Below are positions 1 to 57,614 of a DNA stretch of 57,614 nt, piece after piece. Source of the DNA: a virus. Both the position numbers and the translations under genes were made by a program. Within the stretch, counting starts at the first letter, position 1; each line of letters opens with the position of its first letter. The stretch spans positions 1 to 57,614 of the IMG/VR virus record IMGVR_UViG_3300027833_000060; one strand, given 5' to 3'. The notes under the pieces were generated by a model that made no database searches, was not told the origin of the DNA, and saw only the letters and a list, made by a program, of their open reading frames with translations.

Positions 1-1
1 G

Positions 2-34
2 GAAGACTTTGTCGGAGCTTCCACTACGTTCTGA
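2..34 (+). CDS. 3' end of an upstream gene (partial, probable fibre protein C-terminus)
   Basis: Reading from base 2 gives ten residues ending GASTTF and then TGA at 32-34. The stop is followed directly by AAGGAG and the ATG of the next gene at 46, the usual close packing in this block. The piece is too short for family assignment. It may be the end of the fibre gene that runs off the right edge at 57614, but the frames of the two ends do not match on direct joining. Confidence 0.4.
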   Translation, partial: EDFVGASTTF

Positions 35-45
35 AGGAGATCGTT

Positions 46-504
46 ATGATTAACGAAAACTTGAAGCTCTCCGGCCAGCTTAACATAGTCCTGAAGGACA
101 AGGCCGGAAACGTCAAAGACTCGCGAGATTTAAAAAACCTCGTCGTAAATGCTGGACTAGCGTATATCGCGTCACGCATGAAGGACACCACTAAAGGTGC
201 GATGTCTCACATGGCTCTGGGGTCGGGTACTACTAACGCCGCAGCAAGCCAAACTGATCTTGTGACAATCTTGGGGTCGCGTGAAGCACTAGACTCCACG
301 GCTATTGCTGGGTCGAGCAGCGAGAAAGTTGTTTACGAGGCTTCGTTTGAAGCCGGAGACGCAACTGGTGCGGTAACTGAGGCCGGAATCTTCAACGCAG
401 CTACAGGCGGTGACATGCTGTGCCGTACTAAATTCAATGTGGTGAACAAGGCCGCAGACGACACGATGTCCGTAACTTGGACCATCACTCTGTCTGCATC
501 TTAA
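46..504 (+). CDS. Small phage tail/fibre-associated protein (152 aa)
   Basis: The start has a strong site (AAGGAG, six bases before ATG). The protein has a KLSGQLNIVLKDKAGNV opening, then a Gly/Ala/Ser/Thr-rich beta-type sequence with the phrase LGSGTTNAAASQTDL and a C-terminal half ending in VTWTITLSAS. Short proteins of this style sit next to tail fibre genes in many marine phages and are usually annotated as tail fibre or virion structural proteins. The next gene starts 20 bases downstream and carries the long fibre repeats, which supports a tail role. No catalytic motif is seen. The function is inferred from context. Confidence 0.55.
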   Translation: MINENLKLSGQLNIVLKDKAGNVKDSRDLKNLVVNAGLAYIASRMKDTTKGAMSHMALGSGTTNAAASQTDLVTILGSREALDSTAIAGSSSEKVVYEASFEAGDATGAVTEAGIFNAATGGDMLCRTKFNVVNKAADDTMSVTWTITLSAS

Positions 505-523
505 AACGTTAGGGGTGTAATCA

Positions 524-3310
524 ATGACAACGATAACTACACGCGCTGGTAAGGGTTCGCCCCTAACTAATACTGAAGTCGATGACAACTTTTCGAACCT
601 CAATAGCGCGAAATACGAGAGTGGATCATCTGGTCCGTTATTCGCTAATACCCTTAACGTAACGTCTTCGGGCGGATCAAACTACGTTCAGGGTGACATA
701 AGGTTAAGCAGTAGCACTACAGATAGTCCCGGTGCCAGAGGTCAGGGCGTCTTCATGTTTAATGAAGGTGCTGACAAGACTTGGTACGCCGGTACTGGTT
801 ACAACGCCGGTGGTGATTACCATATTGGTTTTGTGGCAGGAGCAGCTCTAAACACGGCAGCGGCTGTAACTACAAACGCCCATATGATTTTGTACAGCAG
901 TCCTTCGATTGTCTTCAACGAAGGCAGTCAAGATATGGATTTCCGCGTTGAGAGCAACGACAACGCTAACATGATTGTGGTCGATGCGGCCACTAATTCG
1001 GTTGGCATAGGAGGTATCCCTTCTTCGTCACAGACTTTAGATGTCCATGGAAAATCTTTACATAGAACCGGTGGTTCCGACCCCGCTGCCACCGTTGCCA
1101 ACTACAATTCGGGTATGCAGTTTCTCGGCGGCAACATGCGCCTTAACATAGATGTTTCTTCCGTTTCGAACGGAGGCTCATACATTCAGACCCGTCATGC
1201 CAATGACGCGTATCCTACTGCTGTCTACAACTTAAATTTAAACCCTCTAGGCGGTTACGTCGTTCTAAACGAAGAGGGCAATTCTAACGCTGGGTTTCGC
1301 GTTGAGTCCGATAACAACAGCCATATACTGTTTGTTGATGGTGGGAATGATCGGGTTCTGTTTGGTTCCGCTTCAAATGTCGAAAACGGTTTTGTCCAAG
1401 TCCACGGAACAAAAAGTTTAGTCTCAGGGATTCCACAAGGATCGCTCAGTGTAAACGACGACACTGCGATGGGCGTTGGCGTTGGCGGTGCTATTAATTT
1501 CACTGGCAGATACCATACAAACGGAACCGCCACCAGTTTAGCCAGTGTTGAAGGATACAAGACTCTTAGTAATAACGGAAACTACGACGGCACACTTGTC
1601 TTAAAAGCAAGGGCGCATGGCGGGGACCAAGTAGACAAACTACGTCTTAACTCTACTGAAGCTGTATTTAATGAAGATGGTTTAGATACAAACTTCCGTG
1701 TTGAAAGCGATGCTTACACCCATAAGTTTTTTATTGACGCCGGTGTGAACGGCATAGGCATAGGCACGGCCACCGTCTCCACTCACCACCGTGGCTCCGG
1801 TATCGACTTTGAGTATGACGGTACAATTTACGCGGGCAGCACTTGGTGGGCCGGGGGTATGCACCTTGGTACGAACTTTGTTATTCAGACAGATGGTACG
1901 ACGCAATACAAACACGCTAATAGGCAGGCGACGAGGATAGTAAACAACTCGCAGGGCGGGTCGATAGAATTTTATTCAGTGGGTGGAGACAGTGACGCTA
2001 CGACAACCCAAGTATGGCATGATATGGCTTATTTCAGCCGTGATGACGTGGTGTTTAACAACGGCGGAGCCATTCAAAATTTCCGCGTTGAATCTAACTA
2101 CACTGCCAGTGCGCTTGCGGTAGACGGAGACACTGGTGCAGTAGAAATTGGTACTGGTATAATTGGCAGGGGCGTAACAGATAACTTCACCCTTAATGGA
2201 AAGACTCAGCCGCACTACGGTTTTAACTTGGACCCCGGCAGCGGCGTACCTATGGGTATATCTGGCTACTACGGCATCTCTATTGCGACCGCTGGGTCTG
2301 AGCGCTTAACAATCTTTAACGCCGGTACGGCTGTTTTCAACGACATTGGCGCAGACGCTGATTTCCGCGTTGAATCAGACGGCAATAGTAATGCTCTGTT
2401 CGTTGACGCGAGCGAAAACACTGTTGTATTCGGTAATACCGCTGTTAACTTAGCCTCTGGTTATGCAGCCCAAACGGGTATGGGTGTGCACGCCACCGAG
2501 GGTTATGTGCAGATTGCTTCGAATAGTACCCCTCTAACGCTTGGTAGAACAACCGCAGCCGGTCGTGGCGCACACATCGTTCTTCGAAACGCTAGTGCTG
2601 TGGTTGGCGAAATCGGGGACTACAACGGTGTTCCTTATATTGGATACACAGGTGGTTCTGGTGGCGGCATCATGTTTAATGGCGCTTCAATCGAACCTAC
2701 AGCCGTAGGCAATGCAAGAACTAATGGCGCAAATGACATAGGTAGTGGTAATTATCGTTGGCGCAATGGAATGTTTTCAGGCACAGTTCAAGCAAAATCG
2801 TTCGAGCGGATATGGAACTACGCGGACCTGACAGCATTAGATTCGGGGTACTTTTACCCCGTTAGCTTGGATCACGGTTCAGCTTCAGTACTACAAACGT
2901 TTGAACTTTTTAAGTACTACGGTAGCTATAACGGCAGCACTGGCTTGCTTGGGGCAGTCTCAATGAAAATGGATATAGCCGGATATAGTTGGGGCGGTAA
3001 CGTTATTCATAACTATGTTCATCATGCGGCTAGTACTTATAGGTCTATGCTCGGAGCAGTTACACTAAGAGGATATTACGTGCCAGTCATATGGCTTCGT
3101 GGAGGATTTGGTTATCACTGGACATCTAACAACCCGAATATAGTCGCAACCATACACTCAACTAATGCGACTTTTTATAGCTCCCCGTACAACTACACAA
3201 TAGGGCGAATAACAGACAGTGTGATGCAGGGTAAGTCTGGGTATTTAGGCGTAACACACCATAATGATATGGGGCACCAAGATACCATCTGCAACAACTG
3301 GTACACGTAA
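524..3310 (+). CDS. Large tail fibre protein with repeated FRVES motif (928 aa)
   Basis: The N-terminus reads TTRAGKGSPLTNTEVDDNFSNLN, typical of marine phage fibre and tail-spike proteins. Five diverged copies of one unit follow, each with FNE..G...DFRVESD....FVD....V.IG, starting near bases 914, 1265, 1667, 2054 and 2336. They are separated by spacers of varying length that would form successive beta-structured shaft elements. The last third (from about base 2700) lacks the repeat and is rich in Tyr, Gly, His and Trp, fitting a tip or receptor-binding region. No S74 chaperone domain is visible at this C-terminus. The next gene is a possible fibre-assembly chaperone, which fits the arrangement of fibre then chaperone. 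Confidence 0.8.
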   Translation: MTTITTRAGKGSPLTNTEVDDNFSNLNSAKYESGSSGPLFANTLNVTSSGGSNYVQGDIRLSSSTTDSPGARGQGVFMFNEGADKTWYAGTGYNAGGDYHIGFVAGAALNTAAAVTTNAHMILYSSPSIVFNEGSQDMDFRVESNDNANMIVVDAATNSVGIGGIPSSSQTLDVHGKSLHRTGGSDPAATVANYNSGMQFLGGNMRLNIDVSSVSNGGSYIQTRHANDAYPTAVYNLNLNPLGGYVVLNEEGNSNAGFRVESDNNSHILFVDGGNDRVLFGSASNVENGFVQVHGTKSLVSGIPQGSLSVNDDTAMGVGVGGAINFTGRYHTNGTATSLASVEGYKTLSNNGNYDGTLVLKARAHGGDQVDKLRLNSTEAVFNEDGLDTNFRVESDAYTHKFFIDAGVNGIGIGTATVSTHHRGSGIDFEYDGTIYAGSTWWAGGMHLGTNFVIQTDGTTQYKHANRQATRIVNNSQGGSIEFYSVGGDSDATTTQVWHDMAYFSRDDVVFNNGGAIQNFRVESNYTASALAVDGDTGAVEIGTGIIGRGVTDNFTLNGKTQPHYGFNLDPGSGVPMGISGYYGISIATAGSERLTIFNAGTAVFNDIGADADFRVESDGNSNALFVDASENTVVFGNTAVNLASGYAAQTGMGVHATEGYVQIASNSTPLTLGRTTAAGRGAHIVLRNASAVVGEIGDYNGVPYIGYTGGSGGGIMFNGASIEPTAVGNARTNGANDIGSGNYRWRNGMFSGTVQAKSFERIWNYADLTALDSGYFYPVSLDHGSASVLQTFELFKYYGSYNGSTGLLGAVSMKMDIAGYSWGGNVIHNYVHHAASTYRSMLGAVTLRGYYVPVIWLRGGFGYHWTSNNPNIVATIHSTNATFYSSPYNYTIGRITDSVMQGKSGYLGVTHHNDMGHQDTICNNWYT

Positions 3311-3321
3311 GGAGAGACGAA

Positions 3322-3576
3322 ATGAGTAGAGTACTTAACGATCCGGTTGTAGAACCACAGTTTCCCGATAATCCAGACGGAGATTTTGAGGACTTAACCG
3401 ACGATCAAAAAGCAGCTTTTGTAGCGATGAACAGTAGCGTCCATCGGGTAGGAATGGCTAAATCGTATTTAGCTAACACCGATTGGTACGTTTCAAGAAA
3501 GTCTGAAACTGGGACTGCAATACCTGAAAACATTTTAGCGCTTAGGGCGCAGGCGCGTATTGACGCGTCGGAATAA
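3322..3576 (+). CDS. Possible tail fibre assembly chaperone (84 aa)
   Basis: A short acidic protein starting 11 bases after the fibre gene with an AAGGAG site. It contains the phrase SYLANTDWYVSRKSETG.AIPE followed by LRAQARI. The STDWYV.R..ETG.pIP pattern is characteristic of tail fibre assembly and tail chaperone C-termini in many phages. By position and this motif it may help fold or attach the preceding fibre. The similarity is read by eye and is confined to the C-terminal 40 residues. Confidence 0.55.
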   Translation: MSRVLNDPVVEPQFPDNPDGDFEDLTDDQKAAFVAMNSSVHRVGMAKSYLANTDWYVSRKSETGTAIPENILALRAQARIDASE

Positions 3577-3610
3577 CTATTTTTAACCAGCCGGATAGGA
3601 GAAAAGAACG

Positions 3611-3964
3611 ATGGCTATAACTGTAACTTGGTCCGTACAGGACATGAAAAGAGATGTCGCCTCAGGCGGCGTTAAAACGGTGTACTGGCAGTGTATTGCT
3701 GCTGATGACACTCACACTGAGTGCATTGCCACTGAAGGTGGAAAACTACTACTTGAGCCAGATGTTTCTGCTGAAGGTTTCGTGGCGTACGCTGACTTGA
3801 CCGAAACAGTCGTTCTGGGGTGGGTTTGCACCAGCTTGATCCAAGGCGAAGAAACTGCGGACGAAGCAAAAGCTCGTATCGCTGCAAACCGTACCGGTAA
3901 GGTAGAAGCGCAGGTGGCACGTAAAACTGCCGAAGCAAATGGCACCCCTTGGGCTGCTGAATAA
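3611..3964 (+). CDS. Conserved marine-phage protein, DUF7936-like (117 aa)
   Basis: Begins MAITVTWSVQDMKR and continues with V.TVYWQC.A.D, then a mid-part GFVAYADLTETVVLGWV and an Ala/Lys-rich tail. This layout matches a family I know from marine phages (DUF7936-like) that lies among tail genes. The gene at 17524 has the same kind of opening and a similar LET/DAMMEEWV mid-part, so the phage seems to carry two related copies, one beside each tail or fibre group. The biochemical role is not known. A structural or fibre-associated function is the best guess. Confidence 0.5.
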   Translation: MAITVTWSVQDMKRDVASGGVKTVYWQCIAADDTHTECIATEGGKLLLEPDVSAEGFVAYADLTETVVLGWVCTSLIQGEETADEAKARIAANRTGKVEAQVARKTAEANGTPWAAE

Positions 3965-3991
3965 AACGTAACTTAACTTAGGAGACTTATA

Positions 3992-4213
3992 ATGGCTAAA
4001 GACGAAAAGAAAACCATTACTGTTAACGACAAAACACATAATATTGAAGACTTAAACGAGCAACAGGTTGCTATGGTTAACCACCTACAAGACCTTGAGC
4101 GCAAACTAGGTAACGCCCGATTTAATGTGGACCAGCTTAGCGTTGGTAAAGAGGCTTTTATCAAACTGTTGGAAGAGTCATTAGAAGCCCAAACGGTCGT
4201 AGCAGCGGAATAG
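3992..4213 (+). CDS. Small conserved phage protein, DUF6447-like (73 aa)
   Basis: Good ribosome site (TAGGAGA) and a compact protein with KKTITVNDK.HNIEDLNEQQVAMVNHLQDLERKLGNA.F, followed by a helical GKEAFIKLLEESL. The pattern of a short beta pair followed by a coiled-coil helix matches the small DUF6447-type proteins common in marine phages. It lies between tail-associated genes and the membrane and secreted genes. No function is known to me. Confidence 0.5.
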   Translation: MAKDEKKTITVNDKTHNIEDLNEQQVAMVNHLQDLERKLGNARFNVDQLSVGKEAFIKLLEESLEAQTVVAAE

Positions 4214-4216
4214 TGA

Positions 4217-4456
4217 ATGGAAATGGACATGTTGTGGAGTGGCAGCCTAACTGCCCTAATAGGAGTTTTAGGATTCGTCCTCCGCAACCATGTTGCTGAG
4301 CTTCAGCGTCTTCAAATTCTTCTCAACCGTACGCGGGAAGAGATGGCGAAAGAGTACGTAACGAAGCCAGAAGTACACGCCGATATTAACCGTGTTCTCG
4401 ACCGCCTCGAAAGGTTGGACGAGAAGCTCGACCGATTGGTGGAGTTAAGAAAATGA
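4217..4456 (+). CDS. Single-pass membrane protein with coiled coil (79 aa), lysis-associated candidate
   Basis: One hydrophobic segment near residues 5-22 (LWSGSLTALIGVLGFVLR) is followed by a charged helical region containing repeated D-R-L-E-R-L-D-E-K-L-D-R-L heptads. The layout resembles small phage membrane proteins of the XhlA/DUF2730 kind that sit near holins or in tail modules. The start lies three bases after the previous stop and the ribosome site is weak, so translation may be coupled. The C-terminus overlaps the start of the next gene by four bases. A lysis role is possible but the holin and endolysin are four kilobases away. Confidence 0.45.
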   Translation: MEMDMLWSGSLTALIGVLGFVLRNHVAELQRLQILLNRTREEMAKEYVTKPEVHADINRVLDRLERLDEKLDRLVELRK

Positions 4457-5013
4457 AACGTGTACTTCTAGCTTTTACTCTTCTACTCCTTACGGGCGTA
4501 GCTTCTGCACAAGAAGAACCCATGGATGTTATCTACACCGATAGCACCACAAACAGCACTGTTAATACCACCGGCGAAGTTACAACAAACGTAAACTCTC
4601 CACCACCTTCAGCTGTCGCGCCTCAATTTAACGGCGGGGTCAACTCGGACCTCTGTACTGTTGGCGTCGCTGGGGCTGTTCAAACTCAAATTCTAGGTCT
4701 TTCGATGGGTTCTACCGTCAGAGACATGAACTGCGAAAAACTAAAAAATGCAAAAACTCTATATGACATGGGCATGAAAGTCGCTGCTGTGTCTGTCATG
4801 TGTCAGGACAAACGTGTCTTTGACGCTATGATGGATGCCGGTACTCCTTGCCCTTATGACGGCCTGATTGGCACTAGCGCCAAGGCTGCTTGGGAAGCCG
4901 ACCCAGAGAGACAACCGGGATCGGAAACAAAGGAGGTGCTCGATGACGACACAAAAACCCTATTGGGGACTGGTGGCGTTCTTGGCGTTTTGGCCCTGCT
5001 ACTCTTACTCTGA
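4453..5013 (+). CDS. Secreted/membrane-tethered protein with signal peptide and C-terminal hydrophobic tail (186 aa)
   Basis: A clear signal peptide (KRVLLAFTLLLLTGVASAQ) is followed by a low-complexity stretch rich in Asn, Thr and Val (residues about 35-55), then a central domain with Cys pairs (DLCTVGVAG, MNCEKLKNA, VMCQDKRVF, TPCPYDG). The protein ends in LLGTGGVLGVLALLLLL, a C-terminal membrane helix. It is probably exported and anchored in the inner membrane facing the periplasm. It is the first of five consecutive genes encoding proteins with signal peptides. Similar proteins occur in marine phages without known function. The start overlaps the preceding stop region by four bases. Confidence 0.6.
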   Translation: MKRVLLAFTLLLLTGVASAQEEPMDVIYTDSTTNSTVNTTGEVTTNVNSPPPSAVAPQFNGGVNSDLCTVGVAGAVQTQILGLSMGSTVRDMNCEKLKNAKTLYDMGMKVAAVSVMCQDKRVFDAMMDAGTPCPYDGLIGTSAKAAWEADPERQPGSETKEVLDDDTKTLLGTGGVLGVLALLLLL

Positions 5014-5830
5014 TCCTTTCACGTATGGGACAACAGGCAACGCCGTAGTCAATGGCTTCACATGGAGCATGGGCGGGCTTGTGCCTTCAGCTGCCGGATT
5101 ATCAATCAACGGTGTGATCTACCGCTATACTGCCGTTAAGAACCCCGAAGACCGTATGTTGGTGCATCTTCAGAACGAAGCCGCCGACGGCAACGGATAT
5201 ATCTTTCGCGAGACGGACGACTGGACTGGTCTGCCCGGAAATACAATCAACAAGCTCGTTTCTGTTAACAACATCCCCATAAGCCGTTGGGGAGACGGTT
5301 CCATTGAGGTTGAGGGTCAGGGTCAAGTTGTTGGCGCTACCTTGGCTTACAGCTACCAAATTGACGAGTGCTTTAACCCTCAAGCCAACCCCATATGCCC
5401 CGGATACGTTGATCCTACTCTGTTTCTGAGTGAGCAAAACCTTATAGACGCCTACGACCCCATGGAAGACGATGCCGTTTTGCAGACCTTAGAGGCCACG
5501 GCGGCGTCCTTGTATGAGGAAGAAGAAGTAGACGAGACCATCGAGTCCGAGAAAGCTAAAGCAATAAAAGATAATTTTGAAAGGGGTATGGCCGCAACGC
5601 AGAATGCGCTGACGTTGGCTACCGGTGTCTCTCAGGACAGAATACTGAACACTATGAATACAAGTGTTAACATGTACCCATATTATGCTACATCCATTAG
5701 CGGAGGAGCTTATAAAGACACCGCACGCCTTGTGGACTCGGACTTACCCGAGAACCCTCGCGGACTCCGTAATGGACTAGCTCAACAACTACTGCACACC
5801 GAGATGGTTGATGCGCAGTACAAAAACTAA
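4943..5830 (+). CDS. Secreted protein of marine-phage cassette (295 aa)
   Basis: The longest frame opens at 4868, but the ATG at 4943 follows AAGGAGG at the right spacing and yields a signal peptide (WGLVAFLAFWPCYSYSD), so this start is chosen. The mature part opens PFTYGTTGNAVVNGFTWSMGG and is a beta-rich domain with SIEVEGQGQV and a Cys pair near the middle (DECFNPQANPICPGYV). After that comes an acidic helical stretch (DETIESEKAKAIKDNFERGMA). It overlaps the previous gene by 71 bases. The N-terminal domain is known to me only from marine phages, next to fimbria-like proteins. Its function is unknown. Periplasmic or surface location is inferred from the signal peptide. Confidence 0.55.
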   Translation: MTTQKPYWGLVAFLAFWPCYSYSDPFTYGTTGNAVVNGFTWSMGGLVPSAAGLSINGVIYRYTAVKNPEDRMLVHLQNEAADGNGYIFRETDDWTGLPGNTINKLVSVNNIPISRWGDGSIEVEGQGQVVGATLAYSYQIDECFNPQANPICPGYVDPTLFLSEQNLIDAYDPMEDDAVLQTLEATAASLYEEEEVDETIESEKAKAIKDNFERGMAATQNALTLATGVSQDRILNTMNTSVNMYPYYATSISGGAYKDTARLVDSDLPENPRGLRNGLAQQLLHTEMVDAQYKN

Positions 5831-5849
5831 TGTTTAAGAGAGGATAGCC

Positions 5850-6353
5850 ATGATTAAAAATAGCCTACTTGCGGCCTCACTACTACTACTACTTGTGCCT
5901 GCCGCGCACGCAGAAGACGCTCTAATCGAGGGCAACATACAATCCAAGTGTATCATTAACACTGATGTAAATGGGGTTTATGGTAACCCTTCACCGTCTA
6001 AGCTAAGCACAATCAGCACTGACGGCGGTGTAGAACCTATTATCAGGTTTGATGTGGCTGTAGCCAACTTCTATTTGGCACGTATTACTACACCGACGAC
6101 GTTTTCAACCGCTCCCGCTTTGACGGACGTTGTGAACTGGACTGGCTCTACTGTTACTGGAGAAGTTTCTGACGCCGCCATGTCTGCATACGACGCTGCG
6201 AAAGTTGTGTACGAAGCTACCACGGAGTTTGATCTAACTGTCGCTGGCTCCACATGGTTTAAAGTTTCCTCCGTTGCCGATTACGGCTTTGGGCGTTCAT
6301 TCCCCGGAGGCACCTACCGTGCAGTTGTGCAAGCCGAGTGTATAGCACAATGA
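5850..6353 (+). CDS. Secreted pilin-like or spore-coat-U-like protein (167 aa)
   Basis: The signal peptide has a Leu-rich core (SLLAASLLLLLVPAAHA). The mature protein has two cysteines bracketing a beta-sandwich-like sequence: SKCIINTDVNGVYGNP near the start and VVQAECIAQ at the very end. DFDLTVAG- and TFSTAP-like strands alternate between them. An N-terminal cysteine strand and a C-terminal conserved strand are general features of Csu/SCPU-type fimbrial subunits, so this may be a fimbrin-like fold. The next gene has chaperone-like features, which supports the idea. I know similar proteins from marine phages but no function. Both the fold and the role are inferences. Confidence 0.5.
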   Translation: MIKNSLLAASLLLLLVPAAHAEDALIEGNIQSKCIINTDVNGVYGNPSPSKLSTISTDGGVEPIIRFDVAVANFYLARITTPTTFSTAPALTDVVNWTGSTVTGEVSDAAMSAYDAAKVVYEATTEFDLTVAGSTWFKVSSVADYGFGRSFPGGTYRAVVQAECIAQ

Positions 6354-6736
6354 TTAAAGTGCTTTTCATGGCTGCTTTGTTTTTAGCGGGGAAAGTCTCG
6401 GCTCACGAGATGACCCCAACATACCCGGCCTTAACCCCCGCATATGTTGACGGGTTGGTTTCTGCAAAGATGACTATGTTTAACGCTAGAAAGGACGTTG
6501 ACTACTTTGAGGTAGGCGTCTTTGACAACGAGTGGGACGCTATCCCTTTCGCTGCATCTGCAAAGATTTTGCACGTGCCTTACGGGACTAAGAAGACATT
6601 TGAGATTTTTGTTCGAAACGAAGACAAGGACAGGGCTACGTTCATCTGTTCGGTTTCTAAACTTCGCACAGATAGTTCTGCCCGCGCAATCATATCCTCT
6701 AAAATATGCTCTCGAACCGACGGAGCGAGGCCATGA
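6350..6736 (+). CDS. Secreted fimbrial-chaperone-like protein (128 aa)
   Basis: ATG at 6350 overlaps the previous stop as ATGA; the longer frame from 6338 lacks any reason to be used. The signal peptide (IKVLFMAALFLAGKVSA) is followed by HEMTPTYP and then a sequence resembling an Ig-like periplasmic chaperone domain: KMTMFNARKDVDYFEVGVFDNEWD.IPFA, KILHVPYGTKKTFEIFVRNEDKD, and ICSVSKL. A chaperone-type strand order with the phrase VFD..W..IPFA is seen in marine-phage proteins of this type. It may partner the pilin-like product of the previous gene. Two late cysteines are present. Only the N-terminal domain of a full PapD-type chaperone would fit in 128 residues. Confidence 0.5.
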   Translation: MIKVLFMAALFLAGKVSAHEMTPTYPALTPAYVDGLVSAKMTMFNARKDVDYFEVGVFDNEWDAIPFAASAKILHVPYGTKKTFEIFVRNEDKDRATFICSVSKLRTDSSARAIISSKICSRTDGARP

Positions 6737-7149
6737 TAAAAAAGGTTGCTCTGGCGATATGTATTACGACGCCAGTGTGGGCTGACAACAGTTCGCTTAA
6801 TCTACAGTTACCGAGCGGGCCAACCAGCTACCAATCAGACTCGTTTCGTGCGGGTAATTTGGACTGCAAGAACGCTATCGGTGGAGGCACTAACCTCGAG
6901 TTCGGCGTTACCGGAGTGCTCAACAATGTTGGGAACCCGTACGACGAGTTTAACAGGACGCCGGGGGCATCACGCGATGTCGGTGTTTACGCAAGAATTG
7001 TAATCCCTTTGGATAAGCCAAAGGAGCGCATTAACTGCAATACTCTTTACCAGCTTGAGTTGCAGCAGCGTCGTTTAGAAATTCGCAAGTTGCAGCAAGA
7101 GCTAGAGTCTCTCCGTGCGCTGCAAGGCGAAATAAGTTTCGAGAACTAA
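6733..7149 (+). CDS. Secreted protein with C-terminal coiled coil (138 aa)
   Basis: The start at 6733 overlaps the preceding stop as ATGA and gives a signal peptide (KKVALAICITTPVWAD). The mature part begins with NSSLNLQLPSGPTSYQSDSF, contains DCKNAIGGGTNLEFGVTGV and a second Cys (INCNTLY), and ends in a Gln/Leu/Glu-rich helix (LELQQRRLEIRKLQQELESL) that should form a coiled coil. It is the last of the five exported proteins. The LEFGVTG and VGVYARIVIPL phrases look like outer-membrane or porin-like strands but are too few for a barrel. Function unknown. Confidence 0.5.
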   Translation: MIKKVALAICITTPVWADNSSLNLQLPSGPTSYQSDSFRAGNLDCKNAIGGGTNLEFGVTGVLNNVGNPYDEFNRTPGASRDVGVYARIVIPLDKPKERINCNTLYQLELQQRRLEIRKLQQELESLRALQGEISFEN

Positions 7150-7150
7150 T

Positions 7151-7669
7151 ATGGAAGATAGAGATTTAGGTGAAGCACTTGATAGGATTGAAACCATTCC
7201 TGACAAACGTATGCGTCTTTTTGGGATGCGGTTTTCTGTTAGCCAGCTTGGTTTGGTTGTGGGTATTCTTACTTCTGTGGTCGGCAGTCTCTATGCAGGT
7301 TTCCTCATGTACCAGAAGGTTGAGGCAGTGGCGAACCTTGACCTAGGCGAGTACCAGCAGGCTATGGATATTATGGACGCTAAGGTGGCCGGTATGTCCT
7401 CCAAAGTAGAGGAAGCGGTTGAGTACTCCCGCGATATTAAGAACGGGTTGCGCGACGACATACTTGGAATCGAAAAACAAGTAGACCGCGTGGAAGACAC
7501 TGTCCGTAACACCGAAGAGAAGGTTCGTACGCTTATTGACGATGCGGAGGTACGGTTTGAAGCCAAGCGTGAGCAACTTCGCACGTCCCAATCTGCTGAC
7601 ATGAAGGCACTTGAGGATCGTATAAACGCTAAATTACAGCGGGCGCTAGACAACCCGTTAGCTGACTAG
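7151..7669 (+). CDS. Membrane-anchored coiled-coil protein (172 aa)
   Basis: A single transmembrane helix at about residues 30-55 (SQLGLVVGILTSVVGSLYAGFLMY) separates a short N-terminal segment from a long charged coiled coil (about residues 75-165, with repeated EKQVDRVEDTVRNTEEKV). Proteins with this shape recur beside the lysis genes of marine phages. It starts two bases after the preceding stop. A role in lysis, as a spanin-like or holin-modulating protein, or in membrane attachment is possible but not shown. No lipobox is present. Confidence 0.5.
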   Translation: MEDRDLGEALDRIETIPDKRMRLFGMRFSVSQLGLVVGILTSVVGSLYAGFLMYQKVEAVANLDLGEYQQAMDIMDAKVAGMSSKVEEAVEYSRDIKNGLRDDILGIEKQVDRVEDTVRNTEEKVRTLIDDAEVRFEAKREQLRTSQSADMKALEDRINAKLQRALDNPLAD

Positions 7670-7677
7670 GAGGACGA

Positions 7678-7971
7678 ATGGCAGAGAGTAAGAAAGACCC
7701 AAGACTAGCCCGTGCAGGGGTCGCTGGTTTTAACAAACCTAAACGAACGCCGAGCCACCCGAAGAAGTCTCACGTCGTCGTCGCTAAAGAAGGCAGCACG
7801 GTCAAGACGATCCGTTTCGGTGAGCAGGGCGCATCTACCGCTGGAAAACCCAAGGCCGGTGAAGGCGATAAGATGAAACAGAAGCGGGCCAGCTTTAAGG
7901 CGCGTCACGGTAAAAACATAGCTAAAGGCAAAATGTCGGCAGCTTACTGGGCAGATAAGGTGAAATGGTAA
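7678..7971 (+). CDS. Small basic conserved phage protein, DUF6321-like (97 aa)
   Basis: Strong ribosome site (AGGAGGA) and a Lys-rich protein: KDPRLARAGVAGFNKPKRTP, HVVVAKEGSTVKTIRFGEQG and a conserved end RASFKARHGKNIAKGKMSAAYWADKVKW in separate segments. The pattern is very familiar from cyanophages and other marine phages and is annotated DUF6321 or as a hypothetical structural protein. High positive charge suggests nucleic-acid or capsid-interior binding, but this is inference. It overlaps the next small gene by one base (TAATG). Confidence 0.6.
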   Translation: MAESKKDPRLARAGVAGFNKPKRTPSHPKKSHVVVAKEGSTVKTIRFGEQGASTAGKPKAGEGDKMKQKRASFKARHGKNIAKGKMSAAYWADKVKW

Positions 7972-8120
7972 TGGCTAAACAAGGTTTATACGCGAACATC
8001 CACGCCAAGAAGAAACGGATAGCCGCTGGCTCTAAAGAGACTATGCGCAAACCCGGCACTAAGGGCGCTCCCACAAAAGCTAATTTTAAACAAGCAGCTA
8101 AAACAGCGAAGAGGAAATAA
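7971..8120 (+). CDS. Small basic conserved marine-phage protein (49 aa)
   Basis: ATG shares a base with the stop of the preceding gene (TAATG). The product begins MAKQGLYANIHAKKKRIAAG and ends in an Ala/Lys-rich tail; about a third of its residues are Lys or Arg. The same KGLYANIHAK.KRIAAGS opening is common in marine phages, normally directly beside the DUF6321-type gene as here. The function is unknown; nucleic-acid binding is suggested only by charge. Confidence 0.6.
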   Translation: MAKQGLYANIHAKKKRIAAGSKETMRKPGTKGAPTKANFKQAAKTAKRK

Positions 8121-8122
8121 CC

Positions 8123-8236
8123 ATGGCATATGCAACTAAATCAAAAGCAAAGAAGGCACCTTTTAAGACCTGTAAAGGTTGCCCCTCTCCTGCAAAATGC
8201 AAGAAAGCAGGTCGCTGTATGGGTAAGAAGAAGTGA
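8123..8236 (+). CDS. Tiny Cys-rich basic protein (37 aa)
   Basis: ATG at 8123 follows the previous stop by two bases, with GAGGAAATAACC as ribosome site. The sequence has four cysteines in the arrangement CKGCPSPAKCKKAGRC set in a Lys-rich background, compatible with a small zinc knuckle. The stop at 8234-8236 overlaps the GTG start of the next gene, so the three small genes and the EF-hand gene form one tightly coupled run. Function unknown. Confidence 0.5.
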   Translation: MAYATKSKAKKAPFKTCKGCPSPAKCKKAGRCMGKKK

Positions 8237-8541
8237 CTTCCGAAGAATATGATATGAACGGTAACGGCAAGCTCGACCCCGAAGAGCGGGAGATGATGCT
8301 TGCTGACCGCCGTATGCGCATTGAGGATGATAACGCTCAACGCGATCAATCTAGGAAGATGATTTGGTGGGTTCTCGGCGGCATGTTGGGATACCCGTTC
8401 TTCGTCATCATAGCTAGTTTATTAGGACTAGAAGATGCCTCTGCGATCCTTGGGTCAATGGCAACTATCTACTTCCCAGCTACCAGTTTGATCTTGGGTG
8501 CCTTCTTTGGTGCTAACGCTTACCAAGCTACGAAGGAGTAA
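8233..8541 (+). CDS. EF-hand membrane protein, holin-like candidate (102 aa)
   Basis: GTG start inside the preceding stop region. Residues 7-18 form a textbook calcium-binding EF-hand loop: D7, N9, N11, G12, K13, L14, D15 and E18 occupy the loop positions 1, 3, 5, 6, 7, 8, 9 and 12. The rest consists of two hydrophobic helices (about residues 43-65 and 73-95; WWVLGGMLGYPFFVIIASLL and a second one ending in FFGANAY). It lies directly before a holin candidate and the endolysin, so it may be a second holin or a holin regulator. A single EF-hand followed by two membrane helices is unusual; calcium responsiveness is inference. Confidence 0.6.
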   Translation: MTSEEYDMNGNGKLDPEEREMMLADRRMRIEDDNAQRDQSRKMIWWVLGGMLGYPFFVIIASLLGLEDASAILGSMATIYFPATSLILGAFFGANAYQATKE

Positions 8542-8546
8542 AAGGT

Positions 8547-9017
8547 ATGTTTGATATTATTAAAGGTGTAGTCGGCGCAGTCGCTCCGACACTAGGAACC
8601 GCCCTCGGTGGTCCACTCGGCGGTGCAGCAGCGTCCATGATTGCGGACGCACTAGGTTGTGAGAACAACCCCAAAGCAATTGAAAAAGCAGTTAAGTACG
8701 CAACTCCAGAAGACCTCGCCAAGATTAAGGCGTCCGAGCTGGAGTTTGAATCTAAGATGAAAGAACTCGATGTAGACCTGTTCGCTCTTGAGACAGAGGA
8801 TAAGCAGGACGCCCGTAAACATTTTGCGAAAGATTGGACGGCAAAGTTGATCGGCCTAATCATGGTCGTCTTCTTTTGCGGGTACATTGCGATGGTGACA
8901 ATCATGCCGCCTGAGCAAAACTCTATGGAACTTATCAACCTCGTCCTTGGCTACATGGGCGGATTAGTGAGCGCGGTAATTAGCTTTTACTTTGGCGCAT
9001 CTCAGAAACAGGAGTAA
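8547..9017 (+). CDS. Probable holin or holin-like membrane protein (156 aa)
   Basis: The N-terminus is Gly/Ala-rich and amphipathic (GVVGAVAPTLGTALGGPLGG), followed by a charged helical middle and two C-terminal hydrophobic helices (about residues 107-127 and 131-150, KLIGLIMVVFFCGYIAMV and a second with GGLVSAVISFYFG). This is the layout of 3TM-type phage holins (PF11351-like). It is followed three bases later by the GH19 endolysin, which strongly supports a lysis role: forming inner-membrane lesions that release the endolysin. The endolysin has no signal peptide, so it needs such a partner. Confidence 0.65.
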   Translation: MFDIIKGVVGAVAPTLGTALGGPLGGAAASMIADALGCENNPKAIEKAVKYATPEDLAKIKASELEFESKMKELDVDLFALETEDKQDARKHFAKDWTAKLIGLIMVVFFCGYIAMVTIMPPEQNSMELINLVLGYMGGLVSAVISFYFGASQKQE

Positions 9018-9020
9018 CCC

Positions 9021-9842
9021 ATGAACGTAACTGAACAACAACTTGAGCACTTGCTCCACGGGAACAAAGACTGGGCCGAGTGGCTCCAGCCGGTGCAAGA
9101 CCTACTGCCCAAGTATGACATCAACACGTCTGATCGCGTGGCGATGTTCTTCGCTCAGTGCGGCCATGAAAGCCGTAACTTTGATGTGCTTGAAGAAAAT
9201 CTTAACTATAGCGCGAAAGGGTTAGATGCAGTATTCGCGAAATACTTCAAAAACGCGGGTAGGGATGCGGATGATTACCATCGTCAACCGGAGCGCATTG
9301 CTAATGTTGTCTATGCTGATCGCATGGGTAACGGAGGTACTGAGTCCGGGGACGGCTGGAAACACCGAGGCTTTGGGGTCATCCAACTCACCGGCAAAAA
9401 TAATCACTCCTCGTTCGCATCAAGCATTGGAAAAACCCTAGAGGACACGCTAGAGTACTTACAGACAAAGACGGGCGCACTTGAAAGTGCTTGTTGGTTC
9501 TGGGCGTGTAATAATGTTAACACGTATGCAGATCAACAGGACATCCGTGGAGCAACTAAGCGCATCAATGGTGGTTACATCGGCCTTGAAGACCGCAAAC
9601 ACCACTTCCAAAAGGCGCTAGAAGTCCTAGGGGGAACATATGAACCCAAGGCTGCGCCGGTCTTACTGAAGATAGGATCACGTGGCGAGGAGGTTAAGAA
9701 CGTCCAAAACGCGCTTGGCCAAGACGCAGACGGTATATTTGGGAAGATGACTCAACTCGCCGTGTTCAATTGGCAGAGCAAAAATAATCTTACGTCTGAT
9801 GGCATTGTTGGTCCAAAAACCTACGCTGCTATGACTGCGTAA
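9021..9842 (+). CDS. Endolysin: GH19 chitinase-like muramidase with C-terminal peptidoglycan-binding domain (273 aa)
   Basis: Residues 1-205 are a glycoside hydrolase family 19 domain. The acid catalyst is E50 in CGHESRNF, the second Glu is E59 in LEENLNYSA, and the RGFGVIQLTGKNNH segment (residues 116-128) is the conserved substrate-binding stretch. Residues about 214-273 form a peptidoglycan-binding repeat (LKIGSRGEEVKNVQNALG ... DGIVGPKTYAAM). The enzyme should cleave the glycan backbone of host peptidoglycan for release. There is no signal peptide, so export depends on the adjacent holin. The start overlaps none of its neighbours and sits in a GGAGTAACCC context. In phages this domain pairing is usual, with the binding domain at either end. 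Confidence 0.88.
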   Translation: MNVTEQQLEHLLHGNKDWAEWLQPVQDLLPKYDINTSDRVAMFFAQCGHESRNFDVLEENLNYSAKGLDAVFAKYFKNAGRDADDYHRQPERIANVVYADRMGNGGTESGDGWKHRGFGVIQLTGKNNHSSFASSIGKTLEDTLEYLQTKTGALESACWFWACNNVNTYADQQDIRGATKRINGGYIGLEDRKHHFQKALEVLGGTYEPKAAPVLLKIGSRGEEVKNVQNALGQDADGIFGKMTQLAVFNWQSKNNLTSDGIVGPKTYAAMTA

Positions 9843-9861
9843 CAAGGTAAGGAGTTAGCAC

Positions 9862-11481
9862 ATGGCAGTTGTTGCAATAAAATCTTTCGGAGGCATAGCG
9901 CCTAAGATACCACCGCGTTATCTGAAAGATAATCAAGCGCAGACTGCGCTTAACTGTCCTGTGTTTGCTGGCAGCATACAGCCTATCCTCGACATGGGAA
10001 CTTCCCACCTTACATTAGAGAAGGCAGGAACGATAAAGACGATCTACCGGTACGGGCAAGATAATATTTCTGACACTCAGCATTGGTTTCATTGGCCTGC
10101 TGAGGTTGATGTTTGTCGTAGCCAGATCGCAGGGGATACATCCGAGTGGACATTCTTCACGGGCGATGGGACACCTAAAGCCACGCATTCAGGCATAGCC
10201 CTCGCTGGAACAAACTACCCAGCTGCGTCTCGACCTTTAGGTCTTCCCGCGCCAACCAGTGCAGCGTCCGCTGTCGTTGCAGGTGCTGTAGACGATACAG
10301 AGACGGTCGAAACACGTGTTTACACATACACAGTTGTAAACAAAGAGGCGGGTCGTACCATTGAGTCTGCTCCTGCGCCCGCTTCGACGTCTGTAGATGT
10401 TAGGACGACGCAAACTGTGACGATGGGTACTTTTGCTACATTGCCGGGGTCTGGGTACATTCTGACTCACCGCCGTATCTACCGCTCCACTTCTGGAGTG
10501 TTCTTACTTGTGGCTGAAATACCTATATCCCAGTCGTCGTACAGTGATGATGTTGATCCAGATGATTTGGCGGAAGAGATACCATCCCTATATTGGGCGG
10601 AACCTCCCGCTGCCCTACAAGGTCTTATTAACTTACCAAACGGTATGATGGCTGGCTTTGTGGGTAGGGACTTATACTTTTGTGAACCTTACCGGCCTCA
10701 CGCTTGGCCAGAAAACTACATTCAGACTGTGGATTATCCCATTGTTGGTTTGGGCCGCATGGATACTACACTCGCCGTACTTACAACCGGCAACCCGTAT
10801 TTTGTACAGGGTTCCCATCCGACCAATATGGCGGTGGTTAAGTCTGATCTCGAGCAGGCGTGCGTGTCTAAAGAAAGCATCGTTAGCTTTGGCGGCGGTG
10901 TAATCTACGCAGCACCTGACGGGTTGATGCTTCTATCCCCCGGCGGCTCTAAGATTATTACGGATCAGTACTTTAGTTTTAAGCAGTGGCAGGCGTACTT
11001 CAAACCCGAAACAATTCACTCGTACCAACAAGACAACCAGTACATAGCATTTTTCGACAATGGCACGACGCAGGGCGGCTTTATCTTCGACATAACCAGT
11101 CGTCAGTTTATTCTCCACGATATGTATGCGACCGCAGGTTTCCAAGATTTACAGCGCGATAAACTGTTTCTCACATTCGCGGATAAGACTGTCAAAGTTT
11201 GGCAGGAGGGTGCGGCTAAGTCCTACATCTGGCGCTCTAAGAAATTTACTATGCCCCATGATATGAGCTTTGCATGTGCGCAGTTAGAAGCTGAAGCCTA
11301 CCCAATGACGATGAAGTTTTACGGCGATGGCACGTTAGTACACACACAAACTGTGCAGTCCAGAGACCCATTTAGGCTGCCTGCAAAACGCGCACGTGAT
11401 TGGGAAGTTCAGGTGGAGGGTTCCATCGAGGTCTTCTCTATAGCCATGGCCCATTCAATGTCGGAGCTTGCGAATGCCTAG
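9862..11481 (+). CDS. Virion tail protein, nozzle/tail-tube-like (539 aa)
   Basis: The opening VAIKSFGGIAPKIPPRYLKDNQAQTALNC followed by SIQPILDM matches the family of podovirus and related tail proteins that begin with a FGG..P....LL.DN.A..A.N....G.L.P pattern. T7 gp12-type nozzle proteins share this opening style (KGGISQQPD...). A fibronectin-like or beta-sandwich middle follows (TVETRVYTYTVVNKEAG). The C-terminal half is full of short Trp/Tyr-rich strands typical of a beta-propeller tail tube. Its place between the lysis module and a J-like protein agrees with a tail nozzle or tip role. Enzymatic motifs are absent. The assignment to a nozzle is by analogy. Confidence 0.6.
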   Translation: MAVVAIKSFGGIAPKIPPRYLKDNQAQTALNCPVFAGSIQPILDMGTSHLTLEKAGTIKTIYRYGQDNISDTQHWFHWPAEVDVCRSQIAGDTSEWTFFTGDGTPKATHSGIALAGTNYPAASRPLGLPAPTSAASAVVAGAVDDTETVETRVYTYTVVNKEAGRTIESAPAPASTSVDVRTTQTVTMGTFATLPGSGYILTHRRIYRSTSGVFLLVAEIPISQSSYSDDVDPDDLAEEIPSLYWAEPPAALQGLINLPNGMMAGFVGRDLYFCEPYRPHAWPENYIQTVDYPIVGLGRMDTTLAVLTTGNPYFVQGSHPTNMAVVKSDLEQACVSKESIVSFGGGVIYAAPDGLMLLSPGGSKIITDQYFSFKQWQAYFKPETIHSYQQDNQYIAFFDNGTTQGGFIFDITSRQFILHDMYATAGFQDLQRDKLFLTFADKTVKVWQEGAAKSYIWRSKKFTMPHDMSFACAQLEAEAYPMTMKFYGDGTLVHTQTVQSRDPFRLPAKRARDWEVQVEGSIEVFSIAMAHSMSELANA

Positions 11482-14400
11482 TTTACCCACAGTAACCAGT
11501 GACATCCCTCGTGACCTTCGGCAGTACCTAGACCGTGTCAGAGAGAATATTGATGGGACTGGGTTAGACGAGCTTATCACAGCACGTAAACTGATAGCCG
11601 CAGGGTTAGCTCAGTACGCAGGCGGTAGTTTAAGCTCCACCTCTGGCGGTACACTCTATGGTACACCTCCGGCTCCTTTAAACTTGGATGCTGACGGGGC
11701 GCTTCTTAACATTATCGTGACATGGGACAAGCCTGTTTACAACGGCCATGCGTACACAGAGATATGGGCTGCTTCACAGTCAGCGGAGCAAGCTGCTGCT
11801 AGTCCAGAGCAGTATCCCGATCTTGGAGAATCTATCCTTGTTGGTATGGCACCGGGGTCTGTCTGGGCGCATAACATAGGTGGTGGGGCATCCCGTTGGT
11901 ATTGGGCGCGTTTTGTAAATATTGAGGGTCTAGCTGGCCCATTTAACCTAGTAGACGGCACCCGTGGCGATACAGCGACTGATCCAGCGCATCTGATTAG
12001 CTTGTTGTCAGGACAGATTGCAGAAGGTCAATTAGCGACTGCACTTAGCAGTAGGATTGATTTAATTGACGGCGGTGAAACTCTTGCGGGTTCTGTTGCT
12101 GCACGGATGGCTACCATCCAAGGGCAGGTGAACTCGCTCCTAAACCTGCCGTCGTGGGACGCAACAACGACCTATGCTATCGGTGATCAAGTTGTGTATA
12201 ACGGGTTTTTATATGCTGCACTGGCGGCAACCACCAATGTTATACCCAGCAGTGACGCCACTAAGTGGCAAGAGATAGGTCAGTATTCCACGATTGGTGC
12301 GGCGGTTGCTGCGCACACGAACCAGCTGACGCTCTTAACAAATGAAGACGTTGCACTGGCTCAAAGTACTACCTCCCTAGCGGCGCAAATGCGCGGTACT
12401 TATGATGGCACTGATCTTTCACTGGTGTCTCAGGGTCTAATCTTTGACGAACGTACCGCCCGAGCGAGTGAGACTAGCGCCCTAGCCCAAACTGTTAACA
12501 CGGTATCTGCGTTTGTTAACACCAAAACACGTACGTTTTACCAAGCCGATCAGCCTACAGGCACGACCGAGCAACCGCTAAATGTTGGTGACATGTGGAT
12601 CGACACCGATATTACGTACGCGGACGACTACATTGCAGGCGACTACGTCGTCCAGTCTAACCGTATGTATCGTTACGACGGCACCAACTGGGTCGAGGCC
12701 ATGGACTTTGGGTTTGCGGATTGGTTCGCCGCTATCAGAACTGAAAAGACCGCGCGAGTAACTGACGACGCCGCCCTTGCGCAGCAGATCACCACTTTGG
12801 TGTCTAACACCGACGCTAGTTTGGCCACTATCAACGAGACTTTAACGACAACCACGAGCAATTTAAGCTCTGAGGCGAATAAGATAACGAACCTCACCGC
12901 CACGGTGGGGAGTAATAACACGACTTTAAACGCGGCGTTAGCAGCAGAACAGCTTGCCCGTGCGAACGAAGACGAAGCTATTGCAGCCGATCTGGTTACT
13001 GCGCAGGCCACTTTAGGGGAAGATATAACTGCTGCTGTACAAGTTGAAACCCAAGCGCGGGTCACGAAGGACGGCCAAATAGAGGCCAAGAACACAATCA
13101 AAGTCGACGTAGCAGGCCATGTTTCTGGTTACGGGATTATTGCGACGAACAACACAGGCGTCCCAACGTCTGAGTTTGGTATAAGAGCAGATGCGTTTTG
13201 GGTTGCTCCTCCGGCTGTGAATTCCGCTAACGCGCCTACAGCCAACTTGTTCCCCGGCTACGTTTGGGTAGACACGAGTGGCAGCGAGAATGTTACTAAA
13301 TATTATACGGGGAGTACTTTCAGTACTACGCCCCAAAACCTACCGTTCATCGTAAGGTCTTCTCCGATTGTTATAAACGGCGAGACTGTGAATCCGGGTG
13401 TCTACATAGAGTCCGCGTGGATCGCCAACGGTACAATCACGAACGCCAAGATTGGTAACGCGGCTATTGATGACGCGAAGATTGCCAACCTAGACGCTGT
13501 TAAGATTACCGCAGGGTTCCTAGACGCGGATCGTATCGAAGCCGGTAGTATCACAGCTACTATGATCGACTCTCGCGGCCTGTCTATTAAAGACGCCGAG
13601 GGCAACGTAATCTTATCCTCTGGTACACCCCTAAACATATCAAACATTCAAGGACTTGGTACGTTAGCTGCGTTTAGTGAAATTACCCTAGATGATATTG
13701 CCTCTATTGGTGCCTTGGCGTCGCTAGACGAAGTTAGAGAAGAGGACTTAGTCACTGGGTTGGCGGGTAAGATTGATGGAAAACTAGAGTCTTTCTTTCA
13801 AGCCAGTACCAGTGACCCCTCCACTGGTTGGACGGGCGATGTCCGAACGCTCCACCTAGGCGATATTTGGTGGCAGACCGACACCAACACGATGCACCGG
13901 TACAAGTACGATAACTCTCTTTATTCATGGGAACAGATAACTGATGAGAAAGCCACGAGTGCTTTCGCTAATGCCGCTACTGCGCAGGATACAGCTGACG
14001 GTAAACGCCGTGTATTTATAGACCAACCCGTGCCACCCTACGACCGTGGCGACTTATGGGACCGTGGACCAACGGTGGGTATTTACCGATGCGATACGGC
14101 TAAACTAGCAGATGGAGCTTTTGCGGGTGCCGACTGGACTGTCGTCGCTGACTTAACCGGTAACAACACTGCGGGGTCGATCACGGACCAAGGGGCTTTA
14201 GCCACGTTAAGTGCTGTGGCGTACGCCAACCTAGAAAGCGGACTAGCGGGGCAACTGGATGGAAAAGTTGAAACATTCTTTGACCTCGTTGAGAACGACC
14301 CATCCACTGATTGGGCAGATACCGCTACGAAGAACCTGCATCTCGGTGATCTCTGGTGGCAGACAGACGCCAACGCCCTAAGACGTTACCGGTATAATGG

Positions 14401-15481
14401 GACGGCCTATGAGTGGCAGCAGATAACTGACCAGAAGGCGATAGATGCGTTCGATAATGCAGCCGACGCCCAAGACACAGCTGACGGCAAACGCCGTGTG
14501 TTCATTACTACGCCCACAGGGCCATATGACATAGGGGATTTGTGGGACAGAGGTTCTACGCTGGGGTTATGGAGAGCCAATGCTGCAATCGCTGCGGACG
14601 GCACGTGGGCTAGTTCTCACTGGCAAGTAGCCGCTGACACCACTGGCGACAATACCTCGGCAGGGTTCGAGGGGCAGGGCGCACTGGCGACCCTAAACGA
14701 GATTGCCTACGGCTCACTGGCAACTACCCTCGCGGAACTTATTGACGGTAAGGTTGAACAGCACTACGGAACCACTGACCCGCAAGGCGCTTGGACAACA
14801 GACGCCCTAAAAACTGAACACTTAGGCGACCTGTGGTATCACACAACGGATAAGGCTTTGTACGTTTACCAGCAGGGGGACGACCCTGTTACCGTGGGGG
14901 CTGTCGAGTTCGCTTACTGGATAAAAGTAGAAGACCAAGCCGCTATTGACGCCGCTGATGCAGCTTCGGATGCACAAGATACTGCCGATGGTAAGCGACG
15001 TGTGTTTACTACCACACCCGTAGCTCCTTATGATGTAGGCGATCTTTGGGATCGTGGCAGTGCCGCAGGCGGAGGTATCTGGCGGGCTGCAACAGCTAAA
15101 AATGACACTCAGGCTTACGCTTTTGCCGACTGGCAGGTTGTGGCGGACGCTACATTTACAGGCACCGCAGCGGGTATCGCTAACCAAGGTGACTTTGCCA
15201 CGTTGGATGAAATTACAGCTAGTAACATATCTACCTATATCGCCGATGGTGCGATTGGTAACGCTTACATCGGTAATGTCATTCAGTCCGGGAATTATGT
15301 CGCTGACACCTCTGGGTGGAAGATAGACAAGACCGGCGGCATGGAAATGAACAATGCCACGTTTAGAGGCGTGATTGACGTAGGTGGCACCACTGGTAGT
15401 CGACTGGTTATTAAGTCAGACCGCATAGAAGTCTATGACGGTAACACCTTACGTGTTCGCCTTGGGAACCTTAGCCCATGA
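11474..15481 (+). CDS. Central tail fibre / J-like host specificity protein with DUF1983-type end (1335 aa)
   Basis: ATG 11474 is used because GGAG lies eight bases upstream; it overlaps the previous gene by eight bases. Residues up to about 160 form fibronectin-like strands (APLNLDADGALLNIIVTWDKP). From about 330 a coiled-coil rich in Thr, Ala and Ser follows. Bases about 13770-15200 encode three copies of a roughly 160-residue repeat containing LHLGDLWWQTD, AQDTADGKRRVF and YD.GDLWDRG. The end (SSGWKIDKTGGMEMNNATFRG, then SDRIEVYDGNTLRVRLGNLS) is the DUF1983-type terminus of lambda J-like tail tip proteins. It probably forms the central fibre contacting the receptor. Confidence 0.75.
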   Translation: MPSLPTVTSDIPRDLRQYLDRVRENIDGTGLDELITARKLIAAGLAQYAGGSLSSTSGGTLYGTPPAPLNLDADGALLNIIVTWDKPVYNGHAYTEIWAASQSAEQAAASPEQYPDLGESILVGMAPGSVWAHNIGGGASRWYWARFVNIEGLAGPFNLVDGTRGDTATDPAHLISLLSGQIAEGQLATALSSRIDLIDGGETLAGSVAARMATIQGQVNSLLNLPSWDATTTYAIGDQVVYNGFLYAALAATTNVIPSSDATKWQEIGQYSTIGAAVAAHTNQLTLLTNEDVALAQSTTSLAAQMRGTYDGTDLSLVSQGLIFDERTARASETSALAQTVNTVSAFVNTKTRTFYQADQPTGTTEQPLNVGDMWIDTDITYADDYIAGDYVVQSNRMYRYDGTNWVEAMDFGFADWFAAIRTEKTARVTDDAALAQQITTLVSNTDASLATINETLTTTTSNLSSEANKITNLTATVGSNNTTLNAALAAEQLARANEDEAIAADLVTAQATLGEDITAAVQVETQARVTKDGQIEAKNTIKVDVAGHVSGYGIIATNNTGVPTSEFGIRADAFWVAPPAVNSANAPTANLFPGYVWVDTSGSENVTKYYTGSTFSTTPQNLPFIVRSSPIVINGETVNPGVYIESAWIANGTITNAKIGNAAIDDAKIANLDAVKITAGFLDADRIEAGSITATMIDSRGLSIKDAEGNVILSSGTPLNISNIQGLGTLAAFSEITLDDIASIGALASLDEVREEDLVTGLAGKIDGKLESFFQASTSDPSTGWTGDVRTLHLGDIWWQTDTNTMHRYKYDNSLYSWEQITDEKATSAFANAATAQDTADGKRRVFIDQPVPPYDRGDLWDRGPTVGIYRCDTAKLADGAFAGADWTVVADLTGNNTAGSITDQGALATLSAVAYANLESGLAGQLDGKVETFFDLVENDPSTDWADTATKNLHLGDLWWQTDANALRRYRYNGTAYEWQQITDQKAIDAFDNAADAQDTADGKRRVFITTPTGPYDIGDLWDRGSTLGLWRANAAIAADGTWASSHWQVAADTTGDNTSAGFEGQGALATLNEIAYGSLATTLAELIDGKVEQHYGTTDPQGAWTTDALKTEHLGDLWYHTTDKALYVYQQGDDPVTVGAVEFAYWIKVEDQAAIDAADAASDAQDTADGKRRVFTTTPVAPYDVGDLWDRGSAAGGGIWRAATAKNDTQAYAFADWQVVADATFTGTAAGIANQGDFATLDEITASNISTYIADGAIGNAYIGNVIQSGNYVADTSGWKIDKTGGMEMNNATFRGVIDVGGTTGSRLVIKSDRIEVYDGNTLRVRLGNLSP

Positions 15482-15750
15482 GTTATGGTCTCGAACTTGA
15501 CGGCTTTTCGTTTAACTACGGCGTGTACAGCGTTATTGCGAGCGGCACTGTCATCGTGGGGTATCAGACTTTTATCGCTAAGCTGTCTCACCCAGACATT
15601 ACCGACTGGAAGATCGTGTTTATCCCCAGTGGGGTTCGTAGTCCGGGGGATGAGGAAGTCCGCCCTTCGTTTAGTTCAAACAGCTACGCGCTGTTCACCA
15701 CTACGCCTAGTAATATGTCCCCTCATAAATACATCGTACTGGGGAGATAG
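15478..15750 (+). CDS. Small tail protein (90 aa)
   Basis: The ATG overlaps the stop of the J-like gene (ATGA), so translation is coupled. The protein starts MSYGLELDGFSFNYGVYSV and consists of short beta strands. The next gene starts MSYGIKTFSDDGY, and the shared opening suggests the two proteins share an N-terminal element. Proteins opening MSYGL...DG immediately downstream of J-like genes are usual in phages and carry distal tail or fibre functions. No other motif is seen. Confidence 0.55.
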   Translation: MSYGLELDGFSFNYGVYSVIASGTVIVGYQTFIAKLSHPDITDWKIVFIPSGVRSPGDEEVRPSFSSNSYALFTTTPSNMSPHKYIVLGR

Positions 15751-17511
15751 ATGAGCTACGGAATTAAAACATTCTCCGACGACGGATATGTCAACCTTCA
15801 CAGCGATTACTCGTCACTGGTTTACGTAGGTGAATTTGCCAAGAGCACAAACCCAGTAAGGCCAGTCTACGAGGGTGATTACGCCATAGCTATCTTGGAC
15901 TACCAAAAGGTTAATAACTACGACCAAGGCTGGCTAGTCCAGTACACGTTTGATTTTGACACTGCGAACCTTATCCCGTTCTACCGTCCAAACTACGACG
16001 GGCAAGAACTTGGAATTATCGACGTTGTAAATGAAGGCACCACGTGGGTTGTAAATGTGCTGTTTAAAGGGGACGCAGGTAACTTCCCCCGCATCTTTGC
16101 TTTCGCCCCACTTACAGACATCCCCAGTGTTACGCTGAGCGACAACGGCCTTGCGGTTTATGATGCGGACGAAAACTTAGTTTTCACTGATAGTCAGCCG
16201 CCTTTACGAGTTGATGACGTTTTAAGCGTCCAACACCCTACCAGTATAAGGGCCGCCGCCCGTGGAACATGCGGGCGAGATGGCACGTCCTGCCACCTGA
16301 ACTACACCTCAGACCAGTCGAATACGTACACAGGCACGGCGACAAACACAAACACCAAGTTGTACCACGCGGTGCCGTCTGCCTATGGAGGACTAGCGTT
16401 TGACGACGACGGAACTTATGAGCGTAGCTGCGGTTTTTTAGGTTGGGGCGATAGAAAATACGCATGGGCCTATCGGTCGTGGTCGTCGTTCCGTGGAACA
16501 ATGACGCACCCGTACAATACCACAACCCATAATACCGGTTGGTTAGGTGACTTCTCGGGGGCTATGTACCAGCAAAAGTCAGGTAGTTGTGGGTACGGTG
16601 GGTTCCTTGGCGCGTTGATTGGTATTGTAGCAGTTGTTTTCACAGGCGGTATCGGCCTTGCGCTTATCGGCGGTGCTCTTACCGGTTTTGTGGTTGGTTC
16701 GCTTACATCACCGACGTCGCCGTCTCTGAAAGCATACGAGAGCGACGCAATGTTTGACCAGAATAGTTCTTACGAGCTTATCGTTACAGACGCAACTTAC
16801 TACAACATAGACGGCGCAAGCGGAATTGATGACTCCATTGACTACGATAACCTGATTTTTAATTATAGTACCCTCACGAATACGTACTGGGAGCATAGCT
16901 CCGTAGAGGGACCAGACGGATCGAATATCCTTGATACGATAAATATCTACTGGAACGGGGCGCTGGTCACTCTATATAATACCGTGAACCAGTTTGCTAC
17001 AAATTATACAGATGCAAACGGCGACACTTACATCCGTGGCGAGCTGCGAGACTCTTCCACTACCACCTACTACAATAGCTTAATTGGTAACTTCGTTACG
17101 TTTAGCGACAAGCACTCGGTAGCACGCGTCGCTATCGGGGATGAACCCAGCGGTGATGCGAGCGATGACAACGACGACGATGTCGATGATGGGTCGTTCG
17201 TTCCCGATGATGTACCTGAAATTTACGCAGGTGTTGACCAGTGGAAAGGTGGCACTTTCTCTGGTTCGACGTGGTGGGCCACTTACTACTCGGGGGCGAC
17301 TTTGACCGAGGCCAACGCTCGTATGTTTATCTGGTATGCTGGCTCACTTGCGTACTTTGATGCTACTGGCGCGTACACGAGTTTAAACACCACTTCAGTC
17401 ACAGGCAACGACGGCAGAACTTATTTCAAAGGGGCACCCCACCCGGAAGACGGAAACCCATACGATAATGGCAGTTATAAGTATCTGTTTTACGGCGTGG
17501 GTAGAGAATAG
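15751..17511 (+). CDS. Large tail protein with internal hydrophobic segment (586 aa)
   Basis: Begins MSYGIKTFSDDGYVNL directly after the previous stop, with GGGGAGATAG as ribosome site. The first half is beta-rich and aromatic. Residues about 280-315 form a hydrophobic Gly-rich stretch (GFLGALIGIVAVVFTGGIGLALIGG...) that could insert in a membrane. The C-terminal half has an Asp-rich linker (about residue 480, DASDDNDDDVDDG) and a final domain (WKGGTFSGSTWWATYYSGA). Four cysteines lie in the first half. A tail tip or adhesin role is suggested by position; the hydrophobic segment might serve in envelope penetration, but this is speculative. Confidence 0.55.
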   Translation: MSYGIKTFSDDGYVNLHSDYSSLVYVGEFAKSTNPVRPVYEGDYAIAILDYQKVNNYDQGWLVQYTFDFDTANLIPFYRPNYDGQELGIIDVVNEGTTWVVNVLFKGDAGNFPRIFAFAPLTDIPSVTLSDNGLAVYDADENLVFTDSQPPLRVDDVLSVQHPTSIRAAARGTCGRDGTSCHLNYTSDQSNTYTGTATNTNTKLYHAVPSAYGGLAFDDDGTYERSCGFLGWGDRKYAWAYRSWSSFRGTMTHPYNTTTHNTGWLGDFSGAMYQQKSGSCGYGGFLGALIGIVAVVFTGGIGLALIGGALTGFVVGSLTSPTSPSLKAYESDAMFDQNSSYELIVTDATYYNIDGASGIDDSIDYDNLIFNYSTLTNTYWEHSSVEGPDGSNILDTINIYWNGALVTLYNTVNQFATNYTDANGDTYIRGELRDSSTTTYYNSLIGNFVTFSDKHSVARVAIGDEPSGDASDDNDDDVDDGSFVPDDVPEIYAGVDQWKGGTFSGSTWWATYYSGATLTEANARMFIWYAGSLAYFDATGAYTSLNTTSVTGNDGRTYFKGAPHPEDGNPYDNGSYKYLFYGVGRE

Positions 17512-17523
17512 AGGAGAGAAACT

Positions 17524-17871
17524 ATGGCATTTAATACACAATTTGTAGTCGACCAAGTTAAGGTCTACCCAGAGATACACAAGTTTACGAACGGCATTTC
17601 GCTTATTCGTGCACACTGGATAATTACTAACACAGACCACCCTGATGGGGCGGCGCATCATGTGTTTGAGAAGTCCTTTAGCCATGATAGCTTTACGCTA
17701 GAGACTTTTGTCCCCGTGGAGGATGTAACGGATGCTATGATGGAAGAGTGGGTGACGAGTGAGATTGCCGCTGATACGATCCAAAAGATCAAGATGGCTG
17801 CGCTTGAACGGATACGGTTCACCCACGAAGAGGCGCAGATGACGACTTACTTCGAGAATTCAGGGGGTTGA
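17524..17871 (+). CDS. Conserved phage protein related to the one at 3611 (115 aa)
   Basis: AGGAGAGAAACT precedes the ATG. The product has FVVDQVKVYPEIHKFTNGISLIRAHWIITN, then SFTLETFVPVEDVTDAMMEEWV and an amphipathic C-terminal helix. The second part resembles the DUF7936-like protein encoded at 3611-3964. It ends the tail block; its TGA lies inside a TTGACA hexamer, and a regulatory region with a 16-bp palindrome follows. The function is unknown; a tail-fibre-associated role is assumed. Confidence 0.5.
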   Translation: MAFNTQFVVDQVKVYPEIHKFTNGISLIRAHWIITNTDHPDGAAHHVFEKSFSHDSFTLETFVPVEDVTDAMMEEWVTSEIAADTIQKIKMAALERIRFTHEEAQMTTYFENSGG

Positions 17872-17944
17872 CAATAATGAGTTTTACAAAACCACAGACT
17901 ATGCTAGTAAGTATTTATGTGTTAACGTGTAAACAGGAGTACTC
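17872..17944 (+). promoter_or_regulatory. Regulatory gap with palindromic operator before the GNAT gene
   Basis: The 73-base gap is long for this densely packed block. It holds a candidate -10 (TATGCT, 17900-17905) and a 16-bp palindrome TGTTAAC-GT-GTAAACA at 17920-17935, which abuts the ribosome site AGGAG (17936-17940) of the next gene. The -35 is uncertain. The palindrome is a member of the operator family repeated across the genome. Here it lies downstream of the likely transcription start and could also block transcription or translation of the next gene. Confidence 0.5.
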
Positions 17945-18373
17945 ATGCCAACGTCGCGTTTAATATTCGATGAAAGCGAACGTGTAGGGGCTTGGGTAGC
18001 CGAACAAGTAGAGCAACTCTCTTCGTGGGGTGGGTTCTACGCCATGGGCGCTGAGAAGGACGGTAAACTGGTGAGTGGAGTTGTGTTTAACAACTTTAAC
18101 GGCAGTAACGCCACCGCACACTTCGCAGTCAGCAAACCCAGCAAACTGTTTTTGGAGCTGCTCGACCATGCTTTTTTGTATGCGTTCGAGACACTAGGTC
18201 TGAGACGGCTTACTGGTTTAGTCGAATCTGATAACTCCAAAGCACTTAAATTAGATAAGCATATCGGCTTCGTGGAAGAGGCTGTTATGAAAAAAGGTGG
18301 GTCAGATGGGCAGGACATGATTGTCCTAGTTCTTTGGCCGGAGAACTACCGCAAAGGAAAAAACCATGGGTAA
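17945..18373 (+). CDS. GNAT-family N-acetyltransferase (142 aa)
   Basis: A compact GNAT-type layout: SRLIFDESERVGAWVAEQVE, central strands GKLVSGVVFNNFNG and TAHFAVS, then LGLRRLTGLVESDNSKALKLDKHIGFVEEAVM, which corresponds to the late GNAT core where a helix follows the acetyl-CoA-binding strand and ends in the GF.eE motif. The substrate is unknown; phage GNATs placed in virion blocks have been proposed to modify virion or host proteins. It has its own regulatory gap and operator upstream, unlike the rest of the late genes, and overlaps the next gene by eight bases. Confidence 0.7.
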   Translation: MPTSRLIFDESERVGAWVAEQVEQLSSWGGFYAMGAEKDGKLVSGVVFNNFNGSNATAHFAVSKPSKLFLELLDHAFLYAFETLGLRRLTGLVESDNSKALKLDKHIGFVEEAVMKKGGSDGQDMIVLVLWPENYRKGKNHG

Positions 18374-19391
18374 AAAGAGTAATCCACCGCCTCCCAACTA
18401 CCAACCCTTGGCCAACGCCAGTGCAGAAGCGGCGCGTATACAAGGTGAGTTGGGGCAGGCACAACTAGACTTCGCGAAAGAGCAGTACAACGACAACGCT
18501 CCGACGTTAAAAGCAATCGCGGACCAGCAGATGGCTGCTCAAACGCAGCAGATGACGCAGGCCAAAGACTACTACGACTATCAAGTCGAGACGTTCCGCC
18601 CACTGGAGCAAGGTCTTGTAGCTGACGCACAGAATTTCAACACCGATGCTTACCGTGACCAGATGGCTTCCAGAGCCGCTGCCGACTCCGGTAGAGCGTT
18701 CGGTATCTCACAACAACAAAACCAACGAGCTATGGCCTCTATGGGTGTTAATCCCAACTCGGGGCGGTTCGCTGGTATGAATGCTGCCACTGGCTTACAG
18801 CAAGCAGCCTCACGTGCTAACGCGATGACAGGTGCGAGAACCCAAGCAGAGCAAATGGGCTATGCCCGTAAGTTAGATGCCGCTGGTCTTGGCCGTGGTC
18901 TCGCAGGCGCATCCACTGCCGCTTATGGTGGAGCCAACAATGCCGGTAACTCCGCAGGTATGAACGCACAGTCCGCAGGTAATACTTACATGCAGGGTAT
19001 GGGAATGGGCGCAGGCACTATCGGTGCAGGCCAGAACATGCAGATACAGGGTTTGAGCAGCGTTCTAAACAACCAGACACAGACTTACATCAATACACAA
19101 GACAGCCTCCTTGGCGACATTGGTGGTTTGATGGGTGGCGCAGCCTCTATGTACACTGCCTTCGGGTCAGATCGCACAATCAAAGAGAATATTGTTGAGG
19201 TCGGTGTAGACCAACGCACAGCCTTAACTCTTTACGAGTTTAACTACATCGGCGGTGACGGACGTAGGTTCCGTGGCGTAATGGCGGATGAGGTAGAGCT
19301 AGTTTACCCAGAAGCAGTAGTAGACACGGACCAAGGCCACAAAGCGGTGCGCTACGATCTTCTCAACATAGAATTTAAGGAGGTCCACTAA
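18366..19391 (+). CDS. Virion protein with C-terminal S74 intramolecular chaperone domain (341 aa)
   Basis: The N-terminus (MGKKSNPPPPNYQPLANASAE) and an Ala/Gln/Gly-rich helical body (about residues 20-255) resemble internal virion or DNA-ejection proteins. Residues from about 268 form an S74 peptidase-type intramolecular chaperone: GSDRTIKENIVEVG, LYEFNY, RFRGVMADEVELVYPEAVV. S268-D269 fits the known autocleavage position (SDxRxK motif). S74 domains normally trimerise fibres and then cleave themselves off. Found on an Ala/Gln-rich body next to giant internal-type proteins, it may assemble an ejection protein instead. It overlaps the GNAT gene by eight bases and the next gene by one. Confidence 0.72.
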   Translation: MGKKSNPPPPNYQPLANASAEAARIQGELGQAQLDFAKEQYNDNAPTLKAIADQQMAAQTQQMTQAKDYYDYQVETFRPLEQGLVADAQNFNTDAYRDQMASRAAADSGRAFGISQQQNQRAMASMGVNPNSGRFAGMNAATGLQQAASRANAMTGARTQAEQMGYARKLDAAGLGRGLAGASTAAYGGANNAGNSAGMNAQSAGNTYMQGMGMGAGTIGAGQNMQIQGLSSVLNNQTQTYINTQDSLLGDIGGLMGGAASMYTAFGSDRTIKENIVEVGVDQRTALTLYEFNYIGGDGRRFRGVMADEVELVYPEAVVDTDQGHKAVRYDLLNIEFKEVH

Positions 19392-21022
19392 TGGCACGTA
19401 AGTCGAAATGGGCGCAGTTCACCGATAACTTCAACGGTGTCTACGGGACGTTCAATAAGATTGGTAAGGACATTGAATCCACCAAGGTAATGAACAACGA
19501 GTACGAAGATGATCTTGGTAACGCTCTCGGTGGTGACGCACTGGATCGTCGTCGTATGCAAGAACTCTCCAAGGTTTACACTAAGTACGGTGATACCAAG
19601 GGGGGCTTAGACCTACGAGCGCAGCAGGCTAAGATCGAGTCCGACAAGCGTGCAAACGACTTGAGCCGAGATACATATGACGAACTGGTGAGACAAAACG
19701 GGCTGCTTAAAACCCAGCAAATGATCTCTGACCGAAGAGGTACAGACGCCAATACTGCTAACACTCAGTCAACCACCAGTCGTAGAGATACACTCCTGCC
19801 CGGCGAGGTAGACCAACAAGGGGCAACCCTAGATGGTACGAGAGCCAACACTGCTAACACGACATCAACCACTAATCGTAGAGAGACACTCCTGCCCGGC
19901 GAAGTAGATCAACAAGGGGCAACTCTGGATGGTACGAGAGCCAACACTGCTAACACGGTATCAACCACTGTGCGTAGAGATGCGCTCCTGCCCGGCGAGA
20001 TTGCAGGTCAGGACTTAACGAACACGGGCAAGGGACTGGATAATCAGGGTAGCGCGATTGACGTAGATATTAAAGGCGCGACCAGTGCGAGTACGATTGA
20101 CTCCACCAACACTGGGAATGAAGCAGACACCGCTGCCAATAAAGTTAAGAAGTACAAGTCCACTATCGAGTATGACCAGCTTGATGCGGAAGAACAGCTT
20201 TTGGTTGAACTTAACCAGACTGAGTACGATACCCCAGAAGACGCTCAAGCCGCTTACATCCAGATGGTGACGGACGATGATCGTATTGATCCGACGCGCA
20301 AGGCTGGCATCATTAAGGCTGTAAACGAAGTCGGACTGGTTAAGTTACAGGGCGAAGCAACAAAGCTCGCGCAGGGTGCGCAGAACGCTCTACAGTCAGG
20401 CGGTATGGACGGTTTGATTGAGTTCTACGACGGCGTCGACGACGGCGATACCATGCGTGTTGAACGTGGCGATGATGGCACCGTGGCTATTATTTCCACG
20501 CGTGATGGCGAAGACACTGTTATGTTTTCCGACTCTTCCGATGACGCAGCGGCTGTTGTAGAGCAGCAGATGTTCAACCAATTAAGTCGCCCCGGCACTG
20601 GGTTCGAGGTTGTTGCACAAGCCGCAAATGTTGCAAAGACTAGGGCAGAAACTGAGCGCACTGGTGCGCAGACAGACCTCCTTGGTAAACAGGCGTTCAG
20701 TGAACTGCTTGGACAGGACGTAGAAAGAGCCAGAGAAAACTTAATTATCTCTCAGACTGCTGAGATCGACCAAAGAATGGATCAAGCTAAGAGCGGGCTA
20801 TCAGGACGTGCTAAGATTGCGGAAGAAGGACTGGCAGACTTACTGACTAAAGACCAATATATCTTAATGGCAGAAGACGAGCCAGCGGCGGCGGCGGCCC
20901 TCATTGGTGACTTCATGCAGCGATACCAGATGAAGGGTGCTCCCCCAGCGGGTGTCGACGCGCAATCATGGTTTGCGTTGAGTGAAGCAGAACAACAAGA
21001 ATACATAGAAGCAGGACAGTGA
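19391..21022 (+). CDS. Putative internal virion / ejection protein with tandem repeats (543 aa)
   Basis: ATG shares a base with the previous stop (TAATG) and has AAGGAGG upstream. The protein is hydrophilic and mainly helical with no membrane span. Residues about 122-206 hold two full and one partial copy of a 32-residue repeat (TANT.STT.RR, TLLPGEVDQQGATLDGTRAN), matching a 96-bp DNA repeat. The region after it is rich in Ala, Glu and Gln with long helices, typical of proteins ejected with DNA. It stands between the S74 protein and the 2322-residue protein, the position of internal core proteins in short-tailed phages. No enzyme motif is recognised. Confidence 0.55.
   Translation: MARKSKWAQFTDNFNGVYGTFNKIGKDIESTKVMNNEYEDDLGNALGGDALDRRRMQELSKVYTKYGDTKGGLDLRAQQAKIESDKRANDLSRDTYDELVRQNGLLKTQQMISDRRGTDANTANTQSTTSRRDTLLPGEVDQQGATLDGTRANTANTTSTTNRRETLLPGEVDQQGATLDGTRANTANTVSTTVRRDALLPGEIAGQDLTNTGKGLDNQGSAIDVDIKGATSASTIDSTNTGNEADTAANKVKKYKSTIEYDQLDAEEQLLVELNQTEYDTPEDAQAAYIQMVTDDDRIDPTRKAGIIKAVNEVGLVKLQGEATKLAQGAQNALQSGGMDGLIEFYDGVDDGDTMRVERGDDGTVAIISTRDGEDTVMFSDSSDDAAAVVEQQMFNQLSRPGTGFEVVAQAANVAKTRAETERTGAQTDLLGKQAFSELLGQDVERARENLIISQTAEIDQRMDQAKSGLSGRAKIAEEGLADLLTKDQYILMAEDEPAAAAALIGDFMQRYQMKGAPPAGVDAQSWFALSEAEQQEYIEAGQ
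19751..20010 (+). repeat. 96-bp tandem repeat inside the 543-aa virion gene
   Basis: The phrase actgctaacac recurs at 96-base spacing and the surrounding bases are almost identical between the first two units, with the third diverging after about 70 bases. The unit is a multiple of three, so copy number can change without frameshift. Similar synonymous sites between units point to recent duplication. Confidence 0.75.
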
Positions 21023-21023
21023 T

Positions 21024-24000
21024 ATGGCGAACGCAGCGCAGCAGGCCATTCTGGACCGTGCCAGAAATCGGTTAGACGGCAGGCAGGACGAAGAAGAAGA
21101 GAAGCAAGGCCGTGCTACGCAGAGGCAGCAGGAGCTATTAGCTACTGCCCAAGCGCGGCTTGGTGATAAATACCAACGGAAGGCTGATAAAGACGATGGC
21201 TCTGACTTCGTTGCTGGTGTCTCTGGTGGCGTAGACTCGTTTCAAGGTACGCTGTACGGCCTAGCTGGACTCGCTGGTGACGCATCAGAGCGTTACCTTG
21301 GAGTAGGTGAGGGTCTGCGCGATTGGGGCTTCAAAGGCTACCAAGACAACATGGCGGAAGTGGATGATGAGTTCCGCGACGCCTACACGTGGGACGGTGC
21401 CACTAGCTCTGTCAGTAACTTTGTAGACGCGGGGCAGTACTACGTCGGTCGGGTTATCCCTGACGCGCTTGCGGCTCTAGGCTCTGGCGGTGTCGGTGCC
21501 GCGATAGCAAAAAAAGCTATCAGCGAGACTGCGGAAGCGGGTATCAAGAACAAAACCAAAGACCTACTTGGTGACAGGATTGGCGATAAGGTAACAAAAG
21601 AAGGTATAGGCTCTGTCGCCGGTGTAGCCACGCAATCAGTTTTACAATCGACCGGCGGTATTTACGGTCAAGCCGGTGAGAAAGCAATCGCCGAAGGCGG
21701 GACGCTTGAGGACGTTAACCTAGGTAAAGTCGTCGTTGGTGGCTTAGCCGCTGGTGCAGTAGAGACTGTAGCTGACGTTGCCACATTAGGACTTGCTGGT
21801 TTTGGCGCAGGCCGAAACTTAATGGACCTTGCGAACAAAGGCGGGAAGACTAGGCGCGTACTCACTAAAGGCGCTATCGGTTCTGGTGTTGAGGCAGTCA
21901 CAGAAGGTATCCAAACGGGCATAGAAGACTTAGGCGCAGGTGAAAGTCTAGCGGACGCTAAGTTCATGGACCCTACGTCGATGATGGCCGGTGCATTTGG
22001 CGGCGGCGCAATCAGTGGCGCAGGTGGACTACGCAAACCAAGCAACCAAGGTACGACGTTTGCGGCGGAAGAAGCTGTCCAGCAAGCGGAGGATGAAGTT
22101 GCTCTCCAGCAACAGGAAGCGCAAGAAGCTGAAGCAGCGGGATTACAAGCCCAACAAGAGAAAGCTGAGCAGTCGCGCAGTCGTCGTGAGGCAGCGGCGT
22201 CGTTTACGGCGCGATCAGAGTTCGTAAAAGCTAGGCAGACAGAGATAAACGCTCAGCAAGAACAGGAGCTTCTCGACCCGAACACTGAGTTGGGTCAGGC
22301 GTTTGAGGAGCACTTAAACGAACAAGCTATCTATGACGAAGCTGATATAAAGAAATCAGCCAAGGCGTTCCTAAAAAGCTACCAGAAAGAGAACGACAGT
22401 ACAGAGCAGGTCAACCAAGAATACGTTGCCGCACTGGATACCCACGTGGGCAAGGTGGCACAGGCTAAAGAATTCATCGCGCAGAACCCAGACGTTATGG
22501 ACGCTGACGAAGCGACCTTCGCAGCAGCTGCTCAGCAGAACCCTGAAGTGTTTGGCGTAATCAACACCATGAGAACCGCCGCCGCTAGAGCCGCCGCTGC
22601 TACTGCTACCGACACAACTACCGCCGAAGCAGACGTTGCCCCCACACAAGAGGCCACCGTTGAGCCAACTAAGACGCCCACTAAGAGAGAACGACTTAGT
22701 CAAATGGCTACAGAGCAACTGGGAGAGACTTGGGAACAAGATAACCCAGAGTTGTCCCAGTTATTTTCCGACGGTAAAGGCATCTACTCCCGTGGCAAAG
22801 GAAAGAAATCCCGCTTTGAAACAATGGTCGATAAGATCGTTGCAGAGAAGGCGGCGCAACAAGCCCCAGTGGACGCAGAGGCTACGCCGGATGCCATTCC
22901 CACAATCGAGACACCTACAGTTGAGACAGTTGCAGACGCAGACGCAGAGACAATTCCTGTACAAGCGGAAGAAACAGTTGAGACACCGTCGGTCTTAGAA
23001 GGTATGGACGCTCGAGCAGTTAGCTACGCTACTGAAAAGCTCGGCCCCAACTGGCGTACAGAGCAGCCACAGTTAGTACCCGTACTAGAAGACAAGAAGT
23101 ACGCAGGGTTCAATGCAAACGTCGACAGACTTGCAGCAGAGCAGCCCGCGCCGACGCAAACGGCAGTAGTAGAGCCTGAGCAGGCACCTACGGAGAATAC
23201 TCCCGAGGCAATACCTGAGGTACTAGAAGGCGAGCTTACTCCAAATGCTTCCACTGAAGTTGCCCCCACTGGTAACCCCTTCGAGTTGGCTATGCCTGAG
23301 CAGGTTAAGCTGTCTCCGAACCAGAAAAAAGTATACGAGGTACTAAACAACGCGTTCGCCAACGACGAACAGGACGAAGTGATCCAAGCGAACGGGAGCT
23401 TGAACCCGACACGTATTGCTGAAATGGCGGGTATTAACTCAAAACAGGCGGTGCAGTCTGCGCTTGTTCAGATCAGAGCCAAGATAGCCAAGCAGTATAA
23501 GGTTGACCAGAGCGAGATAAAGAAACGCCTAGCCGAAACACGTGTCCAGCGTACAGAAGAATTCGACGTAAACGCAAATGATTCAGTCTTTGACAACGCT
23601 GATCTAGGCGTCGGCTCCGGCACACTGGCGTCTGCAAACCAAGGCGCACGTGATGGAATGGCTCCCGAAGATGCGGCGTACCTCGATGCTATGGAAGAGA
23701 CGCCCAACCAGCAACAGACGCCAGAGCAACTTTCTGAAATTCGCGCTATACACGACAGAGAGATGCAAGCCGACAGCGGTTACAAACAAGCGGTCCGAGG
23801 GTGGGCGAAACTTGAGTCTCAGCAAAAAGACGGTAGTGTGACCTTTGAAGACATGGAGTCACAATATAGATTCGAGTGGTTCGGTTCCTTCACAGAATTC
23901 CAACGGGGTGACTTCGACGAGGACGGCCTAGCCTTTTACTTTGACAGATTGCGCAATGAACACATAAATAAGGACAAAACTAATGACCAAGCCAGTATTG

Positions 24001-27000
24001 AAGCCGCCAACCAAGGGGGACAAGATCAAAGCCGAACAGACGGCGCAACGCTTGACCAAGATGGCGGAGAAGTACAACAAACTAGGGCTGAACCTGAAGG
24101 TGCCGAACCAGAAGCCCAACAGCTAAGCGCTGCGGAGCAAACTGCACGTGCGGCTAAGGTGCCAGTCGTTACCAAGAAGAAGCGTCGCGTGGTTAAACCA
24201 CCGAAGAATCCAGAGGAAGCACCTGAGGCTAAGCGTCAAGGTAAAGACTCTGAGCTTAACGCCGTAGACGCCGTAGCCGAGAAGCTAGGGGGCGAAGTGG
24301 TTTACCAGAAGGGTGACGTTGCTCTCGTCCGTGGGTATAGCGCACAATCTGGCGCACCAGTGTATGCCGCAGCAAAGGGTTCTATGTTCACCAAGGTGGA
24401 CGTTGATAGCTACACAGGCACTGAGTTTACTCCTGAGCAAATAGCTGACCTTGTAGAAGCTAAGAAAGCAGCCGAAGCGGAGGCTCAGAAGGTTCACACA
24501 GAAACCCCGTTTGTTACCTTTAGTAACGGATTAGCATTCTCTGAGAGTATGACTCCTGAAATGCAGGGGGTTGTGCGAGAGTGGCAAAACCTTCTTGGGT
24601 TAGATACAGACGTTTACGTTACCACACTGGCAGATGCTAAAGCTAACAAGTTAAACTTCACTGGCCCTCAACGCGCCGTGGGGTCTGGCACTTTAGATAG
24701 TAATGAACGCGGCTCTACGCGCAAGCTATCTGACGGTAGCCATTATATTATCTACGACGACCAAGCCTCTAAGGTTGGTACGTTAGAAACCATCGCCCAC
24801 GAAATGGGCCACGTACACCAGAAGGTGGTTTTCGACCAAGCGTCTCCAGAGATGCAACAAGACCTACGAGCAGAACACCGCAAGTGGCTTGAATCTCAGA
24901 AAGGTTCTACAGCGGAAGACCTAGTTAAGTCGCTCCGTGCTAGGCAGACTGGGAAGACTACTGACGTTCCCGTCGACCTCCCAGCGGAGAAAGTTAGTGC
25001 TTACTGGAAGTCCTTCAACGAGTGGTACGCAGATCAAACCTCGCGTTGGGCAACGACGCAGACTGCGCCTCTAACAGCAGTTGAGAAGTTCTTCTCTCGC
25101 CTCGGTAAATCAATGAAGAGTTTCTACGATAAGTTGGCGAACAAGCAGTACCTGCCTTCTGACGCTTTCGTGGAGTACTTGGACAAAGTTAAAAACGCTA
25201 ACCTACGCGACCCAATCAACGACAACCCTGAGTTCCAGTCGGACGGCATGGCAGGCTCGATGAAGCCTACAACGGAAGCTCAGGAAAAGAATTCTAAGTT
25301 CGGCGAATGGGTGCGCGAAAACTTCGGTGGTACAGGCAAGCAGTTTGTGGACGACGTATCTGAAGTTGGTAAGCAGGGTGTAGCATCACTCAAGTTCCTC
25401 CACCAGTATGTGCGTGACGTTAAAGGACGGATGCCTGCCGCTGGTACTATGTACCAAGCAATAAAAGAAGCAGACAAAACGCGTCAAGATATTCGGCGTC
25501 AAGTGGAAGCCATCGCCGTACGCGCTCGTGAGCTAAAGCCTGAGCGGCTAACAGTAGTTAACGACTTTCTAAGTAAGTCTACGTTCTACCAGAAGTGGGG
25601 ATATGATCCCCAGTTTACTGACGCCGATGGAAACAAGCGCGTTATTAAAGAAGACCCTGTTATGGCGGCGGCGTACAAACGTCTAAGCCCAGTAGAGCAG
25701 GGGCTAGTACGAGAAATATTCCAGCATGGTGAGAACATGCGTTTGCGTAAGCAGGAAGTGGCTAAGCTCTTAGGAGTTGATAAGTCGTTCTTTAGTGCTG
25801 CCGCGCTTGAAGGGCCGTACGCACCGCTGAAACGTTTCGGTGACTACGCCGGTGTACTAAAGTCGCAAACCTTAATCGACGCAGAAGCAGAACTTGCGGA
25901 TACGCCAACGCCTGCCTTGCGTAAGAAAGTAGATGAACTGAAGTCTCAGCAACAGCACTACGTGGTTAGTTTCTTTGACACCATGGGTTCGGCTAAGAAG
26001 TTTACCGACGAGAACCGTGGCGACTATGCTACCGCAGTACCGTCGCAACGCACGGATGACTTAATGTCTGACCGCGTGACAAACGAAGAAGCGTTTCAGA
26101 CGATACTGGGTAGCCTGAAAGCAGCAGACAGTAACCTGATTGACCCGCAGTCCAAGAAGGCATTCGCGGATATGGTTCGCGATATGTACTTTGATTCCAT
26201 GGATGAACGTGACGCTCGTATGTCTGGGGCGAAGCGTAAGAACCGTGCTGGCTACGAGAAGAACATGGTTCGCTCGTTCTTGTCTCACGCTAGGGCCGAA
26301 GCCGGAATGATCTCCACGATGGAGCATGGCGCTGACATCAACTTAGCTTTGGCTGAAGCGATGAAGCAGTCTGACCAAGACCCAGAAGCTCTGAAGCCCG
26401 TGTACAACATGTTAGTGGCTCACTACAAAGACACGCTAACCTACCAAGACACAGCCTTCCAACGTGTCTCAGATCGCGTTGCTGCGCTCAACTCTGTTTA
26501 CATGTTGACATCTAGTGTCGGCTACCACGTAACTAACGCGACACAGCCTGCGATGGTTACAGTCCCTAGATTAGCAGGTGACTTTGGCGACTACTCCGGT
26601 GCTTGGAGTAAGCTCACTCGTGGTTACAAAGTAGCGGTTGGCTCCGCTAGAATGACTAAAAAGTTTGAGACGGAGATCGACCTTGAGAAAGCGCCTCCAC
26701 AGTACAGGGCGTTGCTACAAGAACTCCAGTTGCGCAACCTTCTGGACGTCGGCATGGAAGAAGATTTGTCGTCGTTTGACAGGTTCAACACAGGGTATGA
26801 AGCCCTTAACGTAGCGTCTGATAAGCTAGGCATGGTAACCCACAAACTGTACCAAGCGGCCCGTCTGGTGGAAGCTCATAACCGTATTTCATCGGCAGTA
26901 GCCGCATTCGATATGGCGTCAGCCAACCCACAGGTTGCTAAGAGACAGGGAATGACCCCTACCGAGTACGCCATTAGTGTAGTTGAAGACACTCAGGGTA

Positions 27001-27992
27001 ACTTCTCACGTATGGATGCCCCACTGTTGATTAAGGCACTCCCTAAACTGACAACTCAGTACCGCAAGTATCAGCTAATGATGGCGTGGGCTTACTCGAA
27101 TGCAATTAAGCAGACGTTTAAAGGTGAGAGTCCTGAGATTAAAGCGATGGGCCGCCGTACGTTAGGGTACATGACCGCGCACGCAGCTGTATTTGCAGGC
27201 GCTACTGGTGTCCCACTGGTGTCGACTATCGCACCATACATTATCGCCGGTATAAGTGGAGAGGACGAGCCGCAAGACCTAGATCGCTGGATAATGACTA
27301 ATGTTCCGGGCAAAGCTGGCGAGGTTCTAGCCAAAGGTGCGTTCAACTTCATTGGCCTAGATATGTCTACCAAGTTGAGCCAAGGAAAAATATTCCACCC
27401 GTTCCCGTACCTAGACTATGATGTGTCTGAAGACGGCGTAAAAGACCTAGTGTTTAACCTTGCCGCTGGCCCCTCTGGTACGACGATGATTAACTTCACG
27501 CGTTCCGCCGAGTACTTTGGGCAGGGCGACACCCTCAAAGGCATCGAGTATATGGTGCCAAAAGGTATACGTTCCGCTGTGGAATCATATAGAATAGCCA
27601 CAGAAGGTGTTTCGTTTAAGAACGGCGATGTGGTTGTAGACCCTCGAGACGTAGACGTGCCGAGTTTGATGCTAAACGCCCTTGGACTTCCTTCCAGTGC
27701 CATCAATAAGATCAAGTGGACAAGAAGTCAGCAGTACGAGCTTGAGCAGTACTTCAGTGAAGAGACGAGCCGTATACGGCGTGAGTACATAGACGCCAAG
27801 AACGCCAGAGATCGCGATCTTACTAGAGAGCTTCGCGAAGAGTTCAAAGACTTACAGAAACAAAAGAAACGTGTTCGCCCGTTCTTTGGCAGCGACAGAA
27901 AGACGTTACGCCGTCAGCCGGTATCGTCACTAATGAAAGCGCCTTACCAACAAAGTGCAAGGGAGAAGAGAGCGCAGAAAAGATTTGAATAG
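21024..27992 (+). CDS. Giant internal virion protein with zinc-metallopeptidase signature (2322 aa)
   Basis: The largest gene of the window. The N-terminal 330 residues include Gly/Ala-rich amphipathic helices (LAALGSGGVGAAIAKKAI, VVGGLAAGAVETVADVATL). Residues about 360-750 are charged and Pro/Thr/Glu-rich and contain two copies of a 50-residue unit (ATEQLGETWEQDNPEL and ATEKLGPNWRTEQPQL). A zinc site follows: HEMGH at residues 1259-1263 and NEWYADQ with E1333, the HExxH plus ExxAD arrangement of gluzincin peptidases. The C-terminal 1000 residues are helical and resemble conserved virion proteins with large internal domains. It probably enters the host with the DNA; the peptidase could act on envelope proteins or in maturation. 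The start is one base after the preceding stop. Confidence 0.7.
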   Translation: MANAAQQAILDRARNRLDGRQDEEEEKQGRATQRQQELLATAQARLGDKYQRKADKDDGSDFVAGVSGGVDSFQGTLYGLAGLAGDASERYLGVGEGLRDWGFKGYQDNMAEVDDEFRDAYTWDGATSSVSNFVDAGQYYVGRVIPDALAALGSGGVGAAIAKKAISETAEAGIKNKTKDLLGDRIGDKVTKEGIGSVAGVATQSVLQSTGGIYGQAGEKAIAEGGTLEDVNLGKVVVGGLAAGAVETVADVATLGLAGFGAGRNLMDLANKGGKTRRVLTKGAIGSGVEAVTEGIQTGIEDLGAGESLADAKFMDPTSMMAGAFGGGAISGAGGLRKPSNQGTTFAAEEAVQQAEDEVALQQQEAQEAEAAGLQAQQEKAEQSRSRREAAASFTARSEFVKARQTEINAQQEQELLDPNTELGQAFEEHLNEQAIYDEADIKKSAKAFLKSYQKENDSTEQVNQEYVAALDTHVGKVAQAKEFIAQNPDVMDADEATFAAAAQQNPEVFGVINTMRTAAARAAAATATDTTTAEADVAPTQEATVEPTKTPTKRERLSQMATEQLGETWEQDNPELSQLFSDGKGIYSRGKGKKSRFETMVDKIVAEKAAQQAPVDAEATPDAIPTIETPTVETVADADAETIPVQAEETVETPSVLEGMDARAVSYATEKLGPNWRTEQPQLVPVLEDKKYAGFNANVDRLAAEQPAPTQTAVVEPEQAPTENTPEAIPEVLEGELTPNASTEVAPTGNPFELAMPEQVKLSPNQKKVYEVLNNAFANDEQDEVIQANGSLNPTRIAEMAGINSKQAVQSALVQIRAKIAKQYKVDQSEIKKRLAETRVQRTEEFDVNANDSVFDNADLGVGSGTLASANQGARDGMAPEDAAYLDAMEETPNQQQTPEQLSEIRAIHDREMQADSGYKQAVRGWAKLESQQKDGSVTFEDMESQYRFEWFGSFTEFQRGDFDEDGLAFYFDRLRNEHINKDKTNDQASIEAANQGGQDQSRTDGATLDQDGGEVQQTRAEPEGAEPEAQQLSAAEQTARAAKVPVVTKKKRRVVKPPKNPEEAPEAKRQGKDSELNAVDAVAEKLGGEVVYQKGDVALVRGYSAQSGAPVYAAAKGSMFTKVDVDSYTGTEFTPEQIADLVEAKKAAEAEAQKVHTETPFVTFSNGLAFSESMTPEMQGVVREWQNLLGLDTDVYVTTLADAKANKLNFTGPQRAVGSGTLDSNERGSTRKLSDGSHYIIYDDQASKVGTLETIAHEMGHVHQKVVFDQASPEMQQDLRAEHRKWLESQKGSTAEDLVKSLRARQTGKTTDVPVDLPAEKVSAYWKSFNEWYADQTSRWATTQTAPLTAVEKFFSRLGKSMKSFYDKLANKQYLPSDAFVEYLDKVKNANLRDPINDNPEFQSDGMAGSMKPTTEAQEKNSKFGEWVRENFGGTGKQFVDDVSEVGKQGVASLKFLHQYVRDVKGRMPAAGTMYQAIKEADKTRQDIRRQVEAIAVRARELKPERLTVVNDFLSKSTFYQKWGYDPQFTDADGNKRVIKEDPVMAAAYKRLSPVEQGLVREIFQHGENMRLRKQEVAKLLGVDKSFFSAAALEGPYAPLKRFGDYAGVLKSQTLIDAEAELADTPTPALRKKVDELKSQQQHYVVSFFDTMGSAKKFTDENRGDYATAVPSQRTDDLMSDRVTNEEAFQTILGSLKAADSNLIDPQSKKAFADMVRDMYFDSMDERDARMSGAKRKNRAGYEKNMVRSFLSHARAEAGMISTMEHGADINLALAEAMKQSDQDPEALKPVYNMLVAHYKDTLTYQDTAFQRVSDRVAALNSVYMLTSSVGYHVTNATQPAMVTVPRLAGDFGDYSGAWSKLTRGYKVAVGSARMTKKFETEIDLEKAPPQYRALLQELQLRNLLDVGMEEDLSSFDRFNTGYEALNVASDKLGMVTHKLYQAARLVEAHNRISSAVAAFDMASANPQVAKRQGMTPTEYAISVVEDTQGNFSRMDAPLLIKALPKLTTQYRKYQLMMAWAYSNAIKQTFKGESPEIKAMGRRTLGYMTAHAAVFAGATGVPLVSTIAPYIIAGISGEDEPQDLDRWIMTNVPGKAGEVLAKGAFNFIGLDMSTKLSQGKIFHPFPYLDYDVSEDGVKDLVFNLAAGPSGTTMINFTRSAEYFGQGDTLKGIEYMVPKGIRSAVESYRIATEGVSFKNGDVVVDPRDVDVPSLMLNALGLPSSAINKIKWTRSQQYELEQYFSEETSRIRREYIDAKNARDRDLTRELREEFKDLQKQKKRVRPFFGSDRKTLRRQPVSSLMKAPYQQSAREKRAQKRFE

Positions 27993-28033
27993 TTTCCCCC
28001 TCGTATCACTTGTTCTCCCGCAGGTGGTCCACT

Positions 28034-28071
28034 GACCCGGCCTATTACTCCTTTTAGGTCGGGTCTTTTTT
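28034..28071 (+). terminator. Rho-independent terminator of the late operon
   Basis: The arms gacccggcct (28034-28043) and aggtcgggtc (28056-28065) pair over ten positions with one G-U, close a 12-base loop, and are followed by six T residues (28066-28071). It lies 42 bases after the stop of the 2322-residue virion protein and separates the late transcript from the integrase. Confidence 0.8.
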
Positions 28072-28103
28072 AGGTAACAATCTAGGTAACACTCTAGGTA
28101 ACA
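28070..28103 (+). repeat. Three direct repeats of ctaggtaaca, 12-bp period (left group)
   Basis: Units at 28070-28079 (first base T), 28082-28091 and 28094-28103. The 12-bp spacing puts each unit a little over one helical turn apart. The same unit recurs three times at 28267-28300. Candidate integrase arm-type sites or operator sites for a DNA-binding protein. Confidence 0.75.
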
Positions 28104-28266
28104 CTTTCTTAAACGTACCTTGTAAGTCATTGATAACACACTCGTAAACAGATAAGCCGAATGCCTGTCTGTCCGCCAAGAATCCCTGTCGATCCGCCAC
28201 CTCTAACCTTACTAATATAGTTAAAACAATAGCTTAGCAAACGGCTACCTACTGAGGTGTCTATTT

Positions 28267-28300
28267 CTAGGTAACAACCTAGGTAACAATCTAGGTAACA
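28267..28300 (+). repeat. Three direct repeats of ctaggtaaca, 12-bp period (right group)
   Basis: Perfect units at 28267-28276, 28279-28288 and 28291-28300 in the same orientation as the left group, 44 bases before the integrase start. The position fits binding by the integrase, an excisionase, or a regulator of integrase transcription. Confidence 0.8.
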
Positions 28301-28343
28301 GTTTCCTCTTGCACTGTGGCGGACAAATGTCTATTTACGACGG

Positions 28344-29603
28344 ATGGCGTTAGTACAACAGGGAACAATTTATTACTTTGTGAAGCGAGTTCCTCGACGG
28401 TTCGCGGCTTACGACGTACGCAAGTTTGTTAAAGTTTGTTTGAAAACTGACAGTGAAAGCGAAGCGTTGCGCAAGGTGGCTGAGGTGGAGGACAACCTTG
28501 AACAGTACTGGGTAGCCCTGTCTGATGGGTCTGGTGATGAAGCCAAGTACGACGCTATGGTTAAGTTAGCCGCTGCCCGTGGCGTACGATATAGGCCAGA
28601 GAAGGAACTGATGAGTCGTGGGCTTGATGAAGTCCTGCGCCGTATCGAAGCCCTAGAACCTAACGAGGCCAAAGACCCAGTCATTAGTGGTGCTGTACTG
28701 GGAGTGGCCAAGCGACCGACGATAAAGCTGTCTGAGATAAATGAAATGGTCTTTGAGTTGGAGAAGACTAAACTGGTAGGGAAGTCAGCGGATCAGGTTC
28801 GCCGATACAAGAACCCAAAGCTAAAAGCCTTTAAGAACTTAGTTGGCATTTTGGGGGACGTGGATATTGCGAGTATCGAACGCGACGACGCGCTTGAGTT
28901 TAGAGACTGGTGGCAAGACAAGATTGTAGAGGAAGACCTTACTGCTAACTCTGCCAACAAAGATATAACGAATGTCTCGGCGGCGCTCCAGATGGTCATA
29001 GACCGTAAGCGGCTACCGATGGAAAACCCGTTTAAGGGACTGCGCTTTGAGCAGGGGAAAACTAAAGCTAGGCCGCCGTTCTCTGTCTCGTGGATCACAG
29101 AGATGTTTACTGAAGCCCGTGTGGCAGGTCCAGACGCTGAGGCTAGAGACATATTCTTAACTCTGGTTAACACAGGTTGTCGTCCCGCCGAAGTGGCAGG
29201 GTTACTACCAGAGGACATAATACTGGCAGACAATATACCCCACATTAAAATACGGGCTAACGCCAATAGACAGATAAAGAACAGCGCCTCTGAGCGTGAC
29301 TTACCACTTGTAGGCATATCACTAACTGCCATGCGAAGACACCCAGATGGGTTTCCACGGTACGCAGGGAAAGATAAATTTTCAGGAGTTATGAATAGGT
29401 ACTTGAGGGGGAATGGTCTTATGGAGACACAGGATCATACTATCTACGGGTTACGACATAGTTTTGAGGATCGACTGCTAAAGCTCAAAGAACCTGACAG
29501 GCTCTGTGCTGATCTCATGGGACACGCTACAGCGCGTGAGCGATACGGGTTAGGGGCGACTCTGGATCACAAACTTGAGGTACTGATCCGCCTCGCGCTT
29601 TGA
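28344..29603 (+). CDS. int: Tyrosine recombinase / phage integrase (419 aa)
   Basis: The N-terminus (ALVQQGTIYYFVKRVPRRFA) is the DUF6538-type arm-binding segment of proteobacterial integrases, which fixes the start despite no clear ribosome site. The core-binding domain covers about residues 120-230. The catalytic domain shows R280 in NTGCRPAEVAGL, R371 in YGLRHSF, H394 in MGHATARERYG and the nucleophile Y401. The usual first His of the HxLR box is Tyr (Y368), a change seen in some members, with H372 after the Arg. It should integrate the phage at a host attachment site and shows that the phage is or was temperate. It is the only plus-strand gene between the terminator and the early block, and its 3' end overlaps the opposing gene at 29527. 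Confidence 0.93.
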   Translation: MALVQQGTIYYFVKRVPRRFAAYDVRKFVKVCLKTDSESEALRKVAEVEDNLEQYWVALSDGSGDEAKYDAMVKLAAARGVRYRPEKELMSRGLDEVLRRIEALEPNEAKDPVISGAVLGVAKRPTIKLSEINEMVFELEKTKLVGKSADQVRRYKNPKLKAFKNLVGILGDVDIASIERDDALEFRDWWQDKIVEEDLTANSANKDITNVSAALQMVIDRKRLPMENPFKGLRFEQGKTKARPPFSVSWITEMFTEARVAGPDAEARDIFLTLVNTGCRPAEVAGLLPEDIILADNIPHIKIRANANRQIKNSASERDLPLVGISLTAMRRHPDGFPRYAGKDKFSGVMNRYLRGNGLMETQDHTIYGLRHSFEDRLLKLKEPDRLCADLMGHATARERYGLGATLDHKLEVLIRLAL

Positions 29604-29712
29604 TGTGGTAGATGAGGAACGCTTTCATCGCAGGCGTCGCCGTGCACTGGATTTTCTCCAATGCAGCGACGATACGCTCCGGCGATATTGAAAGGTCGAT
29701 GTCGTTATTCAT
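29527..29712 (-). CDS. Small hypothetical protein at the end of the early operon (61 aa)
   Basis: ATG at 29712 overlaps the stop of the upstream gene by eight bases, and a GAGGA lies 12 bases before it. The product (MNNDIDLSISPERIVAALEKI, then CTATPAMKAFLIYHIKARGG) looks like a real soluble helical protein. Its last 77 bases are antisense to the 3' end of the integrase gene, so early transcription may run against integrase mRNA. Function unknown. Confidence 0.5.
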   Translation of the reverse strand: MNNDIDLSISPERIVAALEKIQCTATPAMKAFLIYHIKARGGSVPQVCDPESPLTRIAHAL

Positions 29713-29893
29713 TTAGTTCTTTCATCCTCTTGTGCATCAGTTCCCTAATCTCATCTCGAGTTAGGTGGGGGTATTTCTGTCTTAACTCCTTACGGAGTCG
29801 GTGCCTTAACTCGGAGTCTTGCAACATTAGCCAAGCTCCACGTGCCAGTGGCCATAGGGCCACGCAAAACAAACCTGCAAGTAAGTATTCCAT
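29705..29893 (-). CDS. Small membrane protein (62 aa)
   Basis: Preceded by GAGGTGA at good spacing. One N-terminal hydrophobic helix (EYLLAGLFCVALWPLARGAW) is followed by a charged helical tail (LRHRLRKELRQKYPHLTRDEIRELM), so it is probably anchored in the inner membrane with a cytoplasmic tail. It is translationally coupled to the gene downstream. Phage early operons often end in such small membrane proteins; no function can be assigned. Confidence 0.55.
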   Translation of the reverse strand: MEYLLAGLFCVALWPLARGAWLMLQDSELRHRLRKELRQKYPHLTRDEIRELMHKRMKELNE

Positions 29894-29904
29894 AACGGTT
29901 CACC

Positions 29905-30057
29905 TCAGCTTTCAATTTTGTTCTCCAGCATTTCCAGAAGGTATCCTATCTCTTCTGACTGTTGTTTCAGGCTGTGCTCACCGCGTTGCTCAGCGTTCTT
30001 GGTCATGCCGTCGACACGGTGCTTCAGCGTTTTTACTATTTGTTCTACTTCTGTCAT
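29905..30057 (-). CDS. Small coiled-coil protein (50 aa)
   Basis: ATG at 30057 lies four bases after the stop of the primase gene. The sequence (MTEVEQIVKTLKHRVDGMTK ... EEIGYLLEMLENKIES) is one long amphipathic helix and should form a coiled coil. It fits the gap between primase and the next gene with no other frame open. Function unknown. Confidence 0.5.
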   Translation of the reverse strand: MTEVEQIVKTLKHRVDGMTKNAEQRGEHSLKQQSEEIGYLLEMLENKIES

Positions 30058-30061
30058 GCTC

Positions 30062-33007
30062 TCACCCATCTAGTTGAGTTTCCGTAATTACCCCGTCCTC
30101 CGTCTTGACGATTGACAGCGCCTTGCCGTCGAAGAACTTGAGATACTTGAGTTCGTAGCAACGTGACTGACCACTTGGCACAGTTGTTCCAGACCCCAGA
30201 GTGATCCGTGGGTTGAACGTTCCGTCCGCTTGGTGGACTAAGTAACCTGACCGATCCAACTCTTCACGGATCGCTGCCGGTGCTACACCATGCTCTTTAC
30301 ACCAGTCGGAGATTGCTTTGACTGTAACGTAGACCTTCTTGTCCTCCGTACACACACGGCCCACAGCGGGAGCACGCATCATCTCCATAGGATGTTCTTT
30401 AACCTTGGCTCTGCTATCCCCGAAGTGCTTGGTGATAATCAGACGTCCGGGCAACGTGGCGATGAATGCTGCTAGTTGCTCGCTGATGTCGAGGTTAGTT
30501 TCCTTACGGTTCTCACGCATCTTGAGCACTTGTTGCAACGCCCACTGCTTCATTGTCTGCATGTCGAACGAAACCAGTCCTAGCTTCTCAGCGATCTTAC
30601 CTGCCACTAGAGCGGTAACGATAGTATCTCTGTAGAAACGTTCCTTGTTGTCGTCTTCTGACTTAGGGTTAAACTTGCTACGAGCCGCCGCTATCTGCCG
30701 CCTTACCCAGTCGTTGTTCTTGATGATGAACCGGAGGAACGGACGACAAGCCTCACCGTACACGTGGTCCATGTGGTTCTCGATGAACTCCTGCGTGATG
30801 TCAGGGAACACTTTGCTCCTGTAGTCGGCAGGTAGAGACACCTCAAAGAAACGTAGCTGTGTGGCTTCAACTCTATAACCAGCTGGTAGTTTGCTGATGC
30901 TTTCCATGATCGAGTCATTGGATGTGATAAAGCTGTTCTTAAACCACTGGCCGCCGACGGTACTGAATTTACCATTGGTGCCTAATCGTTCCTTGTCTCT
31001 GCCGTTGGCCAGTGCATAACCAGTACGCGTAAGCTCGTCAGGACTTCTTCCTGAAAACTCATCAAGCAGCATTGGTATAGACCCCATTATGGCGATCCGC
31101 TTTATGGCCGCGTTTAGCGTAGAACCCTGCTCGCCTGTCTGCCGCTCCATGAACTCTGGATTACCGTAGAACCCACAAGCTATCTTAGCGGCTGTAGATT
31201 TACCTGTGCCGCCGTGTCCTGTGAACGCTAGTGGTAGGCCGTGCCAGTTAGATGAACCCATTAACTCAACAAGGGCTGACCCCATTGAGTGGCACAATGC
31301 GAACTGGAATGGTTCTGCGCCGGGGCGGTTGTACAATTTGTCTATGTTAGAAACCCACTCGTCGAGTGTACCGCTACGACCGAAGTCTACTGCCACGTCA
31401 CGAGGTATGGTTGGATCACATAGAACCTCATGCTCGTCGTCGAGGGTAAGCAGCTTCGTACCTATCACAAAGCCCGTACGGTCCTTGATCCACCCGAACT
31501 GGGTAAACGTCTTAGTCTCGATACGCCAAGCCTGTAGCGTCTCAATCAAGCCTTCTGCAAATTCTGCCATGTGATTCCTCGCGTTTTTAGAGCGCGTGAG
31601 AAACACCTCGTACGATGCTAAGGTCTTCGCCATCATATCTGTGGATGCTAACTCGGACATCGGCATGAAGAATTCACGCCACTTCCCGTTCTTCTCAAGT
31701 GCTCGCCAGTGGATTAGCCAAGTCCCCTCAGAGTCTTGGATGCGGTTGATTGGGTATATGAATGAGCGGCAGAAAGGCGTCCAGTGGACCACACCGTCTT
31801 CATCAATGTACGAACGTGACAACGCAGAACCGTTCCAACGGTAGCCAGTCTGGGGCCAGTACGGGATCGTCTGTCCCTCAATAACTGAACCGGTCGTCGT
31901 CGTACTCTTGTCGGCTTCGTCGTCGGCGTCTACGCTAGGCTCAGCGACGGACTCCGCTACTTCAGTGAACCCCAGTTGTATAGGGAACTTGCACTTATCA
32001 GCGAACGGACAGTCGGCCATACAACCGACGTGACGGTCCATTTCAACGCATGACGTCGGACCAACAACCCACTCGTCAATCTTATCTTGGGTCTCTATCG
32101 GTGAGTAGCCTTCGTAGCCCTTACTCCACTCGTGGATTTTAGCTTCGCCATCTGTACAGAACTTGATTACGCCGATAGCGCGGTGCCAATGTGGCTCGGG
32201 TATGTTACCCCCAGTCTCTTTAAACTGACGCACAGCGGCACAGTTACGTGCTACTGCCTCGGCGTCGCTTTCAGGATGGTCACCTAACGCGGCGGCGAAT
32301 GGGTTTACACCTGCTGATTTCTTATTTGTTGGTGCAGGCTGTACGTTGTTATCTTTTATGAAGTTGACCAGTACCGAACGTACCTTATCAACTGAGTAAA
32401 CCTTTCCCTCTTTAACTAATTCTACAGGGCGCGGTGGATCATACTTCCTGTTATGTACGCCAATGGGGCGCAGGATGCGTGACGTGTCGCTGTCTACTGC
32501 GCGGTCTGCTTTAATCTGTAGGTGCATGGTGATGTCACGCTTCATAGCGGACAGTTCTTCCCACACCTGTGTTGTTATATCTTCCTCAAGGTGGATGTAG
32601 CTGTGGTAGCCACCACCAGAGTTAACTATTGAGGGTGTTAACCGTAGTGCTTTCGCTAATTCTATGACACCTTCCAGTGCCTCCGCTTTCGTGTCGTACG
32701 CGTCTTTCTTTTCCACATCTACATCGAAGTCGTCGAAGAGTGATCTACACGCTACTACGTTCTCCTGAGTACGGATGCGCCGTTTGCCGGTCTTATCGTC
32801 TGTGTACCAATCGCCGAATGAGTTTACGCCAAAGTAAACGGTCTCTCCTCTACCATCGAAGATTAACGCTGCTCGTGCTGCCTCTTCGGCGTTGGGGTAG
32901 TTTTTCCACTTGAACCAAGAACCACCGTCGTCCTTTATTTGTACGAGACCAAGGACAGTCTGCCCTTGCGACGGTAGTACTAGCTTTAGGAACTCTAATG
33001 TACCCAT
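30062..33007 (-). CDS. Primase-helicase: archaeo-eukaryotic-type primase fused to DUF927-like helicase (981 aa)
   Basis: The N-terminal part carries archaeo-eukaryotic primase motifs: an acidic pair region FDDFDVD (residues 91-97), SGGGYHSYIHL near 130, and RILRPIGVHNRK near 178. A Cys-containing linker follows (CVEMDRHVGCMADCPFADKC, about residues 322-341), compatible with zinc binding. The C-terminal half has a DUF927-type SF3/AAA helicase: Walker A GHGGTGKS near residue 598 and Walker B-like IPMLLDEFSG near 643. It should lay primers and unwind at the fork together with the polymerase at 38900. An operator palindrome at 33022 lies just upstream of its start, after a terminator-like hairpin. 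Confidence 0.85.
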   Translation of the reverse strand: MGTLEFLKLVLPSQGQTVLGLVQIKDDGGSWFKWKNYPNAEEAARAALIFDGRGETVYFGVNSFGDWYTDDKTGKRRIRTQENVVACRSLFDDFDVDVEKKDAYDTKAEALEGVIELAKALRLTPSIVNSGGGYHSYIHLEEDITTQVWEELSAMKRDITMHLQIKADRAVDSDTSRILRPIGVHNRKYDPPRPVELVKEGKVYSVDKVRSVLVNFIKDNNVQPAPTNKKSAGVNPFAAALGDHPESDAEAVARNCAAVRQFKETGGNIPEPHWHRAIGVIKFCTDGEAKIHEWSKGYEGYSPIETQDKIDEWVVGPTSCVEMDRHVGCMADCPFADKCKFPIQLGFTEVAESVAEPSVDADDEADKSTTTTGSVIEGQTIPYWPQTGYRWNGSALSRSYIDEDGVVHWTPFCRSFIYPINRIQDSEGTWLIHWRALEKNGKWREFFMPMSELASTDMMAKTLASYEVFLTRSKNARNHMAEFAEGLIETLQAWRIETKTFTQFGWIKDRTGFVIGTKLLTLDDEHEVLCDPTIPRDVAVDFGRSGTLDEWVSNIDKLYNRPGAEPFQFALCHSMGSALVELMGSSNWHGLPLAFTGHGGTGKSTAAKIACGFYGNPEFMERQTGEQGSTLNAAIKRIAIMGSIPMLLDEFSGRSPDELTRTGYALANGRDKERLGTNGKFSTVGGQWFKNSFITSNDSIMESISKLPAGYRVEATQLRFFEVSLPADYRSKVFPDITQEFIENHMDHVYGEACRPFLRFIIKNNDWVRRQIAAARSKFNPKSEDDNKERFYRDTIVTALVAGKIAEKLGLVSFDMQTMKQWALQQVLKMRENRKETNLDISEQLAAFIATLPGRLIITKHFGDSRAKVKEHPMEMMRAPAVGRVCTEDKKVYVTVKAISDWCKEHGVAPAAIREELDRSGYLVHQADGTFNPRITLGSGTTVPSGQSRCYELKYLKFFDGKALSIVKTEDGVITETQLDG

Positions 33008-33021
33008 GCCGTTACCTATTG

Positions 33022-33037
33022 TGTTGACGGGTTAACA
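33022..33037. promoter_or_regulatory. Operator palindrome TGTTGAC-GG-GTTAACA upstream of the primase gene
   Basis: Perfect member of the dispersed 16-bp operator family. It lies between the hairpin that follows the SSB-like gene and the start of the primase-helicase gene. No convincing minus-strand promoter overlaps it, so here it could act as a roadblock to read-through rather than by blocking initiation. Confidence 0.6.
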
Positions 33038-33041
33038 GATA

Positions 33042-33067
33042 AATAACGGGAGCGAACTCCCGTTATT
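33042..33067 (-). terminator. Hairpin terminator candidate after the SSB-like gene
   Basis: On the minus strand AATAACGGGAG pairs perfectly with CTCCCGTTATT around a UUCG tetraloop, and the 3' arm runs into the T-rich TTATTTATCTG. The long perfect stem and UUCG loop favour an intrinsic terminator or attenuator between the SSB-like gene and the primase. The T-run is interrupted, so termination may be partial. Confidence 0.6.
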
Positions 33068-33084
33068 CGCGAACATCTTGCGTG

Positions 33085-34026
33085 CTAGTCGTCAAAGTCT
33101 AGGTTATCTAGCGCCTCGTCGATGCTGTCGTAGTCGTCAACTTTAGCCGCTACTTTCTTGGGCGGCACAGGTTCAGCTAATACATCATCAGCTACCGCCA
33201 CAGGTTCCGGTTCTGGGGTAGGTTCCGGAGTAGGGGCAGGCTTAGGCGCTTCGATCTTAGCGGCCTTCACAGGTGCAGGCTCAGCCGCTCTGTGTTCTAC
33301 TTCTGGTGTCACTGGGTTCGAGATACCGGTGATCTGACCAATAGTCTCTGCTTCAAGGTTGATAACTGCTTCGACCTCTGACAACTCATTGGCCTCAACA
33401 AAGCGTACAGCTTTAAACGTCAGGGAAGGGTGAGCTACGCTGTGGTCGAACCCAATCTTTGTGACCACGTGGTGCGGTTCTACGCCACGCTTGCCTAACT
33501 GCTGACCAAACTGGCCAAGAGTCTTGAGCGACGCCGCAGGTACACGAAGTAACATAGGGTCGTTCAGTTGATCTGGCGATGCAATAGCTAGACGCATGGA
33601 ATCTGAACACGCCTTACCTTTACCGCCGTTGTCAGTGATGCGAGAACCCCATTGGTTATGAGGGCAAGCCTGACACTTCTTAGCCTGAGGCTCGTCGGCG
33701 TCTCCGGCAGGAGCAATCCCGTCGTTGGAGTAGCACGTTGGCTTAGCAACGCTACCATCCTGATAACCACTGTCGTAGAAGACCTTGGATTTACTAGGGT
33801 TCACAGCCACGATGACTGTTTCTAGGAAAGACGCAGGTTCTCCGTCTTCGCCCTTAGTTACAAGGGTGCGCTCGTCACCACGTTGGATGTGGAACACTTT
33901 ACCCTTTATAGATACAACGGGGAAGCCGCCTACGGATACCGCAGCGGCGAATACGTTGTCTGTTTTTACTTTGCCCTGCAAGTGCGCAGGCAACTTTGAT
34001 GCCGTGATGGCTACCATTTCATTCAT
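33085..34026 (-). CDS. Probable single-stranded DNA-binding protein (313 aa)
   Basis: ATG 34026 is chosen since AAGGTG lies six bases upstream; a GTG three codons earlier falls within that site. The core has conserved-looking strands (VVSIKGKVFHIQRGDERTLV; ETVIVAVNP) and a Cys cluster typical of a zinc site (CYSN, CQACPHNQWGS, GKACSDSMRL; about residues 100-145). A Pro/Glu-rich linker follows, and the protein ends with the acidic tip DEALDNLDFDD, as in SSB proteins that recruit partners. It lies beside the primase and helicase genes. Comparable zinc-containing proteins occur in replication modules of podoviruses. The SSB assignment is inferred from architecture. Confidence 0.6.
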   Translation of the reverse strand: MNEMVAITASKLPAHLQGKVKTDNVFAAAVSVGGFPVVSIKGKVFHIQRGDERTLVTKGEDGEPASFLETVIVAVNPSKSKVFYDSGYQDGSVAKPTCYSNDGIAPAGDADEPQAKKCQACPHNQWGSRITDNGGKGKACSDSMRLAIASPDQLNDPMLLRVPAASLKTLGQFGQQLGKRGVEPHHVVTKIGFDHSVAHPSLTFKAVRFVEANELSEVEAVINLEAETIGQITGISNPVTPEVEHRAAEPAPVKAAKIEAPKPAPTPEPTPEPEPVAVADDVLAEPVPPKKVAAKVDDYDSIDEALDNLDFDD

Positions 34027-34041
34027 GTCTTTCACCTTATG

Positions 34042-34443
34042 TTATTTGCGACGGAAGTTAACGACCTGCGTTTCCGACCAGTTAATGCCGGGGGGTAGAT
34101 CGCCCTCGACGGTTTTAAACTGCTCAACCGCAGTCTTGTTTACACGCCGTTCCAACATCTCCCATGCGTCATTGGATCGTATGTGCTCTAGTATAGCGTC
34201 CCAGTCTGCCACCGTGGCAGATGAACGTGTAGTCCTGTAAGCAGTTCCAACGTCACGGGCAGATACATTGTCTATCCCTCTGTCTTGGAATCGCCGCAGA
34301 AACTCTACCTCAATCTTGTTTTGTTTACCTTTGTCTCCCGCGTCGTCTTCATCGTACAAAGCCTTACGCTCCGCACGTCGATCACGTAGAGCGATGAATA
34401 GTTTCAAACATGAAACGTCATCCAACTCTGAGATTTTCGCCAT
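34042..34443 (-). CDS. Conserved phage early protein (133 aa)
   Basis: Begins MAKISELDDVSCLKLFIALRDRRAERK and continues with FLRRFQDRGIDNVSARDVGTAYR and an end segment EGDLPPGINWSETQVVNFRRK. The TAYRTTR...VADWD and LPPGINW phrases occur in conserved proteins of podovirus early regions. A helical, charged protein located next to the SSB-like gene, it may be a replication or recombination accessory. It starts inside the 3' end of the AlpA-like gene. No catalytic residues are recognisable. Confidence 0.5.
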   Translation of the reverse strand: MAKISELDDVSCLKLFIALRDRRAERKALYDEDDAGDKGKQNKIEVEFLRRFQDRGIDNVSARDVGTAYRTTRSSATVADWDAILEHIRSNDAWEMLERRVNKTAVEQFKTVEGDLPPGINWSETQVVNFRRK

Positions 34444-34621
34444 TGTTGTTCTCCTTTTTAGCAGTTAGCCAGTTGTCAATATCCTCTTCGTCCCACCGCA
34501 AGACTTTCTGCGAAACCTTTATTGGTTGGGGGAAGCTCGTCTCTCTTCGTCGCAACGCTGGGAGCGCTGCTTTGGTAATGCCCAGTTTTTCAGATACCTC
34601 TTCAGGTCTAAGCAAGTTCAT
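34418..34621 (-). CDS. AlpA/excisionase-type helix-turn-helix regulator (67 aa)
   Basis: ATG 34621 is chosen; GAGG lies seven bases upstream, and the longer frame has no support and would overlap the promoter. The product is a MerR/AlpA-like winged helix: MNLLRPEEVSEKLGITKAAL, RRRETSFPQPIKVSQKVLRWDEEDIDNWL. Such proteins act as transcription regulators or as excisionases that direct integrase. It is the first gene behind the promoter at 34654-34682, which carries two operator sites, so it may be both regulated by and part of the lysis-lysogeny circuit. Confidence 0.75.
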   Translation of the reverse strand: MNLLRPEEVSEKLGITKAALPALRRRETSFPQPIKVSQKVLRWDEEDIDNWLTAKKENNNGENLRVG

Positions 34622-34638
34622 ATTTATACCTCTGTATG

Positions 34639-34684
34639 TGTTTACTTGTAAACAGATTAGTCCATATACGTTCACCTGTCAAGC
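34639..34684 (-). promoter_or_regulatory. Minus-strand promoter with two operator palindromes before the AlpA-like gene
   Basis: On the minus strand the -35 TTGACA (34682-34677) is followed after 17 bases by TAATCT (34659-34654). A perfect-arm palindrome TGTTTAC-TT-GTAAACA (34639-34654) covers the end of the -10 and the start site. A weaker copy CGTTCAC-CT-GTCAAGC (34669-34684) covers the -35. The TGA stop of the upstream helicase gene lies inside the -35 hexamer. Confidence 0.75.
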
Positions 34685-36250
34685 CATGACAGAATCACGA
34701 TGTGCTTTTACTTCGTCGAGTAGTGCACCCTGCATCTTCTGTTTGTTACGAAGACGGGAATAGATGCGCTTCTCTACTGGAGTACCTTCGAGCATTATGA
34801 TGAAGTTGTTCATCTTCTGGCCGGGTCTATTGATCCGACCGTTAGCCTGCTCGAACGTTTCGTTAGACGTCACACATGAATACCATACGATGGTAGATGC
34901 GGATGTCAGCGTTAGCCCGTGGGACATAGCGGCAGGTTGCGCCACGATGACCTTTGGGTCTTTGCTCTTCTGGAACGCGCCGAATATCCGGTCACGATCA
35001 TCTTTCTTAACGCCGCCGTAGATCATCTCAACTGAGAAGTCCTTGCTGAGTTCTTCAGCGACCATGCGTACCGAACTAACGTAGGGTACAAACACGATGA
35101 CCTTGCCCTCTGCTTGGCGTACGATCTCGCGGGTCTCTTCAATCCTCGGCGACGACGGTATAGTCACCTCTTTCTTATCGTTGGAGTAGACTACGCCACA
35201 GGCGATCTGGACTAACTTGCCCATCTTGACCGCTTCGTTGACTGCTGTGATCTCACCTTCGTCAGCCTCGGTGCGCATCCTAGCAACCATCTCTTTGTAG
35301 GCTTTATTCTGTTCCTTAGTTAAAGCTACCTGTCGAGTCTCGTACATAAGCGGAGGTAGGTCAACGCATTCGTCACGAGTAAAGCGCACCGATGGTTGCA
35401 TGACCTCACGTACGATGTCTGTAGCGTCAGGCTTTGGTATCCACGAGAACTGCGATAGCTGTCGCATCACTTGTCCCTTGAACCGATTAAAGTACGGCGG
35501 CACATTGTTAGGCGAGATCAATCTACACTGCGCCCAAGCGTCTGTTGGGTTATTAGGCGTTGGTGTGCCAGTCATACCCCAACAAGCACGGGCAGGTTTC
35601 TGTCGGTTAACTACCTTATTGATAGCCTTCCATCTGTCTGTCCCTGCGTTACGTGCGGCCTGTGCAATCTCATCGACAATGATTAAGTCAATGTCCGGAC
35701 GATCAGCTAGTATAGGTTCTATAATTTGCAGGCCGTCGTGGTTAATGATGTACACGTCGACGTCGGTGTTCAGTAGTTTAATACGCTTCTGCTTCGAGCC
35801 GTGCAGTACTGCGTACTCAAGGTGGGGGAAGTGTTGAAACACCTCATCGGCCCACGTACGTTCTAGTGTCGATAGTGGGGAAACCACTAAGACCTTATGC
35901 AGATGACCAATACTGCGCAGATAGTCATAGGCCCACAGCGACGCAAGCGACTTACCAGTACCGAGTTCAGATAAGTTGAACGCACGGTCATACATAGATA
36001 AGAATGCGGCTGCTTCCCGTTGTGCTTCGAATGGCTTGTAGCGTCCGGGCCAGTCGTAGTACTCACGTATTGGGGCAGGGGGTTCAAACCCCAAGTTGCG
36101 TAGTACTTTAGTCTCTGTAAGCCTGTGAGGCACCATCACGTATGGTATGCCTTTAACTGTAAACTGCTTAGCCGTTGGTATTACATTTGTTATACGGTCG
36201 GGGTCACGGCTTTTAAGTAGTAGGGCTTTTTTCTTTTTGTGAACTAGCAC
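34679..36250 (-). CDS. SNF2/DEAD-type superfamily 2 helicase (523 aa)
   Basis: GTG start with AGGAG eight bases upstream. Helicase motifs are in order: NLSELGTGKSLAS (motif I, near residue 97), VVSPLSTLERTW (Ia), LIIVDEIAQAARN (II, near 190; DEIA in place of DEAH/DEAD), GMTGTPTPN (III, near 225), then in the second domain VIVFVPYVSSV, IYGGVKKDDR, AAMSHGLTLTSAST and FEQANGRINRPGQ (VI), which is SNF2-like. It translocates on double-stranded DNA by family knowledge, and probably works in phage replication or recombination. The 5' end overlaps the DUF3310 gene by 38 bases. Confidence 0.87.
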   Translation of the reverse strand: MLVHKKKKALLLKSRDPDRITNVIPTAKQFTVKGIPYVMVPHRLTETKVLRNLGFEPPAPIREYYDWPGRYKPFEAQREAAAFLSMYDRAFNLSELGTGKSLASLWAYDYLRSIGHLHKVLVVSPLSTLERTWADEVFQHFPHLEYAVLHGSKQKRIKLLNTDVDVYIINHDGLQIIEPILADRPDIDLIIVDEIAQAARNAGTDRWKAINKVVNRQKPARACWGMTGTPTPNNPTDAWAQCRLISPNNVPPYFNRFKGQVMRQLSQFSWIPKPDATDIVREVMQPSVRFTRDECVDLPPLMYETRQVALTKEQNKAYKEMVARMRTEADEGEITAVNEAVKMGKLVQIACGVVYSNDKKEVTIPSSPRIEETREIVRQAEGKVIVFVPYVSSVRMVAEELSKDFSVEMIYGGVKKDDRDRIFGAFQKSKDPKVIVAQPAAMSHGLTLTSASTIVWYSCVTSNETFEQANGRINRPGQKMNNFIIMLEGTPVEKRIYSRLRNKQKMQGALLDEVKAHRDSVMA

Positions 36251-36611
36251 GTGGCGTCTCCTCGTTGTTTCCTAAATCAATCTGGCGAATGCGTTCGTCG
36301 CAGATGTGTTTGATCTTCTCGTAGTCGAGACGTCTTTCATTAGGTTTATGACGGAGGATACGCTTCACTATGTCAGCGTCCCACGGGTTAAGGTCATACT
36401 CCAACCAGATGTCCCATGGTTGAATCTTGTGTTTGGCGTAATCTGATTGCCCCACATTGTACTTACGTGTTAACAGATGGTTGACCTCAATGTGGTCTAT
36501 GTACCACTGTGCATCTACCTCTTGTATGTCGCAGTTCATCGCTAAATCTGCGGCGTCCGTCGTAGCACCGTGCTTCAACAGGTATGCCTGTATCCGTTCT
36601 TCTTGGTTCAT
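36213..36611 (-). CDS. DUF3310-like protein (132 aa)
   Basis: ATG 36611 has GGGGAAG upstream and overlaps the HNH stop by four bases. The N-terminal 60 residues resemble a small winged-helix (EERIQAYLLKHGATTDAADLAMNC). The C-terminal part has YAKHKIQPWDIWLEYDLNPWDADIVKRILRH and RLDYEKIKHICDERI, the DUF3310 pattern known from T7 gp1.7-type nucleotide kinases and many other phage proteins. Enzyme activity is not proven for most members. It belongs to the nuclease / helicase segment of the early operon. Confidence 0.6.
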   Translation of the reverse strand: MNQEERIQAYLLKHGATTDAADLAMNCDIQEVDAQWYIDHIEVNHLLTRKYNVGQSDYAKHKIQPWDIWLEYDLNPWDADIVKRILRHKPNERRLDYEKIKHICDERIRQIDLGNNEETPRASSQKEKSPTT

Positions 36612-36883
36612 ACTTTCTTCCCCTTCGTGTACATGTCGGGGTGCTTCTTGCGCCACGCTTGGTTCTTGGCGGCGGCTACCACACGAGTGTTTGACTTCTT
36701 AGTACTACCACCTTTGTCTAAGGGCTTCTTGTGGTCGACGTGTGTACCGTCCCCCTTAGTAGCGCGGCCATCGGCGATAGCCTCACGACGTGCCTTGTTG
36801 TTAGCAACGCGTTTTGCCTGCACTTTCGGCTTCTTGTTGTAAGCCGCCTTAGTCTTTAATTCCTGCTTCGATGACTTTGTCAT
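36608..36883 (-). CDS. HNH endonuclease (91 aa)
   Basis: A Lys/Arg-rich N-terminus is followed by GTHVDHKKPLDKGGSTKKSNTRVV and KNQAWRKKH, the compact HNH pattern (DH...PL..GG....N). Cys pairs for a structural zinc are absent. It overlaps the VRR-NUC gene by 35 bases and the DUF3310 gene by four. Stand-alone HNH proteins next to terminase or replication genes can nick DNA during packaging or act as homing nucleases. Its embedding in a coupled operon favours a phage function. Confidence 0.72.
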   Translation of the reverse strand: MTKSSKQELKTKAAYNKKPKVQAKRVANNKARREAIADGRATKGDGTHVDHKKPLDKGGSTKKSNTRVVAAAKNQAWRKKHPDMYTKGKKV

Positions 36884-37163
36884 GTATGGCCTCCTTCATT
36901 TGTTCAACGTCGTCGACAACAAGTGCTAACCCGTAAGCACGTTGTATGTCAGTAATTTCCCGTTCCTGATTAGCAGTCACGTTCTTTATCTTGCCCGGAG
37001 CCTTCGTCTCAAAAGCCATGAACAAACCCTTGTGGCACACCAGTATATCAGGGCAACCTACACGCCCCATGCCATTGGATACGGGCATGTAGTACCAAGC
37101 CCCTATCGCTTGTAGGTGTTCTTTACACTTCTTCTTAACTTTACCTTCTGGGGTCATACCCAT
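36849..37163 (-). CDS. VRR-NUC domain nuclease (104 aa)
   Basis: A stand-alone VRR-NUC (PF08774-like) protein: TPEGKVKKKCKEHLQAIGAWYY, GRVGCPDILVCHKGLFMAFETKAPG and LTANQEREI-like segment near residues 60-70. The PD and ExK residues (GCPDIL ... FETK) are the catalytic PD-(D/E)xK set. Phage members cut Holliday junctions or branched DNA. The ATG shares one base with the preceding stop (TAATG). With the neighbouring HNH and Cas4/RecB-like genes it forms a compact nuclease group. Confidence 0.82.
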   Translation of the reverse strand: MGMTPEGKVKKKCKEHLQAIGAWYYMPVSNGMGRVGCPDILVCHKGLFMAFETKAPGKIKNVTANQEREITDIQRAYGLALVVDDVEQMKEAIHDKVIEAGIKD

Positions 37164-37324
37164 TAGTGCTGTATCTCCTGTAGGTAGTCGCCATACAGAG
37201 CCACATACTGCTCAAGGCGGATAAGTAGTTCTAATTCCACGGTAGTTACGCGATCTAAATTAGTCACGTAGGTCACAAGCTCTTCGTTAGTTAGAGCGGT
37301 AATGTCTTTAATCTCATATGCCAC
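37163..37324 (-). CDS. Small acidic helical protein (53 aa)
   Basis: GTG at 37324 with CAGGGA upstream is preferred to a longer frame whose N-terminus looks random. The product (AYEIKDITALTNEELVTYVT, then LDRVTTVELELLIRLEQYV) is acidic and helical. It is translationally coupled to the VRR-NUC gene. No family is recognised. Confidence 0.5.
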   Translation of the reverse strand: MAYEIKDITALTNEELVTYVTNLDRVTTVELELLIRLEQYVALYGDYLQEIQH

Positions 37325-37377
37325 AATATTCCCTGAATTCTGTCTGGCACCTATAGTCGCCGACTTTCTGTATCTTA

Positions 37378-38043
37378 TTAAACACCGCAAAACTCACATA
37401 GTTTACGGCCCACTGGGCACCAGTTCTTACATAAGCCCGAGGGCTTTGGCGTCCACTTATCTTCGGTATGTGCTATTGCTAAGCGTTTTAATCTAGGCAT
37501 AAACTCATTCCATATCTCCGGAAGCTGCTCACGCGTGAACACCTCCTTGTCAAACTCACCAGACTTTAACCAGATGAACCCTGTCGTCACTTTATCTATC
37601 CACGGGTATATAGCAAAAGCCAGTGCCGCGAATAACATCAACTGGTCTGTGTCAGGCTTACGTTTGCCTGTCTTCCAATCAAGGAGGTATGCACGATCAG
37701 AGCCAACTACGCCTATGTCAATAATTCCTCTCACCCAGACATCTTTTGCCATCCAAGTGGTCGGACGAAAGCTGCGATCAAGGGCAATACGTTCCTCAAT
37801 AACGCGCCTACCTTCATAAGATAGTATCTTCTTAACGTACCTTTCGTACTTCTTGAGGTTAGCAGGTAGTGGCTTACCGTCGCGAGCGAACAGTTCCAAC
37901 GCCTTGTGTACCTCGTTACCCCAGAGTGTGGCTTCTGTCTGGGGTTCTTTTACCTGCCTTGTCACCCTTGTTAACTCGAACCGACGAGGGCAGGTTTCAA
38001 ACGCGGTAAGAGCCGAATAGCTCCACGCTTTTTTTAATTCCAC
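37378..38043 (-). CDS. PD-(D/E)XK exonuclease, Cas4/RecB-like (221 aa)
   Basis: GTG start with AAAGGAG upstream. The motifs of Cas4/RecB nucleases are present: SYSALTAFETCPRRFEL (first Cys), GNEVHKALELF (His), VRGIIDIGVV (Asp), LLDWKTGKRKPDTDQLMLF (DWKTG and QL), and a C-terminal cluster CKNWCPVGRKLCEFC. The four cysteines could hold an Fe-S cluster. It probably resects DNA ends in phage recombination or replication. It overlaps the preceding gene by ten bases. Confidence 0.85.
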   Translation of the reverse strand: MELKKAWSYSALTAFETCPRRFELTRVTRQVKEPQTEATLWGNEVHKALELFARDGKPLPANLKKYERYVKKILSYEGRRVIEERIALDRSFRPTTWMAKDVWVRGIIDIGVVGSDRAYLLDWKTGKRKPDTDQLMLFAALAFAIYPWIDKVTTGFIWLKSGEFDKEVFTREQLPEIWNEFMPRLKRLAIAHTEDKWTPKPSGLCKNWCPVGRKLCEFCGV

Positions 38044-38609
38044 GGTGGTAGTTCTCCTTTGTATATCTCTGTGTCTATTATATCCCAGAATTCTAGTAGC
38101 AGTTCGGTTCGTAGCTCTGTCTCCAGATGCTTTTGTTTTAACCTAGTGCGCTGTATTTCTAGGAACGCCAGACGCCGTTGCGCCCATTTGTGTTCAAGTT
38201 CGGCCATCCATTGCAGTCGCTTTGTGTAAGGTATTTCACCGTACAGTTCTTCTGCTTTGGCAGTGGCTCTCGCTATTCGTTCGCGCCGTGCAGTTTGGAC
38301 GTAGCGTCCGTTAATACGGCGGTATATAGCTTGAACCTCCGTGTATTGGAGACTCCTCCTGTCAAAATTATCTCGTATCTCTACGAGGTACTGCGTAAAT
38401 CCTTCCAGATTATGGCTGTATGCTTCTATCAGTGGCTTCAAAAACTCATGCGCCTTCGGTAGTAAGAAGACCTCTGGGTTACTTGCGTAACTTGTCATGT
38501 GTTTGTCTGTTATTATTAACCAATCGTTTACTTTATCTGGATTTCTTAGCAGTGTTTCAGTGACACTGGATACCGGACTCTCGTCAAAGTTATCAACCTT
38601 GATGCCCAT
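38034..38609 (-). CDS. Hypothetical helical early protein (191 aa)
   Basis: ATG 38609 (MGIKVDNFDESPVSSVTETLL) is preferred to an upstream frame. The protein is helical and charged with a basic centre (VQTARRERIARATAKAEELYG) and an end rich in Glu, Leu and Arg. It is placed between DNA polymerase and the Cas4-like nuclease, with which it overlaps by ten bases. No family is recognised. A role in DNA metabolism follows from context only. Confidence 0.5.
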   Translation of the reverse strand: MGIKVDNFDESPVSSVTETLLRNPDKVNDWLIITDKHMTSYASNPEVFLLPKAHEFLKPLIEAYSHNLEGFTQYLVEIRDNFDRRSLQYTEVQAIYRRINGRYVQTARRERIARATAKAEELYGEIPYTKRLQWMAELEHKWAQRRLAFLEIQRTRLKQKHLETELRTELLLEFWDIIDTEIYKGELPPWN

Positions 38610-38818
38610 AGTAATACTCTCATTCCCCCGCAGGTATAAATCTTGGCGCACTGTATCGCGCCTAGCGTTAAATTCAATTTGTTATTGTTCCCGTTGTATA
38701 CGGCTGTCGGTGGGCCGACAGGGGGGTTTATCCAATTGCAGAGGAGGCTCCACCCGTCCACGGCGTGGCTGACTAGGCGGTACATAGACTTAACTTTTAA
38801 TAATAGTGATTCTCTCAT
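38546..38818 (-). CDS. Possible small protein with strong ribosome site and structured coding region (90 aa)
   Basis: The ATG at 38818 follows AAGGAGATATAA, one of the best ribosome sites of the early block. The first 50 residues (MRESLLLKVKSMYRLVSHAV, then NWINPPVGPPTAVYNG) look protein-like but the end overlaps the next gene by 64 bases and appears poor. The DNA contains a perfect 7-bp hairpin CTGTCGG-CCCA-CCGACAG and other short inverted repeats. It could be a leader ORF, a structured RNA, or a gene with a frameshift. Confidence 0.35.
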   Translation of the reverse strand: MRESLLLKVKSMYRLVSHAVDGWSLLCNWINPPVGPPTAVYNGNNNKLNLTLGAIQCAKIYTCGGMRVLLWASRLITLTRVRYPVSLKHC

Positions 38819-38836
38819 TTATATCTCCTTTGAACT

Positions 38837-38852
38837 TGCTTACATGTATATA
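38837..38852. promoter_or_regulatory. Weak operator-like site TGCTTAC-AT-GTATATA
   Basis: Left arm fits the dispersed palindrome family at six of seven positions; the right arm is poor. It overlaps a possible minus-strand -10 (TATATA) and lies 19 bases upstream of the start at 38818. No good -35 is seen. Listed as a weak member. Confidence 0.35.
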
Positions 38853-38899
38853 ACATAGAACGACACCATCTGTACACATTTTTACAGATTCGAAAAGTC

Positions 38900-40819
38900 T
38901 TATTTTGCGTCACCATATGTATCCGCAATGTCTCCCTCACTCCATGTAATTAGCTCGGGCCACCATACAGGGGGCGTTCTCATTACTTGTTGCACTACAT
39001 CTAGTATTCGTACTGCGTCATCTTCAGGGACAACATAAACCAACTCATCGTGCACCATCAGCGCAGGATTTAAACCAGTAATCTGTTGTACTGTTAACGC
39101 ATTGTCGGCGATTACACATCGAGCGAGGTGCTGTACTATGTTCTCATCTATTTTCCCTGCGTATATTCTGGCCTTGTTACGACCATGTCCGTACACAAAC
39201 TCCATACGGTTATCGTCTTCGTTGCGTTCCGTCCTTAGACTTGGGTAACGAATGATTCCTTTGGGTGTTTGTAATCCGACAGGGGTAGGGACAACCATGC
39301 CCCATGGATCGACGGCAACACTGGTTTCACCACGCATGATCGTTGGCAGTACGTTGTGACACGTTCGCCACCCTTGAGTGATCTCGTAGTACTGTGAGCG
39401 CCACTTGTCGACGATGTCACGGCTTTCGTTCTCATCTAATTCAACCCCGCCCATGATCTTTGCGACGGTCATAAATGTCTTCCACCCTGCGCCGAACCCT
39501 AGTCCGAGGTGCGCAACCTTACCGACCTGTCGTTGTTGCTTGGTTACTTCGTCAAACGGGACGTTGTATAATCTACTGGCGAAGTCCTTATACAGATCAG
39601 CTTTCTCAGGGTCAGCCTTGAACATTGCTACGCTAGACGGGACTTGCCATAGGAAGTGGTTGACGCGTAGCTCGATCCCGGAAAGGTCTGCGACGACGAC
39701 TTTGTGGCCCGGTGGGGCGACGAGCGACTTACGCAGTGCATCCGATGGACGTGGGTTATATGGGTTAACACGTGGTAAATTCTGTGGGTTGTAACCCCAA
39801 CCACTCCAACGCCCAGTCGTATCTGCGCCGTAATACTTTAACGGGATAGGGACTTGTGACTTTGGGTGTGCACCGGCGGCGGCAAGGAACGCTTGGATAC
39901 GGGTCTGTAATATAGTCGACTTCGCGTCGAGGCGGGCCGCAGCGGCGGATGCGACGACGGGGTCTTGGTGCTCCTGCAAAGCTAGGAAGTCTTCATCCGT
40001 CTTGGCCAAGGCAGGAATGTCTTTACCAGTGCGCGGCGAGACTTTAAGTGGCACCTCCACACCTAGCGTTTGCAGGAACGTAGCAAATTTAGCAGCAGAC
40101 GATAATACTTTCAACACCGCTGCAATGTTTTCGTCCTCACTTACCAGTGGGTCATACACGTCCATCGTCTTCGCCGCCTCGAGCATAGCCTTCTGTCGAC
40201 GTATGCTTTCTTCTTCTAGTGTGCGGTGTAGTAGATCAAGGTCAGCATCAAACTGTGGCTCGATCAACATACGTATAGTCATGTCGACTAACTTGACCTC
40301 TTCTCGACGGGTCTGCGGTATTAGTTTGCGTAGCAGTGCATAGCATTGGTCCGTGTCAGCGGCGTTGTACGTACACATGTCAGCAACTTCTTGTTCAGTA
40401 AAATCACTGAGATGCCTACCTTTGGTTGCGAGTAGGGCAGATTGATCTTTGCGACCTAACCCGTAGTGCTCTACTAACTTAAACAGTGATAAGCCAACGT
40501 CCTTGGCGTGAATGGGGCGTGCCATTGCAAGCGTACAACCCCACAGCTTAGGTTTTATTCCAAGCCTCCACGACAGGATCATGGCATCAAAGCCAGACAG
40601 ATTATGCCCGACGACCCAGTAGTCTGCCCAGTCAACGCTATCAACGTAAGCCTGCACCGCGTCCTCGCCGACGATGACAACTGATGAGTCGTCGCCGTGC
40701 TTGAACGAACAAGAAATTATCTCGGTGTCAGGGTGCATACAATACGCAATAGGTGACATCTTGGTCAGAGAGTGCGTTACACTCCAGTAGGTCTCAAGAT
40801 CGACGGTACATATTTTCAT
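38900..40819 (-). CDS. DNA polymerase, family A, with 3'-5' exonuclease domain (639 aa)
   Basis: ATG 40819 has AAGGAG seven bases upstream; the longer frame is rejected. The exonuclease motifs are TVDLETYW (D7, E9), VVGHNLSGFDAMIL and YNAADTDQCYAL. Polymerase motif A is VVADLSGIELR (catalytic D378), motif B is RQVGKVAHLGLGFG (K434) and motif C is MVHDELVYVV (D591, E592). The position matching Phe762 of E. coli Pol I is Leu (L438), a variant noted in marine phage polymerases and proposed to go with temperate lifestyles. The position of Tyr766 is Phe. This is the phage replicase, working with the primase-helicase and SSB-like protein. There is no 5'-3' exonuclease domain. Confidence 0.95.
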   Translation of the reverse strand: MKICTVDLETYWSVTHSLTKMSPIAYCMHPDTEIISCSFKHGDDSSVVIVGEDAVQAYVDSVDWADYWVVGHNLSGFDAMILSWRLGIKPKLWGCTLAMARPIHAKDVGLSLFKLVEHYGLGRKDQSALLATKGRHLSDFTEQEVADMCTYNAADTDQCYALLRKLIPQTRREEVKLVDMTIRMLIEPQFDADLDLLHRTLEEESIRRQKAMLEAAKTMDVYDPLVSEDENIAAVLKVLSSAAKFATFLQTLGVEVPLKVSPRTGKDIPALAKTDEDFLALQEHQDPVVASAAAARLDAKSTILQTRIQAFLAAAGAHPKSQVPIPLKYYGADTTGRWSGWGYNPQNLPRVNPYNPRPSDALRKSLVAPPGHKVVVADLSGIELRVNHFLWQVPSSVAMFKADPEKADLYKDFASRLYNVPFDEVTKQQRQVGKVAHLGLGFGAGWKTFMTVAKIMGGVELDENESRDIVDKWRSQYYEITQGWRTCHNVLPTIMRGETSVAVDPWGMVVPTPVGLQTPKGIIRYPSLRTERNEDDNRMEFVYGHGRNKARIYAGKIDENIVQHLARCVIADNALTVQQITGLNPALMVHDELVYVVPEDDAVRILDVVQQVMRTPPVWWPELITWSEGDIADTYGDAK

Positions 40820-40830
40820 GGTATAACTCC

Positions 40831-41196
40831 TTATGGATTGACCGCCCACATGACGACCGCTACGATGACAACAAGAGCCGCAATTTGTGCGAGCTTGCAT
40901 TGTTTCTTCGCCTTGAGTAGTTCAGCTTCTAATTGCTCAATACGCACTTTTGCGTCCGGAATTACGAGCGACGGTTTGCGCGTCGTTGGTTCCTTTTTGG
41001 CAACACTTGCTACGACGGGTTCTTTAAACGCGGTCTGCAACACGGGCTTCTTTTTCTTCTTTGCGTTCTTGCCCAGCGGCGTATTCAACGCTTTGTTTAC
41101 ACTCCACCCTAATTTATTCACTCGTTGAAATACGGTCGCAGGGGGTAGCCCTGCTTCACGTGCGAGTCTTGATAAATTTACTTTTTTATTAGCCAT
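40831..41196 (-). CDS. Helix-turn-helix protein with C-terminal membrane anchor (121 aa)
   Basis: AAGGAAAG precedes the ATG. Residues 1-45 form a putative HTH (VNLSRLAREAGLPPATVFQR, then VNKLGWSVNKAL) of the kind found next to homing endonuclease domains and in small phage regulators. A Lys-rich linker and an amphipathic helix (VRIEQLEAELLKAKKQCKLA) follow, then a hydrophobic C-terminal helix (IAALVVIVAVVMWAV). The predicted product is a tail-anchored DNA-binding protein. It may tether replicating DNA or a regulator at the membrane. The gene stands immediately before DNA polymerase. Confidence 0.6.
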   Translation of the reverse strand: MANKKVNLSRLAREAGLPPATVFQRVNKLGWSVNKALNTPLGKNAKKKKKPVLQTAFKEPVVASVAKKEPTTRKPSLVIPDAKVRIEQLEAELLKAKKQCKLAQIAALVVIVAVVMWAVNP

Positions 41197-41255
41197 AATA
41201 ACTTTCCTTATTAGTTAGTTTAAATGTTCCCGACGTTTGCCTGATTGCCGTTCTA

Positions 41256-41347
41256 AGTGGGTCTATGCTTCGTGACCGTGCTAACCGATCAGACATTCAC
41301 CCCAGATGCGTCGGGTCACCTGCACTCGGAGCGCACGGCCACCCACT
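41256..41347 (-). ncRNA. Candidate structured RNA element between two early genes
   Basis: In the 156-base gap three nested helices can form: AGTGGGT with ACCCACT (41256-41262, 41341-41347), GCCGTGC with GCACGGT (41339-41333, 41281-41275, minus strand), and CCGA with TCGG (41285-41288, 41326-41329). The middle helix has a G-U pair on the minus strand but an A-C mismatch on the plus strand, favouring a minus-strand RNA. No T-run follows. It could be a leader regulator or processing site for the operon. Confidence 0.45.
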
Positions 41348-41352
41348 CGAAT

Positions 41353-42024
41353 TTAAGAGGTGATGCGGTGCGCAATCGCCATGCTTGCTAGAGCGTTACG
41401 ATCAATACCTAAGTCCTCAACAGCAGAGGAACGAGATGTCTTCTTACCTCGCGGTTCCGTCGGCTGCCGTAGCTTGGCCATGTGGTTGGCAGGCACATAC
41501 ATCTCTATCTCTGGCATCTCTCTCACTGCCGCGTTGAGTGAAGCGTGCTGACTCATAAACGATGATAGTTGATCTTCTACCGTACTGTACTGCTCGGCGA
41601 TCACTCCACGTTGGAGGTTGCGGTCGTTCGCCTCATCGAGCCAAGTCTTTAACAACTCAGGGCAGTCGGAGCGGCGTACCTGTACCTCGACGGCGTAGTA
41701 CCTGTTCTCTACATTAGGCGGCAGTTCGATACTCTTGTGTTCTGGCGCAGTGATACTTGTCTTGAAGTTATGATCGCCGTCCTCAGTCACAAACTGTAGC
41801 TCCACACGTTCATGCTTCTTACACCATGACTGCGGTAGCTTACCTTTCAACTCAGGTGCGTCACGGAATGCCGCGTTTACTGCGGCCTCAGCGGCGGCGT
41901 CGAACAACGGTGTGCCATACTCAATAGAGTTAGATGCGAAATTCGATAGGGCTTTGTCCTTCATCTTGCGCACGTGGCTCTTGATGTCTTCGACAAGAGT
42001 ATCGGTCTTTCTTACATATGCCAT
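41353..42024 (-). CDS. Hypothetical protein of the MoxR-VWA operon (223 aa)
   Basis: Starts MAYVRKTDTLVEDIKSHVRKM and contains a helical first half and a conserved-looking central part (WCKKHERVELQF, AVEVQVRRSDCPELLKTWLDE), then a C-terminal Ser/Arg-rich region. The last gene of the coupled operon. I recognise no family. Its position directly after the VWA-metallopeptidase and the 180-residue protein suggests it serves the same process, perhaps as a substrate or adaptor. Confidence 0.5.
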   Translation of the reverse strand: MAYVRKTDTLVEDIKSHVRKMKDKALSNFASNSIEYGTPLFDAAAEAAVNAAFRDAPELKGKLPQSWCKKHERVELQFVTEDGDHNFKTSITAPEHKSIELPPNVENRYYAVEVQVRRSDCPELLKTWLDEANDRNLQRGVIAEQYSTVEDQLSSFMSQHASLNAAVREMPEIEMYVPANHMAKLRQPTEPRGKKTSRSSAVEDLGIDRNALASMAIAHRITS

Positions 42025-42035
42025 GATAGTATCTC

Positions 42036-42578
42036 CTAAGCGGCTTTAACGTTGATGGATAAGGTTTCACCCTGCTCAATCTTACGAGCGAGTGCCCAAC
42101 GGATTTCTTTGGTTGCGTCGTCGTCCTTCAGGTACTGCTTCACGAACGCAATCTTCTCGCCGTTGCTGATGTCTGGCGCTGGTATGGTGTTCGGACGTTC
42201 TCCGTTGCTTACACTTTCCACCCAATTGCTTAGGGTGTAGTTGTAGAAATCCCCCTTAACGGAGAGTTTCAAACGTATCCAAGCGCAGGTATAAGCTATT
42301 AAGTTCTCAACCTCTTCTTCCCTAACGCACTCGACAGTGATGTTATTGTTCCACTTGGTCATGGTCTGCACGCGCCCACCGTATGCTTGGGTCAAGCAGT
42401 CGATGAAGTACGCAGTATCAGCACCGCATGAAGTCAGACCGTCGTGAAGTGCCCTAAGCACAATGTTGCGACGACGTGATGACCACTTGGTTGGGTTGAT
42501 GTGAACGGTAGCACCGATAAATCCGGTGTCCCTCGATAAGTCAGCGGCTATATAAGACGCGTTGTTTCTTGCAGTCAT
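42036..42578 (-). CDS. Hypothetical protein of the MoxR-VWA operon (180 aa)
   Basis: Starts three bases after the VWA gene stop. The product has an N-terminal segment NNASYIAADLSRDTGFIGAT, a middle with TKWNNNITVECVREEEVENL and a helical end. No catalytic pattern is visible. Tight coupling to the VWA gene makes involvement in the same complex likely. It does not resemble structural or replication proteins known to me. Confidence 0.5.
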   Translation of the reverse strand: MTARNNASYIAADLSRDTGFIGATVHINPTKWSSRRRNIVLRALHDGLTSCGADTAYFIDCLTQAYGGRVQTMTKWNNNITVECVREEEVENLIAYTCAWIRLKLSVKGDFYNYTLSNWVESVSNGERPNTIPAPDISNGEKIAFVKQYLKDDDATKEIRWALARKIEQGETLSINVKAA

Positions 42579-42581
42579 AAG

Positions 42582-43730
42582 TTACTCCTCAAATTTAATT
42601 ACGTGACCCCAATCAAAGGCTTCGGTGCCGATGGTTAGCCACACAGTTTCATGGTTGGTTGTGAATTGAGACTGATCGCCGTAGCCATCTGTCAGGTAGA
42701 CAACGCACTCAGGATCAATTGCGTTGGTATCAATCCAGTCGAACACTGGTTTGAATGATGTACCGCCACCGCCGACTGATCGGATAGTAACGGGGAAGTC
42801 CTCAGGTGTGTACTCGTCAACACCTGCTACTTGGGAGTCGCAGTAGACAACATGCACAACCTCAGGGTTACACGTGTCGATGATGCGGTTGATGTGACCG
42901 TTGAACATAGCTATCTCGTCGTCACCGATGGAGCAGGACGTATCGACACCGATAACAATTGGACCCATCTTGGGGACGTAGTCGACTCCAGGAATATATA
43001 TGTTACGAGCGATGAACCTACGATTAGGTCTGTTCCATGAGTAACCGTCTTTGATCTTACCGGCCATGAACCGCTCAAGAATATCGTACCAAGGAGTCTT
43101 CACGTTAACTAACTCGTCGATCAGTCGTTCTATCCCAGCTGGTAGCTTACCGACGGCCTTCGCCGCTTTAGCAGATTGGATGGCGTCGATCTTAGCCTCA
43201 GCCTCAAGTTGGTGGATAGTTGCGTCGTCGAGTGGCTGCCCGCTATCATCGACGGGGTCACCGATGTCGTTGCCGATCCCGCCTGCTCCTTCACCGCCGC
43301 CGTCGTCGTTCTCGTCGTACAAAGACTCAGCGGCCATGTCACGTGCACCATCTAATGTGATGCCGCCGTCAATAAAGTCGCCTACCTTTGCGTCGATCAG
43401 CGTGTCGTTGATGACTTTGTCAGCGGCTACGTTCCACGCTTTGGGGTCACGATGTCCACGGCGTAGGCCATGCGATAGCATGTAGTGCATAGCCTCGTGT
43501 GCCAATAAGAACATAAGCTGTCGAACAGTTAGTGGTTCACAGAAGTCTACGTTCAGGTACATCTGCCCAGTGGCAGACATAGCGGCAGTAGGCACCGTAT
43601 CGGTGTAGATAATGGGGCGCTTGGTACATGCAGTACCAAAGAACGGATGATCTAAGATCAGTAGTGCTTTTGCCTTACCTACCTTGCGTTGCACTTCATC
43701 GAGTGCAGTGTGCTGTAGTTGAGCGTTCAT
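42582..43730 (-). CDS. DUF2201-type metallopeptidase with VWA-like domain (382 aa)
   Basis: The N-terminal half is a zinc-peptidase-like domain with HEAMH at residues 78-82 (FLLAHEAMHYMLSHGLR). An acidic Gly-rich linker (about residues 138-165) leads to the C-terminal VWA-like domain, whose MIDAS motif is D263-T-S-C-S267 (GVDTSCSIGDDE), followed by VVYLTDGYGD. This is the DUF2201 arrangement. Such proteins pair with MoxR-type AAA+ ATPases, one of which is encoded upstream in the same operon. By family knowledge the pair remodels or activates protein complexes, often with metal insertion. The phage target is unknown. Confidence 0.85.
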   Translation of the reverse strand: MNAQLQHTALDEVQRKVGKAKALLILDHPFFGTACTKRPIIYTDTVPTAAMSATGQMYLNVDFCEPLTVRQLMFLLAHEAMHYMLSHGLRRGHRDPKAWNVAADKVINDTLIDAKVGDFIDGGITLDGARDMAAESLYDENDDGGGEGAGGIGNDIGDPVDDSGQPLDDATIHQLEAEAKIDAIQSAKAAKAVGKLPAGIERLIDELVNVKTPWYDILERFMAGKIKDGYSWNRPNRRFIARNIYIPGVDYVPKMGPIVIGVDTSCSIGDDEIAMFNGHINRIIDTCNPEVVHVVYCDSQVAGVDEYTPEDFPVTIRSVGGGGTSFKPVFDWIDTNAIDPECVVYLTDGYGDQSQFTTNHETVWLTIGTEAFDWGHVIKFEE

Positions 43731-43734
43731 AATG

Positions 43735-43893
43735 TTACTCCAGTTCAGTGGTGTTTAAGACGATGGCGCTGTAGCCGCCAAGAAGAGACAAGGCTTCCTT
43801 GATACCCTCGTCGGCGGCTTCGGCTTCGGTGTACGCCTCGACAATCACAGTGCGTGATGCGATAACTTCGACTTGGACTTCGTAGTTAGGCAT
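43735..43893 (-). CDS. Small DpnD/PcfM-like protein (52 aa)
   Basis: ATG at 43893 shares a base with the stop of the upstream gene (TGATG). The sequence MPNYEVQVEVIASRTVIVEA followed by YTEAEAADEGIKEAL has the strand-strand-helix shape of small DpnD/PcfM-type proteins. The reading frame fills the gap between two coupled genes exactly. The function is unknown. Confidence 0.6.
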   Translation of the reverse strand: MPNYEVQVEVIASRTVIVEAYTEAEAADEGIKEALSLLGGYSAIVLNTTELE

Positions 43894-45065
43894 CAGACTA
43901 GACCCTGCATCTTGCTCATCAGGTCGTCGATTTGAGTGGCGGCTTTTTCACGTACCGATGGCACGTTGCGGAGCATGTCCTTGTTGTTGGCGTATGTACC
44001 AACGAGTGACTGCAAGTCTTTGATACGCTCGGCAATCACAGGGTCGTCGGACACGTTGACCTTGGCCATACGAGATGCAACGTCCACCATGTTGTCGATC
44101 ATGGAGTCACGGAATACGCTACCGTCTTCGCCGATCTTGACTGTCAACTTACCGACAGCGCGGCGCATTGGTTCGATCATCTCATTAAGGACATGTGCAC
44201 TTGCGTTAGCACAAGCGTCGTCGAGTTGCTTCTGGACCGTCGCCTTGTCCTCGTCACTGATACCTAAGCGTGGGTCAAACCCATCAGCTGTAGGCACAGG
44301 CATATAACGTACCTCGACGCTAAACTTGGCACGCATCTCATCAGCATCAGGATAGTCAGCAGGGTTGGCTAGGTTCGGCTTACCCTTGGCGTAGGCTATG
44401 TCAGCTAAACGTTTTAGGTCAGCGGCTACCTCAGCATCCCAGTTGTGATACAAGTCGTCGACGGCGTCGTCAGCGCTTTGGATGAGATCACGCAGACCAG
44501 TTGTGAAGTCCATGTAGTTGCCGATGTTGAGCAGTTCCACACCAGTAGTCCACGGTACAGTATTGTCTTTGCTGTACGTGTAGACCTCGGTGTACTTGCT
44601 GATTGCTTCCTTGACGCGGTTGTTGCGGCCTTCGAACAGATGCTTGTTAACATTGCCTGCGCCGTATGCTCTAGTCTCCTCGGTGTCGAGCTTGTACGGT
44701 GAGTACATACGACGCTTGACCTGCACCAGCACAGCCTTTTCGTCTAGGTTCTTGACCTTGACAGTCTCTCTAACTGGCTCAGGAGTTAACACGTTAACAG
44801 GTGCGTCGTCGATGTTACCGGGGACCGGGGTCAGGTCGACGTCGGCGGTTACGTCATCGTCTAGGTAATTATACTTAGGCTCCGATGACGTTAACTGCGC
44901 CGAACACGGTGCGGCAGATGATGAGTCGTGCGTCGGCGACACTGTGTCGATAACTTGGACAGCTGAGTCAGTCTCGACGTCAGCGACAGCATCCACCCAT
45001 TCAGGTGTTACAGGTGTTGATTGCGCGGCAAGCATGGCGGCGCGGAGTTGTTCGTGCATAGTCAT
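43893..45065 (-). CDS. DUF3150-like protein of the MoxR-VWA operon (390 aa)
   Basis: The first 115 residues are low-complexity and acidic. From about residue 118 a conserved-looking domain starts: AVLVQVKRRMYSPYKLDTEE, VNKHLFEGRNNRVKEAIS, VPWTTGVELLNIGNYMDF. Long helices follow to the C-terminus. This resembles DUF3150 proteins, which occur in phages beside MoxR-type ATPase and VWA genes. A palindromic operator-like sequence (44784-44799) lies inside the coding region. It may be the substrate-binding subunit of the MoxR-VWA machine; this is inference. Confidence 0.6.
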   Translation of the reverse strand: MTMHEQLRAAMLAAQSTPVTPEWVDAVADVETDSAVQVIDTVSPTHDSSSAAPCSAQLTSSEPKYNYLDDDVTADVDLTPVPGNIDDAPVNVLTPEPVRETVKVKNLDEKAVLVQVKRRMYSPYKLDTEETRAYGAGNVNKHLFEGRNNRVKEAISKYTEVYTYSKDNTVPWTTGVELLNIGNYMDFTTGLRDLIQSADDAVDDLYHNWDAEVAADLKRLADIAYAKGKPNLANPADYPDADEMRAKFSVEVRYMPVPTADGFDPRLGISDEDKATVQKQLDDACANASAHVLNEMIEPMRRAVGKLTVKIGEDGSVFRDSMIDNMVDVASRMAKVNVSDDPVIAERIKDLQSLVGTYANNKDMLRNVPSVREKAATQIDDLMSKMQGLV

Positions 45066-45235
45066 TTGGATTCCTCCTCGTGAATTGAAATCATTGTTGG
45101 GTGGTTGTCATACAGGTAGACAATAAACGGTGTTTGACCGTGTTCACCCTTGACGGCATAACCCGTACACGGGCCATGGTCGCAGTCTTCGTTACGCTCG
45201 GCGACAGCGTCGTAATAGCCTTCATGTATTCGCAT
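45062..45235 (-). CDS. Small acidic protein within the MoxR-VWA operon (57 aa)
   Basis: ATG at 45235 overlaps the MoxR stop (TAATG) and its TGA overlaps the next ATG (ATGA). The product MRIHEGYYDAVAERNEDCDH continues with PCTGYAVKGEHGQTPFIVYL and an acidic end. The exact coupling on both sides makes it very likely a translated gene. Cys and His residues (CDHGPC) could bind a metal. No family is recognised. Confidence 0.6.
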   Translation of the reverse strand: MRIHEGYYDAVAERNEDCDHGPCTGYAVKGEHGQTPFIVYLYDNHPTMISIHEEESK

Positions 45236-46248
45236 TAGTTCCCTCCCATGAAAATGTCTTTGTTCTTGATAGCCCAGTCGATGAAGTCCTTGGTCTGTTG
45301 CAACTGCGGCGATAACCTCAGCGCGTCAGTGACGTACACCATCTGGAATTCTTTCGGTAACCTAGCCATGTAAGTCATGTCTCGCCCGAAACTATCAGGC
45401 GTCGCAGTCATAGACAGCGCAGTCGACACGGCATACTTAACCGCAGGTTCTTGTGGCACCTCAGTATCAGCAGGGTGCAGACGTATGACGTCGATGCTAG
45501 GCATCTTGTTCATCATGTCACGGGCGGCTACCCATTCGGCGGCGGCACCCTCACCAACTTTACCCTCGGCAGCGGTCAGATACATGTTAGTGGGTAAGTC
45601 GTTAGGCACTTCTGTAAACAACTTAGTCCACGAGCGTTGCGTTGGATTGCTACGTCGGTTGGGGTCGTAGTCGTTGAGCAGGTTGGGACGTAAGCGGAGG
45701 AACGCAATACCCATAGCATCGACGCCATTGTTCATAGCCCACTCGCACCAATCATCTAGCGAAGTCTCGACATCGAAGTGATACATACGGTCGTTAAGAT
45801 GGCCCAACAACGGCTTAGCACCTGCACGGTCTTCCGCACGGTTACCGGTGGCGATCATCACGACGTCATCGTCTACCGTAAATACAGGCGTCGCACGCTC
45901 TAACACGAAACCTGCTGACCATGTCTGCAACTGTTGGTTAGACTGTGCAAGTTCCTCAAGCACGATCATCCCTGCACCTGTGCCTTGACGAAAGTCATAG
46001 AACATCTTGGTCGGGTTAAACACGGTCATACCGTCGGTCACACTGGGCACACCAGTGAAGTCGACAACGTCGTGGTTGTTGATGTGAACGATAAGCACTC
46101 GGTCACGGGGGATGCCTAACTCATCAGCGATTTGCAGACATGCGTCGCTCTTACCCATTCCGGGCGCACCGTGCATCATCGGTACTGCCTTGGGTGACTT
46201 ACGGTAGATCGCAGAGACTGTGCTCTTGCATTCATTTATACTAGCCAT
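45235..46248 (-). CDS. MoxR-type AAA+ ATPase (337 aa)
   Basis: Walker A HGAPGMGKSDA is at residues 27-34, a central segment with FTGVPSVTDG follows, and Walker B MIVLEELAQSNQQ is near 95. ATGNRAEDRAGA (sensor 1) and a MoxR-like C-terminal helical domain complete it. The family drives conformational changes in partner proteins together with VWA-domain proteins, here the gene at 42582. It is the first gene of a seven-gene coupled minus-strand operon, behind a promoter with tandem operators at 46294-46324. AGGAGT precedes the ATG. MoxR-VWA pairs are uncommon in phages and no phage target is established. Confidence 0.88.
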   Translation of the reverse strand: MASINECKSTVSAIYRKSPKAVPMMHGAPGMGKSDACLQIADELGIPRDRVLIVHINNHDVVDFTGVPSVTDGMTVFNPTKMFYDFRQGTGAGMIVLEELAQSNQQLQTWSAGFVLERATPVFTVDDDVVMIATGNRAEDRAGAKPLLGHLNDRMYHFDVETSLDDWCEWAMNNGVDAMGIAFLRLRPNLLNDYDPNRRSNPTQRSWTKLFTEVPNDLPTNMYLTAAEGKVGEGAAAEWVAARDMMNKMPSIDVIRLHPADTEVPQEPAVKYAVSTALSMTATPDSFGRDMTYMARLPKEFQMVYVTDALRLSPQLQQTKDFIDWAIKNKDIFMGGN

Positions 46249-46293
46249 AGTTTTACTCCTGTGTGCACTTATATGTGCGCAGTTGGTTGGATA

Positions 46294-46324
46294 TGATTAC
46301 ATGTAAACACATAACGAGTCAACA
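46294..46324 (-). promoter_or_regulatory. Promoter of the MoxR-VWA operon with tandem operator palindromes
   Basis: Minus-strand -35 TTGACT (46322-46317) and -10 TAATCA (46299-46294), 17 bases apart. One operator TGATTAC-AT-GTAAACA (46294-46309) covers the -10; a second, weaker one ACATAAC-GA-GTCAACA (46309-46324) covers the -35. The -35 includes the TGA stop of the upstream gene. Early expression under phage-repressor control is suggested. Confidence 0.7.
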
Positions 46325-46792
46325 GTGTAGCCATTCTGGTTGTTCACGCTTTGTATACGTGAGTAGTTTAGCCTTCTCATTTCTGTAGTAGGCGCGGTAA
46401 GCAACGACAGCGTCGTCACACTTGTACTCGTCGGGCATAGCCTGAGCGAATGGGGTTGGGTCGTCGTCACGCATCTGAGCTGGAGGGTTAGCAACGACGT
46501 CTTTTAACTTGGTCCACGATAGGTGGCTCTTGTAGTACCTGTGGAAGTACTCATCATTCAGCGCACGGAAGTGGTCGAACAGCCAAGCATAGTTAGCACG
46601 AGACGATGCCGCCCACAGTGTGCAGGGGTGATGCTTGTGCGTAGACTTATACAGTTGGAAGTCGTCGCTACCGTAATGCCGGTGAACAGTCGACAACATC
46701 TGCGCACATTCCAGTGGCATCTTGACCACGTGCTTATCGCATTGCATTTGCGCGGCGATGGTTGGGTCAGTGTCGAGCACGAATATATTCAT
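46319..46792 (-). CDS. Conserved phage protein, pyrimidine-dimer-glycosylase-annotated family (157 aa)
   Basis: Opens MNIFVLDTDPTIAAQMQCDKHVVKM, with PLECAQMLSTVHRHYG, HKHHPCTLWAASSRANYAWLF, MPDEYKCDDAVVAYRAYY and a basic end. This set of motifs is that of a widespread phage family found in T4-like and marine phages, sometimes annotated as pyrimidine-dimer DNA glycosylase-related. DNA repair activity is not shown for most members, so I keep the function open. Its ATG overlaps the previous stop (ATGA). Confidence 0.65.
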   Translation of the reverse strand: MNIFVLDTDPTIAAQMQCDKHVVKMPLECAQMLSTVHRHYGSDDFQLYKSTHKHHPCTLWAASSRANYAWLFDHFRALNDEYFHRYYKSHLSWTKLKDVVANPPAQMRDDDPTPFAQAMPDEYKCDDAVVAYRAYYRNEKAKLLTYTKREQPEWLHC

Positions 46793-46962
46793 AGCTTCTC
46801 CTGTTGTACCTCGACGTCTATGCCGAGTGATTTAATGAGTGAGATGACACGATCAGTCAGGGTTGCTGTTCCTGCCATCTCTGCGAACGTGTGAGCACGT
46901 TGACACACGGGGTAAACTACGCGGTTGCCGTAGTTGTTAGCGATACGGACTGTGATGCCCAT
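46789..46962 (-). CDS. Small conserved-looking protein (57 aa)
   Basis: AAGGAGTTAATCA precedes ATG 46962, and the TGA overlaps the next start as ATGA. The sequence MGITVRIANNYGNRVVYPVC continues with QRAHTFAEMAGT.TLTDRVI and SLIKSLGIDVEVQ. A compact soluble fold is likely. The phrase VYPVC..AH.FA.MAGT.TLT is seen in small phage early proteins. Function unknown. Confidence 0.6.
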   Translation of the reverse strand: MGITVRIANNYGNRVVYPVCQRAHTFAEMAGTATLTDRVISLIKSLGIDVEVQQEKL

Positions 46963-46981
46963 TGATTAACTCCTTACTCAG

Positions 46982-47125
46982 TTAGATGCAGGCATTGTAC
47001 CGACGGCACAGTTCATCTGCATAGTTGCGGTAGCGGATACGATCTTCGACAGAACGTCCGCTGCGGATGTGAACGACAGCCCACATGTCACCTCGACGGC
47101 GCACTTCATACAATTCAGAGAACAT
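46982..47125 (-). CDS. Small basic protein (47 aa)
   Basis: ATG at 47125 shares a base with the preceding stop (TAATG). The product MFSELYEVRRRGDMWAVVHI continues with RSGRSVEDRIRYRNYADELC and ends RRYNACI. It is basic with two late cysteines. The frame fills the gap between two genes. Function unknown. Confidence 0.55.
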   Translation of the reverse strand: MFSELYEVRRRGDMWAVVHIRSGRSVEDRIRYRNYADELCRRYNACI

Positions 47126-47388
47126 TACTTGTCCCCTGTGCTGAGGTCGGCGCGGTAATCATCGTAGATGTTGAATGGTGTAATGCACTCGCCCTGTACG
47201 TAGCCGCCGACGGAATCAGTGGGGAAACGCTCGCCACAACCAGAGAGCCAGTTGAGGATGATGAAGGCAAAGAACAGACCGAACACCGATGCGAACACAA
47301 TGCTACCGAGCCAATCAATGGCGCGACGGGTATTACTTCGACTAACTGCGCGGTTGATGCGACGTTGGTGTGATGAAACATAAGACAT
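47125..47388 (-). CDS. Small membrane protein (87 aa)
   Basis: ATG 47388 is chosen since AAGGAG lies eight bases upstream. A basic N-terminus (SSHQRRINRAVSRSNTRRA) is followed by one transmembrane helix (SIVFASVFGLFFAFIILNWL) and a polar C-terminal part with two cysteines (SGCGERF, GECITPF). It should sit in the inner membrane with the C-terminus outside (positive-inside rule). It is the first gene behind the iteron region and the operator at 47408, so it is probably expressed early. Function unknown. Confidence 0.6.
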   Translation of the reverse strand: MSYVSSHQRRINRAVSRSNTRRAIDWLGSIVFASVFGLFFAFIILNWLSGCGERFPTDSVGGYVQGECITPFNIYDDYRADLSTGDK

Positions 47389-47407
47389 ACAAAGCACTCC
47401 TTATAAG

Positions 47408-47456
47408 TGGTGACATGTAAACAGATTAGTAGACAAAGATGTAAATAGACAAGGGT
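47408..47456 (-). promoter_or_regulatory. Promoter and operator before the 87-aa membrane protein
   Basis: Minus strand -10 TAATCT, immediately followed by the palindrome TGGTGAC-AT-GTAAACA (47408-47423 on the plus strand). A possible -35 TTGTCT lies 18 bases upstream. The TAATCTGTTTACA junction is identical to that at the AlpA promoter (34654-34659 and 34648-34654), showing the same promoter-operator design. Confidence 0.55.
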
Positions 47457-47722
47457 ATTTAGACAGCGTCTAGCGCGTAAGCCCTTGGTACATATGTATT
47501 TAGACAATAAGACAAAGTTTGAGAACAAAGTTGAGTGACGCCAATGGAGGGCGCGATTTTCACTTCAACACATCAGAGTTATACAATCTTGATGTTATTA
47601 TTTATTCTTGTCTTATTGTCTTATTGTCTAAATAGATATAATAATAATAATAAAAACATACACTTAGGTGGCTTGGGTATTTAGACAAACGACTAGACAA
47701 AGCATTTCGTGTCTAAATACCC
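47427..47722. repeat. Iteron cluster with AT-rich segment, candidate replication origin
   Basis: The motif TATTTAGACA occurs at 47456-47465, 47497-47506 and 47678-47687, and its reverse complement at 47625-47634 and 47710-47719. Six more AGACAA/TTGTCT half-copies lie in between (about 11 in under 300 bases). Two copies are extended to GGGTATTTAGACA and form a perfect 13-bp inverted repeat (47675-47687, 47710-47722). An AT-rich stretch with several ATAATA units separates the copies. Clustered iterons plus an AT-rich segment are typical of replication origins. Confidence 0.6.
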
Positions 47723-47734
47723 TTGCGCAGTGGA

Positions 47735-48232
47735 TTATGCGGCACGCTTAGCACGTTCCGCCATTAGGTCGATCAGCTTCGCAGTGGCTTGAGGGTCTTT
47801 GTTCGTAACCTCTGCACCATTTGATTCCGCGTCGTCGAGCTTCTTGTGGACCATGGCCAACAACTGTTGAACGTCTAAGTCCTTGACGATTTGAGATACG
47901 GATTGCTCGCCTTCGTACCACTTGGCTTGATCCATTAGGTAAGCGACGACCGCGTCACCATCGACAAAGTCCGCGTCTTTAATGGCTGACTTGTTAGTGA
48001 CTGCAATATCCTTGTCAAAGCGTGCAAACCCATTAGCGGTTATCCACTTGACCATTTGCTTGCGGTTCATACCTGACGCGGCATTGAGTATGTCGTCAAA
48101 CATACGTGGGTCGCTATGCTCGTAAGCGTGTCCGGCGATTTCGCACAGAATGACGTGATACTTGTCGCGCAATGACTTGGTGTTACGTGCAAGGGTATTG
48201 ATTGACTTCTTGATTGCTGATGTTTTACGCAT
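47735..48232 (-). CDS. Hypothetical early protein, replication-region candidate (165 aa)
   Basis: AGGAGAATATC precedes the ATG. The product is helical: MRKTSAIKKSINTLARNTKS, a middle FDDILNAASGMNRKQMVKWI with TANGFARF, and an Ala/Lys-rich C-terminus (ATAKLIDLMAERAKRAA). I recognise no family. It sits alone between the iteron cluster and a promoter with a four-half-site operator array, the location of an origin-binding or replication-control protein. That role is inferred from context only. Confidence 0.5.
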   Translation of the reverse strand: MRKTSAIKKSINTLARNTKSLRDKYHVILCEIAGHAYEHSDPRMFDDILNAASGMNRKQMVKWITANGFARFDKDIAVTNKSAIKDADFVDGDAVVAYLMDQAKWYEGEQSVSQIVKDLDVQQLLAMVHKKLDDAESNGAEVTNKDPQATAKLIDLMAERAKRAA

Positions 48233-48250
48233 GATATTCTCCTGATAAGG

Positions 48251-48306
48251 TTATGGGACTAGGTTATGGGTACGCGTCATTGCATACCCATAATATAAGC
48301 CCATAA
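48251..48306. promoter_or_regulatory. Operator array of four TTATGGG half-sites
   Basis: TTATGGG at 48251-48257 and 48264-48270, and its reverse complement CCCATAA at 48287-48293 and 48300-48306. Both pairs are 13 bases apart, and the inner pair extends to a perfect 9-bp inverted repeat (TTATGGGTA / TACCCATAA) around 12 bases. The symmetry suggests two dimers of a regulator binding across the promoter of the 165-residue gene. Confidence 0.75.
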
Positions 48307-48318
48307 AGGCTTATCCAA
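48290..48318 (-). promoter_or_regulatory. Minus-strand promoter of the 165-aa gene
   Basis: -35 TTGGAT (48318-48313) and -10 TATTAT (48295-48290), 17 bases apart. CCCATAA half-sites lie in the spacer (48300-48306) and on the -10 (48287-48293), so bound regulator would block it. Confidence 0.6.
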
Positions 48319-48841
48319 ACATACTCCCGATAATCGGATGGCGTGCGTGTTTGGTCGCACATGGCCGCATGGAGCGGTTGCCTATCCTCAAAGAGATTAC
48401 ACCGAGCGAGACAAGTCATTAACCGTTATTAACGGTACAAGATTCTCCGACATTACTCGAAATACACCCACTCATATTGCTAAGTCGTGGACGTGTTGGC
48501 GTGATTGCCCGTTACTATTCGCGTATCCGATTGACGTGTCAGCAAAAAGCAAGACAGTCGCAAAGATACAGGGCCGGACGCACAACATCGCGTGGCGGTA
48601 AGGGTGGCACCCGTCGATCATAAGCCTTGATGGCCGCGTCGGTCAGTCCCTACACCTATGGCGGCGCGTAAACAGTGGGGGGGAGGGACCGATGGGGGGC
48701 CGGGGGGCCACCAGCCCTTAGGTATCACGTGTACCGCAACCCAAAATTTGACCCTTTTTAAACACACAACTCCTTATCAGCTTAATCTTTTCGTCGTTGC
48801 GCTGTGCCCGGCAGCAGACCTGCGGCGACGGTTTACATTTA
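48319..48841. other. Non-coding region upstream of the terminase genes
   Basis: About 520 bases without a credible gene. A plus-strand frame of 87 codons at 48338 has no ribosome site and an unusual composition. Visible structure: a palindrome ACCGTTA-T-TAACGGT (48422-48436) and the G-rich tract at 48677-48707. The position before terminase makes it a candidate for a packaging-initiation site, as in other phages, but no sequence evidence for a cos or pac site is seen. Confidence 0.4.
48677..48707 (+). other. G-quadruplex-capable tract
   Basis: Four G runs of lengths 7, 3, 6 and 6 (48677-48683, 48685-48687, 48694-48699, 48702-48707) are separated by 1, 6 and 2 bases, meeting the usual G3+N1-7 rule on the plus strand. 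No comparable tract is found elsewhere in the window. It lies 135 bases before the terminase promoter. Confidence 0.65.
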
Positions 48842-48870
48842 TTGACTTGTATGTGTTCACGCGTTAGCAT
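48842..48870 (+). promoter_or_regulatory. Promoter of the packaging/head operon with internal operator
   Basis: -35 TTGACT (48842-48847), 17-base spacer, -10 TAGCAT (48865-48870). The palindrome TGTTCAC-GC-GTTAGCA (48854-48869) covers spacer and -10. The predicted start site is only about two bases before the ATG at 48879, where no ribosome site is seen, so the transcript may be leaderless. Confidence 0.65.
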
Positions 48871-48878
48871 CTGACACC

Positions 48879-49229
48879 ATGAGCAAACAACTGTACAAAG
48901 CAATAGACCCTACACAGGTCGATAAACCGATCTTGTCCCCTGCGGATATGCTGGCGATTGAAGAAGACCCGTCCAAAATGGAGACGGTAGCTCGAATGCT
49001 GGGCGCAGTTAACCTAGATAACTTGTTCCGCCATATGCAGAACCCCACAATAAACCCCATGGCCCGGATTGAGTTCCAAAAAATGCTGAATAAGCTCGGC
49101 AAACTGGAACCGGATACCAAAGCGGACAACATCGGTGGTGGACCACAGGTCATAATCAACATCACCCGCGCTAAGGACCGAGACGAAGCCATTACTATCG
49201 AAGGTCAGGCGCTCGACGATGCTACATGA
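48879..49229 (+). CDS. Terminase small subunit candidate (116 aa)
   Basis: The only gene between the promoter and terminase large subunit, overlapping the latter by 11 bases, which is the position of small terminases. The protein has an N-terminal segment YKAIDPTQVDKPILSPADML, a helical middle with MARIEFQKMLNKLGKL, and a C-terminal GGPQVIINITRAKD strand. The helical middle and the final strand match the oligomerisation and terminase-contact layout of small subunits, but no HTH is clear. It should recognise phage DNA for packaging. Confidence 0.6.
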   Translation: MSKQLYKAIDPTQVDKPILSPADMLAIEEDPSKMETVARMLGAVNLDNLFRHMQNPTINPMARIEFQKMLNKLGKLEPDTKADNIGGGPQVIINITRAKDRDEAITIEGQALDDAT

Positions 49230-50634
49230 AGTTAATTTTGAGGTTATCCGAAGCCTAGACGACTTTTTTTACTCGGAAAAATTCATATCCCTAGCTATTG
49301 GGCCGGTCGGATCGACTAAAACGACTGCCGGTATTATGAAAATCATGCACCATGCGGCACAGATGGCCCCGTGTAAGGACGGTATTAGACGTTCTAGGAC
49401 CATTTGGGTACGAAATACGCGTGAGCAGCTGCGAGATACGTCCATTCCGGACTTCCTCAAGTGGATTCCCGACGGTGTAATGGGTTCATTCCTCAAAACT
49501 GAGTACAAATTCGTCATAAAAATAGGCGATATTGAGTGCGAAGTGCTGTTTCGAGGGCTAGATGACGCCAATGACGTGCGAAGATTGCTGTCATTACAGG
49601 CTAGTTTCATCATATTTGACGAATTTAGAGAGATTCACCCCGACATTTACAACGCTGCACAAGGCCGAGTAGGTCGCTACCCAGACAAAATGATGAATGG
49701 GGTAGGGTGCGTCACTGACGACGGCAAATCCAATATGCACATCTGGGGGATGACAAACCCACCGGATATGGACACCTTTTGGGAAACTTTGCTGACTGAG
49801 CCGCCTGAGAACGTTCACGTGACGTTACAGCCCAGCGGTCTGTCCCCCGAAGCTGACTGGACACAGTTCCTGCCAGATGATTACTACGATAACCTCGCCC
49901 AAGGTAAGACTGAAGACTGGATCGACGTGTATATCAACGCGCAGTTCGGTAAATCATTGTCTGGTCTACCGGTGTTCCGCTCGTTTGACAGAGACGTGCA
50001 CGTTGCGAAGGCTCCGATGAAACCTATGTTCTCTGACGACCCGCTGATAATCGGTGTCGACGCAGGGTTAACTCCGGCGGCGGTGATTGGGCAGGTAGCG
50101 TACGATGGGCGCTTGATCGTTTACGATGCTAAAATATCTGACGGTATGGGCGCGTTACGTTTCGTACGAGAAGTGATAAAACCGCTACTTGTTAACAAGT
50201 TCCCCGGACGACGCTCGATGATTATTATTGATCCGGCAGCATTTCAGCGTGCTCAGACAGACGAGCGTACTGTGGCAGACATCTGGCGTAACGAAGGCTT
50301 TATGGTCAAGAGCGCTAAGACAAACTCAGTGGCCGCTAGGATCGCAGCGGTCGATAGGTTTATGACACGCGTCGTCGACGGTAAGCACGGCGTAGTGATA
50401 GACCCTGAAGGTGCGCTGCCACTCGTGCAGGCACTAGCGGGCAAGTACCGCTACAAAATAAACACGAAAGGCGTACGGGATGAGAGTCCTGAAAAATCGC
50501 ACCCATGGTCAGACGTAGCTGACGCCTTTCAGTATATGTGTCTTCACGCGGACGGCGGAGAGACATTTGGCGGGATGGCTATGATGGACGAACGCAGGGA
50601 GGTCGTAAAGGTCTCTTCACGCGGTTGGACGTAA
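49219..50634 (+). CDS. terL: Terminase large subunit (471 aa)
   Basis: The ATPase part has a deviant Walker A, G28-PVGST-K34-T35 (Thr where Gly usually precedes Lys), Walker B FIIFDEF near residues 130-136, and the coupling motif GMTNPP. The nuclease part shows GVDAGLTPAAV (first Asp), MIIIDPAAF and SHPWSDVADAFQYM (last Asp). The order and size match T7/HMO-2011-type large terminases that translocate DNA into the prohead and cut concatemers. The ATG overlaps the small subunit gene. It lies before portal, scaffold and capsid, the standard order. Confidence 0.93.
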   Translation: MLHEVNFEVIRSLDDFFYSEKFISLAIGPVGSTKTTAGIMKIMHHAAQMAPCKDGIRRSRTIWVRNTREQLRDTSIPDFLKWIPDGVMGSFLKTEYKFVIKIGDIECEVLFRGLDDANDVRRLLSLQASFIIFDEFREIHPDIYNAAQGRVGRYPDKMMNGVGCVTDDGKSNMHIWGMTNPPDMDTFWETLLTEPPENVHVTLQPSGLSPEADWTQFLPDDYYDNLAQGKTEDWIDVYINAQFGKSLSGLPVFRSFDRDVHVAKAPMKPMFSDDPLIIGVDAGLTPAAVIGQVAYDGRLIVYDAKISDGMGALRFVREVIKPLLVNKFPGRRSMIIIDPAAFQRAQTDERTVADIWRNEGFMVKSAKTNSVAARIAAVDRFMTRVVDGKHGVVIDPEGALPLVQALAGKYRYKINTKGVRDESPEKSHPWSDVADAFQYMCLHADGGETFGGMAMMDERREVVKVSSRGWT

Positions 50635-50636
50635 AG

Positions 50637-50667
50637 TGTTGACCTGTTAACAGATAGACGCTATTGT
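50637..50667 (+). promoter_or_regulatory. Promoter with operator before the portal gene
   Basis: -35 TTGACC (50639-50644), 17-base spacer, -10 TATTGT (50662-50667). The palindrome TGTTGAC-CT-GTTAACA (50637-50652) overlaps the -35. It lies immediately after the terminase stop. Confidence 0.6.
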
Positions 50668-50700
50668 ATCTATAGTATCGCACATGTGAGATAACATTTA

Positions 50701-52740
50701 ATGGCACTAGGTTCGCAGCTTATTCCTGTTGCGCGTGCCTCTGACCTAGAGGCCGCTGCACAGAGAGAGTCCGCTGAAAAGCAGATGACTCCAATGATAC
50801 AGGGTTTGGCATCGCATGTCCGCCGTCGGTGGGAAGTGATGCGTGACCATAAGCGTACGTCAATCGAAGACCGGTTGTCTGCGTGCGTTCGTGCGAGGAA
50901 TATGCAGTATGACCCAGCCAAGATGGCAGAGATACGTGAACAAGGCGGCTCAGAAATTTTTATGGGCATCGTTAGCACTAAGTGCCGGACTGCTACTGCT
51001 TGGTTGCGAGATACACTTCTAGGCACTGGGTCAGACAAGCCTTGGACAATTTCCGCTACTCCTATCCCCGAAGTTCCGCCCGAAGTCGCGGCAAACCTAC
51101 AACGCATTATGGCGGCAAACCTTCAGCAGTACTACGCTGCGGGTAATCAGCCGTTAGACCCCATGGAGCTTAGAGAACTCGCAGCCGGTATGAAAGATAC
51201 TGCTACGCGATCTATGAAGCATGAGGCCGAAAAACGCGTTGACCGTATGGAACTCAAGATGGAAGACCAGCTCACAGAGGGCGGCTGGGTAAAAGCTCTC
51301 TACGAATTTACGAACGATCTTGCGACGTTCCCGTTTGCTGTTCTAAAGGGTCCGATACCCCGCAAACGAAAAGCTATGAAGTATGTTAAAGGCGGTTTAT
51401 CCGCAGTTGACGTACTCCGTGACGAGTGGGAACGCGTAGACCCCTACAAATTCTTCTGGGCACCATGGGGCGATGATATACAGAACATGCCCGTTATGGA
51501 GCTACACCACTTAACACGTGAAGACCTTGAAGCGATGATCGGTGTTGAAGGCTACGACGAAGCAGCTATTCGTACACTCCTCGCTAACTTCGGTGCAGGC
51601 GGGTTCGAGTGGTTAGAGCACTACGATAGCGAGATGGAAGACGTAACAGATAAGAATTTTGATGACGCCAGTAGTGACGTTATCGCGGCTTTACAGTTAT
51701 GGGACTCTATTCCCGGCAAATTGCTAATCGAATGGGGTTTGTCAGAGGACGAGGTCGAAGACCCGCATCTGTCTTACCCGTGCGAAGTTTGGATGATTAA
51801 CAACGTTGTTGTTAAAGCTGTCCTAAATTACGACCCTCTAGGGCGTAAACCTTATTACCTCACTTCTTTCGAGAAGGTTCCCGGTCGTATAGATGGGAAC
51901 GGGGTAGCCGACCTGACTATTGATGCGCAGAACATGTGCAACGCCGCCGCCCGTGCGTTGGCAAACAATATGGGCATTTCATCTGGCCCACAGGTTGGCG
52001 TAAACGTAAGTCGTCTCCCAGCAGGGGAAGACATTACTCAGATGTACCCATGGAAGATATGGCAGTTTAAATCGTCAGAGTATGGCGATGCTTCTGCTCC
52101 TATGCAGTTCTTCCAACCAAATTCTAACGCAGGTGAGCTAATGGCTGTGTTCGAGAAGTTCATGGAACTTGCGGACGAAGTGTCAGGTATCCCTCGTTAT
52201 ATGACAGGCCAGCATGTTCCGGGCGCAGGACGTACGTCGTCCGGTCTGTCTATGCTTATTTCTAACGCAGGCAAGAGCATAAAGCAGGTTATCGGTAACG
52301 TTGATTTTGATGTGATAACCCCAATGCTAGAGCGCCAGTACCAGCGTAACCTACGGTACTCGGAAGATCAGGACTTAATTGGTGATGTACAAATTGTTGC
52401 ACGAGGCGCGATGTCGCTTGTCGTCAAAGAAGCTGAGGCTGTCCGTAAAAATGAGTTCCTCCGTCTTATTCTGGAGAGTCCTGTTGCGCAAGAAATTGTT
52501 GGACCTGCGGGTACGGCTGAACTCATGCGGGATTTGGCCGGTAATCTTAACACCAATGTTGACCGTCTTGTCCCTAGCCGAGAGGATATTGAAAAGCGGC
52601 AAGCCGAGCAGCAGCAGCAAATGATGATGATGCAGCAGCAGCAGGCAGCTACCCAAGGCCCAGCTAATTTACAAGAAGACGGAACAGAAAAAGGGGGTCG
52701 GCAGGACAACTTTATAAGCCCGCGCCCTAATGGACGTTAA
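50701..52740 (+). CDS. Portal protein (679 aa)
   Basis: Follows terminase and precedes scaffold and capsid. The sequence has WVKALYEFTNDLATFPFAVL, KFFWAPWGDDIQNMPVM, and the conserved portal stretch DEVSGIPRYMTGQ followed by GAGRTSSGLSMLISNAGK, typical of large podovirus-type portals. The size (679 residues) is within the range of such proteins. The C-terminus is rich in Gln and Met (two runs of Q). The protein should form the dodecameric ring at one capsid vertex through which DNA is pumped and to which the adaptors bind. Confidence 0.88.
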   Translation: MALGSQLIPVARASDLEAAAQRESAEKQMTPMIQGLASHVRRRWEVMRDHKRTSIEDRLSACVRARNMQYDPAKMAEIREQGGSEIFMGIVSTKCRTATAWLRDTLLGTGSDKPWTISATPIPEVPPEVAANLQRIMAANLQQYYAAGNQPLDPMELRELAAGMKDTATRSMKHEAEKRVDRMELKMEDQLTEGGWVKALYEFTNDLATFPFAVLKGPIPRKRKAMKYVKGGLSAVDVLRDEWERVDPYKFFWAPWGDDIQNMPVMELHHLTREDLEAMIGVEGYDEAAIRTLLANFGAGGFEWLEHYDSEMEDVTDKNFDDASSDVIAALQLWDSIPGKLLIEWGLSEDEVEDPHLSYPCEVWMINNVVVKAVLNYDPLGRKPYYLTSFEKVPGRIDGNGVADLTIDAQNMCNAAARALANNMGISSGPQVGVNVSRLPAGEDITQMYPWKIWQFKSSEYGDASAPMQFFQPNSNAGELMAVFEKFMELADEVSGIPRYMTGQHVPGAGRTSSGLSMLISNAGKSIKQVIGNVDFDVITPMLERQYQRNLRYSEDQDLIGDVQIVARGAMSLVVKEAEAVRKNEFLRLILESPVAQEIVGPAGTAELMRDLAGNLNTNVDRLVPSREDIEKRQAEQQQQMMMMQQQQAATQGPANLQEDGTEKGGRQDNFISPRPNGR

Positions 52741-52750
52741 TGTGTCTATC

Positions 52751-52781
52751 TGTTGACACGTTAACACATATGATATACTTT
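52751..52781 (+). promoter_or_regulatory. Promoter with operator before the 82-aa gene
   Basis: -35 TTGACA (52753-52758) inside the palindrome TGTTGAC-AC-GTTAACA (52751-52766). The -10 is TATACT (52774-52779, preceded by TG as an extended -10, 15-base spacer) or TACTTT at a 17-base spacer. The predicted start lies within a few bases of the ATG at 52788, so the mRNA may lack a leader. Confidence 0.6.
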
Positions 52782-52787
52782 TAAGAT

Positions 52788-53036
52788 ATGATTGACTTAA
52801 ACAATGTAGATAAACAAGCCGTTACAGCCCTGACTAGGCTGAGAGAACCCGGCAATGACGCATTATTTAGGTTACTGGAGGCCGAATTAGAAACCTCCAA
52901 GCAGAAGCTAGTACACGCAATCGACATGGTCCAAGTCCACCGATTGCAAGGACGAGCGGAAGCATTTGAAGATTTACTGAACGCCGTCATAGACGCGCCG
53001 AAGGTAGAAAAACGCGCTTATGCGCAAAATACGTGA
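52788..53036 (+). CDS. Hypothetical protein between portal and scaffold (82 aa)
   Basis: The product MIDLNNVDKQAVTALTRLRE continues with a helical ALFRLLEAELETSKQKLVHA and QGRAEAFEDLLNAV. It looks like a compact helical protein. Small genes at this position occur in marine phages between portal and scaffold. The function is unknown; a head-assembly role follows from position. The ATG lies right behind the promoter without a recognisable ribosome site. Confidence 0.6.
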   Translation: MIDLNNVDKQAVTALTRLREPGNDALFRLLEAELETSKQKLVHAIDMVQVHRLQGRAEAFEDLLNAVIDAPKVEKRAYAQNT

Positions 53037-53106
53037 AGCACACCATAACGGGAACAGCATACCCACGGGACGCTAGGAACAGAGTTGGTGCTTTAAGGAG
53101 AGAAAC

Positions 53107-54102
53107 ATGGCATTGCCAAGACAGGTGCAAGCTCAGCTTGCTGAAGTGGAAGAACTAGAGAAAACGCTAAACGCCCAAACGGAAGCACCAAAGAAAAAGA
53201 AGGCAAAAGAGCCTAAAGTTTCAGAGGTAACACCCGAGGATACCGAGGCAGAAGTACCAGTAGAAGCTGAAGCAGCAGTAGAACCTGAAGAAGCGAAGCC
53301 AGCTGACACGTCACCGACGGACGTAGCGGACGAATTTGAGCAGAAGTACAAAACCCTACGCGGGAAGTACGATGCTGAAGTCCCTCGCTTGCACTCGCAA
53401 GTTAAGGACTTAACGGCTAAACTGAACAACCTCTCTGAGAGTTTGGCAGCGAAGCCCAAAGAGCCGACGAAGCCGAAGGAGAAAGTCAGTTATGTGACCG
53501 ATGAAGATCGAGCCGAATTTGGTGAAGAACTGATAGGCGTTCAGCGTCGTGTTGCGCAGGAAGTGTCTCAAGAATATGAGGGACGTTTTGAGCAGCAAAG
53601 CGCGATTATCGAACAGCTTCAAAAACAACTGAAGCAGACTGGTAATCAGGTTGGAGAGATGAGTTTTTCTCAGAAACTGTCCCAGATAGTTCCTGATTTT
53701 GCTAGTATCGACAATGATGAACGTTGGGTAGAGTGGTTAAACGAGTATGATCCCATGCTTCGTGGCCCTCGCCGAGATCAGGCGGCACAGGCGTTTAATA
53801 CTGGAGACGCTGAAGCAGTAGCACATTACGTGAAACTGTGGAAAGAATCTCTAGGGCCAGATGTGCCACAAGAGCGTCAGACTCGCCAAGCCGAACTCGA
53901 GAAACAGGTTGCGCCTAATCGTTCAGCGAATTCCGCGACAACGAAGAGTGTAGGAAAAGACGCTAAATTTTACTCTGAAAGAGAAATTGCAGCTGCTTGG
54001 AACAAAATACGCACTTTGAATACGCGGCATAAGTACGATGAAGCCACAAAACTTGAAGCAGATATAACAACTGCGTATCTTGAAGGCCGTGTACGAGCGT
54101 AA
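53107..54102 (+). CDS. Scaffolding protein (331 aa)
   Basis: AAGGAGAGAAAC precedes the ATG. The protein is hydrophilic and helical: an N-terminal coiled coil (QVQAQLAEVEELEKTLNAQT), a low-complexity acidic and Ala/Pro/Glu-rich stretch (about residues 40-75), further coiled coil (KTLRGKYDAEVPRLHSQVKD) and a mixed C-terminal third. This composition and its place immediately before the capsid gene are those of internal scaffolding proteins that guide prohead assembly and leave the shell. No protease motif is present. Confidence 0.78.
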   Translation: MALPRQVQAQLAEVEELEKTLNAQTEAPKKKKAKEPKVSEVTPEDTEAEVPVEAEAAVEPEEAKPADTSPTDVADEFEQKYKTLRGKYDAEVPRLHSQVKDLTAKLNNLSESLAAKPKEPTKPKEKVSYVTDEDRAEFGEELIGVQRRVAQEVSQEYEGRFEQQSAIIEQLQKQLKQTGNQVGEMSFSQKLSQIVPDFASIDNDERWVEWLNEYDPMLRGPRRDQAAQAFNTGDAEAVAHYVKLWKESLGPDVPQERQTRQAELEKQVAPNRSANSATTKSVGKDAKFYSEREIAAAWNKIRTLNTRHKYDEATKLEADITTAYLEGRVRA

Positions 54103-54105
54103 ACG

Positions 54106-54121
54106 TGTTAACAAGTAAGCA
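54106..54121. promoter_or_regulatory. Operator palindrome TGTTAAC-AA-GTAAGCA before the capsid gene
   Basis: Thirteen of fourteen arm positions fit the dispersed palindrome. It lies between the scaffold stop and the capsid ribosome site. No convincing promoter overlaps it, so it may act on read-through transcription. Confidence 0.55.
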
Positions 54122-54159
54122 GCTGTTAGTAACCAACTTAAACTAATAGGAGGCCAATT

Positions 54160-55170
54160 ATGGCTGCTGTATTCCCCGTCGTAGGCTCAGGCTCATTCGA
54201 CACAAACCCGTCTTATTCGGGTGCATTTATTCCACAACTGTGGTCTAACAAACTCAACGCTAAGTTCTACGCGAACACCATGATGACTGAAATCGCCAAC
54301 ACTGATTGGGAAGGCGAGATCAAAAACCAAGGTGATACCATTCGTATCCGTACTGCTCCGTCGATCACGATCAACGATTATGCAGGCGCTGGAACTACCC
54401 TTTCCTCTGAAGTCCCTACTCCGATCTTCCTTGATATGCAGATCAACAAGGGTAAATACTTCAGCGTACAGGTAAACGACGTACTTGCTCACCAAGCCGA
54501 TATGGACATGATGAACATGTTCACGGACGACGCTGCTAAGCAGTTGAAGATCAACATTGAAAACGAATGTTTCTTTAACTGGTTCGTAACTGAAGGTGCT
54601 CACTCAAGCAACACTGGCGCAACTGCCGGTGCTTTGTCTTCCGAGTACAACCTAGGTACTGACGTTGCTCCTGTCGACCAAGCTACTCCTAAGAACGTAT
54701 TAGACGCGATCCTTCGTATGTCTGCTGCTCTTGACGAGCAAAACGTTCCAGAAGAGGGCCGTTGGTTGATCTTGTCGCCTTTCGACCGCCAGTTGCTTAT
54801 GCAAACTGACATCGCTCAGGCGTACTTCACAGGAGATGCTTCAAGCACTATCCGTACTGGTAAGATCGGTATGCTAGATCGCTTTGAAGTTTACGTTTCT
54901 AACCTTCTCCCTAAGGGCGCTGCTGCTAAAGCATTGGTTCCGGGTCTAGCCGCTACTTCAGGCGGTGCTACTGTAACAAACGCTAAGAACCGTCGTATGA
55001 TGGTTGCTGGCACGAAGAGCGCTTGTGCGTTCGCGTCACAGATCAGCAAGACTGAGCCATTACGTAATCAAACTGACTTTGGAGACATCGTCAGGGGTCT
55101 AGCCGTTTATGGCCGCAAGGTCATTAAGCCTGAGGCTTTGATTACTACTATTGTTGGCGCTGCGTCTTAA
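54160..55170 (+). CDS. Major capsid protein (336 aa)
   Basis: AGGAGG precedes the ATG. The protein opens MAAVFPVVGSGSFDTNPSYS, continues with FIPQLWSNKLNAKFYANTMM, and has DTIRIRTAPSITINDYAGAG and FFNWFVTEGAH, then WLILSPFDRQLLMQTDIAQAYF. This belongs to the HK97-fold capsid group of N4- and HMO-2011-type podoviruses. It is codon-optimised compared with neighbours (ample GCT/CTT-type codons), as expected for the most abundant protein. A terminator immediately follows, giving this gene the 3' end of the most abundant late transcript. Confidence 0.9.
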   Translation: MAAVFPVVGSGSFDTNPSYSGAFIPQLWSNKLNAKFYANTMMTEIANTDWEGEIKNQGDTIRIRTAPSITINDYAGAGTTLSSEVPTPIFLDMQINKGKYFSVQVNDVLAHQADMDMMNMFTDDAAKQLKINIENECFFNWFVTEGAHSSNTGATAGALSSEYNLGTDVAPVDQATPKNVLDAILRMSAALDEQNVPEEGRWLILSPFDRQLLMQTDIAQAYFTGDASSTIRTGKIGMLDRFEVYVSNLLPKGAAAKALVPGLAATSGGATVTNAKNRRMMVAGTKSACAFASQISKTEPLRNQTDFGDIVRGLAVYGRKVIKPEALITTIVGAAS

Positions 55171-55178
55171 TAGCCTTT

Positions 55179-55205
55179 GAGGGGGGGTTCGCCCCCCTTC
55201 TTTTA
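55179..55205 (+). terminator. Strong UUCG terminator after the capsid gene
   Basis: Seven G and six C residues close a TTCG tetraloop, extended by G-C, A-T and G-T pairs to nine base pairs, and followed by TTTT (55201-55204). The stem is very stable. It probably limits read-through to the downstream adaptor genes and raises capsid mRNA levels relative to them. Confidence 0.85.
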
Positions 55206-55220
55206 ACGTAGGAGGTTATT

Positions 55221-55454
55221 ATGGAAGTATTTCAGTTTATTAACGCCGTAGGAGCAGAGGTTGTTGCTAACAAAGCAGTAGCTAAAGTCGACGGTTCACG
55301 CGTGGTTGTAGCCCAAGTAATCGGCGACAAGATGGTTCTAACCGCCGAAGGCGAAGAGATGGCTAAGACTATAAAGCCTACTCCTGCACCTAAAGCGACG
55401 AGTTCCAAGTCAAAGACAGCTAAGACTACTCCTGCACCCAAATCCAGCGAATAG
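55221..55454 (+). CDS. Small hypothetical protein downstream of capsid (77 aa)
   Basis: TAGGAGG precedes the ATG. The product has a short globular start (MEVFQFINAVGAEVVANKAV) and a Lys/Pro/Ala/Thr/Ser-rich tail with two copies of TKTTPAPK-like phrases (TIKPTPAPKA, AKTTPAPKSS). A head-decoration or head-tail connector role would fit the position, but no family is recognised. Confidence 0.5.
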   Translation: MEVFQFINAVGAEVVANKAVAKVDGSRVVVAQVIGDKMVLTAEGEEMAKTIKPTPAPKATSSKSKTAKTTPAPKSSE

Positions 55455-55464
55455 GGGGTAACGG

Positions 55465-56166
55465 ATGTCTACCGTAAAAGTCACGGACATTATTAGACGA
55501 GTAGAGGATGTCCTTCAGGACACCAATATTCGATGGCCGCGTACGGAATTGCAGAACTGGATGAACGAGTCTTATCTCGCCATTACTCTCGCACGTCCTG
55601 ACGCAAACGCAAAAGCTGGTACATTTACATGTGCCGCAGGTACGCGACAAACGCTGACCAAGACAGGCGGCGGCGGTTATCCATCCGCACTACGCCTCTT
55701 AGATGTAACGCGTAACTTAGCCAGCACTTCAGGGTATAAGGTAATTCGCCTTGTTGCTCGTAGTGTTCTGGACGATCAGCGTCCTGCATGGCACGCTGAG
55801 ACTGGTACGACAGCTATCCAGCACTTCACGTTTGACCCACGCCAACCGAAAGAGTTCTTTGTCTATCCACCGGCTACAGCAGCCGCTGAGATTGAAGTTG
55901 TTTACACGGATTCTCCGGGCGCAACTGCACTGACAGAGTCTCAACTCGATCCGGCAGGTTCAGACACAACAGTTATTTTGTTGGACGACATTTATATGTC
56001 TCCGATGATAGACTGGATACTGTACAGAGCGTACTCGAAAGACGCTGAATACGGTGCCAACGAGCAACGTGCGCAGGCGGCATATGGTGCGTTTAACGCA
56101 GCTCTGACCACTAAAAACCAAGTAGACTCGGCGGTATCACCCGCTAACATGAGTTCGGTGACTTAA
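55465..56166 (+). CDS. Head-tail adaptor protein, DUF6682-like (233 aa)
   Basis: Opens MSTVKVTDIIRRVEDVLQDT followed by RWPRTELQNWMNESYLAITL, then a strand-rich middle and a C-terminal helical part with DWILYRAYSKDAEYGANEQRAQAAY. This pattern (helical N-terminus with W..TEL..W.N) is the DUF6682 phage adaptor family that docks under the portal ring in podoviruses. The GGTAACGG region precedes the ATG. The gene order portal, scaffold, capsid, adaptor, adaptor supports the role. Confidence 0.72.
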   Translation: MSTVKVTDIIRRVEDVLQDTNIRWPRTELQNWMNESYLAITLARPDANAKAGTFTCAAGTRQTLTKTGGGGYPSALRLLDVTRNLASTSGYKVIRLVARSVLDDQRPAWHAETGTTAIQHFTFDPRQPKEFFVYPPATAAAEIEVVYTDSPGATALTESQLDPAGSDTTVILLDDIYMSPMIDWILYRAYSKDAEYGANEQRAQAAYGAFNAALTTKNQVDSAVSPANMSSVT

Positions 56167-56167
56167 T

Positions 56168-56806
56168 ATGGCAGTAGCATGGGCTAATTTCCTTCCGTAC
56201 GTTCAGCCCATTCTTCCGGGCTGCCCGGAAATAATCATCGAATCTCATCTGCAAGAAGCCGCAGCGGAGTTTTGCGCCGTAAGTAATATATGGCGTTATG
56301 ATATTGATAAGGACTACACCAGTAAAAATACGGGTGAGTACGAGATCGAAGTTCCTACCCGTTCCGTTCTGGAGGACATATTGGTCCTCTATGTTAACGG
56401 ACAGCCAATCCACCGAGTATCAGACCGCCATTTCGATTTACCCAGTGGGGCTGAAAACGGACGCCCCATGTCTTTTAGTATCTACCAAGACGCGCAAATA
56501 AGGTTCTACCCAACCCCCGACGGCAAGTACGAGTTCGAGGGAACAGGTGTTATTAAACCTTCTTTGTCAGCAACAGGCGTAGAAGACTTTATCTTTGAGA
56601 CGCACGGGCGATCTATCGCTTGTGGAGCTATCTACCGACTGGCGATAATTCCGGGCAAGGAATGGACCAATCCTGAACTTGCCGCTTACTATAAATCAGA
56701 ATTCTACAAACACGCCACAGACGCGAAAGGACGTGACACACGTCGCGCTAGTCTCCGCGCTAAAATGGTTGGGTTTGACAAAGCCAGCGTTCGCAGGGGG
56801 ATTTAA
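56168..56806 (+). CDS. Second adaptor / tail-tube-associated protein (212 aa)
   Basis: Begins two bases after the preceding stop. The sequence (MAVAWANFLPYVQPILPGCP, then EIIIESHLQEAAAEFCAVSNIW, IFETHGRSIACGAIYRL) resembles the second adaptor/head-completion protein that follows DUF6682 genes in podovirus-like phages. Helical N-terminus, beta-rich middle (YEFEGTGVIKPSL) and basic C-terminus. It likely links portal/adaptor rings to the tail nozzle. Confidence 0.6.
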   Translation: MAVAWANFLPYVQPILPGCPEIIIESHLQEAAAEFCAVSNIWRYDIDKDYTSKNTGEYEIEVPTRSVLEDILVLYVNGQPIHRVSDRHFDLPSGAENGRPMSFSIYQDAQIRFYPTPDGKYEFEGTGVIKPSLSATGVEDFIFETHGRSIACGAIYRLAIIPGKEWTNPELAAYYKSEFYKHATDAKGRDTRRASLRAKMVGFDKASVRRGI

Positions 56807-57141
56807 TGGCTCAGGTATTTAAGTATGTGCAAGGCGATACAGGGCCACAAATTCGTGTAACGCTAACAAACGAAGACGATAACGCACCGGTTGATCTAAC
56901 CAGTGCAACAGTGACGCTGCACTTCCGCGAGGCGGGAGCAGAAAGCGTTCTATTTTCTCGAGCATTTTTTATTAACCCCGATACAGCGTCTAACGGTGTC
57001 GCGGTTCTTCAGTGGGCAACAGACGACCTCGAAGTCGACGCTGGAACCTACGAAGGTGAAATTGAAGTTGTTCGGAGTAGCGGTGTTCGTGAAACCCTCT
57101 TCGACAAACTGAAGTTTAAAATCCGGGAGGACTTCGCGTGA
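56806..57141 (+). CDS. BppU-like N-terminal domain protein (111 aa)
   Basis: ATG shares a base with the preceding stop (TAATG). The sequence has YVQGDTGPQIRVTLTNEDDN followed by PVDLTSATVTLHFREAGAES and a strand-rich end. This is the BppU N-terminal baseplate-attachment fold (phrase QGDTGP.I..TL.....PVDLTGATV...). In lactococcal phages it docks receptor-binding proteins; here it likely connects a fibre to the tail. The stop overlaps the GTG of the next gene. Confidence 0.7.
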   Translation: MAQVFKYVQGDTGPQIRVTLTNEDDNAPVDLTSATVTLHFREAGAESVLFSRAFFINPDTASNGVAVLQWATDDLEVDAGTYEGEIEVVRSSGVRETLFDKLKFKIREDFA

Positions 57142-57614
57142 AGTTAAAGTCTGTCGAGCTTGTTAATGCGTTGTCTGCTAAGTTTGAGCAGCTAAACGTA
57201 CTTACGCAAACTTCGGTAAACATTAACCAGAACGTGGTTAAAGCAGAGCAGGGCAACTTTGTTCTGTTCGCTTCATTCCTAGACGTATTCCATATTTCAG
57301 ATGGTAGTCGACCGTCTGACCAGATTATTTTTGACTTCTTTAAACCGCTTGTCGACGACGCTGCCATAGCAGATGTTGCGACCAAAGGGGTAATTAAAGC
57401 GTTTAACGACGCTGGTTACGTCACAGATAGCGAGCGGGTCCAGTTTGCCAAAAACACTTTCGAGACGATCACGACCAGCGACCCGTACTATTTTGAGTTC
57501 GCTAAGGCTCTGAACGACAGTGTTTCGGGTATCGGTGACCAAGCGTTGTTGTTCGCTAAGAAAGTTCAAGGTGATGCCATTGGTGCATCCGAGACTCTTT
57601 CTCTAAATTCTGTG
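57138..57614 (+). CDS. Tail fibre or tail protein, truncated by window end (159 aa visible)
   Basis: GTG at 57138 lies inside the preceding stop region, with GGGAGG upstream. All 159 codons to the edge are open. The product (VELVNALSAKFEQLNVLTQT, then FHISDGSRPSDQIIFDFFKP and a repeated ALNDSVSGIGDQALLFAKKV pattern) resembles the modular fibre-like proteins with D/S-rich repeats in marine phages. It probably continues beyond the window. The short piece at bases 2-34 is a candidate for its C-terminus. Confidence 0.55.
   Translation, partial: MKLKSVELVNALSAKFEQLNVLTQTSVNINQNVVKAEQGNFVLFASFLDVFHISDGSRPSDQIIFDFFKPLVDDAAIADVATKGVIKAFNDAGYVTDSERVQFAKNTFETITTSDPYYFEFAKALNDSVSGIGDQALLFAKKVQGDAIGASETLSLNSV

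What the first reader, a model, noticed from the sequence alone, without database searches (positions are those of the whole stretch)
17920..54121. One 16-bp palindromic operator repeated across the genome at unit boundaries
The pattern TGTTnAC-NN-GTnAACA (two-base centre) appears intergenically at 17920, 33022, 34639, 46294, 47408, 48854, 50637, 52751 and 54106, with weaker second copies at 34669 and 46309 next to strong ones, and at 38837. In several cases it covers the -35 (TTGAC forms the left arm) or the -10. Both strands and both early and late blocks are involved. That is the layout of a genome-wide phage repressor, like the stoperators of some mycobacteriophages. No repressor gene is apparent.
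Basis: partly seen in the sequence, partly recalled or inferred. Interest (0 to 1): 0.88.

Follow-up and report, generated by a model that had tools for sequence, protein, structure and literature searches.

The report
Genome-wide phage operator with orphan repressor
A marine phage carries the same DNA switch at most of its transcription units, and the relatives rich in these switches also carry an integrase and one orphan protein, so that protein is probably the master repressor that keeps the phage dormant, of a kind not described before.

Summary
The repeated palindrome is real and conserved. All nine main sites match a matrix trained only on other genomes (23-31 bits), which finds 17 sites at >=16 bits against 0.09 expected. 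The site is about 22 bp (ATsTGTTnACRYGTnAACAsAT). Two of the three weak sites fail; the third (38837) belongs to the promoter of a candidate regulator. Operators lie over -35, spacer, -10 or start region of units on both strands, and inside genes: the exonuclease-gene site (37526) is kept in 33 of 33 distinct sequences even where amino acids change.

I propose ORF 38034-38606(-), 190 aa, all-helical, without Pfam, PHROG or PDB relative or fold match. In an integrase-defined screen it is the only gene family in 14/14 integrase-positive and 0/12 negative genomes. Orphan and operator rise and fall together, with at least four changes on the polymerase tree. A decayed prophage in a Rhodobacterales MAG keeps this gene and the integrase intact. 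The AlpA-like protein is not the likely reader: its HTH is unchanged in relatives without the operator.

DNA binding by the orphan is inferred. It works like stoperator immunity but fits no known repressor family that I could test.

The parts
17920..17935 (.). operator core (27.4 bits), 9 nt before the start of 17945-18373(+)
33022..33037 (.). operator core (25.1 bits), 14 nt before the primase start (33007, - strand), just after a terminator-like stem
34639..34654 (.). operator core (27.8 bits) over the start region of the AlpA-operon promoter (TTGACA-17-TAATCT, then the operator)
   Evidence: an operator (<=2 mismatches) lies upstream of AlpA in all motif-positive relatives read
46294..46309 (.). 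operator core (24.5 bits) in spacer and -10 of TTGACT-17-TAATCA, upstream of 45235-46248(-)
47408..47423 (.). operator core (24.5 bits), upstream of the small membrane-protein ORF 47125-47397(-)
48854..48869 (.). operator core (26.2 bits) in spacer and -10 of TTGACT-17-TAGCAT before 48879-49229(+), upstream of the terminase large subunit
50637..50652 (.). operator core (26.4 bits) over the -35 of TTGACC-17-TATTGT before the portal gene
52751..52766 (.). operator core (30.7 bits) over the -35 TTGACA before 52788-53036(+)
54106..54121 (.). operator core (23.4 bits) before the major capsid gene
37526..37541 (.). intragenic operator in the exonuclease gene (25.3 bits), kept in 33/33 distinct sequences of orphan-positive relatives
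44784..44799 (.). intragenic operator (24.7 bits) in 43893-45065
36924..36939 (.). intragenic operator (21.8 bits) near the 3' end of 36849-37163(-)
26495..26510 (.). intragenic operator (19.2 bits) in the large tail gene
42807..42822 (.). intragenic operator (18.7 bits) in the HNH gene, shared by some close relatives only
38034..38606 (-). candidate repressor: orphan all-helical 190-aa protein with invariant RRxNGRxVQQxRRER segment
38837..38852 (.). half-altered operator in the promoter of the candidate repressor (6.1 bits), conserved as TATATACATGTAAACA in most relatives
38871..38886 (.). second degenerate operator (12.3 bits), overlapping the -35 region of the same promoter
38546..38818 (-). 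short fast-changing ORF between that promoter and the candidate repressor (absent in some relatives)
28344..29603 (+). tyrosine integrase
   Evidence: PHROG integrase 5e-29; 72% identical in G001
34418..34621 (-). AlpA-like HTH protein: gene under the operator, probably not its reader

Best explanation
The palindrome ATsTGTTnACRYGTnAACAsAT is the operator of a lysogeny (immunity) system of temperate podoviruses, at least some of which infect marine Alphaproteobacteria. In the prophage, a phage-encoded repressor, probably bound as a dimer, shuts most lytic units at once by covering -35, -10 or the start site; at sites inside genes it blocks elongating polymerase. The repressor is most likely the orphan protein 38034-38606(-), made from its own promoter, which carries two degenerate operators and so would be self-limited. 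Lineages that lost integrase and repressor became strictly lytic and then lost the sites. Shown: the sites, their conservation, their position next to start codons and promoter-like elements, selection inside genes, and co-occurrence with integrase and orphan. Inferred: that the orphan binds this DNA, that it is a dimer, that it represses, and the roadblock action.
For: Sites far above chance and conserved in relatives. Positions not used to find the sites are themselves conserved: A at -3 in 86%, central RY in 86%. The operator falls at different places relative to -35/-10, as for a steric repressor and not an activator or sigma element. Exonuclease-gene site: 33/33 distinct orphan-positive sequences within 2 mismatches (mean 1.0), with amino-acid changes E to K balanced by codon changes that rebuild the palindrome (GTGTTCACGCGTGAGCA vs AAGTTTACACGTAAACA); mean 3.9 mismatches in 14 orphan-negative sequences. 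Integrase in 15/15 orphan-positive and 0/12 orphan-negative contigs that cover the locus (a few are near-duplicates). Non-circular screen, genomes sorted by integrase alone: the orphan is the only family at 14/14 and 0/12. Polymerase tree: at least 4 changes of the orphan; 27 taxa have both orphan and sites (>=1 per 10 kb), 15 neither, 3 sites only, 0 orphan only. 55 loci fetched through the orphan alone (some on contigs already seen): 208 sites against 1 in the control, none without a site. Prophage remnant in a Flavimaricola MAG: tRNA-Val, intact integrase, broken primase, intact orphan with its promoter site and RBS, host genes on both sides, replication genes missing. Arg-rich invariant segment in a long helix.
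Against: No binding or expression data. The orphan has no recognisable DNA-binding domain and no fold match, so DNA binding rests on conserved arginines and on co-occurrence. Contigs are mostly fragments, related genomes are not independent, and co-occurrence cannot separate the repressor from another lysogeny protein. Some orphan-negative, integrase-negative lineages keep sites (G003/G017, G023 and kin), including an exact site before AlpA in G006 and L123; I read these as losses of the repressor with decaying sites, but another reader of the site is possible there. G036 and G039 have the orphan but few sites (1.1-1.4 per 10 kb).
Confidence: 0.68

Rival explanations
1. The operator is read by the AlpA-like protein (34418-34621), with or without the orphan as partner.
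For: It has an HTH (Pfam AlpA 4e-8), and the operator lies directly upstream of its gene in every motif-positive genome read.
Against: It is universal: relatives without any site keep an almost identical HTH (L141 against the window), while relatives with the same operator have much diverged AlpA proteins (L140, L130). It was not found in the Flavimaricola remnant that keeps the orphan.
Confidence: 0.08
2. The regulator is another phage protein or protein pair; the orphan is a different lysogeny-module protein (antirepressor, co-repressor, integration accessory).
For: The orphan lacks a known DNA-binding fold; orphan-negative lineages with residual sites exist.
Against: No other family shows the same distribution; the next, 37163-37390, reaches 11/14 and is a small acidic protein. 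The window is nearly complete: gene order in relatives suggests that only about 1 kb inside one gene is missing.
Confidence: 0.14
3. The site belongs to a host regulator that the phage exploits.
For: The host of the window is unknown.
Against: The only host genome with a full-length orphan (Flavimaricola MAG, 4 Mb) has 2 matches against 2 in the control. Site loss follows loss of phage integrase and orphan, and the same operator occurs in phages from 46 to 55% G+C.
Confidence: 0.05
4. The palindrome is only a promoter element shared by the phage units, without a repressor.
For: In some sites TTGAC of the left arm is the -35.
Against: Other sites lie over the spacer, -10 or start region, or inside genes; relatives have promoter-like sequences at the same places without the palindrome (L048, L079).
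Confidence: 0.03

Closest known systems
Cluster A mycobacteriophage immunity system (L5 gp71, TipsytheTRex repressor; operators and stoperators)
   Same: Many copies of one site across the genome, in promoters and short intergenic spaces; integrase-bearing temperate phages; a lytic derivative (D29, PMC5712189) of a temperate parent; repressor of similar length (L5 183 aa)
   Different: There the site is an asymmetric 13-mer read by a monomer with an HTH and a second DNA-binding domain (PMC9283540); here a 22-bp palindrome and an orphan protein without a recognisable HTH
Streptomyces phage phiC31 repressor and its conserved inverted repeats (from memory; no open paper found)
   Same: Palindromic operators of about this size, many copies, mostly intergenic
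   Different: Actinobacterial siphovirus with a longer repressor; the orphan was not compared with it directly
HMO-2011-type podoviruses (HMO-2011, CRP-3, HTVC033P)
   Same: Related structural genes (portal 25-27%); some carry a tyrosine integrase upstream of the replication module, and CRP-3 integrates (PMC9038755)
   Different: CRP-3 (50 of 53 kb read) has neither the motif nor the orphan; no repressor is mentioned in that paper
Rhizobium phage RHph_TM3_14A
   Same: Closest isolate by portal (37%) and polymerase (33%); attachment sites and an integrase annotated; also has one palindrome repeated across the genome
   Different: Its palindrome is GTTACC-N6-GGTAAC (15 exact copies); orphan absent from the 50 kb tested

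Membership tests
Cluster A stoperator system | many copies of one operator across the genome, in promoters and between or inside genes | tested here: met
   17 sites >=16 bits vs 0.09 expected; intragenic excess
Cluster A stoperator system | asymmetric 13-bp site oriented with transcription | tested here: not met
   site is a 22-bp palindrome
Cluster A stoperator system | repressor with N-terminal HTH | tested here: not met
   candidate has no Pfam, PHROG or PDB sequence match and no Foldseek match
Temperate phage immunity repressor (general) | gene travels with the integrase | tested here: met
   15/15 vs 0/12 contigs; 14/14 vs 0/12 in an integrase-defined screen
Temperate phage immunity repressor (general) | own promoter with operator (autoregulation) | tested here: inconclusive
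   degenerate operators 38837 and 38871 upstream, the former conserved in most relatives; effect on expression not tested
Temperate phage immunity repressor (general) | kept in defective prophages | tested here: inconclusive
   intact in one Flavimaricola remnant; a second genome, G371, holds only a truncated piece
Temperate phage immunity repressor (general) | binds the operator and represses lytic promoters | not testable with these tools
   needs EMSA and reporters
AlpA-like regulators as reader of the site | reader and site change together | tested here: not met
   HTH unchanged when the site is lost, diverged when the site is kept
phiC31-type conserved inverted repeats | homologous repressor | not tested
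   no direct comparison made; tblastn of the orphan against 50,697 phage records found nothing

The most novel reading that the evidence does not exclude
The orphan is the founding member of a new, non-HTH, all-helical class of sequence-specific DNA-binding phage repressors that silences a whole prophage from about 15-20 palindromic operators, used by a large uncultured group of marine temperate podoviruses. Related lineages have become lytic several times by losing it together with the integrase.
Probability: 0.5. Interest if true: 0.82.

Novelty: new variant of a known kind. Interest (0 to 1): 0.72.

Why it matters
Integrases are known in marine podoviruses of the HMO-2011 kind, but I found no account of how lysogeny is kept there. 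This gives a concrete operator, a candidate repressor with no known relatives, and a sequence test (orphan plus site density) for telling temperate from lytic members in metagenomes. It also gives natural replicates of the temperate-to-lytic switch. If the orphan binds DNA, it would be a new repressor fold.

Tried and rejected
AlpA-like protein as reader: rejected by comparison across relatives. TM-anchored HTH protein 40831-41196: present with and without the motif. 37163-37390 as regulator: second-best distribution, but missing in several orphan-positive genomes and acidic. The first screen for co-occurring genes was circular (groups set by the orphan itself) and was repeated with groups set by integrase. 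Prophages by portal in genome contigs: none. Orphan in 50,697 phage records: none. Orphan in 397 and 385 genomes of the host family and class: the Flavimaricola MAG plus one truncated fossil. Literature on phiC31 inverted repeats: no open paper found. Weak sites 34669 and 46309: not supported. Promoter consensus scan of the early region: no excess over shuffles, so promoter assignments there are by eye.

Full report
OBSERVATION. The window is a 57.6-kb IMG/VR virus record of a podovirus-like phage with DNA polymerase, portal, major capsid and tyrosine integrase genes. Exact matches: 5 against 0 in shuffles; at most one mismatch: 13 against 0.2. A matrix from 219 sites of other genomes, none of them present in the window, finds 17 places at 16 bits or more against 0.09 expected. 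It scores the nine reader sites from 23 to 31 bits, and rejects 34669 and 46309. Alignment of 305 distinct sites shows that the element reaches three bases further on each side: A at -3 in 86%, central RY in 86%, positions that played no part in the search. So the operator is about 22 bp.

WHERE THE SITES LIE. Nine are intergenic, 9 to 48 nt before a start codon, on both strands and in early and late blocks. In 50637 and 52751 the left arm holds the -35; in 46294 and 48854 the site fills the spacer and -10; in 34639 it follows the -10. These promoter assignments are by eye and consensus; the scan does not find more promoters than chance in the early region. Such a varied position fits steric repression. 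Sites inside genes exceed a synonymous-codon shuffle in the window (4 against 0.58, 0 of 400) and in other orphan-positive genomes, and in G003, but not in G005, G018, G006 or G002. The exonuclease-gene site is the clearest: kept in 33 of 33 distinct orphan-positive sequences, with amino-acid changes that preserve the palindrome. This is selection on DNA, and the best sign of a stoperator-like use.

WHO READS IT. AlpA was the natural suspect, but its HTH stays the same where the sites are gone and changes where they remain. Gene-content comparison pointed to ORF 38034-38606(-), between exonuclease and polymerase. A profile search finds it in all strongly motif-positive genomes with that region and in none of the others. 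With genomes sorted only by integrase, it is the single family at 14/14 and 0/12. Integrases of several dissimilar groups sit at one locus between tail gene and primase in orphan-positive genomes. In the polymerase tree the orphan changes state at least four times; 27 taxa have both orphan and sites, 15 neither, 3 sites only. A search seeded by the orphan alone brought 55 more loci, some on contigs already seen; each carries sites (208 against 1).

THE PROTEIN. 190 aa, predicted with high confidence (pLDDT 91.9, pTM 0.77) as seven helices, one of 37 residues holding an invariant Arg-rich segment. No Pfam, PHROG, PDB-sequence, PDB-fold or viral-fold relative of note, and no tblastn match in 50,697 phage records. 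Its own promoter bears a half-altered operator (38837; conserved in most relatives) and a second degenerate one (38871), as expected of an autoregulated repressor.

A LYSOGEN. In a Flavimaricola MAG (Rhodobacterales) a contig has TIM, TGT and Lon genes on one side and transporter genes on the other. Between them lie tRNA-Val, an intact tyrosine integrase, a broken primase, fragments of other phage genes, and an intact orphan with its promoter site and ribosome-binding site; polymerase and exonuclease were not found. The MAG as a whole shows no excess of the site. A second genome keeps only a truncated piece of the gene.

MECHANISM. Most likely the orphan, as a dimer, holds the prophage silent at once from all operators, and at genic sites stops transcription that leaks through. 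Losing integrase and orphan yields lytic lineages whose sites decay; G003 and G017 look like an early stage, comparable to mycobacteriophage D29 (PMC5712189). DNA binding and repression are inferred.

COMPARISON. It works like the stoperator system (PMC9283540) and, from memory, the phiC31 inverted repeats, but the site is symmetric and the candidate protein has no recognisable HTH, so I do not file it in either. HMO-2011-type phages with integrases are described without mention of a repressor (PMC9038755), and CRP-3 lacks both motif and orphan. The Rhizobium phage RHph_TM3_14A has a different genome-wide palindrome, so such arrays may be common in this wider group.

Noticed in passing
L273 (MN988472), 5843 to 45675: Rhizobium phage RHph_TM3_14A has GTTACC-N6-GGTAAC 15 times, between and inside genes: a second, different operator-like array with unknown reader.
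   Followed up: partly
38546-38818 (-) and the same place in relatives: Short fast-changing ORF (often W..PP.APP...GTP) between the orphan's promoter and the orphan; absent in some genomes, apparently fused to the orphan's start in the fossil of G371.
   Followed up: partly
47430-47725: Non-coding, A+T-rich stretch with many direct and inverted copies of TATTTAGACA / TGTCTTATTGTC; candidate replication origin or second operator set.
   Followed up: no
28344-29603 and the same locus in relatives: Integrases of several dissimilar groups occupy the same locus between tail gene and primase: an integrase swap site.
   Followed up: partly
29905-30069 (-): 54-aa ORF next to the integrase, family found in 9 of 14 integrase-positive and 0 of 12 negative genomes; possible excisionase or accessory.
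   Followed up: no
window ends (57138-57614 and 1-504): Gene order in relatives suggests the record is circularly permuted, with about 1.1 kb missing inside gene 57138.
   Followed up: partly
G002, G003, G006: Small proteins that look like sigma-factor region 4 by eye near the polymerase in genomes without the orphan.
   Followed up: no
33040-33065: Terminator-like stem (AACGGGAGTTCGCTCCCGTT) directly before the operator at the primase gene.
   Followed up: no
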